A stretch of DNA of 64,000 nt from Sulfuricystis thermophila (GTDB taxonomy: Bacteria > Pseudomonadota > Gammaproteobacteria > Burkholderiales > Rhodocyclaceae): assembly GCF_004323595.1 (NCBI RefSeq), contig NZ_AP019373.1, forward strand, positions 1,116,001 to 1,180,000, written 5' to 3'. The position numbers were made by a program, and so were the translations under genes. Positions 1 through 64,000 of the stretch are shown piece by piece. The notes beneath the pieces are model-generated. The model saw only the letters and a list, made by a program, of their open reading frames with translations, was not told the DNA's origin and did no database searches. Within the stretch, counting starts at the first letter, position 1; every line of letters starts with the position of its first letter.

Positions 1-1
1 G

Positions 2-271
2 CGTAAGGTCGCTGAGGTGGGCTCGATCAGTGCGGCGGCAAGGGCACTCGGTGTGCCCTACAAGCGTGCCTGGCTGTTGATCGATACCTTGAATCGTGGT
101 TTCCCTTCCCCGGTGCTGGAAACCGTCGCAGGTGGCAAGCAGGGGGGCGGTGCGCGTCTGACACCGCTGGGCGAGGCGCTGGTGGCCGCCTACGACGCGC
201 TGGAGACGAAGCTCAATGCGGCAGCGCGCGCCGAGCTCAATGCCCTGGTGAGGCTGGCCCGCCGGCGATGA
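2..271 (+). CDS. modE: ModE-type molybdate regulator, N-terminal DNA-binding domain (5' end cut by window)
   Basis: The frame is open from base 2 and the visible part has about 89 residues. It contains the VGSISAAARALGVPYKRAW helix-turn-helix and the LLIDTLNR and GGGARLTPLGEALVAAY wing segments typical of the LysR-like N-terminal domain of ModE. This family represses molybdate transport genes when molybdate is bound. The product ends right after the winged helix, so no C-terminal MOP/TOBE molybdate-binding domain is present; single-domain ModE proteins are known. It converges on modC with a 35-base overlap of the 3' ends, which fits a local regulator of the neighbouring transporter. The start codon lies upstream of the window. 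Confidence 0.85.
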   Translation, partial: RKVAEVGSISAAARALGVPYKRAWLLIDTLNRGFPSPVLETVAGGKQGGGARLTPLGEALVAAYDALETKLNAAARAELNALVRLARRR

Positions 272-1319
272 CGAACAGATCGCCGGCGGGCAGGCCGACG
301 AGTCCGGACTGACCGGCTGCAAACCCATACTTGCGCAGTACGCGGATGCCGCAGCGTGCTTCGAGCAGCGCGCCGGTTTCGCTGCGAAAGTGCAGCAGCG
401 CTGCTTCGCCGAGATCGACCACTGCTTCTAAGCGCCCGGCCAGCCGTGTTTCGCCGGCGTGCGGCGGATCGTCGGGCCGGCGCAGCGCGACATGCTCGGG
501 ACGGATCGCGATCAGGATTTCGTCGCCGGCGGGCTCGGCGCCGCTCACGGGCAGACGGCCGCCCAAAGCTGGACAGTCGATGCTGAACGCATCGATCCTC
601 TGTGCGGAGAAAATGTTCTTCAGACCCAGAAAGCGCGCCACCGCCTCGCTCGCCGGGCGGCGATAGACCGCCGTCTTCTCACCGCTTTGCTCCTGTCGGC
701 CGTCGATCAGCACGGTGATGTGATCGGCGAGGAAATAGGCCTCGGCGAGATCATGGGTGACGATCATCACCGTCAGGCCCCGCTCCCGCTGCAGGTCTTT
801 GACCAGCCACCACAGCTCGCGGCGCAGGCTCTCATTGAGGGCGGTGAAGGGCTCGTCGAGCAGCACCAGGCGCGGGTGGGCGACGAGCGCGCGCACCAAG
901 GCGACGCGCTGACGTTCGCCGCCGGAAAGCGTGGCGATGCGGCGCGACAGCAGATGACCGATGCCGGTGATCTCGATGAGGCGCTCAAACAGGGGCTGAA
1001 AGTCGGCGCTGGCGAGACGGCACGCCCGCGCGCCGTAGAGCAGGTTGTCGAGGACGGCGAGATGCGGAAACAGTCCCAGCTGCTGCGGCACGTAGCCGAG
1101 CCGGCGGCGCTCGATCGGCCAGTGCGTGATGTCCTCACCCGCCAGGCGCACGTGGCCGGAGGAGGGTGTGAGCGTGCCGAGGATCGCGGCGAGCAGGGTG
1201 CTCTTGCCCGAGCCGGAAGGACCGAGGATGGCATGGCATTCACCGGCGCCGACGGTGAGCGACACATCGTGCAGCCGGAAGCTGCCGGCGCTGACGCTCA
1301 AGTGTTCGAGCTCAAGCAT
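237..1319 (-). CDS. modC: Molybdate/tungstate ABC transporter ATP-binding protein
   Basis: 360 residues. Walker A GPSGSGKST is at residues 33-41, with Q-loop region YVPQQLGLFPHL, signature LSGGERQRVAL, Walker B LVLLDEPF and the switch-region histidine in MIVTHDLAEA. A C-terminal extension of about 130 residues resembles the regulatory TOBE region of ModC/WtpC proteins. It energises import of molybdate or tungstate at the inner membrane with the ModB permease. The ATG at 1319 overlaps the modB stop by 8 bases, so the two are translationally coupled. Residues about 99-108 (ACRLASADF) are encoded by a copy of the family A repeat. The oxyanion cannot be fixed from sequence; context with modE favours molybdate. 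Confidence 0.9.
   Translation of the reverse strand: MLELEHLSVSAGSFRLHDVSLTVGAGECHAILGPSGSGKSTLLAAILGTLTPSSGHVRLAGEDITHWPIERRRLGYVPQQLGLFPHLAVLDNLLYGARACRLASADFQPLFERLIEITGIGHLLSRRIATLSGGERQRVALVRALVAHPRLVLLDEPFTALNESLRRELWWLVKDLQRERGLTVMIVTHDLAEAYFLADHITVLIDGRQEQSGEKTAVYRRPASEAVARFLGLKNIFSAQRIDAFSIDCPALGGRLPVSGAEPAGDEILIAIRPEHVALRRPDDPPHAGETRLAGRLEAVVDLGEAALLHFRSETGALLEARCGIRVLRKYGFAAGQSGLVGLPAGDLFVIAGGPASPGH
998..1024 (-). repeat. Family A short repeat, half copy inside modC
   Basis: Read on the minus strand, this stretch matches the 26-base left arm of family A with about two differences. It is translated in the modC frame as ACRLASADF, the same frame as the plsB copy. Confidence 0.75.
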
Positions 1320-2094
1320 GAGCGCCTCTTGCCAACAGCCGTCGGGCGACGAACAGGGCGGCTAGGCCGATGGCGACGAGGATCAAGATCAGCGCCACGG
1401 TGCCTTCGATGTCGGCGGAGGACAGTCGCATGAAGATCGCGATCGGCAGGGTCTCGGTGCGCATCGCCATCGAACCGGCGACCATCAGCGTCGCGCCGAA
1501 CTCGCCCAATGCCTTCGCCCAGCTGAGGATGAAGGCGGCGATCAGGCCGTTCTTCGCCAGCGGCAGCGTGACGGTGAAGAAGACGTGACGGGGAGAGGCG
1601 CCCAAGGTGCGAGCCACCGTCTCCAGCTCGACCGGCACCGCGTCGAAGGCGGCTTTGAGCATGCGCACCGCCAGTCCGAGAATCGTGACGAACTGTGCCA
1701 GCACGATGCCGGCAAAACCGAAGACGAAATAGACGACGTGTTCCTGAATCCACTCGCCGACGGGATTGTTGAAGAAGATCAGGATGATCGCGCCCAGCGC
1801 GGCAGGGGAAACGATGATCGGGAATTCCAGCACGGTCTCGGTCGCCTCCCGACCGCGAAAACGGTAGCGCGACAGCGCATAGGCGGCGGGAATCGCCAGG
1901 AGCAGCGCCAGTGTCGTGGCGACGGTGGCGGCCATCAATGACAAGCGGATCGAGAAGAAGCTGCGCTCGGAAAACAGGGTGCGAAAAAGCACTGCACCGT
2001 CGAGGAACCAGGCGAGCGAGACGATCAGGCCGGCGTAGAGCGCCAGCACCACGAGCGCGGCGGCGATGCTGGCGCGCAAGCCGGAGGGGCTCAC
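1312..2094 (-). CDS. modB: Molybdate/tungstate ABC transporter permease
   Basis: 260 residues if started at the GTG at 2094, which overlaps the modA stop as GTGA. This start is preferred over the longer open frame because it gives tight coupling and a short cytoplasmic N terminus before the first membrane helix (IAAALVVLALYAGLIV). Several hydrophobic segments are visible, and the EAA-type cytoplasmic loop LETVARTLGASPRHVFFTVTLPL contacts the ATPase. The protein forms the membrane channel of the molybdate/tungstate importer. It lies between modA and modC in one operon read on the minus strand. Confidence 0.9.
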   Translation of the reverse strand: MSPSGLRASIAAALVVLALYAGLIVSLAWFLDGAVLFRTLFSERSFFSIRLSLMAATVATTLALLLAIPAAYALSRYRFRGREATETVLEFPIIVSPAALGAIILIFFNNPVGEWIQEHVVYFVFGFAGIVLAQFVTILGLAVRMLKAAFDAVPVELETVARTLGASPRHVFFTVTLPLAKNGLIAAFILSWAKALGEFGATLMVAGSMAMRTETLPIAIFMRLSSADIEGTVALILILVAIGLAALFVARRLLARGAHA

Positions 2095-2972
2095 GGCTTG
2101 ACGACCTTCTTCGGATCGACCGTGGTGCGCAGATGGAGCCATTCCTTCGGCACCACGTATTCACCGCCGACGGGCTTGACCGCACCGAGCCACTTGAAGG
2201 CGCTGTCCGGATCGGCGAAATAGCTGTACTTGGCATAGATCGCCCGTCCTTCCGGGCCGGTGACGAAGTCGATGAACCGCTGGGCGAGCGGGCGGTTCTT
2301 GCTGAACTTGCTGATGGCGATCGGGATATAGCCGATGCGCGGGATCATTTCTTTCGGCAGCGGAATGGTCTCGATGCGTTCCGGGTCCCAGTACTGGAAC
2401 ACGCGCCAGCCGATCACCGCATCGGCGAGCTTGAGCGAGATGGCCGTGGCGGTCTGCTCGCAGGAGCCGGTGTAGTTCTTGATGTTGGCCTTCAGTTGTT
2501 CACGCTCGCTGGGGGTCAATTCTTTCTCGAAAATCTCCACCGCATAGGCGCCGACGCAGACACCCTCCGGGTTGGCGATCGCCACGCGTAAGCCTGGCTT
2601 GAGCAGGTCCTTGAGCCCCTGGATGTGGTGCGGGTTGCCCTTCTGCACGTTGATGGCCGGCACGACATAGACGATGATCTTTTCGGTTTCGGGCAGGACA
2701 TAGCCGTCGCGCTTGGCGATCTCCATGTAGTCGGAAGAGCCGGGGAAGTAGAGGTCGCCCTGTTTGGCGAGCTTCATCTGCGAGAGCACATACCCTGAGC
2801 CGCCGAATACGACATCGACCTTGGCGCCGGTCTTCTGCTCGAAGGCCTTGACCGCCTCGCTGGTGGGCGGCACGGTGGCGGCGCCGGCAAAGATCAGCAG
2901 GGACTCGCCGGCGGCAGCGGTCACGGCCGACAGGCCGAGGGCGAGAGCGGACAGGATGTGGCGCAGTGCCAT
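2091..2972 (-). CDS. modA: Molybdate/tungstate-binding periplasmic protein
   Basis: 293 residues from the ATG at 2972. The open frame continues to 3014, but the later ATG places a clean signal peptide (ALRHILSALALGLSAVTAAAG) at the very N terminus. The mature part has LLIFAGAATVPPTSEAVKAF followed by FGGSGYVLSQM and DLYFPGSSDYM, the serine/glycine-rich oxyanion-binding loops of ModA/WtpA proteins. It captures molybdate or tungstate in the periplasm for ModBC. It is the first gene of modABC; its stop overlaps the GTG start of modB. Confidence 0.9.
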   Translation of the reverse strand: MALRHILSALALGLSAVTAAAGESLLIFAGAATVPPTSEAVKAFEQKTGAKVDVVFGGSGYVLSQMKLAKQGDLYFPGSSDYMEIAKRDGYVLPETEKIIVYVVPAINVQKGNPHHIQGLKDLLKPGLRVAIANPEGVCVGAYAVEIFEKELTPSEREQLKANIKNYTGSCEQTATAISLKLADAVIGWRVFQYWDPERIETIPLPKEMIPRIGYIPIAISKFSKNRPLAQRFIDFVTGPEGRAIYAKYSYFADPDSAFKWLGAVKPVGGEYVVPKEWLHLRTTVDPKKVVKP

Positions 2973-3043
2973 GGCGAGGCTCCGAGTCGATTTGCGTTGT
3001 GTCAAGAATAACATAACGAAGCCGTGTCGCGAATCACGGCGAG

Positions 3044-3070
3044 GGTGCCGTGCCGCCAGCGCCGAGTTTC
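3044..3070 (+). repeat. Family A short repeat, half copy in modA upstream region
   Basis: Matches the left arm (GCCGCCAGCGCCGAGTTT section). It lies between the modA start and the 3' end of the next gene, which is also read on the minus strand. Confidence 0.75.
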
Positions 3071-3085
3071 AGTCGCTTCCCTGGC

Positions 3086-4249
3086 TCATTCGGCCGGCCA
3101 CTGGGCGGTCGCCACCCCCGTGCCGAGATCGGCCTCGACCAGGCGGCGGCGCACCTCGAAGAGCTGTTCGAGCAGCGCCGGTTCGGCTTGGGCATAGGCT
3201 TCGGCATTCGGCACCCGCTTGACGACCACGCCGAGCAGTTCGGTGATCGCGTTGCCGATCGAGTTCTGGCTGATCGTGACGATCAGATCGCCCTTGTCGT
3301 TGCGGTAGATCAGCTGCTTGAAGGCCGGCTGCCAGCGGATTGCGTTGGCATAACGGGCGTCCTTGATGCAGCGGTCGCGCACCATCTTGGCAGTCTTCAG
3401 GAAGTCGTTGTCGAACAGCAGTTTCTCCTCGACCAGCGCCGGGAAGTAGAGATCGCGCGGCGGCGGAGAATTGCGCGTGCTCACCTGACCGAAGAAGGTG
3501 CGGTAGAAGTCGAGGAAGCCTTTCAGCAGAGTGTCGTAGTCGCGCCAGAACGCCACTTGCTTCAACGCCGCCGCCCCGCCGGGCACGCCCCAGCTCGGCA
3601 GTCCCTGCGGATAACCGGTCAGCCGAAGACGACATTCGCCTTTGTCGCAGGGTTTCAGCACCTTGAAGTCGAGCGCATCGAAGAAGGAACGATAGACCTC
3701 GCGCATGTGGGCCTGGAACAGCGAATGCTGGCCGCCGTCGGTGAGGTTCGGATTGTTCGGATCGGCGAGCGGTGCGGCGGCGAGTTCCTGCTTGTCGAAG
3801 ACGATGAAATGATTGTGCAGCATGCGAATCGAGGGCACGCCGGGCGAGGTGAGCGGCCAGGTGGCATCGAGGCTCGCCTCGCCGGCCAGCACCAGATGCC
3901 GCTCCGGGTCCGGATAACGCTCCAGCATGAAGGCGATGATGATCTGGTTCATGCGGTTCCAGACGTGCTTGACGGCGTCGGGCACCTGGGTGCGCCGCAC
4001 CGGCCGGCCGAGTGGGTCGAGGATTTGCTGCGAGGTGTTGTAGATGATCGAGGTGTCGAACAGATTGCTGTGGCCGAGCGCCTTGCGGTAGAGCAGCAGC
4101 CCTTCAGGGTTTTGCAGCAGCCCGTTGTTGTGCACCAGGTCGTTGAGGTTTTCGGCGCTGTTGAAGAATTCGTTCGGCGCCATGCCCTCCGGCACATCGA
4201 GCGGGATGGGGCGGAAGGGCGTGACGATTTCGCGCGGGCCGAACTGCAT
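3086..4249 (-). CDS. Unrecognised protein of 387 residues, probably cytoplasmic
   Basis: I do not recognise this family. The start at 4249 is chosen because GGAGGAG precedes it by about 8 bases; the open frame runs on to 4444 but would then overlap the divergent P-type ATPase gene. No signal peptide or membrane helix is seen. Composition is that of a folded soluble protein rich in aromatic residues, with notable segments IRMLHNHFIVFD, KPCDKGECRLRL, VAFWRDYDTLLKGFLDFYRTFF and LIVTISQNSIGNAITELLGVVVKRV. Codon usage and GC are like the neighbours, so recent transfer is not suggested. It stands alone, with the modABC operon downstream and the ATPase divergent. Confidence 0.8.
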   Translation of the reverse strand: MQFGPREIVTPFRPIPLDVPEGMAPNEFFNSAENLNDLVHNNGLLQNPEGLLLYRKALGHSNLFDTSIIYNTSQQILDPLGRPVRRTQVPDAVKHVWNRMNQIIIAFMLERYPDPERHLVLAGEASLDATWPLTSPGVPSIRMLHNHFIVFDKQELAAAPLADPNNPNLTDGGQHSLFQAHMREVYRSFFDALDFKVLKPCDKGECRLRLTGYPQGLPSWGVPGGAAALKQVAFWRDYDTLLKGFLDFYRTFFGQVSTRNSPPPRDLYFPALVEEKLLFDNDFLKTAKMVRDRCIKDARYANAIRWQPAFKQLIYRNDKGDLIVTISQNSIGNAITELLGVVVKRVPNAEAYAQAEPALLEQLFEVRRRLVEADLGTGVATAQWPAE

Positions 4250-4327
4250 GGGTCGATCTCCTCCGAAAACAGGGAAAAGCGCATTATCGTCGTAACCGCT
4301 CGCCAAGAGCGAAAACAGGCGGAAGAC

Positions 4328-4333
4328 TATACT
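4328..4333 (+). promoter_or_regulatory. Putative -10 box of the mgtA-like gene
   Basis: TATACT lies 8 bases before the ATG at 4342, so the predicted mRNA start is at most a few bases before the start codon. I see no good -35 box. Confidence 0.35.
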
Positions 4334-4341
4334 CGCCGGAC

Positions 4342-6816
4342 ATGAATGCGATGCCGGCACCCCATGGCTTGAGCAGCAGCGAGGCGGCGGAACGCTTGCT
4401 GCGTTACGGGCGCAATCAATTGCGCCTGCACCGCGAGCGCGCACTGCTCGTGCAATTCCTGCTGCGTTTTCGCAATCCGCTGGTCATCGTGTTGCTCGCG
4501 GCGAGCCTCGTCACCGCGTTGACCGGTGATGCCGCCGGCGCGGCCATCATCGGCGCCATCGTGCTGATGAGCATCACGCTGGACTTCGTGCAGGAATACC
4601 GCGCCGGACGGGCAGCCGAACGTCTGGCGCAGCAGGTCGCGGTGACCGCGACGGTGCTGCGTGATGGCATGCCGCACGAAGTGCCGGTGGCCGAGATCGT
4701 GCCGGGTGATGTGGTGCGACTCTCCGCCGGCGACCTGGTGCCTGCCGACGGTCGCGTGCTCGACGCACGCGACTTCTTCGTCAACCAGGCGCAGCTCACC
4801 GGCGAGCCGTATCCGGTAGAAAAACACGCCGCCACCGGCGCGGCTGAGTCGGCCGAGGACGAGGCTGCGGTGTTCATGGGCAGCTCGGTGGTGAGCGGCA
4901 CGGCGACGATATTGATCGAGCGCACCGGCCCGGCCACGGAATTGGGCAAGATCGCCGACAGCCTCGACCGGTCCCCGCCGCCGACGGCCTTCGAGCGCGG
5001 CACGCGCCACTTCGGCATGCTGATCATGCGGCTGACGATGCTCCTCGTGCTATTCACGCTGCTGGTCAATCTCGCATTCGCGCGACCACTCTTGGAGTCC
5101 TTCCTGTTCGCGGTGGCGCTGGCCGTGGGTCTGACGCCCGAGCTGTTGCCGATGGTCGTCTCGGTGACGCTCGCGCGCGGGGCGCAACGCATGGCGGCGC
5201 GCCGAGTGATCGTCAAGCGCTTGTCCGCGATCCAGGATCTGGGTTCGATGGACGTCTTGTGCACCGACAAGACCGGCACGCTCACCGAAGCGAAGATTCG
5301 CCTCGAACGGCACATCGATGCCACTGGCCGGCCGAGCCAGCGTGTCCTGGAACTCGCTTACCTCAACAGCTTTTTCGAAAGCGGCCTGAAAAGCCCGCTC
5401 GACGAGGCCATCCTGGCGCACGGCGAGATCGACCTTGTCGGCTGGCGCAAGATCGACGAGGTGCCGTTCGATTTCGAGCGTCGTCGCGTCTCGGTACTGG
5501 CGGAGAAAGATGGCGGCCGCATCCTCGTGGTGAAAGGCGCGCCGGAAGACATCTTGGCGCTTTCCACGGCATACGAAACAGCCGCCGGCGCGATCTTGCC
5601 GCTGGACGACGCAGCGCGCGAGCGCATCGTCGCCGTGTTCGCAGGCTTGGGCGACGAGGGGTTTCGCGCGCTGGGCATTGCCTGGCGTGCGGTGGCGCCC
5701 GACCATCCGCATGCCGTGGTCAGCGACGAGACCGAGCTCGTCTTCGCCGGTTTTGCCGCCTTTCTCGATCCGCCGAAGGAGAGCGCCGCGATCGCGGTCG
5801 CGCACCTTGGGCAAAGCGGCGTGGCGGTGAAGATCCTCACCGGCGACAACGAACGCGTCACGCGCCATGTCTGCACGACGCTGGCGATTCCCATCGCCGG
5901 CGTGCTCACCGGCCAGGAAATCGCCATGATGGACGACGCGGCGCTTGCCGCGCGGGTGGACGAGGTCAACCTGTTCTGCCGGGTGACCCCGGCGCAGAAA
6001 AACCGCATCCTGCTCGCGCTCAAAAGCCGCGGCCACGCGGTCGGCTATCTCGGCGACGGCATCAACGATGCGCCGTCGCTCAACACCGCCGATGTCGGCA
6101 TCTCGGTCGATGGCGCGGTGGATGTGGCACGCGAGGCCGCCGACCTGGTACTGCTGGAACACGACCTCGACGTGCTCCACGACGGCATCCGCGAAGGGCG
6201 GCGCACCTTCGGCAACGTGATGAAGTACATCATGATGGCCACCAGCTCCAACTTCGGTAACATGTTCAGCATGGCCGCGGCGACGCTGTTCCTGCCTTTC
6301 CTGCCGATGCTGCCGATGCAGATCCTGCTCAACAATCTGCTCTACGACATCTCGGAAATTCCGCTGCCGCTGGACAACGTCGACACCGAAGACATGGCCC
6401 GGCCGCGCCGCTGGGACATGCGCTTCATCCGCGATTTCATGCTCACCATCGGCCCCGTCAGCTCGCTGTTCGATTTCTTCACCTTCTATCTGCTGATCGC
6501 GGTGCTCGAAGCCAATGAGATGCTGTTCCGCACCGGCTGGTTCGTCGAATCCATCGCCACCCAGGTGTTGGTGATCTTCGTCATCCGCACGCGCCGTAAC
6601 CCGCTGCGCAGCTTTCCCCATCCCGCACTGGCGCTCACTTCGCTGGCCGTGGTCGTCATCGCTTTGCTGCTGCCATTCACGCCGCTGGCCGGCCTGCTGG
6701 GCTTCACTCCGCTGCCGCCGCTGTTCTTCCTGCTCCTTGTCGGTCTGCTGATCGCTTACCTGGGACTGGTCGAAGCGAGTAAGCGCCGATTTTTCCACCG
6801 AGCGGGGATGGCATGA
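4342..6816 (+). CDS. mgtA: Magnesium-transporting P-type ATPase (MgtA/P3B type)
   Basis: 824 residues against about 900 for E. coli MgtA; the N-terminal tail is short. Actuator motif TGEP is in QLTGEPYPVEK, the phosphorylation motif is CTDKTGTLT with Asp309, and the hinge is GDGINDAPSLN. The segment after the phosphorylation site (LERHIDATGRP...LAYLNSFFESGLKSPLDEAIL) and the late membrane region (SSNFGNMFSMAAATLFLPFLPMLPMQ) are characteristic of MgtA/MgtB rather than calcium or copper pumps. It moves Mg2+ into the cytoplasm at the expense of ATP. No MgtC or MgtR is nearby, and a leader as in enterobacterial mgtA cannot fit because a -10 box lies only 8 bases before the ATG. Confidence 0.85.
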   Translation: MNAMPAPHGLSSSEAAERLLRYGRNQLRLHRERALLVQFLLRFRNPLVIVLLAASLVTALTGDAAGAAIIGAIVLMSITLDFVQEYRAGRAAERLAQQVAVTATVLRDGMPHEVPVAEIVPGDVVRLSAGDLVPADGRVLDARDFFVNQAQLTGEPYPVEKHAATGAAESAEDEAAVFMGSSVVSGTATILIERTGPATELGKIADSLDRSPPPTAFERGTRHFGMLIMRLTMLLVLFTLLVNLAFARPLLESFLFAVALAVGLTPELLPMVVSVTLARGAQRMAARRVIVKRLSAIQDLGSMDVLCTDKTGTLTEAKIRLERHIDATGRPSQRVLELAYLNSFFESGLKSPLDEAILAHGEIDLVGWRKIDEVPFDFERRRVSVLAEKDGGRILVVKGAPEDILALSTAYETAAGAILPLDDAARERIVAVFAGLGDEGFRALGIAWRAVAPDHPHAVVSDETELVFAGFAAFLDPPKESAAIAVAHLGQSGVAVKILTGDNERVTRHVCTTLAIPIAGVLTGQEIAMMDDAALAARVDEVNLFCRVTPAQKNRILLALKSRGHAVGYLGDGINDAPSLNTADVGISVDGAVDVAREAADLVLLEHDLDVLHDGIREGRRTFGNVMKYIMMATSSNFGNMFSMAAATLFLPFLPMLPMQILLNNLLYDISEIPLPLDNVDTEDMARPRRWDMRFIRDFMLTIGPVSSLFDFFTFYLLIAVLEANEMLFRTGWFVESIATQVLVIFVIRTRRNPLRSFPHPALALTSLAVVVIALLLPFTPLAGLLGFTPLPPLFFLLLVGLLIAYLGLVEASKRRFFHRAGMA

Positions 6817-6865
6817 ACGCCTGGGATGCGAAAATGCTCTGCGACTTTCCAACGGAGATCAGCCC

Positions 6866-7312
6866 ATGAGCGAACCACGATTCAGCTTTACTCTCGAGCA
6901 ACAGGAGGACTATGCCTTCCTGGTGCGTTTCGACAACGATCTGCCGGCCTTGCTGACCGACGAGCCGCCGCCGCTGGGCAAGGGTGCGGGCCCGAATCCG
7001 TCGCGACTGATCGCGGCCGGGGTCGCCAACTGCCTGATGGCAAGCCTGCTGTTTGCGCTGCGCAAGTTCAAGAACGAGCCCGGCAAGCTTTCCGCCACCG
7101 TGACCGTGCAGATGACGCGCAACGAACAGAAGCGCCTGCGCATCGGTCACATCGACGTCGAGCTGCGCTTCTCCGCGGTGGCCGCCGGAATGGAGCATCT
7201 CGAGCGCATCCTCGCCACCTTCGAGGACTACTGCGTGGTCACGCAAAGCGTCCAGCACGGCATTCCGGTCGGCATCGCCGTCTATGACGGGACGGGCACC
7301 CGCCTCAAATAA
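6866..7312 (+). CDS. OsmC/Ohr family protein
   Basis: 148 residues. The two conserved cysteines of OsmC-type thiol peroxidases are visible: Cys56 in GVANCLMASL and Cys123 in EDYCVVTQSV. The family reduces organic hydroperoxides, but this divergent subgroup (often annotated simply OsmC family) has poorly defined substrates. It starts 49 bases after the ATPase gene and ends 20 bases before folP. The start at 6866 follows GGAGATCAGCCC. Confidence 0.85.
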   Translation: MSEPRFSFTLEQQEDYAFLVRFDNDLPALLTDEPPPLGKGAGPNPSRLIAAGVANCLMASLLFALRKFKNEPGKLSATVTVQMTRNEQKRLRIGHIDVELRFSAVAAGMEHLERILATFEDYCVVTQSVQHGIPVGIAVYDGTGTRLK

Positions 7313-7320
7313 CCGAATCG

Positions 7321-7326
7321 TATAAT
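7321..7326 (+). promoter_or_regulatory. -10 box of folP, predicted leaderless start
   Basis: A consensus TATAAT is followed by six bases (TCGGGC) and then the ATG of folP at 7333. With the usual -7 to +1 distance, transcription would begin at the A of the ATG. No Shine-Dalgarno sequence fits between them, and the -35 region at 17-base spacing is not TTGACA-like. The box sits in the small palindrome CGAATCGTATAATTCG. Confidence 0.5.
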
Positions 7327-7332
7327 TCGGGC

Positions 7333-8175
7333 ATGACGACGACCTTGCATTGCGGCCGTTACCGGCTGACGCTGGAGCGCCCGCTGATCATGGGCATCGT
7401 CAATCTGACGCCGGACTCGTTTTCGGGCGACGGCGTCGGCGACGATGCCAGCGCGGCGATCGCCCATGCCGAGGCCCAGCGCGCGGCGGGCGCCGACATC
7501 CTCGATCTGGGCGCCGAATCGTCGCGTCCCGGCGCGGCGCCGGTGCCTGCCGAGGTCGAGATCGCTCGCCTGCGACCGGTGCTGCGGGCGCTGCGCGACT
7601 GGGGGGTGCCGGTTTCCGTCGATACCTCGAAGCCGGAAGTGATGCGCCTGGCGATCGACGAGGGCGCGGCGCTGATCAACGACATCATGGCGCTGCGCGC
7701 GCCCGGCGCGCTGGAGGTGGTGGCGGAGAGCGACGCCGGCGTTTGTCTCATGCACATGCAGGGCGAGCCACGCACCATGCAGGCGAATCCGCAGTATGTC
7801 GATGTGGTCGAGGAGGTGCATGCTTTCCTCACCGCGCGCATGATGGCCTGCATCGCCGCCGGCATCGACAAGGAGCGGCTGATCGTCGATCCGGGGTTCG
7901 GTTTCGGCAAGACCGTGGCGCACAACTACACGTTGTTGCGCGAACTGCGCTGCTTCACGGAAATCGGCGTGCCGGTGTTGGCCGGGTTGTCGCGCAAATC
8001 GATGCTCGGCGCCGTGACCGGCCGCGAAGCCGGCAGCGCGCGCATGCCGGCCAGCGTGGCGGCGGCGGTGCTGGCGGTGGAGCGCGGTGCGGCCATCGTG
8101 CGCGTGCATGATGTCGCGGCGACCCGCGATGCGTTGGCAGTCTGGTCTGCCATGGAAGACAAGGGAGCGAGTTGA
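7333..8175 (+). CDS. folP: Dihydropteroate synthase
   Basis: 280 residues. Family motifs: [15 protein letters not shown] near the N terminus, [44 protein letters not shown] and the ending [16 protein letters not shown] / GLSRKSMLG. It joins 6-hydroxymethyl-7,8-dihydropterin pyrophosphate to p-aminobenzoate in folate synthesis and is the sulfonamide target. Its stop overlaps the glmM start (TGATG), a pairing with glmM that is common in proteobacteria. Confidence 0.96.
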
Positions 8176-9542
8176 TGGCGAGACGGTATTTCGGTACGGA
8201 CGGGGTGCGCGGCCGCGTCGGGCAATTTCCCATCACGCCGGATTTCGCCCTGCGGCTGGGGTTTGCGGCGGGCGAAACCCTCGTCGCGCATGCGAAGGCC
8301 TCGGGGCACCAGCGCGATGGCGAGCGCCCAGCGGTGCTGATCGGCAAGGACACGCGCATCTCCGGTTATATGCTCGAAGCGGCGCTGGAAGCCGGCTTTG
8401 CCGCCGCCGGTGTCGATGTGATGTTATGCGGGCCGCTGCCGACGCCCGCCGTCGCCTATCTGACCCGCGCCCTGCGACTCGCTGCCGGCGTGGTGATTTC
8501 GGCTTCGCACAATCCTTATGACGACAACGGCATCAAGTTCTTCGCCGCCGGTGGCTGGAAACTGCCCGATGCAGTCGAGGAAGAGATCGAGGCGCGCCTG
8601 GCCGAACCGATGGGCTGCCGGCCTTCGAACGAGCTCGGCAAGGCGCGCCGTATCGACGACGCCGCGGGGCGCTACATCGAATTCTGCAAGAGTACCTTTC
8701 CCAACGATCTCGACTTGCGTGGCCTGAAGATCGTCGTCGATTGCGCGCATGGCGCCGCCTATGGCGTCGCGCCCAAAGTATTTCACGAACTCGGCGCCGA
8801 GGTGGTGGCGGTCGGCGCCCAGCCCGACGGTCTCAACATCAATGCCGGTGTCGGTGCGACGGCGCCGGCGTTCGTGCGCGAACAGGTGCTCAAGCACGAG
8901 GCCGATCTGGGCATCGCGCTCGATGGCGACGGCGACCGGGTGCTGATGGTCGATGCCGACGGCCGGCTGTTCGACGGCGATGCCCTGCTGTATGTGATCG
9001 CGCGCCGGCAGCAGGCTTCGAGGCGGCTGCCGGGAATCGTCGGCACCTTGATGAGCAATCTTGGCTTCGAGCAGGCGCTGGCGCGGCTCGGCATCGGCTT
9101 TGCGCGTGCCAAGGTCGGCGACCGTTACGTGCTCGAGCTGATGCAGGAAAAAGGCTGGCCACTCGGCGGCGAGAATTCCGGCCACATCATCTGCCTGGAC
9201 CGGCATACCACGGGTGACGGCATCGTCGCCGCGCTGCAGGTGCTCGCCGCCTTGCGCGAACGCGGCGAGACGCTCGCCGAGGCTTGTGCCGATCTGACGA
9301 TGTTCCCGCAGAAGCTGATCAACGTCCGCTTCACGAAGCCCTTCGACTGGCGCGGCAACGCCGACATCCAGGCCGCGACCTTACGTGCGGAGAAGCTCCT
9401 CGACGGCAAAGGTCGCGTGCTGTTGCGTCCTTCCGGTACCGAGCCGCTGCTGCGTGTGATGGTCGAAGGCGAGGATCAGGCGCTCGTGCTGGCGCAGGCC
9501 GAGGCGATTGCCGCCGCGGTGCGGGCGGCCGCCGACTCTTGA
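8175..9542 (+). CDS. glmM: Phosphoglucosamine mutase
   Basis: 455 residues from the ATG overlapping the folP stop. It begins with [11 protein letters not shown], the active-site phosphoserine loop is [12 protein letters not shown] (Ser111), the Mg2+ loop is DGDGDR, the sugar-binding motif GGENSGHI is present, and it ends with the phosphate-binding [15 protein letters not shown]. It converts glucosamine-6-phosphate to glucosamine-1-phosphate for UDP-GlcNAc and hence peptidoglycan and LPS synthesis. Length matches the family (about 445-450). Confidence 0.96.
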
Positions 9543-9549
9543 GGGGTGA

Positions 9550-9628
9550 GTGCCGTCCCGCCAGCGCCGACTTTTCGAGGTGAGTCGGTGCCCGGCGGGA
9601 CGGTCTGATTCCCTCCAGCGCAGACCCT
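9550..9628 (+). repeat. Family A repeat, complete palindromic copy between glmM and dgkA
   Basis: Best intergenic copy. The left arm core CCGTCCCGCCAGCGCCGACT (9553-9572) faces a right arm at 9583-9603. The outer stem pairs 10 of 10 (9553-9562 with 9594-9603) and the inner stem pairs 6 (CCGACT with AGTCGG), with a loop of about 10 bases. A third, weaker half arm follows at about 9611-9627. The sucB and mutS copies have the same three-part structure. It lies between convergent genes and could fold in either transcript. Confidence 0.85.
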
Positions 9629-9632
9629 TTGA

Positions 9633-10013
9633 TCAGCCGAACAGGACGAGTCCCCAGGTGGCCACGACGTTGATCAGCGCGACCAGTACGGCCGCACTGC
9701 CGATGTCCTTGGCGCGTTTGGCGAGGCGGTGCCGTTCGAGCGAGACACGATCGACGGCGGCCTCGATCGCCGAATTGATGAGTTCGACGATCAACACCAG
9801 GAGCACACTGCCAACCATCAGCGCCTTGCCCAGCCCGCTCGCGGGCATGAACAGGGCGAGCGGAATCAGTAGCAGGGCGAGCCAGGTTTCCTGGCGAAAG
9901 GCATCTTCGTGCCGATAAGCGGCAGCCAGCCCGTCGAGCGAATAACGCAACGCGTTGATCAGACGGGTGAGGCCGGTCTTGCCCTTGAACGGGCTTTCGT
10001 CATGCGATTCCAT
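9633..10013 (-). CDS. dgkA: Diacylglycerol kinase
   Basis: 126 residues, the usual size of the small trimeric bacterial enzyme. Conserved features: ALRYSLDGLAAAYRHEDAFRQE near the N terminus, three membrane helices, and the catalytic/metal region LIVELINSAIEAAVDRVSLERHRLAKRAKDIGSAAV. It phosphorylates diacylglycerol in the inner membrane, recycling it to phosphatidic acid. It converges with glmM, with the family A palindrome between them. Confidence 0.95.
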   Translation of the reverse strand: MESHDESPFKGKTGLTRLINALRYSLDGLAAAYRHEDAFRQETWLALLLIPLALFMPASGLGKALMVGSVLLVLIVELINSAIEAAVDRVSLERHRLAKRAKDIGSAAVLVALINVVATWGLVLFG

Positions 10014-10047
10014 GCGCGAAAGATAGCAGCTTTGCGTCGCGCGCCGC

Positions 10048-11061
10048 TTACATGAACAGCGTGCCGAGCCACCAGAAGATCGCGGCGATCAGGCCGCTGG
10101 CGGGAATCGTCAATATCCAGGCGACGGCGAGATTGATCGAGATGTCCCAGCGCACGCGCTTCATGTTGTGCGCGGCGCCCGCGCCGGCGATCGCGCCGGT
10201 GATCGTGTGCGTGGTCGATACCGGGATGCCGCCCAGCGTGGCGAGGCCGAGACTGAGCGCACCGCCCATCGAAGCGCAGGAACCGCTCACCGAATTGAGC
10301 TTGGTGATCTTGGTGCCCATCGTCTTGACGATGCGCCAACCACCCAGGTAGGTGCCCCAGGCGATGGAGAGGTAGCAAGCGTAGATCACCCAGTTGGGCA
10401 GCGTGGCGACATCGGTGGTGGCGGCGCCGGCGCTGATCAACAGCAGCCAGATGATGCCGATGGTCTTCTGCGCATCATTGCCGCCGTGTGCCAGGCTGTA
10501 GGCGCCGGAGGTGAAGATCTGCGCGTAGTTGAACCAGCGCCGCACCTGCGCCGGCGTCTTGTTGCGGAACACCCAGGCGACCAGCACCATCAGCAGGCCA
10601 CCGAGCATGAAACCGACGAACGGCGAGACGACGATGAAGACGAGGATCTTGGCAAAGCCGCTCCAGACGATCGGAGTGAGGCCGCCTGCCTTCGCGACGG
10701 TGGCGCCGACCAGGCCGCCGATCAGCGCATGCGAGGACGAGGAGGGGATGCCGTAGTACCAGGTGATGAGGTTCCAGATCAGCGCACCGCACAGTGCGCC
10801 GAAAATCACGTAATAGTCGACAAAGGCCGGCTCGACCGTGCCCTTGCCGATCGTCGCTGCGACCTTCAGTTGAAACACCCAGAGGGCGGCGAAGTTGAAA
10901 AAGGCAGCAAATAACACTGCCTGCTTCGGCGTCAGCACGCCGGTGGCGACGATGGTCGAGATCGAGTTGGCGCCGTCGTGAAAGCCGTTCATGAAATCGA
11001 AGGCCAGGGCGACGAAAATCAGGACCGCGAGGATCCCGACGCTGATGGTCAAACCTTCCAT
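10048..11061 (-). CDS. pitA: Low-affinity inorganic phosphate transporter, PiT family
   Basis: 337 residues with about ten hydrophobic segments. Both PiT signature repeats are visible: FDFMNGFHDGANSIST near the N terminus and the second GGNDAQKTIGIIWLLL in the middle, plus PSSSSHALIGGLVGA and VSTTHTITGAIAGAG. It imports phosphate (as a metal-phosphate complex) with protons. It follows the PhoU-like gene by 15 bases in the same direction, an arrangement typical of Pit systems. Confidence 0.93.
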   Translation of the reverse strand: MEGLTISVGILAVLIFVALAFDFMNGFHDGANSISTIVATGVLTPKQAVLFAAFFNFAALWVFQLKVAATIGKGTVEPAFVDYYVIFGALCGALIWNLITWYYGIPSSSSHALIGGLVGATVAKAGGLTPIVWSGFAKILVFIVVSPFVGFMLGGLLMVLVAWVFRNKTPAQVRRWFNYAQIFTSGAYSLAHGGNDAQKTIGIIWLLLISAGAATTDVATLPNWVIYACYLSIAWGTYLGGWRIVKTMGTKITKLNSVSGSCASMGGALSLGLATLGGIPVSTTHTITGAIAGAGAAHNMKRVRWDISINLAVAWILTIPASGLIAAIFWWLGTLFM

Positions 11062-11076
11062 GATGGGGCCGGCCTT

Positions 11077-11715
11077 TCAGGCGTTTTCGATGAGGATTTC
11101 CTCGATGATGCGCGCCGTGTACTGACACTGGTCGAGCACGTGCTCCTGGAGGAAGTAAAACTCGCGCAGACGGATCGCCGTCCACATCTGGCCTTCGTCG
11201 GCGAACAGCCGTGTGATCGCCTTCTTCAGCAGCTTGTCCGCCTTGGTTTCGATCTCCTCGATCTCGTGGCAGAGGTTGATCGCCTCCTTGGTGCGCGTCT
11301 TGTCACCGAGCACGACCACGGCGCGACTCAGGCGCAGGCAGGCATCGGAGGTCAGGGCGGCAAGCTCGCGCGACTCGGGGGTCGAGTCGGTGATGTGATA
11401 CATGCCAACCGCATTGGCGACGTCCTGCAGCTTGCCGAGGATCTGGTCCAGCGCCAGCGTCAGCGCATGGATCTCGTCGCGGCTGAACGGCGTGATGAAG
11501 GATTTGTGCAGCAGGGCGACCATCTCCATCTTGATCTTGTCGCCGCTGCGCTCGTTCATGACGATTTCCTTGACCAGCGCCTCGTGCTCGCTGGACTGCG
11601 TGCCAAGCGTGTTGATCAGCCGCAGCGTGGCATTGGCCGCCGCGATCACGCGATCCGCATGGGCATTGAGGAGCTCGAAGAATTCCTTGCGATGGGGCAT
11701 CATGCCACTGAACAT
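11077..11715 (-). CDS. PhoU-like (DUF47) Pit accessory protein
   Basis: 212 residues from the ATG at 11715. The open frame runs further back into the tRNA-Pro gene, but that part reads as tRNA antisense and is not protein. All-helical sequence with two PhoU-like repeats, including TPFSRDEIHALTLALDQILGKLQDVANAV and the KADKLLKKAITRLF region. Proteins of this family accompany PiT transporters and are thought to modulate phosphate uptake. It is the first gene of a two-gene operon with pitA. Confidence 0.88.
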   Translation of the reverse strand: MFSGMMPHRKEFFELLNAHADRVIAAANATLRLINTLGTQSSEHEALVKEIVMNERSGDKIKMEMVALLHKSFITPFSRDEIHALTLALDQILGKLQDVANAVGMYHITDSTPESRELAALTSDACLRLSRAVVVLGDKTRTKEAINLCHEIEEIETKADKLLKKAITRLFADEGQMWTAIRLREFYFLQEHVLDQCQYTARIIEEILIENA

Positions 11716-11821
11716 GCCTGGGTTCCTTTGCAAAGCCGAAAATCCGCTGCCGCGCATGTTACAAAAATGTGACTCACAGTGTGGGTTTTCTTCCTCGTCG
11801 GCGATGGCTTGCGAAATTCGT

Positions 11822-11850
11822 TTGACCGTCGGCACACGCATCGCTAGAAT
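11822..11850 (+). promoter_or_regulatory. Sigma-70 promoter of the tRNA cluster
   Basis: TTGACC (11822-11827), 17-base spacer, TAGAAT (11845-11850). The following GCGCGCT is GC-rich, as expected for stringently controlled stable-RNA promoters. The predicted start at about 11857 is 3 bases before tRNA-Pro. Confidence 0.75.
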
Positions 11851-11859
11851 GCGCGCTCT

Positions 11860-11936
11860 CGGGGTGTAGCGCAGCCCGGTAGCGCGCTTGCTTTGGGAGC
11901 AAGATGTCGGGGGTTCGAATCCCTCCACCCCGACCA
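11860..11936 (+). tRNA. tRNA-Pro(TGG)
   Basis: 77 nt with encoded CCA. The acceptor pairs CGGGGTG with CACCCCG; the anticodon loop TTTGGGA has TGG at 11894-11896; the T loop is TTCGAAT. First of three tandem tRNA genes. Confidence 0.95.
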
Positions 11937-11966
11937 GGCGCCTGCATCTCCGACCGCTTGACGGGA

Positions 11967-12043
11967 CCGCCCGTAGCTCAACCGGATAGAGCACCGGCCT
12001 TCTAAGCCGGGGGTTGTGAGTTCGAGTCTCGCCGGGCGGGCCA
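11967..12043 (+). tRNA. tRNA-Arg(TCT)
   Basis: 77 nt with encoded CCA. The acceptor pairs CCGCCCG with CGGGCGG; anticodon stem CCGGC/GCCGG with loop CTTCTAA gives TCT; T arm is GTGAG-TTCGAGT-CTCGC. Confidence 0.93.
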
Positions 12044-12054
12044 GGTTTCCAGGT

Positions 12055-12131
12055 GGTGGACGTAGCTCAGTTGGTAGAGTCCCGGATTGTGATTCCGGTT
12101 GTCGTGGGTTCGAGTCCCATCGTCCACCCCA
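12055..12131 (+). tRNA. tRNA-His(GTG)
   Basis: The acceptor pairs GTGGACG with CGTCCAC, with the extra 5' G at -1 opposite discriminator C typical of tRNA-His. Anticodon loop TTGTGAT gives GTG, and CCA is encoded. Pro-Arg-His recalls the proteobacterial Arg-His-Leu-Pro cluster. Confidence 0.95.
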
Positions 12132-12199
12132 CCCGACTTCTCATCTCCCTCTCGTCTCAGTATGGTCTTGTGGCATGACTGATTCTTGCCCGAGATGTC

Positions 12200-12245
12200 T
12201 TGCATGGAAAAATTTTTTCCAGTACATTTCAAACGAACGTATGAA
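12200..12245 (+). promoter_or_regulatory. Promoter and operator of the TetR regulator gene
   Basis: TTGCAT (12200-12205), 17 bases, TACATT (12223-12228). The near-perfect palindrome TTCAAACG-AA-CGTATGAA at 12228-12245 (7 of 8 pairs) covers the predicted transcription start. Related palindromes occur before fadL and the fad operon, so this is a likely autoregulatory operator. Confidence 0.6.
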
Positions 12246-12260
12246 TAATTCGGAGCTGCG

Positions 12261-12950
12261 ATGAAGAATCCGCGCGAGAACCAGACGGTCGATACCCGGG
12301 AACGCATCCTCGACGTCGCCGAGCGGCTGTTCATGGAATACGGCTTTGATGGCACTTCGATGCGTCAGATCACCGGTGAGGCGGGGGTGAATCTGGCGGC
12401 CGTCAATTATCACTTCGGCAGCAAGGAGGCGCTGCTGCAGGCAGTGTTTCGCCGCCGGCTGGCCTGTCTGAACGAGGAGCGGCTGCGCGTGCTCGACCGG
12501 CTCGAAGCCGAAGCCGGCGGCAAGCCGCTGAAGCCTTCGCAGATCGTCGATGCTTTTTTCGGCACCATGCTGCGCATGGCACAGGACGAGGATTGCGGCG
12601 GGCAGATCTTCCTGCGCCTGTTGGGGCGCACGATGACCGAGCCGGCCGAGTTCATCCGCACCTTTCTCGCCAAGGAATACCGCGAGGTGCTCGAACGTTA
12701 CAAGGCGGCGTTGTTCCGCGCGCTGCCGGAAGTGCCGCATGCCGAGATCGTCTGGCGCTTCCATTTCATGCTCGGCGCAACCTCCTACGCGATCGCCGGT
12801 ACCGACGCGCTGCGGCTCGTCACCGATTGGGAGATCGAAGAAGAAGATTCGATCGACCGGCTCGATCGCCTGCTGCCGCGGCTGATGAGCTTCCTGCTGG
12901 GAGGCCTGCGGGCGCCGTTGCCGGAATTCGGCGACGCGAAGAATACTTGA
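12261..12950 (+). CDS. TetR-family regulator, probably of fatty-acid oxidation
   Basis: 229 residues. The N-terminal TetR DNA-binding domain is clear: TRERILDVAERLFMEYGFDGTSMRQITGEAGVNLAAVNYHFGSKEALL split over helices 1-4. The ligand domain resembles the C-terminal region common in PsrA/FadR-like TetR regulators that sense acyl-CoA. It is the first gene before fadE (24 bases downstream) and heads the lipid-oxidation region. A palindrome overlapping its own promoter and recurring at fadL and the fad operon supports local repression. The ligand is inferred from context only. Confidence 0.85.
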   Translation: MKNPRENQTVDTRERILDVAERLFMEYGFDGTSMRQITGEAGVNLAAVNYHFGSKEALLQAVFRRRLACLNEERLRVLDRLEAEAGGKPLKPSQIVDAFFGTMLRMAQDEDCGGQIFLRLLGRTMTEPAEFIRTFLAKEYREVLERYKAALFRALPEVPHAEIVWRFHFMLGATSYAIAGTDALRLVTDWEIEEEDSIDRLDRLLPRLMSFLLGGLRAPLPEFGDAKNT

Positions 12951-12974
12951 TCGACAAAGGAGAGGAGTCGAGTA

Positions 12975-15323
12975 ATGACTATAGGATACTGGATGTGGCT
13001 GGGGCTGATCATTGCCGTGGGGGGCGTTTTCATCGTCCGGCCGTTGCGCCGTGCCGTGCTGTCAGCGCCGATTTTCGCCACCTATCGGCGCCTGTTGCCG
13101 CCGATGTCGGACACCGAGCGCGCGGCGCTCGAAGCCGGCAGCGTCTGGTGGGAAGGGGAGCTGTTTTCCGGCAAACCGGACTGGCAGCGGCTGTTACGCC
13201 TGCCGAAGCCGACGCTCAGCGCCGAGGAGCAGTCCTTCCTCGATCACGAGGTCGAGGAAGTCTGCGCCATGGTCGATGAGTGGCGCATCAGCCGCGAGCT
13301 CTACGATCTGCCGCCGCAAGTCTGGGATTATCTGAAGCGCAAGGGCTTCTTCGGCATGATCATCCCGAAGCGCTATGGTGGGCTGGAATTCTCGGCCTAT
13401 GCGCACTCGCAGGTGGTGACCAAGCTGTCGACGCGCTCTTCGGCCTTGGCGGTGACGGTGATGGTGCCGAACTCGCTCGGCCCGGCCGAACTGCTGCTGC
13501 ACTATGGCACCGAGGAGCAGAAAAACCACTATCTGCCGCGGCTGGCGCGCGGCGAGGAGATTCCGGCCTTCGCGCTGACCAGCCCCTGGGCTGGCTCGGA
13601 TGCGGCCTCGATCCCCGACGTCGGCATCGTCTGCAAGGGCGACTGGCAGGGCCGCGAGGTGATCGGCATGCGCGTGAGCTGGGACAAGCGTTACATCACG
13701 CTGGCGCCGGTGTGCACCTTGCTGGGCCTCGCCTTCCGGCTCTATGACCCGGAAGGCCTGCTCGGTGACAAGAAGGATCTCGGCATCACCTGCGCGCTGG
13801 TGCCGGCCGATCATCCAGGTGTCGAACTCGGTCGCCGGCATTTCCCGCTCGATGCAATGTTCATGAACGGGCCGACGCGCGGTCGGGACGTATTCATGCC
13901 GCTCGATTTCATCATCGGCGGGCCGCGAATGGCCGGCCAGGGCTGGCGTATGTTGATGGAATGCCTGGCGGCGGGTCGTGCGATCTCACTGCCCTCGTCC
14001 AACACCGGCATGGCGCAGCTCACCGCACGCGCGGTGGGCGGCTATGCGCGCGTGCGCCAGCAGTTCGGCATGCCGGTCGGCCGCTTCGAGGGCGTCGAAG
14101 AGGCGCTGACGCGCATCGCCGCCTACACCTATCTGATGGATGCGACGCGCAAATTCACCGCTGGCGCGGTCGATCTCGGCGAAAAGCCGGCCGTCGCCTC
14201 GGCGATCGCCAAGTATCACGTCACCGAGCGGGCGCGCAAGGTGGTCAGCGACGGCATGGACGTGATCGGCGGCAAGGGCATCTGTCTCGGTCCGTCGAAC
14301 TTCCTCGGCCGCGCCTGGCAGCAGGCGCCGATCGGCATCACCGTCGAGGGTGCGAATATCCTCACCCGTTCGCTGATCATCTTCGGCCAGGGGGCGATCC
14401 GCTGCCATCCCTATCTGTTCGCCGAGATGTCGGCGGCCAGGGAGGCCGATGCCAGAGAGGGGCTCGAACGCTTCGACCGCGCCTTCTGGGGGCATGTCGG
14501 CTTCACGCTGAAGAACGGTCTGCGCGCCTTCTGGCTGGGGCTGACCGGCTCGCACTTCGTGCGCATCGAAGCGGCGGTGGCGCCCGAGATGCGGCGTTAT
14601 TACCAGCAGCTGACGCGCTTTGCGGCGGCTTTCGCGTTTCTCGCCGACATTGCGCTGCTGGTGATGGGCGGTAGTCTCAAGCGGCGTGAGAAGCTCTCGG
14701 CACGGCTCGGCGACATCCTGGCGGCGCTCTATCTGATGTCCGCCACGTTGAAGCGTTTCGAGGACGAAGGCCGCCAGGCCGCCGATGCACCGCTCGCACA
14801 CTGGGCGATCTGGGACACGATGTATCAGGCGCAGCAGGCCTTCGAGGGCGTGATCGGCAACTTCCCGAACCGCTGGGTGGCCGCCTTCTTGCGCCGTACG
14901 ATCTTTCCGTGGGGACATCCCTATGTCGTGCCTTCGGATGCGCTGGGTCACCGGGCGGCGCGGCTGTTGCTCGAGCCCTCGGCGACGCGCGACCGGCTCA
15001 CCGCCGAGTGCTTCGTGCCGCGTGACGAAAACGAACCGGTCGGCGCGATCGAGCTGGCGCTCGCCGCGACGCTCGCCGCCGAACCGATCGAGACCAAGAT
15101 TCGCACCGCCGAGCGTGAGGGCCGTTTCGCCAATGATCCGCGTGCCAACACGCGCCAGATCGCACAACTCGCGCTGGAACGCGGCGTGATCGGCAGCGCC
15201 GAATACGAAACGCTCAGACTGCGCGACCGTCTGCGCGACATCGTCATCCGCGTCGACGACTTCCCGTTCGATTTCGGCCGCGCCGCGGTAACCGCCGTCG
15301 AAACGGAAAGGCTGGCCGCCTGA
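12975..15323 (+). CDS. fadE: Acyl-CoA dehydrogenase, FadE type
   Basis: 782 residues (E. coli FadE 814). An N-terminal membrane segment at about residues 5-26 (WMWLGLIIAVGGVFIV) is followed by the acyl-CoA dehydrogenase domains (FGMIIPKRYGGLEFSAYAH, FALTSPWAGSDAASIPD, VIGGKGICLG, ITVEGANILTRSLIIFGQGAIRCHP) and the long C-terminal domain of the FadE subgroup. It catalyses the first oxidation of beta-oxidation, making trans-2-enoyl-CoA. It is cotranscribed with the TetR gene: the gap is 24 bases and carries GGAGAGGAG. Confidence 0.92.
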   Translation: MTIGYWMWLGLIIAVGGVFIVRPLRRAVLSAPIFATYRRLLPPMSDTERAALEAGSVWWEGELFSGKPDWQRLLRLPKPTLSAEEQSFLDHEVEEVCAMVDEWRISRELYDLPPQVWDYLKRKGFFGMIIPKRYGGLEFSAYAHSQVVTKLSTRSSALAVTVMVPNSLGPAELLLHYGTEEQKNHYLPRLARGEEIPAFALTSPWAGSDAASIPDVGIVCKGDWQGREVIGMRVSWDKRYITLAPVCTLLGLAFRLYDPEGLLGDKKDLGITCALVPADHPGVELGRRHFPLDAMFMNGPTRGRDVFMPLDFIIGGPRMAGQGWRMLMECLAAGRAISLPSSNTGMAQLTARAVGGYARVRQQFGMPVGRFEGVEEALTRIAAYTYLMDATRKFTAGAVDLGEKPAVASAIAKYHVTERARKVVSDGMDVIGGKGICLGPSNFLGRAWQQAPIGITVEGANILTRSLIIFGQGAIRCHPYLFAEMSAAREADAREGLERFDRAFWGHVGFTLKNGLRAFWLGLTGSHFVRIEAAVAPEMRRYYQQLTRFAAAFAFLADIALLVMGGSLKRREKLSARLGDILAALYLMSATLKRFEDEGRQAADAPLAHWAIWDTMYQAQQAFEGVIGNFPNRWVAAFLRRTIFPWGHPYVVPSDALGHRAARLLLEPSATRDRLTAECFVPRDENEPVGAIELALAATLAAEPIETKIRTAEREGRFANDPRANTRQIAQLALERGVIGSAEYETLRLRDRLRDIVIRVDDFPFDFGRAAVTAVETERLAA

Positions 15324-15377
15324 CGCTCATCGGCCGCATGTTGTGGAAATGGCACAGCGAGGAGGGTAGAAAAGCCG

Positions 15378-15407
15378 TTCAAACGAAATTTCAAACAGCT
15401 GTTTAGG
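15378..15407 (+). promoter_or_regulatory. Putative TetR operator upstream of fadL
   Basis: Two overlapping sites with the TTCAAAC half: TTCAAACGAA at 15378-15387 and TTCAAACA-GC-TGTTTAGG at 15390-15407 (6 of 8 pairs). They resemble the palindromes at 12228-12245 and 16873-16890. The rest of the 145-base gap holds only the ribosome-binding site. Confidence 0.45.
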
Positions 15408-15468
15408 TTTAAATCGATTTCGTCACCGTGTGGGTTGCCCCATTCAACATATCAAAGGAGGAGTCAAC

Positions 15469-16785
15469 ATGCAGAAACGTTTCACCCCCCGAATTCTCGC
15501 CGCGGCGCTGGCCGCAATGGCCTCTGGTGGCGCATGGGCGTCGGGCTTTGCGCTGCAAAACCAGACGGGTTCTGGAAATGGCAACGCCTTCGCCGGCGCT
15601 GCGGCCGCCGCCGAGGATGCGGGCACGATCATGTGGAACCCTGCAGGCATGGTTTATTTGCCGCAGGGTCACACTATCTCATTGGCCGGAACCTTGCTCG
15701 ATCGTTCGCTTAAATTCACGAACAACGGTTCATCAGCTGCCACGACTCCCCTGGGGATAATTGCACCTTTGCCGACAACTGCCAACGGCGGAGATGCTGG
15801 CACTCTGGCACTGATTCCGGCGGGTTATTGGGCATATGCCCTGACTCCGGATCTGCGTATTGGAATCGGCGTTTCCCCAACCTTCGGCAACAAGACGGAA
15901 TACGATTTCGATTTCGTTGGCCGCAATGCAGGCTATTTCGCCGAGATCAAGCAGGTCAATTTCAATCCTTCGATCGCCTTCAAACTGAATGAGAAAGTGT
16001 CCTTGGGCTTCGGTCTCGACATTGCTTATAACGAGACTCACTTCAAGCAGGGCTACCCGATTACTGCAGCCCCGGTGCCTGCATTGAATTCTGCCAATAA
16101 CTTCGTCGATCTGAAAGGCGATGATTGGTCGGTGGGATACAACCTCGGCCTGATGTTCCAGGTTTCCCCAAGCACGCGTGTCGGTGTTACCTATCGTTCG
16201 ACGATCAAATTCGATCTCGAAGGCAAATACGATGTGAATACGCCAGTACCGGCTGCCCAATTCGTCGATCAGGACATCAAGGCGACGCTGAAAACGCCGG
16301 ACAGTCTTTCGCTAGCCGTGTCTCAAAAGCTGAACGACCGCTGGGAGATGCTCGGCGACATCACCTGGACCGGCTGGAGTGTGATCGATACGCTCGTGGT
16401 CAAGAACAAGAATACTGGTGCGACCATCACTTCTCTGAGCTACAACTTCCGTGATACCTGGCGGATCGGTCTTGGAGCCAACTATCACTACAACGATGCG
16501 TGGAAGTTCCGCTTTGGAATTGCCTATGACCGTTCGCCGGTCAAATCCGCCGCAGACAGGACAATGACGCTGCCTGACTCGGACCGCACCTGGATAGCCT
16601 TTGGCGCCAAATACACGATCTCTCCGAAGAGCTCGCTCGATTTCGGCTATGCGCATATCTTTTTCAAGGATGCCTCGACCGAACGTGAGGTGCGCAGCAG
16701 TGCGCTTGGACTGCTGCAGACCATCCGCGGGAGTTGGGATAACACCGCCGATCTGCTCTCAGTGCAATACAACCACACTTTCTGA
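15469..16785 (+). CDS. fadL: FadL/OmpP1-family outer-membrane fatty-acid channel
   Basis: 438 residues from the ATG at 15469, preceded by AAAGGAGGAG. A signal peptide ends at GAWA before SGFALQNQTGSGNGNAFAGAAAAAEDAGTIMWNPAGM; this N-terminal plug with NPAG is diagnostic of FadL. Alternating beta-strand pattern follows, ending in an aromatic terminal strand (LLSVQYNHTF). It passes long-chain fatty acids, or similar hydrophobic compounds, through the outer membrane. A strong intrinsic terminator follows directly. Confidence 0.9.
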   Translation: MQKRFTPRILAAALAAMASGGAWASGFALQNQTGSGNGNAFAGAAAAAEDAGTIMWNPAGMVYLPQGHTISLAGTLLDRSLKFTNNGSSAATTPLGIIAPLPTTANGGDAGTLALIPAGYWAYALTPDLRIGIGVSPTFGNKTEYDFDFVGRNAGYFAEIKQVNFNPSIAFKLNEKVSLGFGLDIAYNETHFKQGYPITAAPVPALNSANNFVDLKGDDWSVGYNLGLMFQVSPSTRVGVTYRSTIKFDLEGKYDVNTPVPAAQFVDQDIKATLKTPDSLSLAVSQKLNDRWEMLGDITWTGWSVIDTLVVKNKNTGATITSLSYNFRDTWRIGLGANYHYNDAWKFRFGIAYDRSPVKSAADRTMTLPDSDRTWIAFGAKYTISPKSSLDFGYAHIFFKDASTEREVRSSALGLLQTIRGSWDNTADLLSVQYNHTF

Positions 16786-16801
16786 TTCTTATTCCGTCAT
16801 C

Positions 16802-16832
16802 GCCCCCGGCTTTACCCCGGGGGCTTTTTTTT
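16802..16832 (+). terminator. Intrinsic terminator after fadL
   Basis: Stem GCCCCCGG (16802-16809) pairs perfectly with CCGGGGGC (16817-16824) across a 7-base loop, followed by eight T. Confidence 0.9.
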
Positions 16833-16842
16833 CGCATAGCGG

Positions 16843-16890
16843 TTGACATGCAGCCGATGTTTCGACTTACAATTCAAACGTTCGTTTTAC
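16843..16890 (+). promoter_or_regulatory. Promoter and TetR operator of the fad operon
   Basis: TTGACA (16843-16848) and TACAAT (16868-16873) with a long 19-base spacer. The palindrome TTCAAACG-TT-CGTTTTAC at 16873-16890 overlaps the expected start, exactly as at the TetR gene promoter. Confidence 0.55.
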
Positions 16891-16906
16891 TCCTGAGGAG
16901 AGGGAA

Positions 16907-19303
16907 GTGGAAAAACTGACCATCAAACGTGTCGCCGTGCTCGGCGCGGGCGTCATGGGTGCGCAGATCGCCGCGCATCTGGCCAATGCGCGGGTGCCGG
17001 TGCTGCTGTTCGACCTGCCGGCCAAAGAAGGTGGCAAGAACGCGATCGTCGACAAGGCGCTCGCCGGACTCAAGAAACTGAAACCCGCGCCGCTGGCGAC
17101 GGCGCGTGTTCTGCCCTACATCGAAGCGGCCAATTACGACGAGGATCTGGCGAAGCTCGCCGGCTGCGATCTGGTGATCGAGGCGATCGCCGAACGGCTC
17201 GATTGGAAGAAGGAACTCTACGCGAAGATCGCGCCGCATCTGACGCCCACCGCGATCCTTGCTTCGAACACTTCGGGGCTGTCGCTGACCGGGCTCGACG
17301 CGACCTTGCCCGAAGCCTTGCGTCCGCGCTTCTGCGGCATCCATTTCTTCAACCCGCCGCGCTACATGCATCTGGTCGAATTGATCGCCGCGCCGGCCAC
17401 CCAAGCCGGCCTGCTCGACGATCTCGAAACCTGGCTGACGATGCGGCTCGGCAAGGGCGTGGTGCGCGCCTTCGACACGCCGAACTTCGTCGCCAACCGC
17501 ATCGGCGTGTTCTCGATGCTGGCCGCGATGCATCACACGCAGGCCTTCGGTCTCGGCTTCGACGAAGTCGATGCGCTCACCGGCCCGCTGATCGGCCGGC
17601 CGAAGAGCGCGACCTACCGCACCGCCGACGTGGTGGGGCTCGACACGCTGGCGCACGTCATCCGGACGATGCAGGAAGCATTGCCGGCTGATCCCTGGCA
17701 TGCCCATTTCCAGACCCCGCTGTGGCTGTCGCTGCTGATCGAGAAGGGGGTGCTGGGGCAGAAGGTCGGCGCCGGCATCTACCGCAAACAGGGCAAGGAG
17801 ATCCTCGTCCTCGATCTCGCTGCACGCGATTACCGTGCGTCGGGAAAGACCGTGGCCGAGGAAGTGGCGGCGATCCTCAAGCTCAAGAACCCGGCCGAGA
17901 AGTTTGCCCAGCTGCGTGCCTCCTCGCACCCGCAGGCGCAGTTCCTGTGGGCGATCTTCCGCGACCTGTTCCATTATGCCGCCTATCATCTGGGCGAGAT
18001 TGCCGACAACGCACGCGACGTCGATCTGGCGCTGCGCTGGGGCTTCGGCTGGGCTTTCGGTCCGTTCGAGACGTGGCAGGCGGCCGGCTGGCAGGCGATC
18101 GCCGCGGCGATCGCGGCCGACATCGCCGCCGGCAAGGCGATGAGCACAGCGCCGCTGCCGACCTGGGTGACCGATGGCAGAAGCGGCGTGCATACGCCAG
18201 CCGGCTCCTGGTCGGCGCGCAACGCGGCTTATACGCCGCGCTCGGCACTGCCGGTCTACCGGCGCCAGCTGTTCCCGGAAGTGCTCGTCGGCGAAGCGCT
18301 GCGCTCGTTCGAACAGGCCGGCGAGACGCTCTATGCCAACGAAGGCGTGCGGCTGTGGCGTCTGCCGGAAGTCGATGCCGGCATCGCCATCCTCTCGGTG
18401 ATCTCGAAGAACCATACCCTCGGCAACGAGGTGCTCGATGGCATCCAGGCCGCCGTGCGTGTGGCCGAGGAGAAGCTCGATGGCCTGACGATCTGGCATC
18501 CGGCGCCGTTCGCGGTCGGTGCGAACCTGAAACAGGTGTTGCAGGCGATCCAGGCCAATGAATGGCAGTTGCTGGAAGGCACGGTGGAGAAATTCCAGCG
18601 CACCTCGCAAGCGCTGAAATATGCGCAGGTGCCGGTGGTGGCCGCGGTCGAGGGCATGGCGCTGGGCGGCGGTTGCGAGTTCCTGATGCACTGTGCGCAT
18701 CGCGTGCTGGCGCTGGAAAGCTACGTCGGCCTGGTCGAGGCCGGTGTCGGCTTGATCCCGGCCGGGGGCGGCTGCAAGGAGTTCGCCATCCGTGCCGCCG
18801 CGCTGGCGGCGCAGACGGCGACGCCGAACGAAGTGTTTCCGTTCCTGCAGACGGTATTCCAGACCATCGCGATGGCCAAGGTGGCCGGCAGCGCGCTGGA
18901 AGCGATCGACTATGGCTTCGCGCGGGAAGCCGACACGGTGCGCTTCAATGCCAAGGAGCTGCTCTATGTGGCATTGAAGCAGGCGCGCGCACTGGCCGAT
19001 GCCGGCTTCGTCCCGCCGCTGCCGGCGCGTGACGTACCGGTCGCCGGACGCACCGGCATCGCCAACTGCGAAATGATGCTGGTCAATATGAAGGAAGGCG
19101 GCATGATCTCGGCGCACGACTACCGCGTCGCCAAGGCCACGGCGGTGGCGCTTTGCGGCGGCGAGATCGAGGCCGGCAGCCGCGTCGACGAGGAATGGCT
19201 GCTGACCATCGAGCGCCGCGAGTTCATGCGTCTGTTGCGCACGCCCGAGACGCAGGCGCGCATCGCGCACATGATGGAAACCGGCAAGCCGCTGCGTAAT
19301 TGA
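16907..19303 (+). CDS. 3-hydroxyacyl-CoA dehydrogenase / enoyl-CoA hydratase fusion (FadN-like order)
   Basis: 798 residues from a GTG preceded by GAGGAGAGGG. The dehydrogenase comes first: NAD-binding GAGVMG at residues 13-18, then ASNTSGLSLT and HFFNPPRYMHLVELI. The hydratase/isomerase fold comes last, with GMALGGGCEFLMHCAHRVLA around residue 582. This order is the reverse of E. coli FadB and matches Bacillus FadN-type proteins. It hydrates enoyl-CoA and oxidises 3-hydroxyacyl-CoA. It opens an operon with the thiolase 10 bases downstream. Confidence 0.9.
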   Translation: MEKLTIKRVAVLGAGVMGAQIAAHLANARVPVLLFDLPAKEGGKNAIVDKALAGLKKLKPAPLATARVLPYIEAANYDEDLAKLAGCDLVIEAIAERLDWKKELYAKIAPHLTPTAILASNTSGLSLTGLDATLPEALRPRFCGIHFFNPPRYMHLVELIAAPATQAGLLDDLETWLTMRLGKGVVRAFDTPNFVANRIGVFSMLAAMHHTQAFGLGFDEVDALTGPLIGRPKSATYRTADVVGLDTLAHVIRTMQEALPADPWHAHFQTPLWLSLLIEKGVLGQKVGAGIYRKQGKEILVLDLAARDYRASGKTVAEEVAAILKLKNPAEKFAQLRASSHPQAQFLWAIFRDLFHYAAYHLGEIADNARDVDLALRWGFGWAFGPFETWQAAGWQAIAAAIAADIAAGKAMSTAPLPTWVTDGRSGVHTPAGSWSARNAAYTPRSALPVYRRQLFPEVLVGEALRSFEQAGETLYANEGVRLWRLPEVDAGIAILSVISKNHTLGNEVLDGIQAAVRVAEEKLDGLTIWHPAPFAVGANLKQVLQAIQANEWQLLEGTVEKFQRTSQALKYAQVPVVAAVEGMALGGGCEFLMHCAHRVLALESYVGLVEAGVGLIPAGGGCKEFAIRAAALAAQTATPNEVFPFLQTVFQTIAMAKVAGSALEAIDYGFAREADTVRFNAKELLYVALKQARALADAGFVPPLPARDVPVAGRTGIANCEMMLVNMKEGGMISAHDYRVAKATAVALCGGEIEAGSRVDEEWLLTIERREFMRLLRTPETQARIAHMMETGKPLRN

Positions 19304-19313
19304 GGAGAATCAG

Positions 19314-20510
19314 ATGAACAAGCAAATCCAGGACGCCTATATCGTTGCCGCCAAGCGGCTGCCGGTGGCGAAGAAGAATGGCATGTTTCGGCACGTGCGG
19401 CCCGACGACATGCTCGCTCATGCGATTCGTGCCGTCGTCGCCGAAGTTCCGCAACTCGATCCGGCCCGCATCGGCGACGTGATCGTCGGCTGTGCGATGC
19501 CCGAGGCGGAACAGGGCATGAACGTCGCGCGCATCGGCCTGCTGCTCGCCGGGCTGCCGGTGTCGGTACCCGGCATGACCATCAACCGCTTTTGCTCCTC
19601 GGGCCTGCAGGCGGTCTCCGATGCGGCCAACCAGATCCGTCTCGGTCTTGCCGATGTCATGATCGCGGCGGGCACCGAATCGATGACGGTCATGCCGCAG
19701 ATGATGGGCAACAAGGTGGCGATCAACCCTGCGGTGTTCACGGACGAGAACGTCGGCATCGCCTATGGCATGGGACTGACCGCCGAAAAGGTGGCGAGCC
19801 GCTGGCAGGTGACGCGCGAAGATCAGGATGCCTTCGCGCTCGAATCGCACCGCCGCGCGCTGGCGGCGATCGCGGCCGGCCATTTCGAGGCCGAGATCAC
19901 GCCCTACACGGTGCGCGAGCAGTTGCCGAACCTCGCCACCGGTGAGGTCGTGACGCGTGAATTCGTCGCCGAGAACGATGAGGGACCCCGTGCCGACAGC
20001 GCGATGGAAAAGCTCGCGAAACTGAAGCCGGTGTTCCATGCCCGGGGTTCGGTGACGGCGGGCAATTCCTCGCAGATGTCGGATGGCGCGGCGGCGGTCC
20101 TGCTGATGTCGGAACGGGCGCTGAAGGAATCCGGTGCCACGCCGCTGGCGCGCTTCGTCGGCTTTGCGGTCGCCGGTGTCGAACCGGAGATCATGGGCGT
20201 CGGTCCGATCGCGGCGATCCCGAAGGTTCTGGCGCAGACGCGCGTGAAACAGGAGGAACTCGACTGGATCGAGCTCAACGAAGCCTTTGCGGCACAGTCG
20301 CTGGCGGTGATCCGCGAGCTCGGCCTCGATGCGGCGAAGGTCAATCCGCTCGGTGGGGCGATCGCCCTGGGCCATCCGCTCGGCGCCACCGGTGCGATCC
20401 GCACCGCGACCGTCGTGCATGGCCTGAGGCGCACGGGGGGACGCTATGGCATGGTGACGATGTGTATCGGCACCGGTATGGGGGCGGCCGGGATTTTCGA
20501 GCGCCTGTAA
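19314..20510 (+). CDS. fadA: 3-ketoacyl-CoA thiolase (acetyl-CoA C-acyltransferase)
   Basis: 398 residues. Nucleophile Cys94 is in INRFCSSGLQAVSDAA, and the catalytic His and Cys lie in GHPLGATGAIRTATVVHG and CIGTGMGAAGIFERL. It cleaves 3-ketoacyl-CoA with CoA to acetyl-CoA plus a shortened acyl-CoA, completing the cycle begun by FadE and the preceding fusion. Spacing of 10 bases and GAGGAG before the ATG support one operon. Confidence 0.93.
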   Translation: MNKQIQDAYIVAAKRLPVAKKNGMFRHVRPDDMLAHAIRAVVAEVPQLDPARIGDVIVGCAMPEAEQGMNVARIGLLLAGLPVSVPGMTINRFCSSGLQAVSDAANQIRLGLADVMIAAGTESMTVMPQMMGNKVAINPAVFTDENVGIAYGMGLTAEKVASRWQVTREDQDAFALESHRRALAAIAAGHFEAEITPYTVREQLPNLATGEVVTREFVAENDEGPRADSAMEKLAKLKPVFHARGSVTAGNSSQMSDGAAAVLLMSERALKESGATPLARFVGFAVAGVEPEIMGVGPIAAIPKVLAQTRVKQEELDWIELNEAFAAQSLAVIRELGLDAAKVNPLGGAIALGHPLGATGAIRTATVVHGLRRTGGRYGMVTMCIGTGMGAAGIFERL

Positions 20511-20524
20511 GTTTTTGGACTGAT

Positions 20525-21049
20525 GTGAAACCCGCCTGGCTCAAACGTCTGCCGCCGAAATGGCGCGCCCATGCCGTGCGGATTGGCTTCAACCTGCATC
20601 CGGCTTTCCGCGGCGCGGGCGGCCGGGTGGTCGAAGTAGCGCCGGATCTGTCGAAAATGCGCGTGCGTCTGCCGTATTCCTGGCGCACGCGCAACGTCGT
20701 CGGTTCGCTCTATGGCGGCTCGCTGTTCGCGATCACCGATGGAGCGCACCCGATGATGCTGATGGCCGCGCTCGGCGACGAGGTCGTGGTCTGGGACAAG
20801 GCGGCGACGATCCGCTACCGCCGTCCTGGCTACAGCGCCGTCGAGGCGGATTTCGAACTCCCGCCACAGGAGATCGAGGCCATTCGGGCTGCGTTGCGGG
20901 AGTCGCCGGAAATCGAGCGCAAATACACCGTAGAGTTGAAGGATCAGACGGGTGAAGTGTGCGCAGTGGTCGAGCGCACGGTCTATATCGGACTGAAAAG
21001 CCATTATCGACAAAAAGGAGGAGGGACATGCGAATTGCCAATAGGGTAA
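20525..21049 (+). CDS. Hotdog-fold thioesterase-like protein (DUF4442 type)
   Basis: 174 residues from a GTG at 20525, 14 bases after the thiolase; the longer frame overlaps the thiolase and was not chosen. The Shine-Dalgarno is poor, so this start is uncertain. The core VVEVAPDLSKMRVRLPYSWRTRN and VGSLYGGSLFAITDGAHPMML, and ATIRYRRPGY later, fit the DUF4442/hotdog thioesterase family. A role in hydrolysing or relieving acyl-CoA is inferred from operon position. Confidence 0.75.
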   Translation: MKPAWLKRLPPKWRAHAVRIGFNLHPAFRGAGGRVVEVAPDLSKMRVRLPYSWRTRNVVGSLYGGSLFAITDGAHPMMLMAALGDEVVVWDKAATIRYRRPGYSAVEADFELPPQEIEAIRAALRESPEIERKYTVELKDQTGEVCAVVERTVYIGLKSHYRQKGGGTCELPIG

Positions 21050-21606
21050 TGCAGGCCGTGTTGTTCTCGGTAGCGTTGGTTGCCATGAGCCCAACCCTGG
21101 CGCTCGATGTAGCGGGCGTCAAGGTCGAGGAGCGCGCCCAGGTGGCCGGCAAGGAACTTGTGCTCAATGGCGCCGGCATCCGCACGCGGCTGTTCTTCAA
21201 GGTCTATGTCGCGGCGCTCTATGCCGAGAAACCGGCCAAAGAGGCCGCCGCGCTGATCGCTGGGCCGGGGCCACGCCGCATCGTGCTGTCGATGTTGCGT
21301 GAGCTCGATGCCGACACGCTCTACGGTGCCCTCGAGGAAGGCTTGCGCAACAATCTGAGCGAAGCCGAACGTGCAGCACTCAAGCCATCGATCGATGCGC
21401 TCGGTGCGACGATGCGTGGGATCGGCAAGGTTGTGCCGGGCGACACGGTGACGCTCGATTTCTCGGCCGAGGGACTCACCATCGGGCACAATGGTTCGCC
21501 CCGTGGCAAGATCGCCGACGAGAAGATCGGTCCGGCCGTGCTGAAAATCTGGCTCGGCGAGAAGCCGGCCGAGGAATCGCTCAAACAGGCGCTGCTCGGC
21601 CGCTGA
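21028..21606 (+). CDS. Secreted chalcone-isomerase-like (CHI-fold) protein
   Basis: 192 residues from the ATG at 21028, directly after AAGGAGGAGGG; it overlaps the previous gene by 22 bases. The signal peptide is RIANRVMQAVLFSVALVAM, cleaving near TLALDV. The mature part has the Chalcone_3 pattern: LVLNGAGIRTRLFFKVYVAALY, then IVLSMLRELDADTLYGALEEGL and GPAVLKIWLGEKPAEESLKQALLG. CHI-fold relatives in plants bind fatty acids; a periplasmic fatty-acid or lipid role here is inference from the operon. Confidence 0.8.
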   Translation: MRIANRVMQAVLFSVALVAMSPTLALDVAGVKVEERAQVAGKELVLNGAGIRTRLFFKVYVAALYAEKPAKEAAALIAGPGPRRIVLSMLRELDADTLYGALEEGLRNNLSEAERAALKPSIDALGATMRGIGKVVPGDTVTLDFSAEGLTIGHNGSPRGKIADEKIGPAVLKIWLGEKPAEESLKQALLGR

Positions 21607-21632
21607 CCCGATAGACGAGGAGGAGGGGGACG

Positions 21633-23291
21633 ATGGAAAAAGTCTGGCTGAAGCGCTATCCACCCGGGGTGCCGGCGGAAATCGATCCGGCGCGTTACGC
21701 GAGCCTCGCGGCGATGTTCGAAGAGTCCTGCGCAAAGTTCGGCGAACAGACGGCCTATCTGTCGATGGGCAAGGGCATCACCTATCGCGAACTCGCTCAA
21801 GCCGCGCACGACTTTGCTGGCTGGCTGCAGTCGCGGGGAGTGAGGAAAGGTGACCGTGTGGCGCTGATGATGCCGAATGTGCTGCAATATCCGGTGGCGC
21901 TGTTCGGCACCCTGCTCGCGGGTTGCGTGGTGGTCAATTGCAATCCGCTCTATACACCACGCGAACTCGAACACCAGCTCAAGGATTCTGGTGCGACCGC
22001 GATCGTGATCCTGGAAAACTTCGCCCATACGCTGCAGGCGGTGATCGACAAGACGGCGGTGCGCCATGTCATCGTCACGCCGCTGGGCGAGCTGTTGGGC
22101 CTGAAGGGACTCCTGGTCAACTTCGTCGTGCGCCATGTCAAGAAGCTGGTGCCGGCCTGGCAATTGCCGCAGGCGATCGATTTCAAGCATGCGCTGGCCG
22201 AAGGCCGGCGGCATGGCTTCACGGCCGTGCCGCTCGCGCACGACGATCTCGCCTTCCTGCAATACACCGGCGGCACCACCGGTGTCTCGAAAGGTGCGAT
22301 GCTCACGCACGGCAACATCTGCGCGAACGTGCTGCAGGCGCATGCCTGGATCGCGCACAAGATCGAGGAAGGCAAGGAGTTCATCGTCACCGCGCTGCCG
22401 CTCTATCACATCTTCGCGCTGACCGCGAACTGCCTGGTGTTCTTAATGATGGGTGCGCGCAACCTGCTGATCGCCAATCCGCGCGACATCCCGAACTTCG
22501 TCAAGGAGTGGGCGAAGTATCCGGTCTCGGTGGTGACGGGTGTCAATACGCTGTTCAATGCCCTGCTCAACAACGAAGCCTTTTGCAAGCTCGATTTTTC
22601 GACCATGAAGGTGACGCTCGGCGGTGGCATGGCGGTGTTGAAAGCGACGGCCGATCGCTGGCAGCAGGTGGTTGGCGTGCCGCTGATCCAGGCCTATGGT
22701 CTGACCGAGACCTCGCCGGCGGCGACCATCAATCCGCTCGATCTCACCGAGTTCAACGGCTCGATCGGTCTGCCGATCCCGTCGACCGACGTGTCGATCC
22801 GTGCCGACGATGGTCACGAGGTGCCGCTCGGCCAGGTCGGCGAGATCTGCATCCGCGGCCCGCAGGTGATGAAAGGGTATTGGCAGCGTCCCGATGAAAC
22901 GGCCAATGTGCTGCTGGCCGACGACTTCCTGCGCACCGGCGATCTCGGTTATGTCGATGAGCAGGGCTTCGTCTATCTCGTCGATCGCAAGAAGGACATG
23001 ATCCTGGTTTCGGGCTTCAACGTCTTCCCGAACGAAGTCGAGGAGGCGGTGGCCCAGCATCCGGGCGTGCTCGAAGTGGCGGCGATCGGTGTGCCCGACG
23101 AGCATTCCGGCGAGGCGGTGAAGATCTTCGTCGTCAGGAAAGACCCGAACCTGACGGCCGAGGCGCTGATCGCCCATTGCCGGAATCTGCTCACCGGCTA
23201 CAAGGTGCCCAAGCATGTCGAATTCCGCGCCGATCTGCCCAAGACCAACGTTGGCAAGATTTTGCGGCGCGCGTTGAAGGAGTCGAGCTGA
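21633..23291 (+). CDS. fadD: Long-chain acyl-CoA synthetase
   Basis: 552 residues. AMP-binding P-loop [16 protein letters not shown], adenylation motif [18 protein letters not shown] motif region [39 protein letters not shown] and the C-terminal lysine region [13 protein letters not shown]. It activates fatty acids to acyl-CoA at the membrane as they enter through FadL. GAGGAGGGGG precedes the ATG; its stop overlaps the next start (TGATG). Confidence 0.92.
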
Positions 23292-24235
23292 TGCCGATCC
23301 CCGCCGCTTTGGCAAGGAATCTGACGTTGCCGGTGATCGGCGCGCCGATGTTCATCGTCTCGACGCCGGCGTTGGTGATCGCCCAATGCAAGGCCGGCAT
23401 CATCGGCGCCTTTCCCGCCCTCAATGCACGGCCGGCCGAGAAGCTCGACGAATGGCTGACGACGATCGAGACGGCGCTGGCCGCGACAGCCCAGGCCGCA
23501 CCCTACGCGGTGAATCTGATCGTGCATCCGAGCAACGAGCGGCTCGAGGCCGATCTCGCCCAGTGTGTCGCTCACCGCGTGCCGCTGGTGATCACCAGCC
23601 TGGGCAAGCCGAGCGCGATCGTCGCTGCGGTGCATGGTTACGGCGGACTGGTATTCCACGACGTGACGACCGTGCGGCATGCCGAGAAGGCGCTGGAAGC
23701 TGGCGTCGATGGACTGATCCTGGTGGCCGCCGGCGCCGGTGGGCATGGCGGGACGCTGAGTCCGTTCGCGCTGGTGGCCGAAGTGCGCCGTTTCTATGAC
23801 GGCCCCCTGGCACTCGCCGGCGCGATCACCCAGGGACGGCAGATCCTCGCCGTGGAGGCGCTCGGCGCCGATTTCGCCTACATCGGCACGCGCTTCATCG
23901 CCACGCAGGAGGCCAACGCCAGCGACGCCTACAAGCAGGCGATCCTCGCCGCTCATGCCGAAGACATCGTCTATACGCCCTATTTCACCGGTGTGCCTGG
24001 CAATTATCTGAAGAGCAGCATCCTCGCGGCCGGCCTCGATCCTGCCGCACTTCCTTCCGGTCACGGGCCGAAGCTCGAATTCACCCGCGCCACCGAGGGG
24101 GCCAAGGCCTGGCGCGACATCTGGGGTGCCGGGCAGGGCGTGGGAGGGATCGACGACATCCCGACCACCACCGCGCTGATCGTGCGGCTGAACAACGAAC
24201 GTCAAGCGGCGCGCGCCGCGCTGTGCGGGCTATGA
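23291..24235 (+). CDS. Nitronate monooxygenase-like FMN protein
   Basis: 314 residues, coupled to fadD by TGATG. TIM-barrel flavoprotein of the NMO/2-nitropropane dioxygenase family: LTLPVIGAPMFIVSTPALVIAQCKAGIIGAFPA at the N terminus, VFHDVTTVRHAEKALEAGVDGL, LVAAGAGGHGGTLSPFALV, and ALGADFAYIGTRFIATQEA. The family oxidises nitronates, and some members are enoyl reductases or have unknown flavin chemistry. The position in a fatty-acid operon suggests an acyl-related role, but that is inference. Confidence 0.8.
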   Translation: MPIPAALARNLTLPVIGAPMFIVSTPALVIAQCKAGIIGAFPALNARPAEKLDEWLTTIETALAATAQAAPYAVNLIVHPSNERLEADLAQCVAHRVPLVITSLGKPSAIVAAVHGYGGLVFHDVTTVRHAEKALEAGVDGLILVAAGAGGHGGTLSPFALVAEVRRFYDGPLALAGAITQGRQILAVEALGADFAYIGTRFIATQEANASDAYKQAILAAHAEDIVYTPYFTGVPGNYLKSSILAAGLDPAALPSGHGPKLEFTRATEGAKAWRDIWGAGQGVGGIDDIPTTTALIVRLNNERQAARAALCGL

Positions 24236-24260
24236 TGCCGTCCCGCCAGCGCCGATTTTG
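24235..24260 (+). repeat. Family A short repeat, half copy
   Basis: Core GTCCCGCCAGCGCCGATTTT in the 56-base gap between the NMO-like and acyl-CoA dehydrogenase genes; only the left arm is present. It begins at the NMO stop codon. Confidence 0.8.
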
Positions 24261-24291
24261 ATGAAGATCGATATGACAAGGAGTGGAAACC

Positions 24292-26097
24292 ATGAGTGAT
24301 TACCGGGCACCCGTCGAAGAGATGCGTTTCCTGATCGAGGAGATCGCGGGACTTTCAGAAATTCGTCAATGGCCGGGGTGTGAGGAAGCCAGCGAGGACG
24401 TCGTGACGGCGATTCTCGATGAGGCGGCGAAATTCGCCGGCGAGGTGTTGGCGCCGCTCAACCGTGTGGGCGACAAGACCGGCTGCCGACTCGAAGGCGA
24501 CACGGTGATCACACCGCCGGGATGGCAGGAGGCGTATCGCCAGTTCTGCGCGGCCGGCTGGGGGGCGCTCACCGCACCGGCGGAATATGGCGGGCAGAAT
24601 CTTCCCCAGTCGCTCGGCGTGGCCGTCGAGGAAATGTGGAACGCCGCCAACATGTCGTTCGCCCTCGGGCCGATGCTCACCACCGGCGCGGTCGATGCGC
24701 TGCTCACCGCAGGCACGCCTGAAATCAAGTCGCTGTATCTGCCGAAGATGATCGCCGGTGAATGGACCGGCACGATGAACCTCACCGAGCCGCAGGCCGG
24801 CTCCGATCTGGCCTTGATCCGCACGCGTGCCGAGCCGCAGCCCGATGGCACGTACCGGTTATTCGGGCAGAAGATCTTCATCACCTACGGCGAGCACGAC
24901 CTCACGGAAAACATCATCCATCTGGTGCTCGCCCGGTTGCCCGATGCGCCGCCTGGCGTGAAGGGCATTTCGCTGTTCGTCGTGCCCAAGTTCCTGGTCA
25001 ATGCCGATGGTTCTCTGGGGGCACGCAACGATGTCCGTTGTGTCTCGATCGAGCACAAGCTGGGCATCCATGCCAGTCCGACCTGCGTGATGGCCTATGG
25101 CGATGCCGGCGGCGCGGTGGGCTACTTGGTCGGCGAGCCGAATGCCGGCCTCAAATACATGTTCATCATGATGAACGCGGCGCGTCATGCCGTCGGCGTG
25201 CAGGGCGTGGCGATCGCCGAACGGGCTTTCCAGCAGGCGCTGGCCTATGCGCGCGAGCGCAAGCAGGGCCGCGATCTGGCCAGCGGCGAGGGGCCGGTGA
25301 CCATCGACCGGCATCCGGACGTGCAGCGCATGCTGCTCACCATCAAGACACGCATCGAAGCCAGCCGGGCACTCGCCTATTACGCCTCGGGCCTGTTCGA
25401 CCGCGCCTATCATCATCCCGATGCCAAGGAGCGCGAGCTGGCGCTCCTGATGGGCGAGTTGTTCATCCCGCTGGTCAAGGGCGGCGCCACCGAGATGAGC
25501 ATCGAGGCGACCTCGCTGGCCGTGCAGGTGCATGGCGGGATGGGCTATGTCGAGGAAACCGGCGCCGCGCAACATTTCCGCGATGCGCGCATCACGACGA
25601 TTTACGAGGGCACCACGGGCATCCAGGCCAATGACCTGATCGGCCGCAAGCTGATGCGCGACCAGGGAGCGACGCTGATGCGGTTGCTGGGCATGGTCGA
25701 GGCTACCTGCAAGGAGCTCGCAGCGAGCGGCGACGCAGATCTCGCGCCGATGGGGGCACGTTTGGCCAAGGCGCTGGCCGCTTGGGGAGAAGCCGCCCGC
25801 TGGATCGGCGAGAATCTCAAGGGCAACACGCTGGGCGTCTTCGCCGGCGCGGTGCCGTTCCTCGAACTGTCGAGCCTGGTCGCCGGCGGCTGGCTGCTGG
25901 CCAAATCCGCGCAGATCGCCAAACGGCGGCTGGCCGAAGGCGTGGGCAACGCACGCTTCTACCAGTCGAAGATCGCCAGCGCGCGTTTCTATGCCGATCA
26001 TCTGTTGCCGCGAGCACATGCCCTCTCGGCTTCGATCCGCAGTTTCGATGCCGAAGCACTGTCGGCTTACGCGCCGGCACTCTCCGCGTATGATTGA
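24292..26097 (+). CDS. Acyl-CoA dehydrogenase, 600-residue DmdC/AcdA-like class
   Basis: 601 residues from the ATG at 24292 after AAGGAG. The N terminus SDYRAPVEEMRFLIEEIAGL, the flavin/substrate motifs MNLTEPQAGSDLALIRTRAE and HGGMGYVEETGAAQHFRDARITTIYEGTTGIQANDL, and an extra C-terminal domain of about 120 residues define the large acyl-CoA dehydrogenase class often annotated as DmdC-like. It likely oxidises a medium or short acyl-CoA alongside FadE. Substrate cannot be read from sequence. Confidence 0.88.
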   Translation: MSDYRAPVEEMRFLIEEIAGLSEIRQWPGCEEASEDVVTAILDEAAKFAGEVLAPLNRVGDKTGCRLEGDTVITPPGWQEAYRQFCAAGWGALTAPAEYGGQNLPQSLGVAVEEMWNAANMSFALGPMLTTGAVDALLTAGTPEIKSLYLPKMIAGEWTGTMNLTEPQAGSDLALIRTRAEPQPDGTYRLFGQKIFITYGEHDLTENIIHLVLARLPDAPPGVKGISLFVVPKFLVNADGSLGARNDVRCVSIEHKLGIHASPTCVMAYGDAGGAVGYLVGEPNAGLKYMFIMMNAARHAVGVQGVAIAERAFQQALAYARERKQGRDLASGEGPVTIDRHPDVQRMLLTIKTRIEASRALAYYASGLFDRAYHHPDAKERELALLMGELFIPLVKGGATEMSIEATSLAVQVHGGMGYVEETGAAQHFRDARITTIYEGTTGIQANDLIGRKLMRDQGATLMRLLGMVEATCKELAASGDADLAPMGARLAKALAAWGEAARWIGENLKGNTLGVFAGAVPFLELSSLVAGGWLLAKSAQIAKRRLAEGVGNARFYQSKIASARFYADHLLPRAHALSASIRSFDAEALSAYAPALSAYD

Positions 26098-26129
26098 TGG
26101 CCAGTTGCATCGACGACATTGGAGAGGAT

Positions 26130-26564
26130 ATGCAGGCAGGCGATCTGGAAGCGAAGAACGAATTGGAGCAAAAGCTGCTGGCCGCGATCAATGGCGAGCT
26201 GGACAGCGCGGATTTCATGCGCGAGTTGCTCACCCAGCAGGTGTTCATCCCGATCAAGGATGATCGGGAGAGCGGCATCCAGGGCCTTCAGCTCACCAAC
26301 AAGGCGACGCCATTGGTCGTCGAGGACGAGGCGGGAAACAAGATCCTCGTGTTGTTCACCAGTCCAGAACGCGCGAAGGATTTCCTCGCCGACGTGCCCG
26401 GCTACAGCGGTGGACTCTTGGCCGATTTCGCCTGGATCGTCGAACGCATGGAACCGGGCTTTTCGATCGCCGTCAATCCCGGCATCGAGCTCGGCATGGA
26501 CATCGAGCCCGAGCATGTGATGGAGATGCTCGCGCTCGTCGCGGCGCGCGAGAAGAGCAACTGA
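26130..26564 (+). CDS. SseB-like protein
   Basis: 144 residues from the ATG at 26130, chosen because GGAGAGG stands just before it. An upstream ATG at 26097, overlapping the previous stop as TGATG, would add 11 residues. Sequence features are those of SseB N-terminal domain proteins: MRELLTQQVFIPI, TPLVVEDEAGNKILVLFTSPERAKDFL and GFSIAVNPGIELGMDIEPEHV. Function in this family is not settled. Its end overlaps the hypE start (ATGA). Confidence 0.75.
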   Translation: MQAGDLEAKNELEQKLLAAINGELDSADFMRELLTQQVFIPIKDDRESGIQGLQLTNKATPLVVEDEAGNKILVLFTSPERAKDFLADVPGYSGGLLADFAWIVERMEPGFSIAVNPGIELGMDIEPEHVMEMLALVAAREKSN

Positions 26565-27610
26565 TGAAGCCTGGCTACGTGCGCCCGCTCGATTTGAAGC
26601 GGGGATGTGTCGAGATGGCACATGGCGCGGGTGGTCGTGCGATGGTGCAGCTGATCGCCGAGCTGTTCGCGCAGCATCTCGGCAACGAATATCTCGGCCA
26701 GGGCAACGATGGTGCCGTGCTGCCAGCGCCGACTTTGCCAGGAAAACTGGTGATGGCCACCGACAGCCACGTGGTTTCGCCGCTGTTCTTTCCCGGCGGC
26801 GACATCGGCTGTCTCGCGGTGCATGGCACGATCAACGACGTCGCGGTGATGGGCGCGACGCCGCTCTATCTGGCGGCGGGCTTCATCCTCGAAGAAGGCT
26901 TTCCGCTCGCCGATCTGGCGCGCATCGTCGCCTCGATGGCCAAGGCGGCCCATGAAGCCGGCGTGCCGGTGGTGACCGGCGACACCAAGGTGGTCGAACG
27001 CGGCAAGGGCGATGGCATATTCATTACCACCACCGGCGTCGGCGTGTTGCCGGAAGCCCGCGAGATCGGCGGCGCCAGGGCGCGGCCGGGTGATGCGATC
27101 CTCGTTTCCGGCAACCTGGGCGATCACGGTGTGGCGATCATGAGCCAGCGCGAGAATCTGAGCTTCGAGGCGCCGATCGTCTCCGACACGGCGGCATTGC
27201 ATGGACTAGTCGCGGCGCTGCTCGCCACCGGCGCCGACATCCACGTGCTGCGCGATCCGACGCGCGGCGGACTGGCGGCGACGCTCAACGAGATCGCGAC
27301 CCAGTCGCAGGTGGGCATGGTGCTCGATGAGAAAGCGATTCCGATCCACCCGGTGGTCGATGCCGCCTGCGAATTTCTCGGTCTCGATCCGCTCCATGTC
27401 GCCAACGAGGGCAAGCTCGTCTGCATCTGCGCGGCGGCCGATGCCGAACGCCTGCTGGCGGCGATGCGCGCGCATCCGCTGGGGACGGATGCCGCGATCA
27501 TCGGCGAGGTCGTCGCCGATGATCGCCATTTCGTACAGCTCGTCACCTCGTTGGGCGGGCGGCGGATCGTCGATTGGCTAGCGGGGGATCAGCTCCCCCG
27601 CATTTGCTGA
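26564..27610 (+). CDS. hypE: Hydrogenase maturation factor HypE
   Basis: 348 residues. AHGAGGRAMVQLI near the N terminus, GNDGAV, TDSHVVSPLFFPGGDIGCLAVHGTINDVAVMGA, VTGDTKVVERGKGDGIFI and RDPTRGGLAATLNE are conserved HypE/PurM-like motifs. It ends in PRIC, the C-terminal cysteine that is carbamoylated by HypF and dehydrated to the thiocyanate used for the CN ligands of [NiFe]-hydrogenase. No other hyp or hydrogenase gene is in the window. Residues about 50-58 (GAVLPAPTL) come from a family A repeat. Confidence 0.92.
   Translation: MKPGYVRPLDLKRGCVEMAHGAGGRAMVQLIAELFAQHLGNEYLGQGNDGAVLPAPTLPGKLVMATDSHVVSPLFFPGGDIGCLAVHGTINDVAVMGATPLYLAAGFILEEGFPLADLARIVASMAKAAHEAGVPVVTGDTKVVERGKGDGIFITTTGVGVLPEAREIGGARARPGDAILVSGNLGDHGVAIMSQRENLSFEAPIVSDTAALHGLVAALLATGADIHVLRDPTRGGLAATLNEIATQSQVGMVLDEKAIPIHPVVDAACEFLGLDPLHVANEGKLVCICAAADAERLLAAMRAHPLGTDAAIIGEVVADDRHFVQLVTSLGGRRIVDWLAGDQLPRIC
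26711..26736 (+). repeat. Family A short repeat, half copy inside hypE
   Basis: Left-arm match read in the hypE frame as GAVLPAPTL, the same frame as the sucB and mutS copies (GAVPAAPT). Confidence 0.7.
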
Positions 27611-27628
27611 GGAAACGCGAGCGTCCGC

Positions 27629-30214
27629 TCAAACCGCCACGCTGTCGGCAATCTCCCTGAACTCGGGAATCTGGTCGAAATTCAGGTAGCGGTAGATGTC
27701 GCCGGCCTTCTGGTTGACGACATTCACCTGCGCCAGATATTCCTCGGGCGTCGGGATGCGGCCCAGCAACGCCGCCACCGCCGCGAGTTCCGCCGAGGCG
27801 AGATAGACGCGCGTATCGAGCCCCATGCGGTTCGGGAAGTTGCGCGTCGAGGTCGATACCGCCGTCGCTCCCCGGTGCATCTGCGCCTGGTTGCCCATGC
27901 ACAAGCTGCAACCCGGGACTTCGATGCGCGCGCCGACCTTGCCGAAGACGGCGAAGTAGCCTTCTTCCATCAGCTCCTGCTGGTCCATCTTGGTCGGCGG
28001 TACGACCCACAGCCGCGTCGGAATGTCGGTCTTGCCGGCTAGTACGCTGGCGGCCGCGCGGTAGTGACCGATGTTGGTCATGCACGAACCGATGAACACC
28101 TCGTCGATCTTGTCGCCGGCGACCTGTGAGAGCGGCTTGATGTCATCCGGATCGTTCGGGCAGGCGAGCAGCGGTTCCTTGATCTCGTTCATGTCGATCT
28201 CGATCACGGCCGCGTATTCGGCATCGGCATCGGGTTCGAGCAGTTGCGGGTTGGCGAGCCATTCCTCCATTTTGTGAATACGGCGCGCCAGCGTGCGCTT
28301 GTCCTCATACCCTTCGGCGATCATCCACTTCATCAGCGTGATGTTCGACTTCAGATACTCGATGATCGGTTCCTTGTTCAGCCGCACCGTGCAGGCGGCG
28401 GCGGAACGCTCGGCCGAGGCGTCGGAGAGCTCGAATGCCTGTTCGACCTTGAGGTCGGGCAGGCCCTCGATTTCGAGGATGCGGCCGTTGAAGACGTTTT
28501 TCTTGCCTTTCTTCTCGACCGTGAGCAGACCCTTTTGGATCGCCACATAGGGGATCGCATTGACGAGGTCACGCAGCGTGATGCCGGGCTGCATCTGACC
28601 CGTAAAGCGCACCAGCACCGATTCGGGCATGTCGAGCGGCATTACCCCCGTGGCGGCGGCGAAGGCGACCAGGCCCGAGCCAGCCGGGAAGGAAATGCCG
28701 ATCGGAAAGCGGGTGTGGCTGTCGCCACCGGTGCCGACGGTGTCCGGCAGCAGGAAGCGGTTGAGCCACGAGTGGATCACGCCGTCGCCGGGTTTGAGCG
28801 AGACGCCGCCGCGCGCGGTGATGAACGACGGCAGCGTCTTGTACATCTTGATGTCGACGGGCTTCGGATAGGCCGCGGTGTGACAGAACGACTGCATGAC
28901 GAAATCCGCCGAGAAGCCGAGGCAGGCCAAGTCCTTCAGCTCGTCGCGCGTCATCGGCCCGGTGGTGTCCTGCGAGCCCACCGTGGTGATACGCGGCTCG
29001 CAATAGGTGCCGGGACGGATGCCCTTGCCTTCCGGTAGGCCACAGGCGCGACCGACCATCTTTTGCGCCAGCGTATAGCCCTTGCCGGTTTCGACCGGCG
29101 CTTTCGGCAGTCGGAACAGCGTCGAGGCCGGTAGTCCCAAAAACTCGCGCGCCTTGGCAGTGAGCCCACGGCCGATGATCAGGTTGATGCGGCCGCCGGC
29201 GCGCACCTCGTCGAGCAGCACTTCGGACTTGTATTCGAAGGTGCTGATCACCTGGCCGTTCTTCTCGATCTTCTTTTCATACGGGTAGATGTCGATGACA
29301 TCGCCCATCTGCATCTGCGTGACGTCGCATTCGATCGGGAAGGCGCCGGCGTCTTCCTGGGTGTTGAAGAAGATCGGCGCGATCTTGCCGCCGAGGCAGA
29401 AGCCGCCATAGCGCTTGTTCGGCACGAAGGGGATATCTTCGCCCGTCCACCAGATCACCGAGTTGGTCGCCGACTTGCGGGATGAGCCGGTGCCGACGAC
29501 ATCGCCGACGTAGGCCACCGGATGGCCCTTCTTCTTCAGTTCTTCGATCAGGCTGATCGGGCCGCGCTCGCCGGGCTTGTCCGGCGTGATGCCATCGCGC
29601 GGGTTCTTCAGCATCGCCAGCGCATGGAGCGGAATGTCCGGCCGGCTCCAGGCATCCGGCGCGGGCGAAAGATCGTCGGTGTTGGTTTCCCCCGGCACCT
29701 TGAAGACGGTGACGGTGATCTTCTCCGGCACTGCCGGGCGCGAGGTGAACCACTCGGCCGCGGCCCAGCTCTGCATCACGGCCTGTGCGTTCGCATTGCC
29801 AGCCTTGGCCTTGTCGGCGACGTCGTGGAAGGCGTCGAACATCAAGAGCGTCTTCTTGAGCCCTTCGGCCGCGATGCTGCCCACCTCCTTGTCGTCGAGC
29901 AGGTCGATCAAGGGCTTGACGTTGTAGCCGCCGAGCATCGTGCCGAGGAGTTCGACTGCCTTGGCGCGCGAGATCAGCGGACATGCCGTCTCTGCCTTGC
30001 CGACTTTGGCGAGGAAGGCCGCCTTGACCGCGGCGGCGTCATCAACACCGGCCGGCACGCGGTAGGTGATCAGCTCGACGAGAAAGGCTTCCTCGCCGGC
30101 GGGCGGGTTTTGCAGCAGTTCGACGAGCTGCTGGGTCTGTTGCTTGCTGAGCGGTAGGGGTGGAATGCCGAGGGCGGCGCGTTCGGCGACATGGGCCCGG
30201 TAGGCTTCGAGCAT
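27629..30214 (-). CDS. acnB: Aconitate hydratase B
   Basis: 861 residues (E. coli AcnB 865). N-terminal HEAT-like domain ([21 protein letters not shown]), swivelling domain, then the catalytic part with the [4Fe-4S] cysteines in [14 protein letters not shown] and [11 protein letters not shown], and [11 protein letters not shown]. It isomerises citrate to isocitrate. It converges with hypE, leaving an 18-base gap. Its 5' flank is occupied by a family B repeat, so any promoter must lie within or beyond that element. Confidence 0.96.
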
Positions 30215-30244
30215 GGTCAGGCTTCCTTTCTGTCAGGTCGGTTA

Positions 30245-30428
30245 ACGTGAAATACAAAGCAAAAAGAGCGCCGCCCTTCGTTTCCTTGACGGCAGAGTCC
30301 CTTCGCGGCGCAAGCCGCGCTGATAGTCTCCCCTCCCGTGAGGGAGGGGCTGGGGGAGGGCGGGTGTTTGTTTTTGCGCATGGGTATTTCATCCTCCGCG
30401 GATGCCGATTGCTGGTATGCGCGTTAGG
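30245..30428 (+). repeat. Family B repeat, copy 1, upstream of acnB
   Basis: About 184 bases that recur in inverted orientation at 53716-53896. The conserved outer segments include GTGAAATACAAAGCAAAAAG and GCGCCGCCCTTCGTTTCCTT at one end, and GGGCGGGTGTTTGTTTTTGC and CATCCTCCGCGGATGCCGAT at the other. The middle diverges but keeps a G/C hairpin (CCCCTCCCGTGAGGGAGGGG). On the minus strand it encodes one open frame with KETKGGALFALYFT. Confidence 0.85.
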
Positions 30429-30432
30429 TTGC

Positions 30433-30846
30433 TTACTTTTTGCAGTCGCCGATGCGGCGACCCTTGATGAGGGAAAGCATGTCGCCCATGCCCTGATCGG
30501 GCGTCATGCGCATTTTCTGTTCGAAACTGAAGGCCGTGGCCGACATCGTGCCCTTGACGCTGCCGGTCATCTTGCTGCCATCGGCCTCACAGGTCATCTC
30601 GTAGCTGATGTTCCCGCCGACGTTCTTCAGGTTGCGGATCGTGCATTTGCTCTTTTCGTCCATGCCATATTGCTTGCCGGCAGCGAGATCCTGCGCCGTG
30701 TAGCAGTGGGTGAATTTCTGCGGTGGCATGGCCATGCCCTGCATCTTCATCTCCGTGGTGAGTTCCCACAGACCGGGCGACATCTCCTGGGCGATGGCGG
30801 GGCAGGTGAGCGTTGCGAAAGCAAGGGCGGCGAGCAGTCGTTTCAT
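30433..30846 (-). CDS. DUF3617-family periplasmic protein
   Basis: 137 residues. Signal peptide KRLLAALAFATLTCPAIAQ, then EMSPGLWELTTEMKMQGMAMPPQKFTHCYTAQDL and a C-terminal RRIGDCKK. The GLWE motif and the spaced cysteines are typical of DUF3617 proteins, whose function is unknown. It reads on the minus strand, 12 bases after the lyase-like gene and ahead of the family B repeat that separates it from acnB. Confidence 0.85.
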   Translation of the reverse strand: MKRLLAALAFATLTCPAIAQEMSPGLWELTTEMKMQGMAMPPQKFTHCYTAQDLAAGKQYGMDEKSKCTIRNLKNVGGNISYEMTCEADGSKMTGSVKGTMSATAFSFEQKMRMTPDQGMGDMLSLIKGRRIGDCKK

Positions 30847-30858
30847 GCGATTCTCCTT

Positions 30859-31860
30859 TCAGGCCGGTCGATGAGCGAAAAAACCCGATGCCGCAGGCGG
30901 CAGTGCTACGCCAGTAGCATGGGCGCGTTGTAGCAGTTCCCAATGGTAGCGGTAGGAGGCGCGGTCGTGCAGTCGGCCGTCGATCTGGATCGGCCCCCAA
31001 TCGTTCTCAGCAGCGGCGCAGAGAATCGCACCGGCTTCCTCCACCTCGCCCAGATCGGGCTGCATCGCCGTGACGATCGGTTCGATCTGGTTCGGGTGGA
31101 TGCTCCACATGCGTAAATAGCCGAACTCCTCGCGCGCGCGGCGGGCATCGGCGGCGACCACGGACGGGTCACGGAATTCGGTGGTGACGTTGTGCGCCGG
31201 CACGATGCCATTGCCCAAGGCTGCAGCAGCGATTTCGCATTTGGCGCGCACGATCAGGGGATGCAAAAACTGCCCCGGCGAGCGCATCGCCGTGGCCGGG
31301 ATCGCGCCGTGATGAGCGGAGACGAAGTCCATCAGGCCGAAATCGAGCGATTCGACTTGGGGAAGCTGTGCGATCTGCCAAACCTCGTGCAAGGCGCCGG
31401 GGGTTTCTATCAGCACATGCACCGGAATCGGCCGCGCGATGTCATAACGGGTGCGGAGTTCCTCTAACGCTGCGATCTGCTTCTCGACATCGGCCAGCGA
31501 CTCCGCCTTCGGCAGCACGAGATAGGCCAGACGGGGACCGGCTTGCGAAACGATGATTTCCAGCTCCTCAGGCCAGAGCGGGTGGTGGACCGGATGGATG
31601 CGCGCTCCGACGCGGTTGAAACGATTGGCGGAGGAGTCGATCAGCGCGGCGACCAACTTGGCATGTTCGCGCTCGCGGCCGACCGGTGCGCCATCCTCGC
31701 AGTCGGCCGTGATGTCGAAGAGCGGCCCCATGCGGGCCTGGAGTTCGAGCGCTTTTAAGATCAGCTTTTCGCTACCGGCGAAATGTTCGCAGGCGGCAAG
31801 GGAAGGGAACGGCTTGCCGCCGGCATAGAGCACTTCGGTCGGATGAAGCGCCCGATTCAC
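30859..31860 (-). CDS. HpcH/HpaI aldolase / citrate lyase beta (CitE/Mcl-like) protein
   Basis: 333 residues from a GTG at 31860, 4 bases after the mdh stop. Motifs of the CitE-like TIM barrel: DITADCEDGAPVGREREHA, ARIHPVHHPLWPEELE, YLVLPKAESLADVEKQIAALEEL, VHVLIETPGALHEVWQIAQLP and LDFGLMDFVSAHHG. Members cleave (S)-citramalyl-CoA, malyl-CoA or citryl-CoA. Placement directly after mdh suggests a C4-dicarboxyl-CoA reaction, but the substrate is not determined. Confidence 0.85.
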   Translation of the reverse strand: MNRALHPTEVLYAGGKPFPSLAACEHFAGSEKLILKALELQARMGPLFDITADCEDGAPVGREREHAKLVAALIDSSANRFNRVGARIHPVHHPLWPEELEIIVSQAGPRLAYLVLPKAESLADVEKQIAALEELRTRYDIARPIPVHVLIETPGALHEVWQIAQLPQVESLDFGLMDFVSAHHGAIPATAMRSPGQFLHPLIVRAKCEIAAAALGNGIVPAHNVTTEFRDPSVVAADARRAREEFGYLRMWSIHPNQIEPIVTAMQPDLGEVEEAGAILCAAAENDWGPIQIDGRLHDRASYRYHWELLQRAHATGVALPPAASGFFAHRPA

Positions 31861-31864
31861 GACA

Positions 31865-32854
31865 TTACGCGAACAGATGCTTGACGCCGTCACGCTCCTC
31901 TTGCAGCTCCTTGAGCGTGGCATCCATCTTCTCGCGCGAGAAGGCGTCGATCTCCAAGCCCTTGACGACTTCCCATTTGCCGTTGCTACATACGCAGGGC
32001 ATGCCGTAGATCATGCCCTCGGGAATGCCGTAGGACCCATCGGAAACCACCCCCATCGTCACCCACGCTCCGTTCGTGCCGAGGTTCCAGTCGCGCATGT
32101 GGTCGATCGCCGCATTGGCGGCCGAGGCAGCGGAGGAGGCGCCGCGCGCTTCGATGATCGCCGCGCCGCGCTTGCCGACCTTCGGGATGTATTCGTTCCG
32201 ATACCAGGCTTCGTCATTGACGAGTTGCGCTGCGGGTTTGCCACCTACCGTACAGAAGCGGATATCCGGATACATCGTCGGCGAGTGGTTGCCCCAGACG
32301 ACCATGTTCTTCACATCGGTGACCGGCGCTTTCACACGCGCTGCGAGCATCGAGATCGCACGGTTGTGGTCGAGCCGCATCATCGAGGTGAAGTTCTCGC
32401 GCGGCAGGCTCTTCGCGCTGTTCATCGCGATCAGCGCATTGGTATTGGCCGGGTTGCCGACGACGATGACCTTGACATCGCGCGAGGCTACTTCGTCGAG
32501 TGCCTTGCCCTGCTCGATGAAGATCTTGGCGTTTTCGAGCAGCAGGTCCTTGCGTTCCATCCCCGGGCCGCGCGGCTTGGCGCCGACCAGCAAGGCCTGC
32601 TGGGCATCCTTGAAGGCGACCTTGGGATCGGCGGTACCGATCATATCGACGAGCAGCGGAAAGGCGCAGTCTTCGAGCTCCATCATCACGCCCTTGAGGG
32701 CCTGCTGCGCCTTGTCGACGGGCAATTCGAGCATCTGCAGGATGACGGGCTGATCCTTGCCGAGCATTTCGCCGCTGGCGATGCGAAACAACAGTGCGTA
32801 ACCGATTTGGCCTGCGGCGCCGGTGACGGCGACGCGAACGGGGGGCTTGGTCAT
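31865..32854 (-). CDS. mdh: Malate dehydrogenase
   Basis: 329 residues from the ATG at 32854 (the open frame starts earlier, but this ATG begins the family). NAD-binding [23 protein letters not shown], substrate loop [23 protein letters not shown], catalytic region [13 protein letters not shown] and [10 protein letters not shown]. This is the 325-330-residue type common in betaproteobacteria. It oxidises malate to oxaloacetate. It is divergent from the GntR regulator and the sdh-gltA-suc block, with a palindromic operator in between. Confidence 0.95.
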
Positions 32855-32931
32855 GGATGGCTCCTTGAGTTGGATTGCGGAAGGTTGCAGCCGAAAATCA
32901 TAGTGGCGATTGCTGCGTTGTGTCAATTGAT

Positions 32932-32961
32932 ATCTTATAACATATATAAGACATATGTTAT
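32932..32961 (+). promoter_or_regulatory. Interlocked palindromes between mdh and the GntR gene
   Basis: ATCTTATA (32932-32939) mirrors TATAAGAC (32945-32952), 7 of 8 pairs. ATAACATAT (32937-32945) mirrors ATATGTTAT (32953-32961), 9 of 9. The AT-rich site in GC-rich DNA lies 32 bases before the GntR gene and 78 bases before mdh on the other strand, so it is well placed to control both. Confidence 0.65.
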
Positions 32962-32992
32962 CCTATGGACGTCGTAAAAAAATTGTGCTTGA

Positions 32993-33742
32993 ATGTGTGC
33001 CATGAAAAGGCAGACTTCCGCCGAATCACCCTCTTTCAGCCCGCTGTATCGTCAGATCAAGGGGCTGATGATCCAGGCGCTCGAAAAACAGGAATGGCGA
33101 CCCGGGGAGATGATCCCCAGTGAGGCCGAGCTGGCCAGCCGCTTCCAGGTGAGCCAGGGAACGGTGCGCAAGGCCATCGACGAGATGGCTGCCGAAAACC
33201 TGCTGGTGCGTAAGCAAGGCAAAGGCACGTTCGTCGCCAGCCATAGCGATCCACGCGCCTTTTTCCGTTTCCTGCGACTGGTGCCGCTCTCGGGGGGCGT
33301 CGAGCCGGCGCACAGTCGGCCGCTGGAATGCTGGCGGGCCAAGGCGCGGCCCGAGGCTGCGCACATCCTCGGTATCCAGCCGGGTGACCCCGTGATCATC
33401 GTGCGTCGCCTGCTCGAATTTTCGGGTAAACCCGTCGTACTCGACGAGATCTATCTGCCGGGTGAAATCTTCGCCGGACTGACCTTCGATGTGCTGAAGG
33501 AGTCACAGGTTTCCCTCTATACGCTGTTCGAGGAGAAGTTTGGGGTGCGCATGATCCGGGCGGAAGAGCGTATTCGCGCAGTGGCCGCCGACCGGACCAC
33601 TGCCGAGCTCCTCGGTGTGCGCGAGGGCAGTCCGCTGCTTTCCGTGGAACGCACCAGTTTCACCTACGGCAATCGCCCCGTGGAATGGCGCCGTGGCCTG
33701 TATTCGACCGAGAAGCATTGCTATTTCAATGAATTGACTTGA
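32993..33742 (+). CDS. GntR-family (HutC/UTRA) regulator, probably of the TCA genes
   Basis: 249 residues from 32993, or 246 from the second ATG at 33002; neither has a clear ribosome-binding site. The winged helix is at residues about 17-85: YRQIKGLMIQALEKQEWRPGEMIPSEAELASRFQVSQGTVRKAIDEMAAENLLVRKQGKGTFV in successive segments. The UTRA ligand domain follows (PVVLDEIYLPGEIFAGL, SLLYTLFEE-like SLYTLFEEKFGV, ADRTTAELLGV, SPLLSVERTSFTYGNRPVEWRRGLY). It stands between mdh and sdhC, facing the TCA operon. A small organic acid ligand is inferred. Confidence 0.88.
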   Translation: MCAMKRQTSAESPSFSPLYRQIKGLMIQALEKQEWRPGEMIPSEAELASRFQVSQGTVRKAIDEMAAENLLVRKQGKGTFVASHSDPRAFFRFLRLVPLSGGVEPAHSRPLECWRAKARPEAAHILGIQPGDPVIIVRRLLEFSGKPVVLDEIYLPGEIFAGLTFDVLKESQVSLYTLFEEKFGVRMIRAEERIRAVAADRTTAELLGVREGSPLLSVERTSFTYGNRPVEWRRGLYSTEKHCYFNELT

Positions 33743-33819
33743 TCCGGCTTGCTGGGCCCTGTGTGACGGTCGGTCGGAGAGGTAATATGCTGCATCGCAA
33801 ACAAGAAAGGAGTGGGCAG

Positions 33820-34203
33820 ATGAACGGAATCGCCAGAAAGCGTCCCAAGCATTTGAATCTTTTTCAGATAAAACTTCCCATCGCCGGCGTGGCTTCCATA
33901 CTGCACCGCATTAGCGGTTTCGGCCTGTTCCTGATGCTGCCGCTCCTGATCTGGTTACTCGAGCTTTCGTTGACTTCGCCCGACACCTTTGCGCTGCTGA
34001 AATCGATCGTCGCGCACCCGCTCGTCAAGCTCCTCCTGATCGGCCTGCTGTGGGCGTTCCTGCATCACTTTTTCATGGGCATCCGCATCCTGCTGATCGA
34101 CATCCACGTCGGTGTCGCCAAGGCGCAGGCGGCGGCTTCGGCCAAGGCCGTGCTGGCGGTGAGCCTGGTCCTGACCTTGATCCTGGGAGCGAAATTATGG
34201 TGA
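33820..34203 (+). CDS. sdhC: Succinate dehydrogenase cytochrome b556 subunit
   Basis: 127 residues from the ATG at 33820 after AAAGGAG. RPKHLNLFQIKLPIAGVASILHRISGFGLF is the family N terminus (HRISG in the quinone region) and HHFFMGIRILLIDIHVG carries the heme-ligand histidine. Three membrane helices anchor SdhAB and reduce ubiquinone. It overlaps sdhD by 7 bases. Confidence 0.93.
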   Translation: MNGIARKRPKHLNLFQIKLPIAGVASILHRISGFGLFLMLPLLIWLLELSLTSPDTFALLKSIVAHPLVKLLLIGLLWAFLHHFFMGIRILLIDIHVGVAKAQAAASAKAVLAVSLVLTLILGAKLW

Positions 34204-34544
34204 ATCGCAAGATCGTCGGCGCCCATTACGGCCTGATCGACTGGCTGGCCCAGCGCATCACGGCCATTGTCATGATCGTTTTCACACTGGTGATCGCTGT
34301 CGGTCTGGGCTCGGGCGCAGGTGCGAGTTTCGAAACCTGGCGCGCCTTCATGTCGGCCGAACCGATGCGCTTCATCACCTTCCTGTTCGTGATTGCTCTG
34401 TGCTGGCATGCCTGGGTCGGCGTGCGCGACATCTGGATGGATTACGTCCAGCCCGCCGGCATCAAGCTCGCATTGCATGTCCTCACCCTGCTGGTGTTGA
34501 TCGGTTATGCCGGTTGGGCGGTGAGAATCATCTGGAGGCTCTGA
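34197..34544 (+). CDS. sdhD: Succinate dehydrogenase membrane anchor subunit
   Basis: 115 residues from the ATG at 34197, overlapping the sdhC stop. VNRKIVGAHYGLIDWLAQRITAIVMIVF begins it, with ALCWHAWVGVRDIWMDYVQP containing the second heme-ligand histidine and the WxxxxDY ending of the quinone site. Three membrane helices. The longer upstream frame overlaps sdhC and is not coding. Confidence 0.93.
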   Translation: MVNRKIVGAHYGLIDWLAQRITAIVMIVFTLVIAVGLGSGAGASFETWRAFMSAEPMRFITFLFVIALCWHAWVGVRDIWMDYVQPAGIKLALHVLTLLVLIGYAGWAVRIIWRL

Positions 34545-34546
34545 AC

Positions 34547-36334
34547 GTGAAAGTCACAGTCCGCAAATTCGATGCCGTCATCGTCGGTGCCGGCGGTGCA
34601 GGCCTGCGCGCCGCGATCCAGCTCTCGGAATCCGGTTTCAAGACCGCGGTGATCACCAAGGTATTCCCGACCCGCTCGCATACCGTCGCTGCCCAGGGCG
34701 GCGTGGCTGCCAGCCTCGGTAATTCGGAAGAGGACCACTGGCACTGGCACATGTATGACACTGTCAAAGGTTCTGATTGGCTCGGTGATCAAGATTCCAT
34801 CGAGTTCATGTGCCGCAAAGCCAATGAGGTCGTCATCGAGTTGGAACACTATGGCATGCCCTTTGACCGTCTCGACAATGGTCGCATCTATCAGCGTCCT
34901 TTTGGCGGTCACATGTCGAACTTCGGCGAAAAGCCGGTGCGCCGCGCTTGTGCCGCCGCCGACCGCACCGGTCATGCGATGCTGCACGCGATGTATCAGC
35001 GCAACGTCAAGGCCAACACGCAGTTCTTCGTCGAGTGGATGGCGCTCGATCTGATTCGTGATGCCGAAGGCGAGGTGCTCGGCGTCACCGCGCTGGAAAT
35101 GGAGACCGGCGAGATCTACGCTTTCCATGCCAAAGCAACGATCTTCGCCACCGGTGGGGCGGGGCGCATCTATTATTCCTCGACCAATGCCTTCATCAAT
35201 ACCGGCGATGGCCTCGGCATGGCGGCGCGCGCCGGCATTCCGCTCGAAGACATGGAGTTCTGGCAGTTCCACCCGACCGGAGTGGCCGGTGCGGGGGTGC
35301 TGATCACCGAAGGCGTGCGCGGCGAGGGTGGCATTCTCAGGAACAGCAACGGCGAGCGCTTCATGGAGCGCTACGCGCCGAACGCCAAGGATCTCGCCAG
35401 CCGCGACGTCGTCAGTCGCGCGATGGTCACCGAAATCAACGAAGGGCGTGGTTGCGGCCCGAACAAGGATTACGTGTTGCTCGACATCACGCACTTGGAG
35501 CCCGAGACGATCATGAAGCGGCTGCCGGGCATCCGCGAGATCGCGATCCAGTTCGCCGGTGTCGATCCGATCAAGGCGCCGATCCCGGTGGTGCCGACGG
35601 TGCACTACCAGATGGGCGGTATCCCGACCAACTATCTGGGACAGGTCGTGGTGCCGGGCAAACGCAGCCAGAACGAGATCGTGCCGGGTTTCTATGCTGC
35701 CGGCGAATGCGCCTGCGCCTCGGTGCATGGCGCAAATCGGCTGGGTACCAACTCGCTGCTCGATTTGTTGGTGTTCGGCAAGTCTGCTGGGGAAACGGCC
35801 GTCGAGCAACTGCGCAACTCTCCCAAGGCGCACAAGGAACTCCCGGCCGACGCCTTCGAGCGCACGCTCGAACGCTTGAATCGCCTCGATACGCAAAAAG
35901 ACGGCGCCAATGTGCACGAGACGCGGCTGGCGATGCAGCGCACGATGCAGAAGCATGCCGGCGTGTTCCGCTTCGCCAATCTGTTACAAGAGGGCGTCGG
36001 AAAGATTCTCGAGGTGCAGAAGGACGTGGCGCGTACCGAGATCAAGGACAAGTCGAAAGTGTTCAATACCGCGCGCGTCGAAGCGCTCGAGCTAGACAAC
36101 CTGATCGAGGTCGCCGTGGCGACGATGGTTTCGGCCGAGGCGCGCAAGGAATCGCGCGGTGCCCACGTGCGCGACGACTGCCCTGACACCCCGGAACATC
36201 CGAATGGCCGCGACGACGACAACTGGCTCAAGCACACCCTCTGGTACAAGGAGGGCAATCGCCTCGAGTACAAGTCGGTCAACCTGCGTCCGCTGACCGT
36301 CGACACCATCGCGCTCAAGAAACGCGTCTATTGA
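34547..36334 (+). CDS. sdhA: Succinate dehydrogenase flavoprotein subunit
   Basis: 595 residues from a GTG at 34547 preceded by GGAGG. FAD-binding FDAVIVGAGGAGLRAAIQL, the histidine for covalent FAD in PTRSHTVAAQGGV, catalytic EFWQFHPTGVAGAGVLITEGVRGEGG, and GEIVPGFY-like region VPGFYAAGECACASVHGANRLGTNSLLDLLVFGK. It oxidises succinate to fumarate. SdhE encoded downstream is needed for flavinylation. Confidence 0.96.
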   Translation: MKVTVRKFDAVIVGAGGAGLRAAIQLSESGFKTAVITKVFPTRSHTVAAQGGVAASLGNSEEDHWHWHMYDTVKGSDWLGDQDSIEFMCRKANEVVIELEHYGMPFDRLDNGRIYQRPFGGHMSNFGEKPVRRACAAADRTGHAMLHAMYQRNVKANTQFFVEWMALDLIRDAEGEVLGVTALEMETGEIYAFHAKATIFATGGAGRIYYSSTNAFINTGDGLGMAARAGIPLEDMEFWQFHPTGVAGAGVLITEGVRGEGGILRNSNGERFMERYAPNAKDLASRDVVSRAMVTEINEGRGCGPNKDYVLLDITHLEPETIMKRLPGIREIAIQFAGVDPIKAPIPVVPTVHYQMGGIPTNYLGQVVVPGKRSQNEIVPGFYAAGECACASVHGANRLGTNSLLDLLVFGKSAGETAVEQLRNSPKAHKELPADAFERTLERLNRLDTQKDGANVHETRLAMQRTMQKHAGVFRFANLLQEGVGKILEVQKDVARTEIKDKSKVFNTARVEALELDNLIEVAVATMVSAEARKESRGAHVRDDCPDTPEHPNGRDDDNWLKHTLWYKEGNRLEYKSVNLRPLTVDTIALKKRVY

Positions 36335-36347
36335 GGAAGCGAACATC

Positions 36348-37064
36348 ATGACCACACGCACCCTCCAGTTCCGCATTTACCGCTACGACCCCGACCGCGA
36401 TCAAAAGCCCTGGATGCAGGACATCGAAGTCGAAGTCGACAGTACCGACCGTAAGCTGCTCGATGCCATGGTCAAGCTGAAGGCGAAAGACGACTCGATC
36501 GCCTTCCGCCGTTCCTGCCGCGAAGGTGTGTGCGGCTCGGATGCGCTCAACATCAATGGCAGAAATGGCCTCGCCTGTTTGACTGATCTGTCGAGTTTCC
36601 CGGAAGGCAAGCCGATCGTGCTGCGGCCGCTGCCTGGCCTGCCGGTGATCCGCGATCTGATCGTCGATATGACGCAGTTCTTCAAACAGTACCACTCGAT
36701 CAAGCCGTATCTGATCAACAACGATCCGCCACCGGAACGCGAACGGCTCCAGTCGCCGGAGGATCGCGAGGAGCTGAACGGTTTGTATGAGTGCATCCTG
36801 TGCGCCTGCTGTTCGACGGCCTGCCCGTCGTTCTGGTGGAATCCGGACAAGTTCGTCGGGCCAGCAGGGCTGTTGGCCGCCTACCGCTTCATCGCCGATA
36901 CGCGCGATCAGGCAACCAGCGAGCGGCTCGACAACCTGAACGATCCGTATCGGCTGTTCCGTTGCCATACCATCATGAACTGCGTCGATGTCTGCCCGAA
37001 GGGGTTGAATCCCACCAAGGCGATCGGCAAGATCAAGGACATGATGGTGAAAAGGGCAATCTGA
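36348..37064 (+). CDS. sdhB: Succinate dehydrogenase iron-sulfur subunit
   Basis: 238 residues. [2Fe-2S] ligands lie in SCREGVCGSDALNINGRNG and the following LAC (Cys57, Cys62, Cys77, with Asp in place of one Cys as in E. coli). [4Fe-4S] ligands are in CILCACCSTACPSFWWN, and the [3Fe-4S] cluster in CHTIMNCVDVCPKGLNP. It passes electrons from FAD to quinone. Confidence 0.96.
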   Translation: MTTRTLQFRIYRYDPDRDQKPWMQDIEVEVDSTDRKLLDAMVKLKAKDDSIAFRRSCREGVCGSDALNINGRNGLACLTDLSSFPEGKPIVLRPLPGLPVIRDLIVDMTQFFKQYHSIKPYLINNDPPPERERLQSPEDREELNGLYECILCACCSTACPSFWWNPDKFVGPAGLLAAYRFIADTRDQATSERLDNLNDPYRLFRCHTIMNCVDVCPKGLNPTKAIGKIKDMMVKRAI

Positions 37065-37067
37065 GCC

Positions 37068-37340
37068 ATGGCCAGCGAGCAGCAACGCACGCGTACCGAA
37101 CGGCTGCGCTGGGCGAGCCGACGGGCGCTGCTGGAAAACGATCTGCTACTGCAGCGCTTCTGGCAACGGCAGCCGGCGGAGCTGGACGAAACGCTGGCGG
37201 CGTCGCTCGAACGCCTGCTGGCGATGGATGACCACGATTTGTGGGCGTTGCTCTCGGGGCGGTGTGCAAGCACCGATCCGGAGCTTGGCAAACTGGTCGA
37301 GCTGCTGCGGCAGCCGGCCATTCGTAGTGAAGACCTTTGA
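37068..37340 (+). CDS. sdhE: FAD assembly factor SdhE
   Basis: 90 residues, 3 bases after sdhB. Small helical YgfY/SdhE family: TERLRWASRRALLENDLLLQRFW and ERLLAMDDHDLWALLSGR. It promotes covalent attachment of FAD to SdhA. The canonical RGxxE signature reads RALLE here, with alanine in place of glycine; the Arg and Glu are kept. Confidence 0.9.
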   Translation: MASEQQRTRTERLRWASRRALLENDLLLQRFWQRQPAELDETLAASLERLLAMDDHDLWALLSGRCASTDPELGKLVELLRQPAIRSEDL

Positions 37341-37354
37341 CAGGGGACTGACGC

Positions 37355-38644
37355 ATGACGCAAAAAACCGCCACCTTGACCTACAACGGCAAGACCACCG
37401 AATATCCGGTCTATTCCGGCACCATCGGCCCGGAGGTGATCGACATCTCCAAGCTCTACGCCCAGACGGGGGCCTTCACCTACGATCCCGGCTTCATGTC
37501 CACGGCAGCATGCAAGTCGTCGATCACCTACATCGATGGCGACAAGGGCGAGCTGCTCTACCGCGGCTATCCGATCGAGCAGCTGGCCGAGAAATGCGAC
37601 TTCATGGAAGTCTGCTATCTGCTCAAAAACGGCGAATTGCCGAACCAGGCGCAATATGACGATTGGGTTGGGAAGGTGCGCAAGCATACGATGGTTCATG
37701 ACCAGCTGACGCGCTTTTACAACGGCTTCCGCCGCGATGCGCACCCGATGGCAGTGCTGGTCGGCGTGGTCGGCGGCCTGTCGGCCTTCTATCACGACTC
37801 GCTCGACATCAACAACCCCGAACACCGCATGACGGCGGCGATCCGGTTGATCGCCAAGATGCCGACCATCACGGCGATGGCTTACCGCTACAACATGGGC
37901 CTGCCGTTCATGTACCCGAAGAACGAGTACGACTACGCGACGAACTTCCTCTACATGATGTTCGGCACGCCCTGCGAAGAATACAAGCCGAATCCGGTGC
38001 TCTCGCGCGCACTCGACCGCATCCTGATCCTGCATGCCGACCACGAGCAGAACGCCTCGACCTCGACGGTGCGTCTGTCCGGTTCCTCCGGCGCCAATCC
38101 GTTTGCCTGCATCGCGGCCGGCATCGCCTGCCTGTGGGGGCCGGCGCACGGCGGCGCCAATGAAGCCTGCCTCAAGATGCTCGAGGAGATCGGCGATGTC
38201 TCGCGCGTGCCGCAATACATCAAGCGCGCCAAGGACAAGAACGATCCGTTCCGCCTGATGGGCTTCGGTCACCGCGTCTACAAGAACTTCGATCCGCGTG
38301 CCAAACTGATGCGTGAGACCTGCCACGAGGTGCTGAACGAATTGGGGCTGCACGACCATCCGCTCTTCAAGCTGGCGCTGGAGCTCGAGCGCATCGCGCT
38401 GGAGGACGAATATTTCATCGAGAAGAAGCTCTATCCGAATGTCGATTTCTACTCCGGCATCGTGCAAAGCGCCTTGGGCATCCCGACCAATCTGTTCACC
38501 GGCATCTTCGCGATGGCCCGCACCATCGGCTGGATCGCCCAGTGGCACGAGATGATCGGCGATCCCGAGCAGAAGATCGGCCGGCCGCGCCAACTCTATA
38601 CCGGCGCACCGAAACGCGACGTGCCCGACATGGCCGCGCGCTGA
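37355..38644 (+). CDS. gltA: Citrate synthase
   Basis: 429 residues, the type II (E. coli-like) size. Motifs: [20 protein letters not shown] near the N terminus, [19 protein letters not shown] with a catalytic His, [14 protein letters not shown] with the second, and [15 protein letters not shown] with the catalytic Asp. It condenses oxaloacetate with acetyl-CoA, linking the upstream beta-oxidation genes to the cycle. An intrinsic terminator follows. Confidence 0.96.
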
Positions 38645-38652
38645 AGTCGGGC

Positions 38653-38684
38653 AAAAGGGGTGCAGGGAGGACGCCCCTTTTTTT
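38653..38684 (+). terminator. Intrinsic terminator after gltA
   Basis: AAAAGGGG (38653-38660) pairs with CCCCTTTT (38674-38681) around a 13-base loop, and the T-run continues to 38684. It separates sdhCDABE-gltA from sucAB-lpd. Confidence 0.75.
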
Positions 38685-38713
38685 GGTCGATGACTATTAA
38701 ATGAGGTGATGGC

Positions 38714-41539
38714 ATGATCAAGGAATTGTTGTCCAACTCCTATCTGTTCGGTGCGAACGCTCCCTATGTCGAGGAGTTGTACGAAAAATATCTGCAGAAT
38801 CCGGGGGCCATCGATCCGGCCTGGCGCGACTATTTCGACAAGCTGGCGAACCTGCCGGGCGTGGGCGCCTATCAGGGGCCCGACGTACCGCACGCGCCGA
38901 TCGTCAGCGGCTTCGCGCAACGGGCGCGTGAAGGATGTCTTTACGTCGCGCGGCGCGCCGGCATCGGCGAGAAGCAGACGAAAGTCCTGCAGATCATCAA
39001 TGCCTACCGCTTTCTCGGCAACCGCTGGGCGCAGCTCGACCCGCTGAAACGCCACCCGCGTCCCGAGGTTCCCGAGCTGGAGCCCTCTTTTTACGGCTTC
39101 ACCGAGGCCGATCTGGCGACTGCATTTCGCACCGGTTCGTTCGACATGGGGGTCGAAGAGGCCACCTTGCGCGAGATCCTCGACATGCTGCGTCAGCGCT
39201 ATTGCGGCCATATCGGTGCGGAATACATGTATATCGCCGACGTGCAGCAAAAGCGCTGGATCCAGGCCCGTTTCGAGCCGCCGCGCGCACAGCCGCGTTT
39301 CGACAGCGAGGAGCGCAAACATCTGTTGGAGATCTTGACGGCGGCGGAAACCCTGGAACGCTATCTGCATACCCGCTATGTCGGCCAGAAGCGCTTTTCG
39401 CTGGAGGGTGGCGAATCGCTGATGGTCGCTCTGCAGCAGTTGATCCGTCATGCCGGCACACAGGGCGCGAAGGAGATCGTCATCGGCATGGCTCACCGCG
39501 GCCGTCTCAACGTGCTGGTCAACATCCTCGGCAAGCAGCCGGCCATGCTGTTCGAGGAGTTCGAGGGCAAGAAGAAGTCCGATCTGATCGCCGGTGACGT
39601 CAAATATCACATGGGCTATTCCTCCGACGTGGCCACACCCGGCGGCCCGGTGCATCTGACGCTCGCTTTCAATCCCTCCCATCTCGAGATCGTCAATCCG
39701 GTCGTCGAGGGCTCGGTCTATGCGCGACAGGTGCGACGCGGCGCCCATGGCAAACAGGAAGTGATGCCGGTGTTGATCCACGGCGATGCCGCAGTCGCCG
39801 GCCAGGGCGTCAATCAGGAGATGCTCAACTTCTCGCAGACGCGTGGCTACGGCACCGGCGGCACGGTGCATATCGTGGTCAACAACCAGATCGGCTTCAC
39901 CACCTCCGATCCGCGCGATTTGCGTTCTTCGCTCTATTGCACCGACATCTTCAAGATGGTCGAGGCGCCGATCTTCCACGTCAATGGCGATGATCCCGAG
40001 GCGGTGGCCTTCGTCACGGCGCTGGCGGTCGAATTCCGCAACACCTTCCACAAGGATGTCGTCATCGACATCGTCTGTTTCCGCAAGCTGGGCCACAACG
40101 AGGCCGACGAGCCGATGGTGACGCAGCCGCTGATGTATCGCAAGATCGCGGCGCATCCTGGCACCCGCAAGCTCTACGCCGAGAAGCTCCAGGCCCAGGG
40201 GGTCATCGCTGCGGGTGAGGACGAGCAGATGATCCGCGATTACCGGGCTGCGCTCGATGCCGGCAAGCATCTGCACAATCCGGCGATCAGCGATTTCAAG
40301 AGTCAGTCGGCGATCGACTGGACGCCCTACGTCGGGGCGAAATACACCGAGCTGTGCGACACGCGGGTGCCGCTCGCGGAACTGCAGCGTCTCGGCCGGC
40401 GTCTGACCGAGGTGCCCGAAGGCTTCACCCTCCACCCGCGCGTGCAGAAGGTCATCGAGGATAGACGGCTGATGATCGAGGGCAAACTGCCGATCGATTG
40501 GGGCATGGCGGAAAACCTCGCCTATGCGACCTTGCTCTCCGCAGGCTATGGTGTGCGCATTTCCGGTGAGGACGTCGGGCGTGGCACCTTCTTCCACCGT
40601 CACGCCGTGCTGCACGACCAGAAGCGCGAGAAATGGGACGAGGGGGTCTGGATGCCGCTCGAGCACCTGCAGGATGGCCAGGCGCGTTTCCAGTGCTTCG
40701 ATTCCGTGCTTTCCGAGGAGGCGGTGCTGGCCTTCGAATACGGCTATGCGACGGCGACACCGAACGAGCTGGTGATCTGGGAGGCGCAGTTCGGTGATTT
40801 CGCCAATGGCGCCCAGGTGGTGATCGACCAGTTCCTCGCCTCGGGCGAGGCCAAGTGGGGGCGTCTGTGTGGCCTCGTCCTGCTGCTGCCGCATGGCCTA
40901 GAAGGCCAGGGGCCGGAACATTCCTCGGCACGCATCGAACGCTTCCTGCAGCTGTCGGCCGATTTCAACTGGGAAGTTTGCATGCCCACCTCCGCGGCGC
41001 AGATGTTCCACCTGTTGCGGCGCCAGATGCTCAGAAAGCAAAGAAAGCCGTTGATCGTGTTCACGCCGAAGTCGCTGTTACGCAGCAAGGAGGCTGCTTC
41101 CAACCTCGAGGATCTGACGGAAGGCACGTTCCAGACGGTCTTTGGCGAGGTCGACCCGCTCGATCCGAAGAAGGTCACACGGGTGCTGATCTGCGCCGGC
41201 AAGGTGTATTACGACCTGCGCGCCGCGCGGCGCGAACAGAAGCTCGACCATATCGCGATCATTCGCACGCCGCAGCTCTATCCGATGGACGACTGCCGTA
41301 TCGCCGAAGAGCTGGCGAAATATCCGCGTCTGAAGGAGGTGGTCTGGTGCCAGGAAGAGCCGGAAAACCAGGGCGCATGGTACGCGAAGCATCACACTCT
41401 GCTGCCGCTCCTCAAGAAAGGCCAGTCGCTGCATGTCGTTGCGCGGCCGGCCTCGGCGTCTCCCGCAGTGGGCAGCGCTGCGGTCCATGCCAGGCAGCAA
41501 AAGGAAATCGTCGAAACCGCGCTGGGCGCGCTCAAATAA
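38714..41539 (+). CDS. sucA: 2-oxoglutarate dehydrogenase E1
   Basis: 941 residues (E. coli 933). The N terminus SNSYLFGANAPYVEELYEKYLQNP fits the family's E2-binding segment. MAHRGRLNVLVNILGK, the thiamine diphosphate region HGDAAVAGQGVNQEMLNFSQ with GGTVHIVVNNQIGFTTSDP, and the C-terminal GLVLLLPHGLEGQGPEHSSARIERFLQL are diagnostic. It decarboxylates 2-oxoglutarate and transfers succinyl to the SucB lipoyl group. Confidence 0.96.
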   Translation: MIKELLSNSYLFGANAPYVEELYEKYLQNPGAIDPAWRDYFDKLANLPGVGAYQGPDVPHAPIVSGFAQRAREGCLYVARRAGIGEKQTKVLQIINAYRFLGNRWAQLDPLKRHPRPEVPELEPSFYGFTEADLATAFRTGSFDMGVEEATLREILDMLRQRYCGHIGAEYMYIADVQQKRWIQARFEPPRAQPRFDSEERKHLLEILTAAETLERYLHTRYVGQKRFSLEGGESLMVALQQLIRHAGTQGAKEIVIGMAHRGRLNVLVNILGKQPAMLFEEFEGKKKSDLIAGDVKYHMGYSSDVATPGGPVHLTLAFNPSHLEIVNPVVEGSVYARQVRRGAHGKQEVMPVLIHGDAAVAGQGVNQEMLNFSQTRGYGTGGTVHIVVNNQIGFTTSDPRDLRSSLYCTDIFKMVEAPIFHVNGDDPEAVAFVTALAVEFRNTFHKDVVIDIVCFRKLGHNEADEPMVTQPLMYRKIAAHPGTRKLYAEKLQAQGVIAAGEDEQMIRDYRAALDAGKHLHNPAISDFKSQSAIDWTPYVGAKYTELCDTRVPLAELQRLGRRLTEVPEGFTLHPRVQKVIEDRRLMIEGKLPIDWGMAENLAYATLLSAGYGVRISGEDVGRGTFFHRHAVLHDQKREKWDEGVWMPLEHLQDGQARFQCFDSVLSEEAVLAFEYGYATATPNELVIWEAQFGDFANGAQVVIDQFLASGEAKWGRLCGLVLLLPHGLEGQGPEHSSARIERFLQLSADFNWEVCMPTSAAQMFHLLRRQMLRKQRKPLIVFTPKSLLRSKEAASNLEDLTEGTFQTVFGEVDPLDPKKVTRVLICAGKVYYDLRAARREQKLDHIAIIRTPQLYPMDDCRIAEELAKYPRLKEVVWCQEEPENQGAWYAKHHTLLPLLKKGQSLHVVARPASASPAVGSAAVHARQQKEIVETALGALK

Positions 41540-41557
41540 CCGCTACGGAGAGAGATC

Positions 41558-42877
41558 ATGCTGATCGAAGTCAAAGTCCCGCAACTGTCGGAATCGGTCG
41601 CCGAAGCGACGCTGGTGAGCTGGCACAAACATGTCGGCGATGTCGTGATGCGTGACGAGAATCTCATCGACATCGAAACCGACAAGGTCGTCCTCGAACT
41701 CCCGGCGCCGGAATCGGGCGTGCTGGTCGAAGTCCTCAAGGGCAATGGCGAAACCGTCACCTCGGGCGAGCTGATCGCCCGCATCGATACCGAAGCCAAG
41801 GCGGTGGCGGCAGCAGCCGCACAGCCTGCCGCAGCGAAGCCGGCGCCGCAGCCGACCGCGCCGGCGGCAGCCGCACCGGGCGTCGGCCCGGCCGCCCGTA
41901 AGGCACTTGCCGAGAAAGGCCTGGAGGCTAGCCAAGTGCAGGGCACGGGGCCCGGCGGCCGCGTCACCAAGGCCGACGTCTTGAACGTCGGCGCGCCGGC
42001 AGGTGCCGTCCCGGCAGCGCCGACTATTCGAGGTGAGTCGGCGCCCGGCGGGACGTCCAGTTTTTCGCCAGCGCCGACTTCTGCCCCGGCCGCGCCAGGG
42101 GCGCCAGTCGCTGCGGCAGCCCCGGCAGGCGCCCTGCCGGTACCGCCTGCAGTGGCCCTGGATGCGATCATCGGCGATCGTCCCGAGCAGCGCGTACCGA
42201 TGTCGCGCTTGAGAGCGCGCATTGCCGAACGTCTGCTGCAATCACAGGCGCAGAACGCCATCCTTACCACGTTCAACGAGGTGAACATGGCGCCGGTGAT
42301 CGAGCTACGGAAGAAATACGCCGAGAAGTTCGAGAAAGAGCATGGCGTGCGCCTGGGCTTCATGAGCTTTTTCGTCAAGGCGGCTGTCGCGGCGCTGAAG
42401 AGGTTCCCGATCCTCAATGCCTCGGTCGATGGCAACGACATCGTCTATCACGGCTATTTCGACATCGGCATCGCCGTCGGTAGTCCTCGCGGGCTGGTGG
42501 TGCCGATCCTGCGCGACGCAGATCAGATGTCACTGGCGCAGATCGAAAAGAAGATCGCCGAATTCGGGCAGAAGGCCAAGGACGGCAAGCTCACCCTCGA
42601 AGAGCTCACCGGCGGCACTTTCTCGATCTCCAACGGCGGCGTGTTCGGTTCGATGCTGTCGACGCCGATCATCAACCCGCCGCAATCGGCGATCCTCGGC
42701 ATCCATGCCACCAAGGAGCGACCGGTGGTCGAAAATGGCCAGATCGTGATCCGGCCGATCAACTATCTGGCGCTCTCATATGACCACCGTATCATCGACG
42801 GCCGCGAGGCGGTGCTCGGTCTCGTCGCCATCAAGGAGGCGCTCGAGGATCCGGCACGCATGCTGCTCGACATCTGA
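41558..42877 (+). CDS. sucB: 2-oxoglutarate dehydrogenase E2 (dihydrolipoyl succinyltransferase) with repeat insertion
   Basis: 439 residues, longer than E. coli SucB (405). Lipoyl domain with lysine in [16 protein letters not shown] (residue about 44), Ala/Pro-rich linker, E1/E3-binding domain about 110-148 ([20 protein letters not shown]), second linker, and catalytic domain ending in [16 protein letters not shown] with catalytic His and Asp. Residues about 149-175 are encoded by a complete family A repeat ([18 protein letters not shown], then SFSPAPTS). This lengthens the flexible linker before the catalytic core. It transfers succinyl to CoA. Confidence 0.96.
42001..42082 (+). repeat. Family A repeat, complete copy inside sucB linker
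   Basis: Left arm core 42006-42025, right arm 42036-42055, third half arm 42065-42081. It is in frame with sucB and free of stops. The translated peptide recurs in MutS. Confidence 0.9.
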
Positions 42878-42887
42878 GGAGGCGAAC

Positions 42888-44330
42888 ATGACCAAGCGAC
42901 AATTCGACGTCGTCGTCATCGGTGGTGGCCCCGGCGGTTACGTCGCGGCGATCCGCGCCGCGCAGCTCGGTTTTGCCACCGCCTGCATCGAGATGGAAAG
43001 CTATGCCGATCCGAAAGGCGAGGTGCGGCTGGGCGGCACCTGCCTCAATGTCGGCTGCATTCCCTCGAAGGCGTTGTTGCGCTCCTCCGAGCTTTTCGAC
43101 GAGGCAAAGCATGCCTTCGTGATGCATGGCATCAAGATGAACGATTTGGCGATCGACGTCGGCGTGATGATGCGCCGCAAGGACAACATCGTCACCCAGC
43201 TCACCCAGGGCATCCGCGGCTTGTTCAAGAAGAACAAGGTGACGCTGCTCGCCGGGCGCGGCAGCTTCGCCGGCCGCGAGGACGAACTCTGGCAGATCGC
43301 GGTGACCGCGCAGGACGGCACGACCGAGATCGTCGCCGCGACACACGTGATCGTCGCCACCGGCTCGTCGCCCCGCCAGCTGGAAGGTATTCCGGTCGAT
43401 AACGTGACGATCTGCGACAACGTCGGGGCGCTGTCTTTCACCGAGGTGCCCAAACGGCTCGGCGTCATCGGCGCCGGGGTGATCGGCCTCGAGCTCGGTT
43501 CGGTCTGGAAGCGGCTGGGATCAGAGGTGACGATCCTCGAAGCGATGCCCGACTTCCTCGCTGCCGCCGACCCGGCCGTAGCCAAGGAAGCCTGGAAGAT
43601 TTTCACGAGCAAGCAGGCCCTGAAGATCCATCTGGGAGTGAAGATCGGAGAGGTGAAGCAGGGCGCAAAGGGCATCGCCATCGAATACGAAAACGGTGAG
43701 GGGGCGCAGCGGCTCGAATGCGACAAGCTGATCGTCTCGGTCGGTCGCGTGCCGAACACGGCCGGATTGGGATGCGAGACCGTCGGTCTCGAGCTCGATG
43801 CGCAGGGGCGCATCGCGGTCGATCACCAGTGCCGTACCAACTTGGAAAACGTCTGGGCAGTGGGCGATGTAGTGCGTGGGCCAATGCTCGCGCACAAGGG
43901 CATGGAAGAGGGCGTGATGGTCGCCGAGTGCATCGCCGGCCAGGCCGGGCATGTCAATTACGAGGCGATTCCCTGGGTCATCTACACACATCCGGAAATC
44001 GCCTGGGTCGGCAAGACCGAGACGCAGTTGAAGAATGAAGGCGTCGAGTACCGTGTCGGCCAGATTCCCTTTCTCGCCAACGGTCGCGCACTCGGCCAAG
44101 GCGATACCGCCGGCTTCGTCAAGATGCTCGCCTGCGCCAAGACCGACCGCATCCTCGGCGTGCATGTGATCGGCAGCAATGCCTCGGAGCTGATCAGCGA
44201 GGCCGTCGTGGCGATGGAATTCGGTGCCGTCGCCGAAGACATCGCGCGCATCTGCCATGCCCACCCGACGCTCTCCGAAGTGATGCACGAGGCGGCACTG
44301 GCGGTGGATAAGCGCGCGCTGCATTTTTGA
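42888..44330 (+). CDS. lpdA: Dihydrolipoyl dehydrogenase (E3)
   Basis: 480 residues from the ATG at 42888 (GAGGAGG before it); the longer frame lies in sucB. FAD motif [21 protein letters not shown], redox-active disulfide [19 protein letters not shown] motif [20 protein letters not shown] and active-site His-Glu in [16 protein letters not shown]. It reoxidises the lipoyl group of SucB with NAD+. It is the last gene of sucAB-lpd. Confidence 0.96.
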
Positions 44331-44378
44331 TGTCTGGTAGCACTACAATGGCGCTTGCCGTCAGCCCGGGAGTTTGTG

Positions 44379-44609
44379 ATGAATGAAAGGATCACTATCG
44401 ATGCGGCGATTTGCCATGGCAAGCCCTGCATCCGCGGCCTGCGTTATCCCGTCGAGAGCATCCTCGAATGGCTGGCCGCGGGGATGACGATCGATGAGAT
44501 CCTCGCCGATTATCCCGATCTCGAACGAGAAGACATCCTCGCAGCGCTTGCGTTCGCTGCCCGCCTCACTCACGTCAAGCGCCTGGAGCCTTTGGCCGAG
44601 GCGGCATGA
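44379..44609 (+). CDS. DUF433 antitoxin-like protein
   Basis: 76 residues from the ATG at 44379 after GGGAG. ITIDAAICHGKPCIRGLRYPVESILEWLAAGMTIDEIL followed by DYPDLEREDILAALAFAAR is the standard DUF433 sequence, a small helical protein that pairs with DUF5615 PIN-like toxins in presumed toxin-antitoxin loci. Here it is intact, while the partner is a deletion remnant overlapping by 4 bases. It is therefore probably an orphan antitoxin. Confidence 0.88.
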   Translation: MNERITIDAAICHGKPCIRGLRYPVESILEWLAAGMTIDEILADYPDLEREDILAALAFAARLTHVKRLEPLAEAA

Positions 44610-44735
44610 AATTTCTCGTCGATGCGCAGCTACCGCGCCACACTGTGGCGCAGGCACATCGATACGATCGAGGCAGCGTTCGTTTCGGCGCGTTTCGTCG
44701 AGCTCGGCCGTGCTGCGCTGATCATCCACGCTTAG
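44606..44735 (+). pseudogene. Deleted DUF5615 PIN-like toxin
   Basis: It begins with MKFLVDAQLPR, the exact N terminus of DUF5615 toxins, overlapping the DUF433 stop. After 11 codons the frame is lost. In another frame, about 4 bases further on, the C-terminal toxin sequence appears: WRRHIDTIEAAFVSARFVEL followed by GRAALIIHA and a TAG at 44733-44735. The roughly 60-70 residues normally between the two are missing, so the gene carries an internal deletion. The shifted frame still reads to 44812 but has no meaning. The last codons abut the 144-bp MITE. Confidence 0.8.
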
Positions 44736-44879
44736 GGAACGCTGAAGAAGTCGTCGCGAGCGGCCGGAGGGCAAGGCGCACGGAGCGCAGGATGCGAGAC
44801 ATATCAAGGTGATAGGCGAGCACCCGAGCACCGCGCAACACAGCCATCCGGTCGCGTAGCAGACTGATTCAGTGTTTCC
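44736..44879. mobile_element. 144-bp MITE-like element with TTAG target duplication
   Basis: The ends are imperfect inverted repeats: GGAACGCTGAAGAAGTC at the left and, read inward from the right, GGAAACACTGAATCAGTC. TTAG flanks both sides (44732-44735 and 44880-44883; CTTAG if the shared C is counted), matching the YTAR target of IS5-group elements. It holds no transposase. IS5-family origin is inferred from the ends and target. Confidence 0.7.
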
Positions 44880-44885
44880 TTAGCC

Positions 44886-46022
44886 TTGACCGTCCATCGC
44901 ATCCTCAATGTGCCGGAAGACGCCATGATTCGTGCGTTCGAGGCCGCGCTCGCCGAGCGCGGCATCGTCGCCGACGAGGCGCAGGAAGCGGCGGCGCGAC
45001 GCCTGCAAAAGTTCTACGACGATCTGGTCGCCTTCAAGGCGGCGCGGCGTACCCGCCTGCGCAAGCTGCTCGTGCATCCCGCCTTGCCGAAAGGCGTCTG
45101 GTTCTGGGCGGGGGTCGGGCGTGGCAAGAGCTTCCTGATGGACTGCTTCTTCGCCGCCGTGCCTTATCAACGCAAGCGGCGCGTGCATTTCCATGCCTTC
45201 ATGCGCGAGATCCATGAGCGCATGCAGGCGCTGAAAAACGAGGCTGATCCGCTGGCGAAGGTCGCCGTGCAGGTGGCGAAAGAGACGCGGCTGATGTGCT
45301 TCGACGAATTCCACGTCTCCGACATCGCCGACGCGATGATCCTCGGCCGCTTGATGGAAAAGCTCTTCGACGCCGGCCTGGTGTTTTGCATCACCTCGAA
45401 CTATCCGCCCGATGGCCTCTATCCGAATGGTCTGCATCGCGAACGGCTCCTGCCGGCGATTGCGCTGCTCAAGGAAAAGCTCGACGTGATCGAGATCGAC
45501 GGCGGCGTCGATTACCGCCTACGCGCCCTCGAAGCGGCGCCGGTGTATCTCTTGCCGGACGATGGCGATGCCGCAACGCTCTTGATGCGCACCTTCTCGC
45601 AAATCGCCCACGGCGCAGGGCATGACCGGCCGCTCAACGTGCTGGGACGCACGCTGCCCGTCGTGCACCGCGCGCCGGGCGTCGTCTGGTTCGATTTCGC
45701 CGTGCTGTGCGGCGGGCCGCGCTCGCAGAACGACTATCTGGAGCTCGCGCACAATTTCCATACGGTATTCCTCTCCGGCGTGCCGAAAATGGGACCGGAA
45801 ATGGCGAATGAAGCGCGCCGGCTCACCTGGCTCGTCGATGTGCTCTACGATCATCGCGTGAAATTGGTGATCGCCGCGGCCGTGCCGGCCGAGGAACTCT
45901 ATGTCGCCGGACCACAGGCGGAGGAATTCAAGCGTACCGTTTCACGCCTGATCGAGATGCGTTCGCACGAGTATCTCGCCAGCACGCACCGGCGCTACGA
46001 GACGCACGCACCGGCAACCTAA
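44886..46022 (+). CDS. zapE: Cell-division ATPase ZapE (AFG1/YhcM type)
   Basis: 378 residues from a TTG at 44886; the next in-frame ATG is at 44925. Both sit just after the MITE, whose own in-frame TGA at 44865 prevents an earlier start. Walker A is GVGRGKSFLMDCFF, Walker B LMCFDEFHVSDIADAMILGRL, and TSNYPPDGLYPNGLHRERLLPAI and GPRSQNDYLELA are conserved. ZapE ATPases act at the Z-ring during late division; mitochondrial AFG1 is a relative. Its 3' end overlaps the antiporter's end within a family A half copy. Confidence 0.9.
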   Translation: MTVHRILNVPEDAMIRAFEAALAERGIVADEAQEAAARRLQKFYDDLVAFKAARRTRLRKLLVHPALPKGVWFWAGVGRGKSFLMDCFFAAVPYQRKRRVHFHAFMREIHERMQALKNEADPLAKVAVQVAKETRLMCFDEFHVSDIADAMILGRLMEKLFDAGLVFCITSNYPPDGLYPNGLHRERLLPAIALLKEKLDVIEIDGGVDYRLRALEAAPVYLLPDDGDAATLLMRTFSQIAHGAGHDRPLNVLGRTLPVVHRAPGVVWFDFAVLCGGPRSQNDYLELAHNFHTVFLSGVPKMGPEMANEARRLTWLVDVLYDHRVKLVIAAAVPAEELYVAGPQAEEFKRTVSRLIEMRSHEYLASTHRRYETHAPAT

Positions 46023-47236
46023 GGTGCCGGTCCGCCAGCGCCGACTTTCGACGCTTCACCACAAAGTCGGAAAGCCCACGCCGCCACAGGTGGGCCAAGG
46101 GTTTCGAGAATGGCCACCGCGACGAGGATCAACGCATACAGAGTCTCGACCTGGGCGCCGAACAGTTGATCGGCCGTTTGCACCAGACCGATGGCCAGGC
46201 CGGCCATCGGCATCAGCAGCAGGCCGGTCGCGGTCGCTCCCCGGTGGCCGATGCCGTGACGCCATAATAAGCCGTGCACGATCAGCCACTTGGCAAGAAA
46301 GCGCGCGCCAACGAAGGCGAGCGCCATCAGGCCGATCTGCGCGAACAGTGCCGGTTTGATCTTGCTGCCGGCGAAGACGAACAGCACGATGAAGAAGAGT
46401 TCGAAGGCTTCGCCGAATTCGATCTCGGAGAGCGATTCGCCTTCGGTTTCCAGGCTACGCACTGCGACCCCCATCGCCAGCGGTACGAACAGTGGCGAGA
46501 GCAGCAGACTGTCGGCAATGCCGACACCGAGCATCAGGGCACCGACGACGAGCGCAAAGCGGTATTGCGGGGCGCTACGCGTGCGTCGAGCGAGCTGAAC
46601 CAAAAGCCAGGCGATGGCGGTGGCAACGAACGCCGAGCCCGCCAGCCGATAGATCGGTTGCAGCAGTGCGGTGGCCAAATCGGCATCGGTAGCAAGATGG
46701 GCGAAGGGCAGTGCGGCGGAAAACGCCAGGAAGGAAAAGAGGTTGTTGAGCGCGACCATTTCCTTGGCGCGTTCGGTGGTCGGGCCGACGGCACCGAGTT
46801 CGTGCGCGACGTGGATCAACACCGCGGGCGAGGAGGAGATCGCGATCGCTGCGGCGAGGGCGGCGAGGAAAGGGGACAAGCCGAGCCAGACGAGCAACCC
46901 GTAGCAGGCTAGAAAGCTTGCACTGCTCTCGGCCGCCGCCACGAACAGCAACCGGCGATCGCGCAGCATGGCGCGCAGATCGAGCGAGAGGCCGAGGCGA
47001 TAGAGGATCAGCGCGAGGGCCACACCGATCAAGGGGCGCGCTTGATCGAGGGATTCCTGGGTCAATAGATCGATGCCGGAGGGGCCGATCAGGAAACCGA
47101 TCGCCATGAAACCCGTGATCGAAGGCAGCCAGGAAATCCGGTGGGCAAGATAACCGCCCAGCGCACCAGCAAGCAGCAAAATACCGAAAGCGATCTGGGA
47201 AGTGTAGGCAGGAGGCCAGTCGGGCAGAAAATTCAT
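46019..47236 (-). CDS. Cation:proton antiporter, CPA2/KefB-like membrane domain
   Basis: 405 residues, about 11-12 hydrophobic segments beginning [44 protein letters not shown] and [24 protein letters not shown] are typical of Na+/H+ or K+/H+ exchangers of the CPA2 group. There is no TrkA-N or other cytosolic regulatory domain. The last nine residues (KVGAGGPAP) are read from a family A half copy, so the native C terminus was probably changed. It starts with a 4-base overlap on the mutS stop. Confidence 0.85.
46022..46048 (+). repeat. Family A short repeat, half copy at the zapE/antiporter junction
   Basis: GTCCGCCAGCGCCGACTTTC segment. It begins at the zapE stop and supplies the last codons and stop of the antiporter gene on the other strand. 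Confidence 0.8.
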
Positions 47237-49920
47237 CGCTGTGCCTCCTCGGTCAGCCGCTTGAGCGCATAGAGCCGCTCGAGCGCCTCACGCGGCGAGA
47301 GGGCATCGGGATCGAGCGCCGCCAGTGCTTCCAAGGCTGGATGCGTCGTGGTTGCGAAAGTCGCCGCTGGCGGAATCATGAACGTCCCGCCGGGCGCCGA
47401 CTCGCTATGCAAAGTCGGCGCTGCCGGAACGGCACCCAAGTGGCTGAACAGGTCGGGCTGGGGTGAGGCGGCCGCCGTGCGGTTTTCCAGCTCGACCAGT
47501 TGCCGCTGCGCATCGCGCAATACTGCGGGGGGGAGACCGGCAAGTTGGGCGACCTGGATGCCATACGACTGCGACGCCGGGCCGGGTTCGACGGCATGCA
47601 GGAAGACCACCGACTTGCCGTGCTCGATCGCATCCAGATGCACGTTGGCACAGCCCGGATGCTGCTCGGCCAAGCGGGTGAGCTCGAAATAATGCGTCGC
47701 GAACAGCGTCCAGCAGCGGATTTTTTCCACCAGGTGGCGCGCGATGGCGAAGGCGAGCGCGAGACCATCGAAGGTCGAGGTGCCGCGGCCGATCTCGTCC
47801 ATCAACACCAGTGAGCGTTCCGTCGCATTGTGCAGGATTGCCGCGGCCTCGGTCATCTCGACCATGAAGGTCGAGCGGCCCGAGGCGAGATCGTCGGCGG
47901 CGCCGATGCGGGTGTGGATCGCGTCGATCGGCCCGAGCCGGCAACTTGCCGCCGGCACGAAGCTGCCGCAGTGGGCGAGCAGCACGATCAGCGCGATCTG
48001 GCGCATGTAGGTCGATTTGCCGCCCATGTTCGGGCCGGTGACGATCAGCATGCGCCGGTTCGGATGGAGATCGAGGTCGTTGGCGATGAAGCTCTCCACC
48101 TGGCGCTCGACGACCGGATGGCGGCCGGCGCGGATCTCGATGCAGGGGTAATCGACGAATTCCGGTCGGCAGTAGTCGTAGCGCCGCGCGGCGGTGGCGA
48201 AGGCGGCGAGGCCATCGAGCTCGGCGAGCGTGCGACCGATGCGTTGCAGCGCGGGAATGTGCGCGGCCAGCGCATCGAGCAGTTCGTCATAGAGACGCTT
48301 TTCCAGTGCCAGGGCGCGTTCGTTGGCGGAAAGCGCCTTGTCCTCGAAGGCTTTCAGCTCCGGCGTGATGTAGCGCTCGGCATTCTTCAGCGTCTGGCGC
48401 CGGCGATAATCCTCGGGCACCTTGTCGGCATGGGCGTGCGTGACTTCGATGTAGAAGCCGTGCACCTTGTTGTATTCGACCTTCAGGCTGGGGATGCCGC
48501 TGCGCTCGCGTTCGCGCGCTTCGAGTTCGAGCAGGAACTGACCGCAGTTCGACTGGATCGCGCGCAGCTCGTCGAGTTCGGTGCTGAAGCCGGCGCGGAT
48601 CACGCCGCCGGCGGCGAGCAGGGCTGGCGGCTCCTCGGCGAGGGTGGTCGCCAATCGTTCCAGGCAGCCATCTGGCATCGCGAGTCTTTCGCGCAGCTCG
48701 CCCAGCAGGCCGGTTTGTCCGGCGAGCAAGCGGTCGAGCGCGGGCAGGCGCTGCAAGGTTTCGCGCAGCGCGGCCAGCTCTCGCGGCCGGGCGGACTTGA
48801 GCGCGATGCGGCTGCCGATGCGCTCGAAGTCGGCGCTGCCTTTCAACACATCGCTCAGCGCATCGACCAGGTCCTCTTCCAGTAGGGCGGCTACGGCGCC
48901 GTGGCGTCGTGCCGCTTCGCTGCGGTCGCTGAGCGGGTGATGCAGGCAGTGCTTGAGCCAACGCGTGCCGGCCGCCGTCGCGCAGGTATCGAGTAGCGAG
49001 AGCAACGTCGGGGATGCTTCACCGCGCAGGGTTTCGGTGAGTTCGAGATTGCGGCGCGTCGCGGCATCGAGCCGCAGCCAGGCGCTCTCGTGCTCCAGCG
49101 TCAGGCCCGTCACATGGGGCAAGGCGGCGAGCTGCGTGGCCTGTGCATAGCGCAGCAGCGCGCCGGCGGCGCCGAGCGCCAGCCGCGCCTCGCTCTCGGC
49201 GGGAATGAAGCCGGAAAGATCGCGCGTGCCGAAATGCGCCGTCAGGAGCTGGATCGCGCCATCCGTATCGAAATGCCAGTCGGGACGCCGCCGCACGAAA
49301 GCGGCCTGCGGGGATGGCAAGGCCAGCGTCGATCCTTCGCCGAGCAGGATTTCCGAGGGTTTGAGGCGGCCGAGCTGGGCAGACAGCGCCCCGGCGTGCG
49401 TCTCCATGAGTCGCAACGCGCCGCTGGCGAGATTCAGCCAAGCCAGGCCGATGCGCTGGCGCTCCTGCGCCAGGGCGAGCAGCAGGCTGTCGCTCCGGTC
49501 GTCGAGCAGCGCGGCATCGGTGAGTGTGCCGGGGGTGACGATGCGCACCACCTTGCGCTCGACCGGGCCCTTGCTGCTTCCCGGATCGCCGATCTGTTCG
49601 CAGATCGCCACCGATTCGCCGAGCTTGACCAGCCGCGCAAGGTATTGCTCGACGGCGTGGTAAGGCACCCCGGCCATCGGAATCGGCGCGCCTGCCGACT
49701 GCCCGCGCTGGGTCAGCGTGATGTCGAGCAGTCGCGCGGCTTTTTCCGCATCGTCGTAAAACAGCTCGTAGAAGTCGCCCATGCGGTAGAACAGCAGCAC
49801 GTCGGGATGCGCGGCCTTCAGACGCAGATATTGCTGCATCATCGGCGTGTGGCGGGAAAGTTCCGCTTCGGAGAACCGGGAAGTCTGAGAGCTTGTGAAA
49901 AATTCTGCTGCGCTTGCCAT
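47233..49920 (-). CDS. mutS: DNA mismatch repair protein MutS with displaced start and repeat-encoded linker
   Basis: 895 residues (E. coli 853). The mismatch-binding region is [18 protein letters not shown], then the connector and clamp ([19 protein letters not shown]), Walker [37 protein letters not shown], and the C-terminal oligomerisation helices [20 protein letters not shown]. It recognises mismatches and starts repair with MutL. Residues 1-10 ([10 protein letters not shown]) come from a 141-bp element that separates the frame from the old ATG at 50041-50039. A start at the ATG pair of codons 27-28 is the only alternative. Residues about 829-857 are a family A repeat in the linker after the ATPase domain. 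Confidence 0.95.
47353..47436 (-). repeat. Family A repeat, complete copy inside mutS
   Basis: On the mutS strand: left arm from 47436 to about 47412, right arm 47402-47383, third half arm 47376-47353. It is in frame without stops and reads [18 protein letters not shown] then IPPAATFA. Confidence 0.9.
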
Positions 49921-50031
49921 CTTGGGGTCGGGCGGTGCTCGCCATCCTCATGTATGTCCATATACATTCCGGTGGCTGCGCTCCGGCCTCCCCCAACCTG
50001 GCTGCGCTCGCGACGAATTTTTTTCACAAGC
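49891..50031. mobile_element. 141-bp MITE-like hairpin element inserted at the mutS start
   Basis: Terminal inverted repeats GCTTGTGAAAAATTC and (inward from the right) GCTTGTGAAAAAAATTC, with further mirrored sequence inside (GCTGCGCTTGCC against GTCGCGAGCGCAGCC). TCTGAGA flanks both sides (49884-49890 and 50032-50038). The exact border is ambiguous because AGAG/CTCT is itself palindromic. No coding capacity. Removing it with one flank restores an uninterrupted mutS reading frame from an ATG. Confidence 0.82.
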
Positions 50032-50119
50032 TCTGAGACATGCGGGAAGAGGTGAGGTGCGGAGCCGCGCGTGGAATCGGCCGGAATTATACTGGCGCCC
50101 CTTTCCGCTACTTTGATTG

Positions 50120-52255
50120 ATGCTCCCGATGGCCTCCGGCCCACTGCGTCTGGCGCGGCGCCTATTACACCTGTGGGTGCGTCTGCGCCTTTTCCCCGAA
50201 CATGCCGCCGCCCTCGGCATCGATCCCGCCCGGCCGGTCTGTTATGTGTTGTTCGAGGACTGGCTGTCCGACCGGCTCGTGCTGCATGAGGCGGTGGCGC
50301 GCGCCGGGCTGCCGCCTGCGGATCGGCCCTTGGAGGTCGCCGGGTGCCGTCTTGCCAGCGCCGAGTTTGCGCTGAGCCCGGGCTGGCGGCCCTTCCGTCG
50401 TGCGCGTGCGCTCTACGGTTCGCCGGCGCGGTTGGCGCGGCTGATTGCCTGCCTCGCCGCCGATCCGGCTGCCGATGTGCAGATCGTGCCGGTCACCGTG
50501 CTGTGGGGACGGGCGCCGCGCCAGCAGGATGGGGTGCTGCGCGCCTTGCTGGCGGAATCCTGGCAGCGCCGTCAGCCGCTCGGCCACTGGCTCGCGGTGC
50601 TGCTGCATGGTCGGCAGACGCACGTCCATTTCGGCGTGCCTTATTCGCTGCGTGCCTTGCTGACGGACATCGCCGAACCCACGCGTGCCACGAAGAAAGC
50701 CGTGCGCGTGCTGCGCGCCCATTTCCGGCTGCAGCGCGAACGCTTCATCGGCCCGGACATCTCCCATCGCCACACCCAGGTCGAGGCGCTGCTCGCGACG
50801 CCCATGGTGCGCGCCGCGATCGAGGCCGAGGCGGCCCAGCATGGCATTCTGCTCGATGCCGCGCGAGCCCGTGCCCGCCGCCATGCCGTGGCGATCGCCT
50901 CGGATTTCTCCTATGCGGTGACGCGCGCCGGCGAAATCTTCCTCACCTGGTTGTGGACGCGGCTGTTCGACGGTGTCGAGGTGCGCAATCTCGACGTGCT
51001 GCTGCGCGTCGCGCCTGGCCAGAGCGTCGTCTATCTGCCCTGTCACCGCAGCCACGTCGATTACCTGCTGATGTCGTACGTCATCTACCGGGCGGGGCTG
51101 GTGCCGCCGCACATCGCCGCCGGCGACAATCTCGATCTGCCCGTGCTCGGCCGCATCCTGCGCGGCGGCGGTGCTTTCTTCCTGCGGCGCAGTTTCAAGG
51201 GCGATCCCCTCTATGCCACGGTGTTCGCCGAATATCTGCATTACCTGCTGGCGCAGGGTTTCCCGGTCGAATATTTCATCGAGGGCGGCAGGAGCCGCGA
51301 CGGCCGCCTGCTGCCCCCCAAGGCTGGCCTGTTGGCGATGACGATCCAGAGCTTCCTGCGCTGGCATGAACGTCCGCTGGTGTTCGTGCCGGTCTATCTC
51401 GGTTACGAAAAGCTGCCCGAGGGGCCGAGTTTCGTCGCCGAGCTGGCGGGTCGCCCGAAACGACGCGAATCCTGGCTGGGGCTGCTCTCCTCGCTACGGC
51501 TGCTGCGGCGGCATTTCGGCCGGGTCTATGTGAATTTCGGCGCGCCCTTGCCGCTTTCCGACTGGCTCGATGCGCAGCGGCCCGACTGGCGTGTGGCGCC
51601 GCCCACGGGCGAGGCGCAGCGCGCGCTGGTCGCCGCGATCGCCACTGAACTGTCAGGACGTATCGGCGCGGCAGCGCTCGTCAATCCGGTCAATCTCGTC
51701 GCCCTGGCGCTGCTGGCCACGCCCGAGGTCAGCGCCGAGGAAAGCGTGCTGGCGCGGCAGATCGAGCATCTCGCGGCGCTCGTCGCTGACGCGCATCTGG
51801 CCGCGCCATCCCGTGGCGAGGACTGCATCGCTACGGCGCTGCGGCTTGCCGCGGTGCGCCGCAGCGAGACTGCGGACGGCGCACGGATCGTGGCCGATGC
51901 CATGGAAGCCGCGCTGCTCGCCTATTTCCGCAACAACGTGCTGCATTTGTTCGTCTTGCCGGCGCTGATCGCCCGGCTGCTGATCGACCGCGGAGCGTTT
52001 GCCGACTCACGATGGCCTGCGGCGTTGGAAGCGATGCTCGCTCCGCTGCGCGATCGCCTCTGCTGGCATCTGAGCGACGCAAACCTGCCTGCGGCGCTCG
52101 AGGATTCGTTGGCGCGCTTGGCCGCGCGCGGGTTGATCGAACGCGAAGACGATGTCTGGCATCCGCCGGCCAGAGAGGCGCCGGCCTATGCAGCGCTGGG
52201 TTGGCTTGCCAATATCCTCGCGCCGGAGCTACGGGCGCTGCCCGAGCCTCATTGA
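50120..52255 (+). CDS. plsB: Glycerol-3-phosphate acyltransferase PlsB
   Basis: 711 residues from the ATG at 50120 (E. coli 807); another ATG is at 50129. The catalytic HX4D block is LPCHRSHVDYLLMSYV, the glycerol-phosphate-binding blocks are GGGAFFLRRSFKGDPLY and VEYFIEGGRSRDGRLLPPKAG, and the fourth block is RPLVFVPVYLGYEKL. It acylates glycerol-3-phosphate at position 1, the first step of phospholipid synthesis. A TATACT at 50088-50093 may be its -10. Residues about 75-84 (GCRLASAEF) come from a family A half copy. It converges with rmuC with a 7-base overlap. Confidence 0.92.
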   Translation: MLPMASGPLRLARRLLHLWVRLRLFPEHAAALGIDPARPVCYVLFEDWLSDRLVLHEAVARAGLPPADRPLEVAGCRLASAEFALSPGWRPFRRARALYGSPARLARLIACLAADPAADVQIVPVTVLWGRAPRQQDGVLRALLAESWQRRQPLGHWLAVLLHGRQTHVHFGVPYSLRALLTDIAEPTRATKKAVRVLRAHFRLQRERFIGPDISHRHTQVEALLATPMVRAAIEAEAAQHGILLDAARARARRHAVAIASDFSYAVTRAGEIFLTWLWTRLFDGVEVRNLDVLLRVAPGQSVVYLPCHRSHVDYLLMSYVIYRAGLVPPHIAAGDNLDLPVLGRILRGGGAFFLRRSFKGDPLYATVFAEYLHYLLAQGFPVEYFIEGGRSRDGRLLPPKAGLLAMTIQSFLRWHERPLVFVPVYLGYEKLPEGPSFVAELAGRPKRRESWLGLLSSLRLLRRHFGRVYVNFGAPLPLSDWLDAQRPDWRVAPPTGEAQRALVAAIATELSGRIGAAALVNPVNLVALALLATPEVSAEESVLARQIEHLAALVADAHLAAPSRGEDCIATALRLAAVRRSETADGARIVADAMEAALLAYFRNNVLHLFVLPALIARLLIDRGAFADSRWPAALEAMLAPLRDRLCWHLSDANLPAALEDSLARLAARGLIEREDDVWHPPAREAPAYAALGWLANILAPELRALPEPH
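50343..50369 (+). repeat. Family A short repeat, half copy inside plsB
   Basis: CTTGCCAGCGCCGAGTTT section; read as GCRLASAEF, the same frame as the modC copy. Confidence 0.7.
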
Positions 52256-53682
52256 GGCTCTTCTTCGGGCAATGCAAGCGGCAACGCGTCGTCCGGCAGT
52301 GGCAGCGCCTCGACGTCGCGCAGTTTGCGTTCGATCGCGCGGGTGCGCGTGCCCACCTGGTCGAAGCGGTTGCGCGCCTCGTCGAGCTTCTTCTTCGTCG
52401 CTTCGATGACCTCGCCGAATTTGCCGAATTCGGTCTTCACCTGGCCGAGCACCTGCCAGACTTCGCTGGCGCGTTTTTCGATCGCCAACGTGCGGAAGCC
52501 CATCTGCAGGCTGTTGAGCAGCGCCGCCAGGTTGGTCGGCCCGGCCAGCACGACGCGCTGCTCGCGTTGCAGGGTTTCGGCCAGCCCCGGCCGGCGCAGC
52601 GCCTCGGCATAGAGCCCTTCGGTGGGCAGGTAGAGCACTGCGAAATCGGTGGTGAAGGGCGGCTCGACGTATTTTTCGCGGATCGTGCGCGCTTCGGCCT
52701 TGAGGCGGGCTTCCAGCGCCCGCGCCGCGGCTTCCACGCCCTCGGCATCGGCGCGGTCGTGCGCGTCGAGCAGGCGCTGGTAATCCTCGACCGGGAATTT
52801 CGCGTCGATCGGCAGCCACACCGGACGTTCCCCCGACGTGCCCGGCAGACGGATCGCCACCTCGACGCGCTCGTTCGATCCCGGTCGCGTGGCGATGTTG
52901 CGGCCATACTGCTCGGGGGTGAGCATCTGCTCGATCAGCGTCAAGAGCTGCACTTCGCCCCAGGTGCCGCGCGCCTTGACGTTGGTCAGCACGCGCTTGA
53001 GGTCGCCCACGCCGGCAGCCAGCGTCTGCATTTCGCCCAAGCCGCGATGCACCTGTTCGAGCCGTTCCGAGACGAGCTGGAACGATTGGCCGAGACGCTG
53101 CTCCAGCGTCGCGTGCAGCTTTTCGTCCACGGTCCTGCGCATCTCTTCGAGTTTGGCGGCGTTGTCGGTCTGGATCGCGGCCAGCCGCTCGTTGAGCGTC
53201 GCGCGCACCTGCTCCGCCTGCAGCTGCGAAGCCTGGGCGAGCCCGGCGAGCTGCTGGGCGATGGTCTCCTGGATCATCGACAGCTGGTTTTTGAGCTGGG
53301 CGCCGTTGCCATCGAGCTGCTCGCGCAACGCGGTGGTCATCGTCGCCAGCCGCGTGTCGATGTCGGTACGAAAGGCGTTGAAACCGGCGGCGAGCTCGGC
53401 GCGCCCCTCGCGGGCGTCGTCGAGCGCCTGCGCGAGCTGCCGCTCCACGGCCTCACGCACGGTTTCCAGCGCCTGCGCGGTCGACTGATGCAAACCTTGC
53501 AGCCGGGCTTCCTGCGCCGCACCGATCATCTGCAACTGGCCTTCGAGGCGGGAGAGCGCCGCCTCCTGTTCTTCCTGACGCCGGGCCAAGCCCTCCAGGG
53601 CCGCGACACGTTTGAGCACCAGCGCGAGCAGCAGGATGACGAGGATGGCAGTGGCGGAAAACGTGAGTTCGAGAGGCGTCAT
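52249..53682 (-). CDS. rmuC: DNA recombination protein RmuC homologue
   Basis: 477 residues. An N-terminal membrane helix (LTFSATAILVILLLALVL) is followed by a long coiled coil (about residues 30-230, rich in Glu/Gln/Arg/Leu) and the RmuC domain with its nuclease-like core: GTWGEVQLLTLIEQMLTP, LPIDAKFPVEDYQRLLDA, FAVLYLPTEGLYAEAL, and VVLAGPTNLAALLNSLQMGF. RmuC limits inversions at short inverted repeats in E. coli, which is notable in a region full of such repeats. The molecular activity is not firmly known. Confidence 0.92.
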   Translation of the reverse strand: MTPLELTFSATAILVILLLALVLKRVAALEGLARRQEEQEAALSRLEGQLQMIGAAQEARLQGLHQSTAQALETVREAVERQLAQALDDAREGRAELAAGFNAFRTDIDTRLATMTTALREQLDGNGAQLKNQLSMIQETIAQQLAGLAQASQLQAEQVRATLNERLAAIQTDNAAKLEEMRRTVDEKLHATLEQRLGQSFQLVSERLEQVHRGLGEMQTLAAGVGDLKRVLTNVKARGTWGEVQLLTLIEQMLTPEQYGRNIATRPGSNERVEVAIRLPGTSGERPVWLPIDAKFPVEDYQRLLDAHDRADAEGVEAAARALEARLKAEARTIREKYVEPPFTTDFAVLYLPTEGLYAEALRRPGLAETLQREQRVVLAGPTNLAALLNSLQMGFRTLAIEKRASEVWQVLGQVKTEFGKFGEVIEATKKKLDEARNRFDQVGTRTRAIERKLRDVEALPLPDDALPLALPEEEPQ

Positions 53683-53715
53683 GGCAAGGCTACGGAAGGG
53701 GTGACGTCCGCCATG

Positions 53716-53896
53716 CTACCAAACGCGCATACCGGCAATCGGCACCCGCGGAGGATGAAAACCCCATGCGCAAAAATAAACACCCGCCCCCCTTCGCCCC
53801 CCTCTCGGGGGTTCCCATTTGCGCGGCGTTGCCGCGAGTGTTGGCTGTCATCAAGGAAACGAAGGGCGGCGCACTTTTTGCTCTGTATTTCACGTC
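53716..53896 (-). repeat. Family B repeat, copy 2 (inverted), between rmuC and pyrD
   Basis: The reverse complement of 53716-53896 aligns with 30245-30428 through both outer segments (for example GCGCCGCCCTTCGTTTCCTT). The middle differs but also holds a C/G hairpin. It abuts a family A half copy. Apart from these two repeats the 256-base gap contains nothing I can support. Confidence 0.85.
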
Positions 53897-53924
53897 AAAC
53901 TCGGCGCTGGCAGGACGGCACGGC
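53896..53924 (-). repeat. Family A short repeat, half copy next to family B
   Basis: AACTCGGCGCTGGCAGGACG on the plus strand is the inverted left arm. It starts where family B copy 2 ends and lies 15 bases from the pyrD stop. Confidence 0.8.
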
Positions 53925-53938
53925 AAGCTTGCCAAAGC

Positions 53939-54955
53939 TCAGCGGGCCGCGCGCGTCGCAGCGACGCATTCGGCGACGAGGCCCGGGCCGCGATAGACCA
54001 GGCCGGAATAGATCTGCACCAGCTGCGCGCCGGCGTCGAGTTTCGCTTTCGCCTTGGCACCATCGACCACGCCGCCGGCGGCGATGATCGGCACTTCGCC
54101 AGCGAGCGCCCGGGCGAGTTTTCTCAACACTTCGGTCGACAGTTCGAACAGCGGCGCGCCGGACAGGCCGCCGGCTTCATTGGCATGGCGCAGGCCGGTG
54201 ACCCGGCTGCGGTCGAGCGTGGTGTTCGTGGCGATCACGCCATCACAGCGATGGCGGCGCAGGGCATCGGCGATGGCGTCGATCTGCGCGTCATCGAGGT
54301 CCGGCGCGATCTTCAGCACCAGCGGTACGTAACGACCGTGCCGGTCTGCCAGTGCCGACTGTTGCGACTTCAGCGCGGCGAGCAGTGCGTCGAGCTCGGA
54401 AGCGCCTTGCAACCGACGCAGGTTCTGGGTGTTTGGACTGGAAATGTTGACGGTGACGTAGCTGGCATGGGGATAGGCCTTCTCGAAGCCGATCCGATAG
54501 TCATCCACGGCGCGCTCGATCGGCGTGTCGGCGTTCTTGCCGATGTTGATGCCGAGAATGCCCTTGTATTTCGCCGCCTTGACGTTGGCGATCAGCGCGT
54601 CGATGCCGTGATTGTTGAACCCCATCCGGTTGATGATGCCTTCGACCTCGGGCAGCCGGAACATGCGCGGCTTCGGATTGCCCGGCTGAGGCCGCGGCGT
54701 GACGGTGCCGACCTCGAGGTGTCCGAAGCCCCAGGTGGCCAGTCCGTCGATCGCTTCGCCGTTCTTGTCGAGTCCGGCGGCAAGACCCACGCGGTTCGGG
54801 AAGGAAAGCCCCATCACATCGATGGGCGTGTCGGGCAGCGGGCCTTTGCTGGGTAGAAACGCACCGAGGGTGCGCAGGCCGGCGATGGAGAGCTCGTGCG
54901 CGGTTTCGGGATCGAGCGCGAGGACGAAGGGTTTGATCAGACAGTAAGGGATCAT
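53939..54955 (-). CDS. pyrD: Dihydroorotate dehydrogenase (quinone), class 2
   Basis: 338 residues from the ATG at 54955, which overlaps the bpt stop. The N-terminal membrane-association helices ([20 protein letters not shown]) mark class 2. [44 protein letters not shown], the catalytic Ser region [12 protein letters not shown], and [10 protein letters not shown] follow. It oxidises dihydroorotate to orotate with ubiquinone in pyrimidine synthesis. It is the third gene of an aat-bpt-pyrD run with 4-base overlaps. Confidence 0.95.
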
Positions 54956-55695
54956 GATGGAGACTGTGCGTCGTCGAGGCGCAACCAACGGCCGTTCTTC
55001 AGCGCTTCGAGCGGCCGGAACTGTGATTTGTAGGCCATCTTGCGGCTATGTTCGATCCAGTAGCCGAGATAGAGGTGGGGCAGGTCGAGCTGCCGGCATT
55101 GCTCGATCTGCCAGAGGATCGCATAGGTGCCATAGCTGGCGGAGGGCAGATCCGGGTCGTAGAAGGTATAGACCGCCGACAAGCCGTTGTCGAGCACGTC
55201 GATGATGCTGACGATGCGCAAGTCATCGCCTTCGCGGAATTCGATCAGCCGGCTGTCGACCTGCGTCTGCAGCAGGAATTGGGCATATTGCTCGCGGTTG
55301 TCGTCGTCCATGCCGCCACCGGCATGGCGCGCCTGCTGGTAGCGTTGGTAGAGCGCGTAGTGTTCCTCGCGGAACAGCAAGGGGCGCTCGCGGGCGATGA
55401 GCTGAGCGTGACGCGCCTTGATGCGGCGCTGGCTGCGGTTGGGCTGGAAATCCGCGATGGGGATGCGCACCGGTACGCACTCGCGGCAGCTGTCGCACCA
55501 GGGCCGATAGGTGAAGATGCCGCTGCGGCGAAAGCCGAGCTCGACGAGCTCACTGTAGATCGCGGTATCGATCAGCTGGCTGGGCGTTGCGACCTGCGAG
55601 CGCGCGATGCGCCCGGGAAGATAGGAGCACCCGTAGGCCGAGGTGGCATAGAACTGCAACAGCGAGAAGGGCGGCAGGTCGCGTAGATGCGTCAT
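54952..55695 (-). CDS. bpt: Aspartate/glutamate leucyltransferase (Bpt)
   Basis: 247 residues. [23 protein letters not shown] at the N terminus, the cysteine cluster [19 protein letters not shown], and [25 protein letters not shown] near the end define bacterial ATE/Bpt proteins. It transfers leucine from Leu-tRNA to proteins with N-terminal Asp or Glu, marking them for ClpS/ClpAP degradation. It overlaps aat by 4 bases; the pair covers both N-degron transferases. Confidence 0.93.
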
Positions 55696-56408
55696 GTCCG
55701 CTTCCTGAAATGCCCGTCGATACCATCTGCCGGCCAGCGGCCGGGGGCATCGCCCTGCTCGACGAGCGAGGCCAGGCGCGCGAGGAATGCGTCGCGCGGC
55801 ATCGGCTGGGCGCCGAGCGAATGAAGGTGGGCGGTTTCCATCTGACAGTCGATCATGCCGAAATTATGCACGCAGAGATAGCGGCACAGATGGGCGAGCG
55901 CGATTTTCGACGCATCGCGCTCCAGCGAAAACATCGATTCGCCAAAGAACGCGCGGCCGATTGCCACCCCATAGAGCCCGCCGATCAGCCGGCCATCGCG
56001 CCAGGTCTCGACGCTGTGGGCGTAGCCGAGCGCATGGAGGCGTCGATAGGCAATCCTCATTTCCGCGGTGATCCAGGTGCCGTGCTGGCCTGGCCGCGGG
56101 GTGGCGGCGCAGGCGGCGATCACCGCGTCGAACGCGGTGTCGAGCTTCACCTGATAGTCGGCGTTCCTGAGCGTCTTGGCAAGCGAGCGGGAAATCTTGA
56201 GTGCTTCGGGAAACAGCACCATGCGCGGATCGGGGCTCCACCAGAGGATCGGCTCCCCTTCGGAAAACCACGGAAAGATGCCGCGCCGGTAGGCAGCGAG
56301 TAGCCGAGGAGGGGAGAGATCGCCGCCGGCGCAGAGCAGACCGTTGGGTTCGGCAAGCGCCCGGCTGACGGGCGGAAAAGGGGAGTCAGGCAGCAGCCAT
56401 GGGATCAT
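55692..56408 (-). CDS. aat: Leucyl/phenylalanyl-tRNA-protein transferase
   Basis: 238 residues. [43 protein letters not shown] in segments, [25 protein letters not shown] and [20 protein letters not shown] are the family motifs. It adds Leu or Phe to N-terminal Lys/Arg/Met for the N-degron pathway. It heads the aat-bpt-pyrD unit and its 5' end overlaps the fbpC 3' end by 23 bases in the same direction. Confidence 0.95.
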
Positions 56409-57465
56409 GCCGGAACGCTACCACATGTTCCGTATCCAGTCGGATACCGATCTTTTCGCCAATGGCGTGGTCGTGGTGCGAAGGCACCAGCGAGAGCACG
56501 CGGGCGCCGGAAGCGAGCTCCAGGGTGTAGAGGAATTCCGCGCCGCGAAAGGCCTTGGCGAGGATCGTGGCCCGCAGGGCAGCGCCATCGTCATGCACGA
56601 CGTCATCGGGGCGCAGCAGCACTTCGACGGGACTGCCGGCCGGCAGCAAGGCGCAGCTGGCGCCATCGCATTCGGTCGACAGCAAACCATTGAGCACACC
56701 CAGTTCGGTCGCCACCCGGCCATCGGCTTGGATGTGGCCGGCGAGGAACGCGCCTTCACCGACGAAATCGGCGACATGGCGCGTCGCCGGACGGTGATAG
56801 AGGTTCCAGGGCGTATCCCATTGCTCGATGTGGCCGGCGCGCATCACGCCCACCCGGTCGGCGACGGCGAAGGCCTCGTGCTGATCGTGGGTGACGAGGA
56901 TCGCTGCGGTGCCGGCCTCTTTCAGGATGGCGCGCACTTCGAGCGAGAGTCGTTCGCGCAGCTCGACGTCGAGGTTCGAAAAGGGTTCGTCGAGCAGCAT
57001 CAGATGCGGCCGTGGCGCGAGCGCCCGAGCCAAAGCCACGCGCTGCTGCTGGCCGCCGGAGAGTTCATGCGGATACTTGTCGCCCTGGCCGGCAAGCCCG
57101 ACGAGTTCGAGTAGCCGCGCCACCTGCCGTTCCGCCAGCGCCGACTTTTCTTGCAGGCCGAAAGCGATGTTGCCGGCCACCGTCAGATGGGGAAACAGCG
57201 CGTAATCCTGGAACACCATGCCGATGCGCCGTTTTTCCGGCGGCAGGTGATGACGGCTATCGTCGACCGCTTCGCCGCGCAGCAGGATGCGCCCGGCATG
57301 CGCACGCTCGAAGCCCATGATGAGCCGCAGCACGGTCGTCTTGCCGCAGCCGGAGGCGCCCAGCAGGCAGCCGATCTCGCCTTCCTCTAAAGTGAGCGAC
57401 AAGCCGTCGACGACACGGTGCGTGCCGTAGGTGAAACTGACGTCGTCGAGTTCGAGGATGGCCAT
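56386..57465 (-). CDS. fbpC: Iron(III) ABC transporter ATP-binding protein (FbpC-like)
   Basis: 359 residues from the ATG at 57465. Walker [17 protein letters not shown]-loop [21 protein letters not shown], signature [15 protein letters not shown], Walker [13 protein letters not shown], switch LVTHDQHEA and a TOBE-type C-terminal region. These match FbpC/PotA-like ATPases; divergence from fbpB and the FutA-type binding protein further on favour ferric iron. Residues about 106-114 (KSALAERQ) come from a family A half copy. A -10 box at 57477-57472 implies a leaderless mRNA. Confidence 0.88.
57126..57150 (+). repeat. Family A short repeat, half copy inside fbpC (opposite orientation)
   Basis: GTTCCGCCAGCGCCGACTTT differs from the core at one position. 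The gene is on the other strand and reads it as EKSALAERQ. Confidence 0.75.
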
Positions 57466-57471
57466 GGCAGG

Positions 57472-57477
57472 ATTATA
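57472..57477 (-). promoter_or_regulatory. -10 box of fbpC, predicted leaderless start
   Basis: On the minus strand TATAAT is followed by CCTGCC and the ATG at 57465, the same 6-base spacing as folP. The -35 region would fall in the Fur-like palindrome. Confidence 0.5.
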
Positions 57478-57478
57478 A

Positions 57479-57495
57479 TTGAGAAATATTCTCAA
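57479..57495 (+). promoter_or_regulatory. Fur-like palindrome between fbpC and fbpB
   Basis: TTGAGAA-ATA-TTCTCAA is a perfect 7-3-7 inverted repeat and fits the TGAnAAT-n-ATTnTCA form of Fur boxes with one change. It occupies the -35 zone of fbpC and lies directly before fbpB, so one site could repress both. Confidence 0.5.
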
Positions 57496-57524
57496 AAACC
57501 TTGAAAAACCCGCCAACCCCCCCA

Positions 57525-59141
57525 ATGCGCCCGCCCTCGTTTCTGGTTGTTTGCTCAGTCATCATCGGCACGCTGATCAGTCTGCCGGTGATCTCTGTCG
57601 GCGCGAATCTTTTCGCTCCCGGAACCCGTGCCACCTGGGCGCATCTATGGGCCACCGTGCTGCCCGAGTATGTCGTCAATTCGCTGCTGCTGTCGTTTTT
57701 CGTCGCGATCGGCGTCAGCGTGATCGGGGTGGCCACGGCTTGGTTCGTCTCGATGCATGAGTTCCCCGGGCGACGTGTGTTCGAATGGGCCTTGCTTTTG
57801 CCGCTGGCGATGCCGGCTTATGTGATGGCCTACGTCTATACGGATCTGCTGCAGTTTGTCGGCCCGGTGCAGACTTTCCTGCGCGAGACCTTCGGCTGGC
57901 GGCGCGGTGACTACTGGTTTCCGGAAATCAGAAGCCTCCCCGGCGCGGCGTTGATTTTTGTCTGCGCGCTCTACCCTTATGTGTATCTGCTCGCGCGCAC
58001 GGCCTTTCTCGAGCGCGGCGCCAGCACCTTCGAGGCGGCGCGCTCGTTGGGGCTCAGTCCCTGGGCCGCCTTCCGGCGCGTCTCGTTACCGCTGGCGCGG
58101 CCCGCATGGGCCGCCGGCGTTGCCCTGGTGCTGATGGAAACGCTGGCCGACTACGGCACGGTGGCCTATTTCGCCGTGCCGACCTTCACCACCGGCATCT
58201 ACCGCGCCTGGTTCTCGCTCGGCGAGCGTAGCGCCGCTACGCAACTGGCGGCCGTGCTGCTCGCCTTCGTGCTGCTCCTCGTTTTGCTCGAGCGCATCAG
58301 TCGCGGTCGCGCGCGCTTTCATGAGACTCACCGGCGCACGGCAAAGCGCAAGATGCTTTCCGGCGCTGCGGCGCTCTTCGCTTTCCTCGTCTGCTTTTTG
58401 CCGCTCTTCCTCGGCTTCTTGCTGCCGGCGGGACTGCTCTTCAAGCTGGCGCTCGCCGAGGGAGATGGGCAATTCGGTGTGCGTTATCTCACCCTGGCGA
58501 AGAACAGTCTCCTGGTCGCGGGGCTTGCCGCCGTGTTGGCGGCAATGCTCGCGTTGCTGCTCGGCTACGCGCAGCGCCTGCGGCCCACCCTGGTCACGCG
58601 CATGGTCAATCGGCTCGCCGGTCTGGGCTATGCCGTGCCCGGCGCGGTGATCGCGGTGGGGGTGCTGATCCCGGTCACCCGTCTCGATCACTGGCTTGCC
58701 GCACAGTGGCTTGGCTGGTTCGGCGAGAATCCGGGGCTCATGCTCACCGGCGGCATCGCCGCGCTGGTTTATGCCTATCTCGCGCGTTTCTTGTCGGTCG
58801 CGCTCTCCACCGTCGAGGCAGGACTCGTGCGCATCACGCCGGCAATGGACGCTGCGGCGCAAAGCCTTGGCTGCAATGCGCGCCAAACGCTGGTGCGCGT
58901 GCATCTGCCACTGTTGGGGAAAAGCCTTTTCACCGCGCTGCTGTTGGTTTTCGTCGATGTGATGAAGGAGCTGCCGGCAACGCTCGTCATGCGACCGTTC
59001 AACTTCGACACGCTGGCCACGCAAACCTTCACCCTTGCCAGCGACGAGAGGCTCGCCGAGGCCTCCACCGCGGCGCTCGCCATCGTCGCGGTGGGGTTGT
59101 TGCCGGTTTTGCTGCTGGCGCGGCAAATCGGGCGGAGATGA
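57525..59141 (+). CDS. fbpB: Iron(III) ABC transporter permease, fused two-domain (FbpB-like)
   Basis: 538 residues from the ATG at 57525; a TTG at 57501 would add eight. Neither has a Shine-Dalgarno. About twelve membrane helices in two homologous halves, each with an EAA loop: FEAARSLGLSPWAAFRRVSLPLARPAW and DAAAQSLGCNARQTLVRVHLPLLGKSL. This double permease is typical of FbpB/FutB ferric transporters. It is divergent from fbpC and faces feoB tail to tail. Confidence 0.88.
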   Translation: MRPPSFLVVCSVIIGTLISLPVISVGANLFAPGTRATWAHLWATVLPEYVVNSLLLSFFVAIGVSVIGVATAWFVSMHEFPGRRVFEWALLLPLAMPAYVMAYVYTDLLQFVGPVQTFLRETFGWRRGDYWFPEIRSLPGAALIFVCALYPYVYLLARTAFLERGASTFEAARSLGLSPWAAFRRVSLPLARPAWAAGVALVLMETLADYGTVAYFAVPTFTTGIYRAWFSLGERSAATQLAAVLLAFVLLLVLLERISRGRARFHETHRRTAKRKMLSGAAALFAFLVCFLPLFLGFLLPAGLLFKLALAEGDGQFGVRYLTLAKNSLLVAGLAAVLAAMLALLLGYAQRLRPTLVTRMVNRLAGLGYAVPGAVIAVGVLIPVTRLDHWLAAQWLGWFGENPGLMLTGGIAALVYAYLARFLSVALSTVEAGLVRITPAMDAAAQSLGCNARQTLVRVHLPLLGKSLFTALLLVFVDVMKELPATLVMRPFNFDTLATQTFTLASDERLAEASTAALAIVAVGLLPVLLLARQIGRR

Positions 59142-59175
59142 GCCCACCAGGACGGTGACGTGGCCAGCCATGGCT

Positions 59176-61572
59176 TCAATGTCCTCCGCATCGGCCCGCC
59201 TTGCTGCACCCGTCGCAGCTTGCAGCGGCGGCGAGCGGTGCGATGGGCATGACCCGGTATTCCCGACTCCGGCCGTAGCGGCGCAGCGCCAGGACGGCTG
59301 TCGCCAACACCGCGCCGACGATGCCGAACCAGATCGTCGATGACAGGGGGTGCGCCGCAAACGTCGCGGCCTGGTAGAAGAGAGTGGCCGTGCCGTAGGC
59401 GAGAGCGAAGGTCCAGCCGGCGACGAAGAACATCCAGCGCGCGCCGCTTTCCTGGTAGATCGCGGCAAGCGCCGCGGTGCAGGGCGTGTAGAGCAGGATG
59501 AACAGCAGATAGGCAAAGGCTCCCGCTGCACCATCGAAGCGGGCGGCCATGGCGCCAAAGACGGCGGTGGCGACTTCCGCTTTCTCGGCGGCGGCTTGCG
59601 TGTCCGTGAGATCGCCGACGGCGAGCCCCAGCGGGTCGGCCCAGCTGCCCAGCGCCTCGGCCAGTTTCTCCGGGATCGTCGCCGCGGCGGCGGTGAGCGC
59701 CGTGCCGAGGTCGAAGGCCGCTTCTTCCGGCGCTTCTTCACCGGCGGCGGCGCGATCGCTTTCCGCCAGTGCCTGATAGGTGGCGTTGAGGGTGCCGACG
59801 ACGACCTCCTTGGCGAGGATGCCGGTGAAGATGCCGACGGTGGCGGGCCAGTTTTCCTCGCTGAGACCGAACGGCGCAAAGGCCGGTGCGATGCTGCGGC
59901 CGGTCGCGGCGAGCAGCGACCGGTCGGAATCCTCGTTGCCAAGACTGCCGTCGGCGCCGACGTTGTTGAGGACGTTGATCACCAGCACCATCGGCACGAT
60001 GATGCGCCCGGCCTTGATGACGAAGCCTTTGAGCCGCTGCCAGGCGTGGAGGATCACGCCGCGTAGCGTCGGCAGGTGATAAGGCGGCAGCTCCATGATG
60101 AAGGGGGTTGGCTCACCCTTGAACAAGGAATGTTTCAAGGCCAGCCCGGTTAGCACGGCGACGAGGATGCCGATCAGATAGAGCCCGAACACCACGTTCT
60201 GCGCATTGGCGGGGAAGAAGGCGGCGGCGAACAACACATAGACCGGCAGGCGCGCGCCGCAGGACATGAAGGGCGCCATGGCGATGGTCATCAGGCGGTC
60301 GCGGCGGTGTTCCAGCGTGCGCGTGGCCATGATCGCCGGCACGTTGCAGCCAAAGCCGACGATCAGCGGCACGAAGCTCTTGCCCGGCAGGCCGATGACG
60401 CGCATGAAGCGGTCCATCACGAAGGCGGCGCGCGCCATGTAGCCGGAATCTTCGAGGGCCGAAAGGAAAAGGTAGAGAAAGCCGATCACCGGGATGAAGG
60501 TCGCCACCGTCTGGATGCCGCCGCCAATGCCCTTGGCGAGCAGCACGACCAACCATTCGGGCGTGCCCAGGCCGGTGAGCCATGCGCCTACGCCATCGAC
60601 GAACAGCGCGCCGGCGGCTTGGTCGAAAAAGTCGATGAAGGCGCCGCCGATCTTGATCGTGAACATGAACATCAGATACATCATGAGCAGAAAGATCGGG
60701 ATGCCGAAATAGCGGTTGAGCACGATGCGGTCGATGCGTTCGGTCCAATCGCTGGTAGGGGCGGCGGCGGGGTGGGTGACGGCCTGGGCGACACGATGGG
60801 CCGTTGCATAGCGCGCCTGGGCGATCGCGATGTCGACCTCTTCACCCGTTTCGCTTGCCAGTCGTTGCGCGAAAGCCGAGAGCTCGGCGCCGGCCAATGC
60901 TTGCGCCTGCGCATCTTCTTCGAGGAGGCGCACGGCGAGCCAACGCGGCGCGAGCGGCAGATCCGGCATGGCGGCGGCGATGGCGTTCGTAAGCGTGGCA
61001 ATGGCTTGTTCGAGCGCGTGTGGATAAGCGATGCGAAGCGCCGGGCGTGGTTGGGCGACGACCGCTTGAGCAATCGTCTGCTGGAGCTCGGCGATCCCCT
61101 GACCTTCGGAGGCCACCAGCGGCACTACCGGGCAGCCCAGTTGCGCCGCGAGAGCGGCGGCATCGACGTGCATGCCCTTGGCCTCGGCGACATCCGTCAT
61201 GTTGAGCGCCACGACGAGCGGCGCCTGCATTTCGGCGAGCTGCGCGGTGAGGTAGAGGTTGCGTTCGAGGTTGGCGGCATCGACGATGTTGACGATCAAA
61301 TCGGCGCCGTGGCGGTAGGCGTTTTGCACGAACTCGCGGGCGATCTGCTCGTCGAGCGAAATGTCGTGCTCGCCGGCATCGAGCGAATAGGTGCCGGGCA
61401 GATCGACGATTTCGAAACGCACACCCGCAAAGCGGTATTCACCACTTTTCTTTTCGACCGTCACACCCGGCCAATTGCCGACGCGCTGCCTGGCGCCTGT
61501 GAGCGCATTGAAGAGCGTAGTCTTGCCGCAGTTCGGATTGCCGACGAGACCGATGGTGTATGAATTTTTCAT
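59176..61572 (-). CDS. feoB: Ferrous iron transporter FeoB
   Basis: 798 residues from the ATG at 61572; the longer frame overlaps feoA. G-protein motifs: G1 GLVGNPNCGKTTLFNALTG, G3 VDLPGTYSLDAGEHD, G4 ALNMTDVAEAKG. Gate-type membrane motifs include FIPVIGFLYLFLSALEDSGYMARAAFVMDRFM, GFGCNVPAIMATRTLE and IFTGILAKEVVVGTLNATYQA. A cysteine-containing tail CDGCSKAGRCGGH ends the protein, and no separate FeoC is seen. It imports Fe2+ in the inner membrane. Its start abuts the feoA stop (1-base overlap). Confidence 0.95.
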   Translation of the reverse strand: MKNSYTIGLVGNPNCGKTTLFNALTGARQRVGNWPGVTVEKKSGEYRFAGVRFEIVDLPGTYSLDAGEHDISLDEQIAREFVQNAYRHGADLIVNIVDAANLERNLYLTAQLAEMQAPLVVALNMTDVAEAKGMHVDAAALAAQLGCPVVPLVASEGQGIAELQQTIAQAVVAQPRPALRIAYPHALEQAIATLTNAIAAAMPDLPLAPRWLAVRLLEEDAQAQALAGAELSAFAQRLASETGEEVDIAIAQARYATAHRVAQAVTHPAAAPTSDWTERIDRIVLNRYFGIPIFLLMMYLMFMFTIKIGGAFIDFFDQAAGALFVDGVGAWLTGLGTPEWLVVLLAKGIGGGIQTVATFIPVIGFLYLFLSALEDSGYMARAAFVMDRFMRVIGLPGKSFVPLIVGFGCNVPAIMATRTLEHRRDRLMTIAMAPFMSCGARLPVYVLFAAAFFPANAQNVVFGLYLIGILVAVLTGLALKHSLFKGEPTPFIMELPPYHLPTLRGVILHAWQRLKGFVIKAGRIIVPMVLVINVLNNVGADGSLGNEDSDRSLLAATGRSIAPAFAPFGLSEENWPATVGIFTGILAKEVVVGTLNATYQALAESDRAAAGEEAPEEAAFDLGTALTAAAATIPEKLAEALGSWADPLGLAVGDLTDTQAAAEKAEVATAVFGAMAARFDGAAGAFAYLLFILLYTPCTAALAAIYQESGARWMFFVAGWTFALAYGTATLFYQAATFAAHPLSSTIWFGIVGAVLATAVLALRRYGRSREYRVMPIAPLAAAASCDGCSKAGRCGGH

Positions 61573-61814
61573 CACAAATCCTCCTTTGCCAGTTTGAGGG
61601 CGGCGGCTTCCTCGCGGCGCAACGAAAGATGGACGCCGCGCACGCGAATCTCGATCGGATCGCCCAAGGGGGCGCGGCGCACCACCATGAATTCGACTCC
61701 CGGGGTGAGACCCATTGCCAATAGCTTGCGCCGGTAGCCTTGACCCTGTGCCGTATAACCCTCGATGCGGGCCGAATCGCCCGCTTGCAGCGCATCGATC
61801 GTCGTCATTTGCAT
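61572..61814 (-). CDS. feoA: FeoA-domain protein (proximal to feoB)
   Basis: 80 residues. SH3-like FeoA fold: LQAGDSARIEGYTAQGQGYRRKLLAMGLTPGVEFMVVRRAPLGDPIEIRVRG, recognisable by the LLAMGLTPG and DPIEIRV motifs, ending LSLRREEAAALKL. It assists FeoB. An internal ATG two codons in (61808) is an alternative start. It overlaps the second feoA by 10 bases. Confidence 0.9.
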   Translation of the reverse strand: MQMTTIDALQAGDSARIEGYTAQGQGYRRKLLAMGLTPGVEFMVVRRAPLGDPIEIRVRGVHLSLRREEAAALKLAKEDL

Positions 61815-62119
61815 CGCTCCATGTCTTCATGATTTGCCGGTGTCACCCAGAGCCGGTGTGCCAGCGCTGCGCCCAGGGCAAGACGCGAATTGCCGCGCAT
61901 GACCACCACACCGCTCTCCTCGCGCAGGCAAAGCGCCAATTCGGCACCCAGATTGAGGCCCATCTCGGTCAGGCGTTTATCGATGGCCGCTCCACCTTTC
62001 ATGGCGACGATGCGTACTCGCTCGCCCACTTGGGCCATCATCAGTGGATAGGCCTTTTCGCCAATGGCTTGCCGTCCCGCCAGCGCCGAGTTTGGGTTTC
62101 GTGCCATCGTGGCATCCAT
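61805..62119 (-). CDS. Second FeoA-domain protein
   Basis: 104 residues; VGERVRIVAMKGGAAIDKRLTEMGLNLGAELALCLREESGVVVMRGNSRLALGAALAHRLWV is a complete FeoA domain, read here in segments. It differs from the proximal FeoA, so the cluster encodes two. The first 20 residues are an unusual extension, and residues about 10-17 (NSALAGRQ) come from a family A half copy. The core could also start at an internal ATG (MMAQVGERV). Confidence 0.87.
   Translation of the reverse strand: MDATMARNPNSALAGRQAIGEKAYPLMMAQVGERVRIVAMKGGAAIDKRLTEMGLNLGAELALCLREESGVVVMRGNSRLALGAALAHRLWVTPANHEDMERCK
62069..62093 (+). repeat. Family A short repeat, half copy in the 5' end of the second feoA
   Basis: GTCCCGCCAGCGCCGAGTTT matches the core at 19 of 20; read from the other strand as NSALAGRQ, the same frame as in fbpC. 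Confidence 0.78.
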
Positions 62120-62121
62120 GC

Positions 62122-62820
62122 TCAGAACTCCCAGGCAAAGCCGACCTGCCCGAAACTGCGGTCGTTGCCCCGCCCGATGGCGCCGGAGAGCTTGAAGCCT
62201 TCGAAAACCTCATAGCGCAGGCCGAGCGCCTTGTCGGGGCGAACATGTTCTTCGCCGAAGATTTCCGCCGTCAGTTTCAACTTTTCGGCGAGCGGAAACT
62301 CGTAACCCAGTCCCCAGGTGCCGACACGATCGCTCTCACCTTGCGCCTCGATACGCTTGCTGCCGAGGTTGAAGTGGGCGACCTGTCCATCCGCGAAGCG
62401 ATGGCTGGCAAGCCCCGTCAAGGCATATTCGCGCTCGGTGTATTTCTCGGCATTGGCGCGATCGTTGATCCGCGTGCGACCGAGATCGAGCTTGACACCG
62501 AGTGACCAGCCGGTCTCATTCTGAAGCGGCACCCATTTGAATCCGATGCCGCTACCGGTCATGCGGGTCGAAGGATCGGGTTCGCGGTCATTGGCGCGTG
62601 AGACGGCAAGACCGATTTCCAAATGCTCGAGCGGCGCGAAGCCGAATACTGCTTCGCCGCCGCGCGTCTTGTGATCGCGCGCGAGCGCCCCCTCGATCTT
62701 CAGGCCACCGGCACCGAGTGTGCCGGCGTCATCGACCTGCATCGGCGGTTCGGCGAATGCGGACAAACAGGGTAGGAGGAAAACGAGACTACTGCGACGG
62801 ATCGTGCGTACGAAAGACAT
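62122..62820 (-). CDS. Outer-membrane beta-barrel-like protein in the iron cluster
   Basis: 232 residues. A signal peptide (VRTIRRSSLVFLLPCLSAFA) precedes EPPMQVDDAGTLGAGGLKIEGALARD; alternating polar/hydrophobic strands follow (LEIGLAVSRA, WSLGVKLDLGRTRI, VGTWGLGYEFPLAEKLKLTAEIFGEE) with an aromatic end FGQVGFAWEF. I recognise no named family. Two bases separate its stop from the second feoA start, so it is probably the first gene of the feo operon. An accessory outer-membrane role in iron uptake is inferred. Confidence 0.78.
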   Translation of the reverse strand: MSFVRTIRRSSLVFLLPCLSAFAEPPMQVDDAGTLGAGGLKIEGALARDHKTRGGEAVFGFAPLEHLEIGLAVSRANDREPDPSTRMTGSGIGFKWVPLQNETGWSLGVKLDLGRTRINDRANAEKYTEREYALTGLASHRFADGQVAHFNLGSKRIEAQGESDRVGTWGLGYEFPLAEKLKLTAEIFGEEHVRPDKALGLRYEVFEGFKLSGAIGRGNDRSFGQVGFAWEF

Positions 62821-62896
62821 GGCAATACCTCCAAAAAGTCATAAAAATCTTATGGCTGGCTTGCCATGCCCGATGCATGACTGGCTGGCTCGTGGA

Positions 62897-63082
62897 TTAC
62901 TTGGTCAGGATCAGCTTGTTCTGGCGCGTGAGCCGCAAGCGGTAGATTTCACCTTCGTGTCGGATGAGGATCTCTTTGCGCCCGGCGAAAAGCTCACGGC
63001 TGTCGATATATCCCTCCCACGCCCGGTTGCCTTGGTGCGGGAGGGATTTTCCGCGCGGCTCATTTCCATCCGACGCGGTCAT
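62897..63082 (-). CDS. hemP: Hemin uptake protein HemP
   Basis: 61 residues from the ATG at 63082; an earlier in-frame ATG at 63121 lies deeper in the fbpA gene. The conserved core IDSRELFAGRKEILIRHEGE followed by IYRLRLTRQNKLILTK is the HemP family, a small protein tied to heme/iron uptake control. It overlaps the 3' end of the binding-protein gene by 23 bases. Its N-terminal codons form a strong hairpin. No clear Shine-Dalgarno is seen. Confidence 0.85.
   Translation of the reverse strand: MTASDGNEPRGKSLPHQGNRAWEGYIDSRELFAGRKEILIRHEGEIYRLRLTRQNKLILTK
63010..63047 (-). other. Hairpin within the hemP 5' coding region
   Basis: ATCCCTCCC (63010-63018) pairs perfectly with GGGAGGGAT (63039-63047) over a 20-base loop. 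On the minus strand it starts 13 bases after the fbpA stop and ends just before the conserved HemP core. No T-run follows on that strand; on the plus strand TTTT follows. Confidence 0.5.
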
Positions 63083-64000
63083 AGATTTTCTGTGCCAGCG
63101 CGGCGTTTTTTGCCAGCTCAATGATCGGCAGCGTGTCGGCCTTGAAACTGCCCAGCGCAGCGAGCGCGGGATTGTCGGTCTTCACGTTGGTTGCGGCCGG
63201 CCACTCGTTGTTGCCGTCGGCAAAATAGCGCTGCGCTTCGTCCGAGGCAAGGTAGTCGAGGAATTTCTTCGCCGCTTCCTTGTTTGGCGCCGTCTTCAAT
63301 ATGCCGCCGCCCGAGATGTTGATGTGCACACCGGTCGTCGCCTGATTGGGCCAGACGATGCCAATGGCCTCGACGACCTTCCTGTCATCGGGCTTGCCTG
63401 AGCGCATCAGACGGGCGAGGTAATACGAATTGGAGATCGTCACGCCGCACTCGCCGGCGGCCACCGCCTTGATCTGGTCGGTATCACCTCCTTTCGGCGT
63501 CCGCGCGAAGTTGGCGACCACCCCCTTGGCCCATTCCTCGGCCTTTTTCTCGCCATGGTGGGCGATCATCGAGGCGAGCAGTGACAGGTTGTAGGGATGG
63601 GCGCCGGAACGCATGCAGACCTGGCCTTTGAGTTTCGGCTGGGCGAGGTCTTCGTAGTTCTTCACGTCCTCGGCTTTCATCGTCGCTTTGTTGAAGACGA
63701 TCACCCGGGCACGGGTCGAGAAGGCAGCCCAGTCCTTGGAGCGCAGATGGGCGGGAATGCGCTCTTCGATCACCTTCGACTGCAGCGGCGCGAATAGACC
63801 CAGCTCGTCGGCCTTCGCCAGCCGCGCGGCATCGACGGTGATGAAGACGTCCGCCGGGCTCATCGCGCCTTCATTCTTGATGCGTTCGAGCAACTCATCT
63901 TCCTTGGCTTCGATGCGGTTGATCTTGATCCCCGTCTGCTGCGTGAAGTTGTTGTAGAGCGCCTCGTCCGTCTGGTAGTGGCGTGCGGAGTAGAGGTTCA
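63060..64000 (-). CDS. fbpA: Iron(III) ABC transporter substrate-binding protein, FutA/FbpA type (5' end cut by window)
   Basis: The frame stays open to the right edge; about 312 residues are visible and the signal peptide lies outside. It reads LYSARHYQTDEALYNNFTQQ near the edge, the FutA-type motif with iron-ligand His/Tyr, and carries the tandem ligand tyrosines in TISNSYYLARLM. AGECGVT, IGIVWPNQATTGVHINISGGG and KKFLDYLASDEAQRYFADGNNEWP are family features. It captures ferric iron in the periplasm, presumably for the FbpB permease and FbpC ATPase located 4-6 kb away. Confidence 0.9.
   Translation of the reverse strand, partial: NLYSARHYQTDEALYNNFTQQTGIKINRIEAKEDELLERIKNEGAMSPADVFITVDAARLAKADELGLFAPLQSKVIEERIPAHLRSKDWAAFSTRARVIVFNKATMKAEDVKNYEDLAQPKLKGQVCMRSGAHPYNLSLLASMIAHHGEKKAEEWAKGVVANFARTPKGGDTDQIKAVAAGECGVTISNSYYLARLMRSGKPDDRKVVEAIGIVWPNQATTGVHINISGGGILKTAPNKEAAKKFLDYLASDEAQRYFADGNNEWPAATNVKTDNPALAALGSFKADTLPIIELAKNAALAQKIYDRVGWK

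Follow-up and report, generated by a model that had tools for sequence, protein, structure and literature searches.

Copies of the repeat in the window

The window analysed here, 64 kb of the Sulfuricystis thermophila chromosome, was described in a first-pass annotation as carrying a single short palindromic repeat, "family A", with its core at 12 positions. The core is present at all 12 and weaker extra copies are found at 13052 and 54339. Searched with GTCCCGCCAGCGCCGACT at ≤3 mismatches, the window yields 14 matches, with two of the 12 places matching twice; 100 shuffles averaged 0.19 matches and never had more than 2. The repeat is in fact two things, a degenerate 24-bp motif that we call H, with the consensus gTGCCGTnYYGCCAGCGCCGAnTTT, and a 54-bp hairpin unit, E, that is seated inside H. 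The copies are as follows, with mismatches counted against the consensus; G000 is the S. thermophila genome itself and the other G-numbers are comparison genomes.

999..1022, minus strand: H in a modC-like ABC ATPase gene (237-1319, minus strand); 0 mismatches
3046..3069, plus strand: H, intergenic by gene calls; 0 mismatches
9551..9625, plus strand: E element, intergenic; H with a 54-bp hairpin unit that closes with another, imperfect motif core
13052..13075, plus strand: H in ORF 12975-15323; 1 mismatch; identical and ungapped in G002
24236..24259, plus strand: H directly 3' of the stop of 23177-24235; 0 mismatches; identical and ungapped in G002
26713..26736, plus strand: H in a hypE-like gene, read GAVLPAPT; 0 mismatches
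40698..44697, no strand: tract 98-100% identical to G002 against a background of 88-89% (500-bp windows); contains the sucB E element
42004..42081, plus strand: E element, in frame, in a linker of sucB (41558-42877)
46025..46048, plus strand: H at the 3' end of an antiporter gene (46019-47236, minus strand); 1 mismatch
47357..47434, minus strand: E element lying in frame within mutS (47233-49920), in its C-terminal linker
50345..50368, plus strand: H in plsB, read CRLASAEF; 0 mismatches
53897..53920, minus strand: H between genes, 3' of a pyrD-like gene (53939-54988, minus strand); 0 mismatches
54339..54362, plus strand: weak H in the pyrD-like gene; 3 mismatches
57125..57148, plus strand: H in an fbpC-like ABC ATPase gene (56386-57525, minus strand); 0 mismatches
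62070..62093, plus strand: H in a small minus-strand ORF (61805-62119), previously called a putative second feoA; 0 mismatches

The gene names assigned earlier at these copies are backed by Pfam for the HypE-type AIRS protein (AIRS/AIRS_C), SucB, MutS, PlsB (GPAT_C), the Na/H exchanger and two ABC ATPases with TOBE_2, gene 237-1319 matching ABC_tran as well; the pyrD-like gene matches DHO_dh. A known RNA family was considered and rejected, as within the window the Rfam cut-offs are reached by three tRNAs only.

Several simple copies can be followed into relatives. In G002 the modC-like copy can still be recognised, shifted by one base, and the hypE-like copy is ungapped and differs at a degenerate letter. 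The plsB copy is ungapped in G002, G004, G010 and G017 and gapped in G008 and G009, the fbpC-like copy is ungapped in G002, G007 and G017 and gapped in G004, and both relatives that align at 46025..46048 are gapped. The counterpart of 62070..62093 in G002 is a plain motif that falls in the corresponding gap between aligned blocks, and the weak copy at 54339 is ungapped in G002 and in seven relatives that lack the motif there.

Abundance, conservation and placement of H

The S. thermophila genome holds 502 H matches at ≤3 mismatches, about one copy per 5 kb on both strands (248/254), and none to the reversed pattern. Within the genus, 17 of the 18 relatives carry 333-745 copies; the count in the remaining one, G006, is zero, and no comparably enriched word was found in the 173 kb of this genome that was scanned, the best being a palindrome with a z of 7.1. 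Other families of the order show 0-4 matches in each of 24 genomes, and family-wide at least 180 matches are found in 28 of 249 genomes belonging to 6 genera, with ≤4 matches to the reversed control in any genome. The five H-rich genera beyond Sulfuricystis have clade dialects. The first letter of H is T in S. thermophila and C in G019, G026, G079, G141 and G153, where the call is made from 6-14 copies each, small samples per genus, and a seed-free search of G028 returned its own word, GCGACTGACTTT, with 8 copies compared to 0.11 expected. The H logo has sharp edges at 24 bp and variable places inside, though both logo and counts begin from copies picked for their likeness to the consensus. 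A literature search found no published report of the motif.

In the DNA that can be aligned between S. thermophila and G002 there are 35 simple H sites, of which 27 are common to both and ungapped, four are altered by substitution and four adjoin gaps and are still recognisable; at none is H absent through a 24-bp gap. The informative letters of H are 96.0% identical (475 positions), compared to 89.3% for the flanks (p = 9e-8) and 88.8% for the degenerate letters of H (p = 0.004). As the letters of H are conserved as DNA, H is not plain ancestral coding sequence. Ancestral coding sequence had been expected to show as identical residues at matching positions in distant genera, and at the MutS tail, where residues alone were compared, G087 and G141 of genus g70 do encode GVPPEPTF and AVPPEPTF, while the other motif-bearing genera are listed without such residues. 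In the wider genus, flanks were usable in 36 of 63 H site alignments, five of which (14%) are gapped compared to 8.3% of random places, and seven of the nine ungapped pairs of occupied and empty sites come from the single window site at 54339. We conclude that H copies arise by substitution and not by insertion, although the support is weak in variable linkers, in which many H sites lie. The proposal that simple copies are insertions is contradicted by position-specific degeneracy, conservation of letters across species, occurrence in other genera and the lack of 24-bp gaps.

The spacing of H is more even than chance in two genomes (CV 0.69 and 0.67 versus 0.97-0.98, p ~0.001), and 29 of 115 simple copies are intergenic compared to 6.7% of random places. 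The 82 simple copies that lie within genes in 644 kb of the S. thermophila genome fall into the six frames as 32, 23, 13, 11, 3 and 0; the four translations recognised at first are four of these frames and the other two are nearly avoided. H is missing from 62.6 kb of sequence containing a tailed prophage, the only prophage behind this result, where 13.8 copies are expected, and from a 20-kb stretch with nusG, rpoBC, fusA and tuf, both regions having been spotted first and tested afterwards. Two tracts of about 4 and 12 kb, mostly 98-100% identical to G002, hold one and three motif copies, which is expected by chance for such exchange tracts at the density of H.

The E hairpin at H sites

The copies at 9550, 42001 and 47353, noted at first as complete, all fold as hairpins (z of -4.29, -3.57 and -2.34), whereas five incomplete window copies that were folded form none (z of 0.02 to 1.07). 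E is found in four of the 19 genomes of the genus, with 62 units in G000, 52 in G002, 17 in G004 and 9 in G007, and its pattern is absent from 29 other genomes searched. One unit adds 54 bp, that is 18 codons, and the period of in-gene arrays is exactly 54 in 13 of 13 measured. At the equivalent of 9551..9625 G002 has a single H. The sucB site carries the same E in G002 and a plain H in G004, and is motif-free in seven other relatives, whose alignments are gapped; the mutS site, in a hypervariable stretch in which G002 was placed by flank anchors, has a plain H in 7 of 12 aligned relatives. Among E loci present in G000 or G002 only, the partner has a plain H at all four that can be resolved, a count that leaves out several rows with 3 mismatches that are not E by pattern; two E sites of G002 (1058778 and 1136447) and a weak S. 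thermophila match (1018266) are without bracketing flanks. E is probably separate from H and young, and we infer that it moved as a unit. We propose that an E unit would insert into pre-existing H sites in these four genomes and then multiply locally in tandem.

Alternatively, E could have been built in place from the local H by template switching or hairpin misreplication followed by slippage, without ever being a mobile unit. The H at G000:C1:1183151, outside the window, is the plain partner of an E array at G002:C1:1214240 and has the same rare letter (CCGAATTT), the opposite arm of that E carries the matching ATTCGG, two pairs of the stem co-vary and units within one array resemble each other, all of which would fit such an origin. 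Yet unrelated sites have similar loops, CCC bulges and TCATTTCC-like spacers, features that are not derivable from the local H, and we find this origin unlikely, if worth keeping in mind.

H as a candidate DNA uptake sequence

We consider it probable that H is a DNA uptake sequence and that E is a separate, young hairpin inserted within H sites. In natural transformation H would serve as a label of kin DNA: recognised outside the cell by a protein of the type IV pilus, it would cause such DNA to be taken up preferentially. Copies would arise by point mutation and persist through biased uptake and homologous replacement, with no insertion involved. This model would account for the site-specific degeneracy, the clade dialects, the even spacing and the avoidance of frames, and likewise for the lack of H in the prophage and in an operon under strong constraint. 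The uneven strands of H in a G002 stretch (36/19) count against it. A receptor may read H, with uptake as the selected function, and S. thermophila has one ComP_DUS-family pilin (G000:C1:1712620-1712922, minus strand) as the candidate for this role. ComEC is present in 30 of 30 genomes and the ComP_DUS family in 28 of 30, being absent from motif-bearing G086 and motif-free G100; as both also occur in motif-free genomes, neither discriminates.

Another explanation is that a protein inside the cell binds H, which would then serve nucleoid organisation, chromosome segregation, repair or recombination. Conservation of its letters as DNA and its numerous matches on both strands would be expected of such a site as well. 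However, H has balanced strands, unlike the short, strand-biased Chi and KOPS signals; its dialects follow clades, the one prophage examined is without it, and a genome such as G006, with neither H nor, in the 173 kb scanned, a comparably enriched word, would be odd for a housekeeping site. We regard an intracellular role as distinctly unlikely.

It is conceivable, at somewhat less than even chances, that Rhodocyclaceae are a third family with an uptake-sequence system of its own (at 24 bp the longest known to us, and with several dialects), with E targeting the tags and perhaps spreading via transformation as the first repeat on uptake sequences known to us. Natural competence would then be predicted for Rhodocyclaceae, a trait for which our literature search found no report that brings together type IV pili, competence and this family. 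An additional family, this one environmental, in which there are dialects, a motif-free lineage (G006) and a candidate receptor would make it possible to trace how uptake specificity originates, changes and is lost in a new clade, and E would be a repeat that rides on the tags.

H resembles the DUS/ComP system of Neisseriaceae in its many copies on both strands, its clade dialects and its in-gene copies in permissive places, as well as in the ComP_DUS-family pilin. It differs in its length of 24 bp compared to 12, known uptake sequences being about half as long as H, in the lack of a CTG core in DUS orientation and in its density of about one copy per 5 kb. Close inverted DUS pairs are common in Neisseria and are linked to terminators, whereas copies of H are never closer than 442 bp in 285 kb. 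The USS of Pasteurellaceae, an uptake word, is over-represented like H and likewise has a strong core; it also has extended weak positions and even spacing. Uptake sequences are known in Neisseriaceae and Pasteurellaceae (PMC12616744), and the pattern of H is their signature. The DUS consensus, ATGCCGTCTGAA (PMC5031613), also contains the 5' letters GCCGTC of H, a lead only, and the USS, AAGTGCGGT or ACAAGCGGT (PMC5031613, PMC12616744), is unrelated in sequence to H and belongs to another class of bacteria.

A single mobile, protein-coding palindromic element of Rickettsia or REP type behind all copies, the short ones being decayed remnants, is highly improbable, for although E behaves as an insertion, lies in frame and has an arm in common with H, H is plentiful among genomes that are E-free by pattern, in 14 of 15 within the genus and in several belonging to other genera, its degeneracy is position-specific, no partner lacks H via a 24-bp gap and a Y1 transposase was not found in the genome. 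One insertion family for all copies is contradicted for H and stands in modified form for E. REPs are likewise short palindromes with many copies; E differs in having no GTAG start and in lying often within genes. A RAYT-driven REP was rejected: the window was correctly reported to lack a RAYT gene, and PF01797, which matches in 5 of 14 control genomes, has zero matches in the whole genome. The likeness to inserted elements of Rickettsia drawn in the first-pass annotation does not extend to the simple copies, the large majority (502 matches compared to 62 E units), and holds for E, with its 54-bp units, its constant period and the plain H in the partner at four loci. Rickettsia palindromic elements lie in frame within genes and are tolerated in linkers. 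E, also palindromic, in frame in genes and missing from the corresponding site of relatives, works alike, and differs in its 54 bp per unit, its tandem arrangement, its location at H sites and its sequence.

Abundance and lettering of the motif

The simple 24-bp motif, H, probably works like a DNA uptake sequence, as judged from sequence comparisons. The repeat copies listed in the first-pass annotation do exist, the window holding 14 core matches at up to three mismatches where 0.19 are expected. In the whole genome, one contig of 2,737,315 bases, GCCGTNCCGCCAGCGCCGACTTT is matched 502 times when up to three mismatches are allowed (248 forward, 254 reverse), and the reversed pattern not once. 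The logo, gTGCCGTnYYGCCAGCGCCGAnTTT, was drawn from 84 copies chosen at up to five mismatches from 464 kb and having no downstream hairpin arm, some third arms of the hairpin form, E, possibly included; its edges are sharp, with letters fixed at some places and variable at others, and H looks like a recognition word. The core is common to other genera of the family, with differences at set places: the first letter is C in G019, G026, G079, G141 and G153, and the last four of these have one more T, a fourth (6-14 copies each), while the word of G028, recovered without a seed, ends GCGACTGACTTT.

H is found in 17 of 18 genus relatives (333-745 copies each) and in two genomes of other genera, G019 (658) and G026 (787); the remaining 16 family genomes drawn hold 0-8 and 24 genomes from other families 0-4. 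With a looser pattern, at least 180 matches were counted in 28 of 249 family genomes (genera g1, g2, g9, g62, g70 and g88) and tens in a few others (g11, g47, g69). Mapped on a 28-genome MutS tree, possession of the motif requires 3 changes compared with 9.4 in shuffles; the best named MutS relatives are Sulfuritalea, Rhodocyclales and Propionivibrio MAGs and a Rhodocyclaceae bacterium. The exception within the genus, G006, has a long MutS branch and zero motif matches; 173 kb of it gave no word of comparable strength, the best, GTCGGCGCCGAC, being a palindrome at three places (6 counts, both strands together). Loss of the motif system in G006 is possible. In two otherwise motif-poor genomes, 5 of 6 listed copies (G123:C1:1461266-1502244) and 5 of 11 (G168:C1:1914286-2005931) lie in one cluster, which would fit import from a relative that has the motif. 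A viral contig (IMGVR_UViG_3300009945_000063, L258) carries 5 copies among the matches listed, four of them spaced 316 bases.

Placement of simple copies

With genes predicted by a codon-usage script of ours that had been trained on 16 genes of the window, 82 of 115 simple copies in 644 kb lie in genes, 29 between genes and 4 at edges, as against 89.7%, 6.7% and 3.6% of random places. In-gene copies use four reading frames (32, 23, 13 and 11 copies), the other two being nearly or wholly avoided (3 and 0); the peptides encoded include SALAxRQ, CRLASAEF and one beginning KVGAGx (10 further letters not shown). Spacing is more even than random both here and in the congeneric genome G002. Two of 20 sampled 20-kb stretches lack any copy: nusG, rpoB, rpoC, fusA and tuf are in one, and a portion of a tailed prophage is in the second. 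Around the latter, positions 1,886,111-1,948,678, a region selected after its gap had been noticed, hold no copy at up to four mismatches where 13.8 are expected; tail, capsid, portal, protease, terminase and integrase genes lie there, together with tRNA-Phe and some ordinary genes.

Motif-free prophage of the own genome
G000:C1:1898213-1938701 (L436, L437, L175, L438): tailed prophage with terminase, portal, capsid and tail genes, integrase near tRNA-Phe

Insertion and the hairpin form

The first-pass annotation took all copies for one inserted palindromic repeat, likened to the Rickettsia elements. H shows no sign of origin by insertion. Its sites have ungapped orthologues in 4 of 6 relatives for plsB, 1 of 1 for hypE, 3 of 4 for fbpC and 8 of 8 for a pyrD-like gene, 7 of the last without the motif; the antiporter tail is gapped in 2 of 2 and the sucB linker in 7 of 9, and H is kept in the variable tail of MutS in 7 of 12 aligned relatives. 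Across the wider genus, usable flanks were present in 36 of 63 site alignments, of which 31 were ungapped and 5 gapped (14%, versus 8.3% at random places); every gap in a partner is shorter than 18 columns. Comparing 285 kb with G002, 38 of 63 sites (up to three mismatches) fell inside aligned blocks; among 35 simple sites 27 are shared ungapped, 4 are altered by substitution and 4 adjoin gaps yet are recognisable, one of these being E in the partner. Over 25 ungapped sites, E and exchange-tract sites included, informative letters are 96.0% identical, flanks 89.3% and degenerate letters of the same motif 88.8%.

What stands of the earlier claim concerns E, a hairpin element of recent origin that sits within H and works like the Rickettsia elements, yet is not one of them. 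It consists of the motif followed by a 54-bp unit ending in a second motif core, sometimes with two to four units in an array. Among 33 chosen genomes the pattern was found in G000, the own genome (62), G002 (52), G004 (17) and G007 (9), the remaining 29 having none. Four loci with bracketing flanks carry E on one side only.

One-sided E loci
Own 9551: E in own genome, plain H in G002
Own 47411, mutS: E in own genome, plain H in G002
G002 1214240: two-unit E in G002, plain H at own 1183151
G002 1260421: E in G002, plain H at own 1228783; the two differ by a single 54-bp unit within the motif and a single base in the flank

At sucB, G004 has H, and G000 and G002 have E, which falls within an exchange tract. 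The 30 own E copies that match best, a set not drawn at random, comprise 17 that an open gene runs through, 3 at the end of a gene, 3 at edges and 7 between genes; where the period was measurable (23 copies), it is 54 in all 13 in-gene arrays, and among the 10 others it is 55, 56 or 57 in 3. Over 31 copies, the 17-pair stem stays paired in 97.3% of cells; at two of the pairs both sides have changed, in 3 cells altogether, and a single pair accounts for 6 unpaired cells. A second repeat in the window comprises two stretches of about 190 bases, 30242-30432 and 53715-53898, mutually 84-86% complementary (inverted repeats I1 and I4).

Probable DNA exchange and candidate uptake machinery

In the literature covered, which takes in no bioRxiv preprints and only a minority of subscription papers, we found nothing joining 'DNA uptake sequence' with Rhodocyclaceae, 'uptake sequence' with Accumulibacter or 'uptake signal' with Rhodocyclales, nor the string CCAGCGCCGACTTT; the sources cited are PMC3630211, PMC5031613 and PMC12616744. 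Identity to G002 averages 88.7% over 381 windows and rises to 98-100% through most of two tracts, roughly 4 and 12 kb long, a pattern that recent homologous exchange leaves; the tracts contain one and three motif copies, as chance would also provide because H is so dense. All 30 genomes checked have ComEC, and the pilin N-terminal motif is matched 15 times in the own genome. One own protein matches the ComP_DUS family, the pilins of the Neisseriaceae DNA uptake sequence receptor type (E 1e-10, above cut-off); as the family occurs in 28 of 30 genomes, motif-bearing and motif-free alike, this names a candidate receptor only and proves nothing. In a pilin-like gene at G000:C1:2361818 (L236), the script-read leader peptide (first 11 letters not shown) looks motif-encoded.
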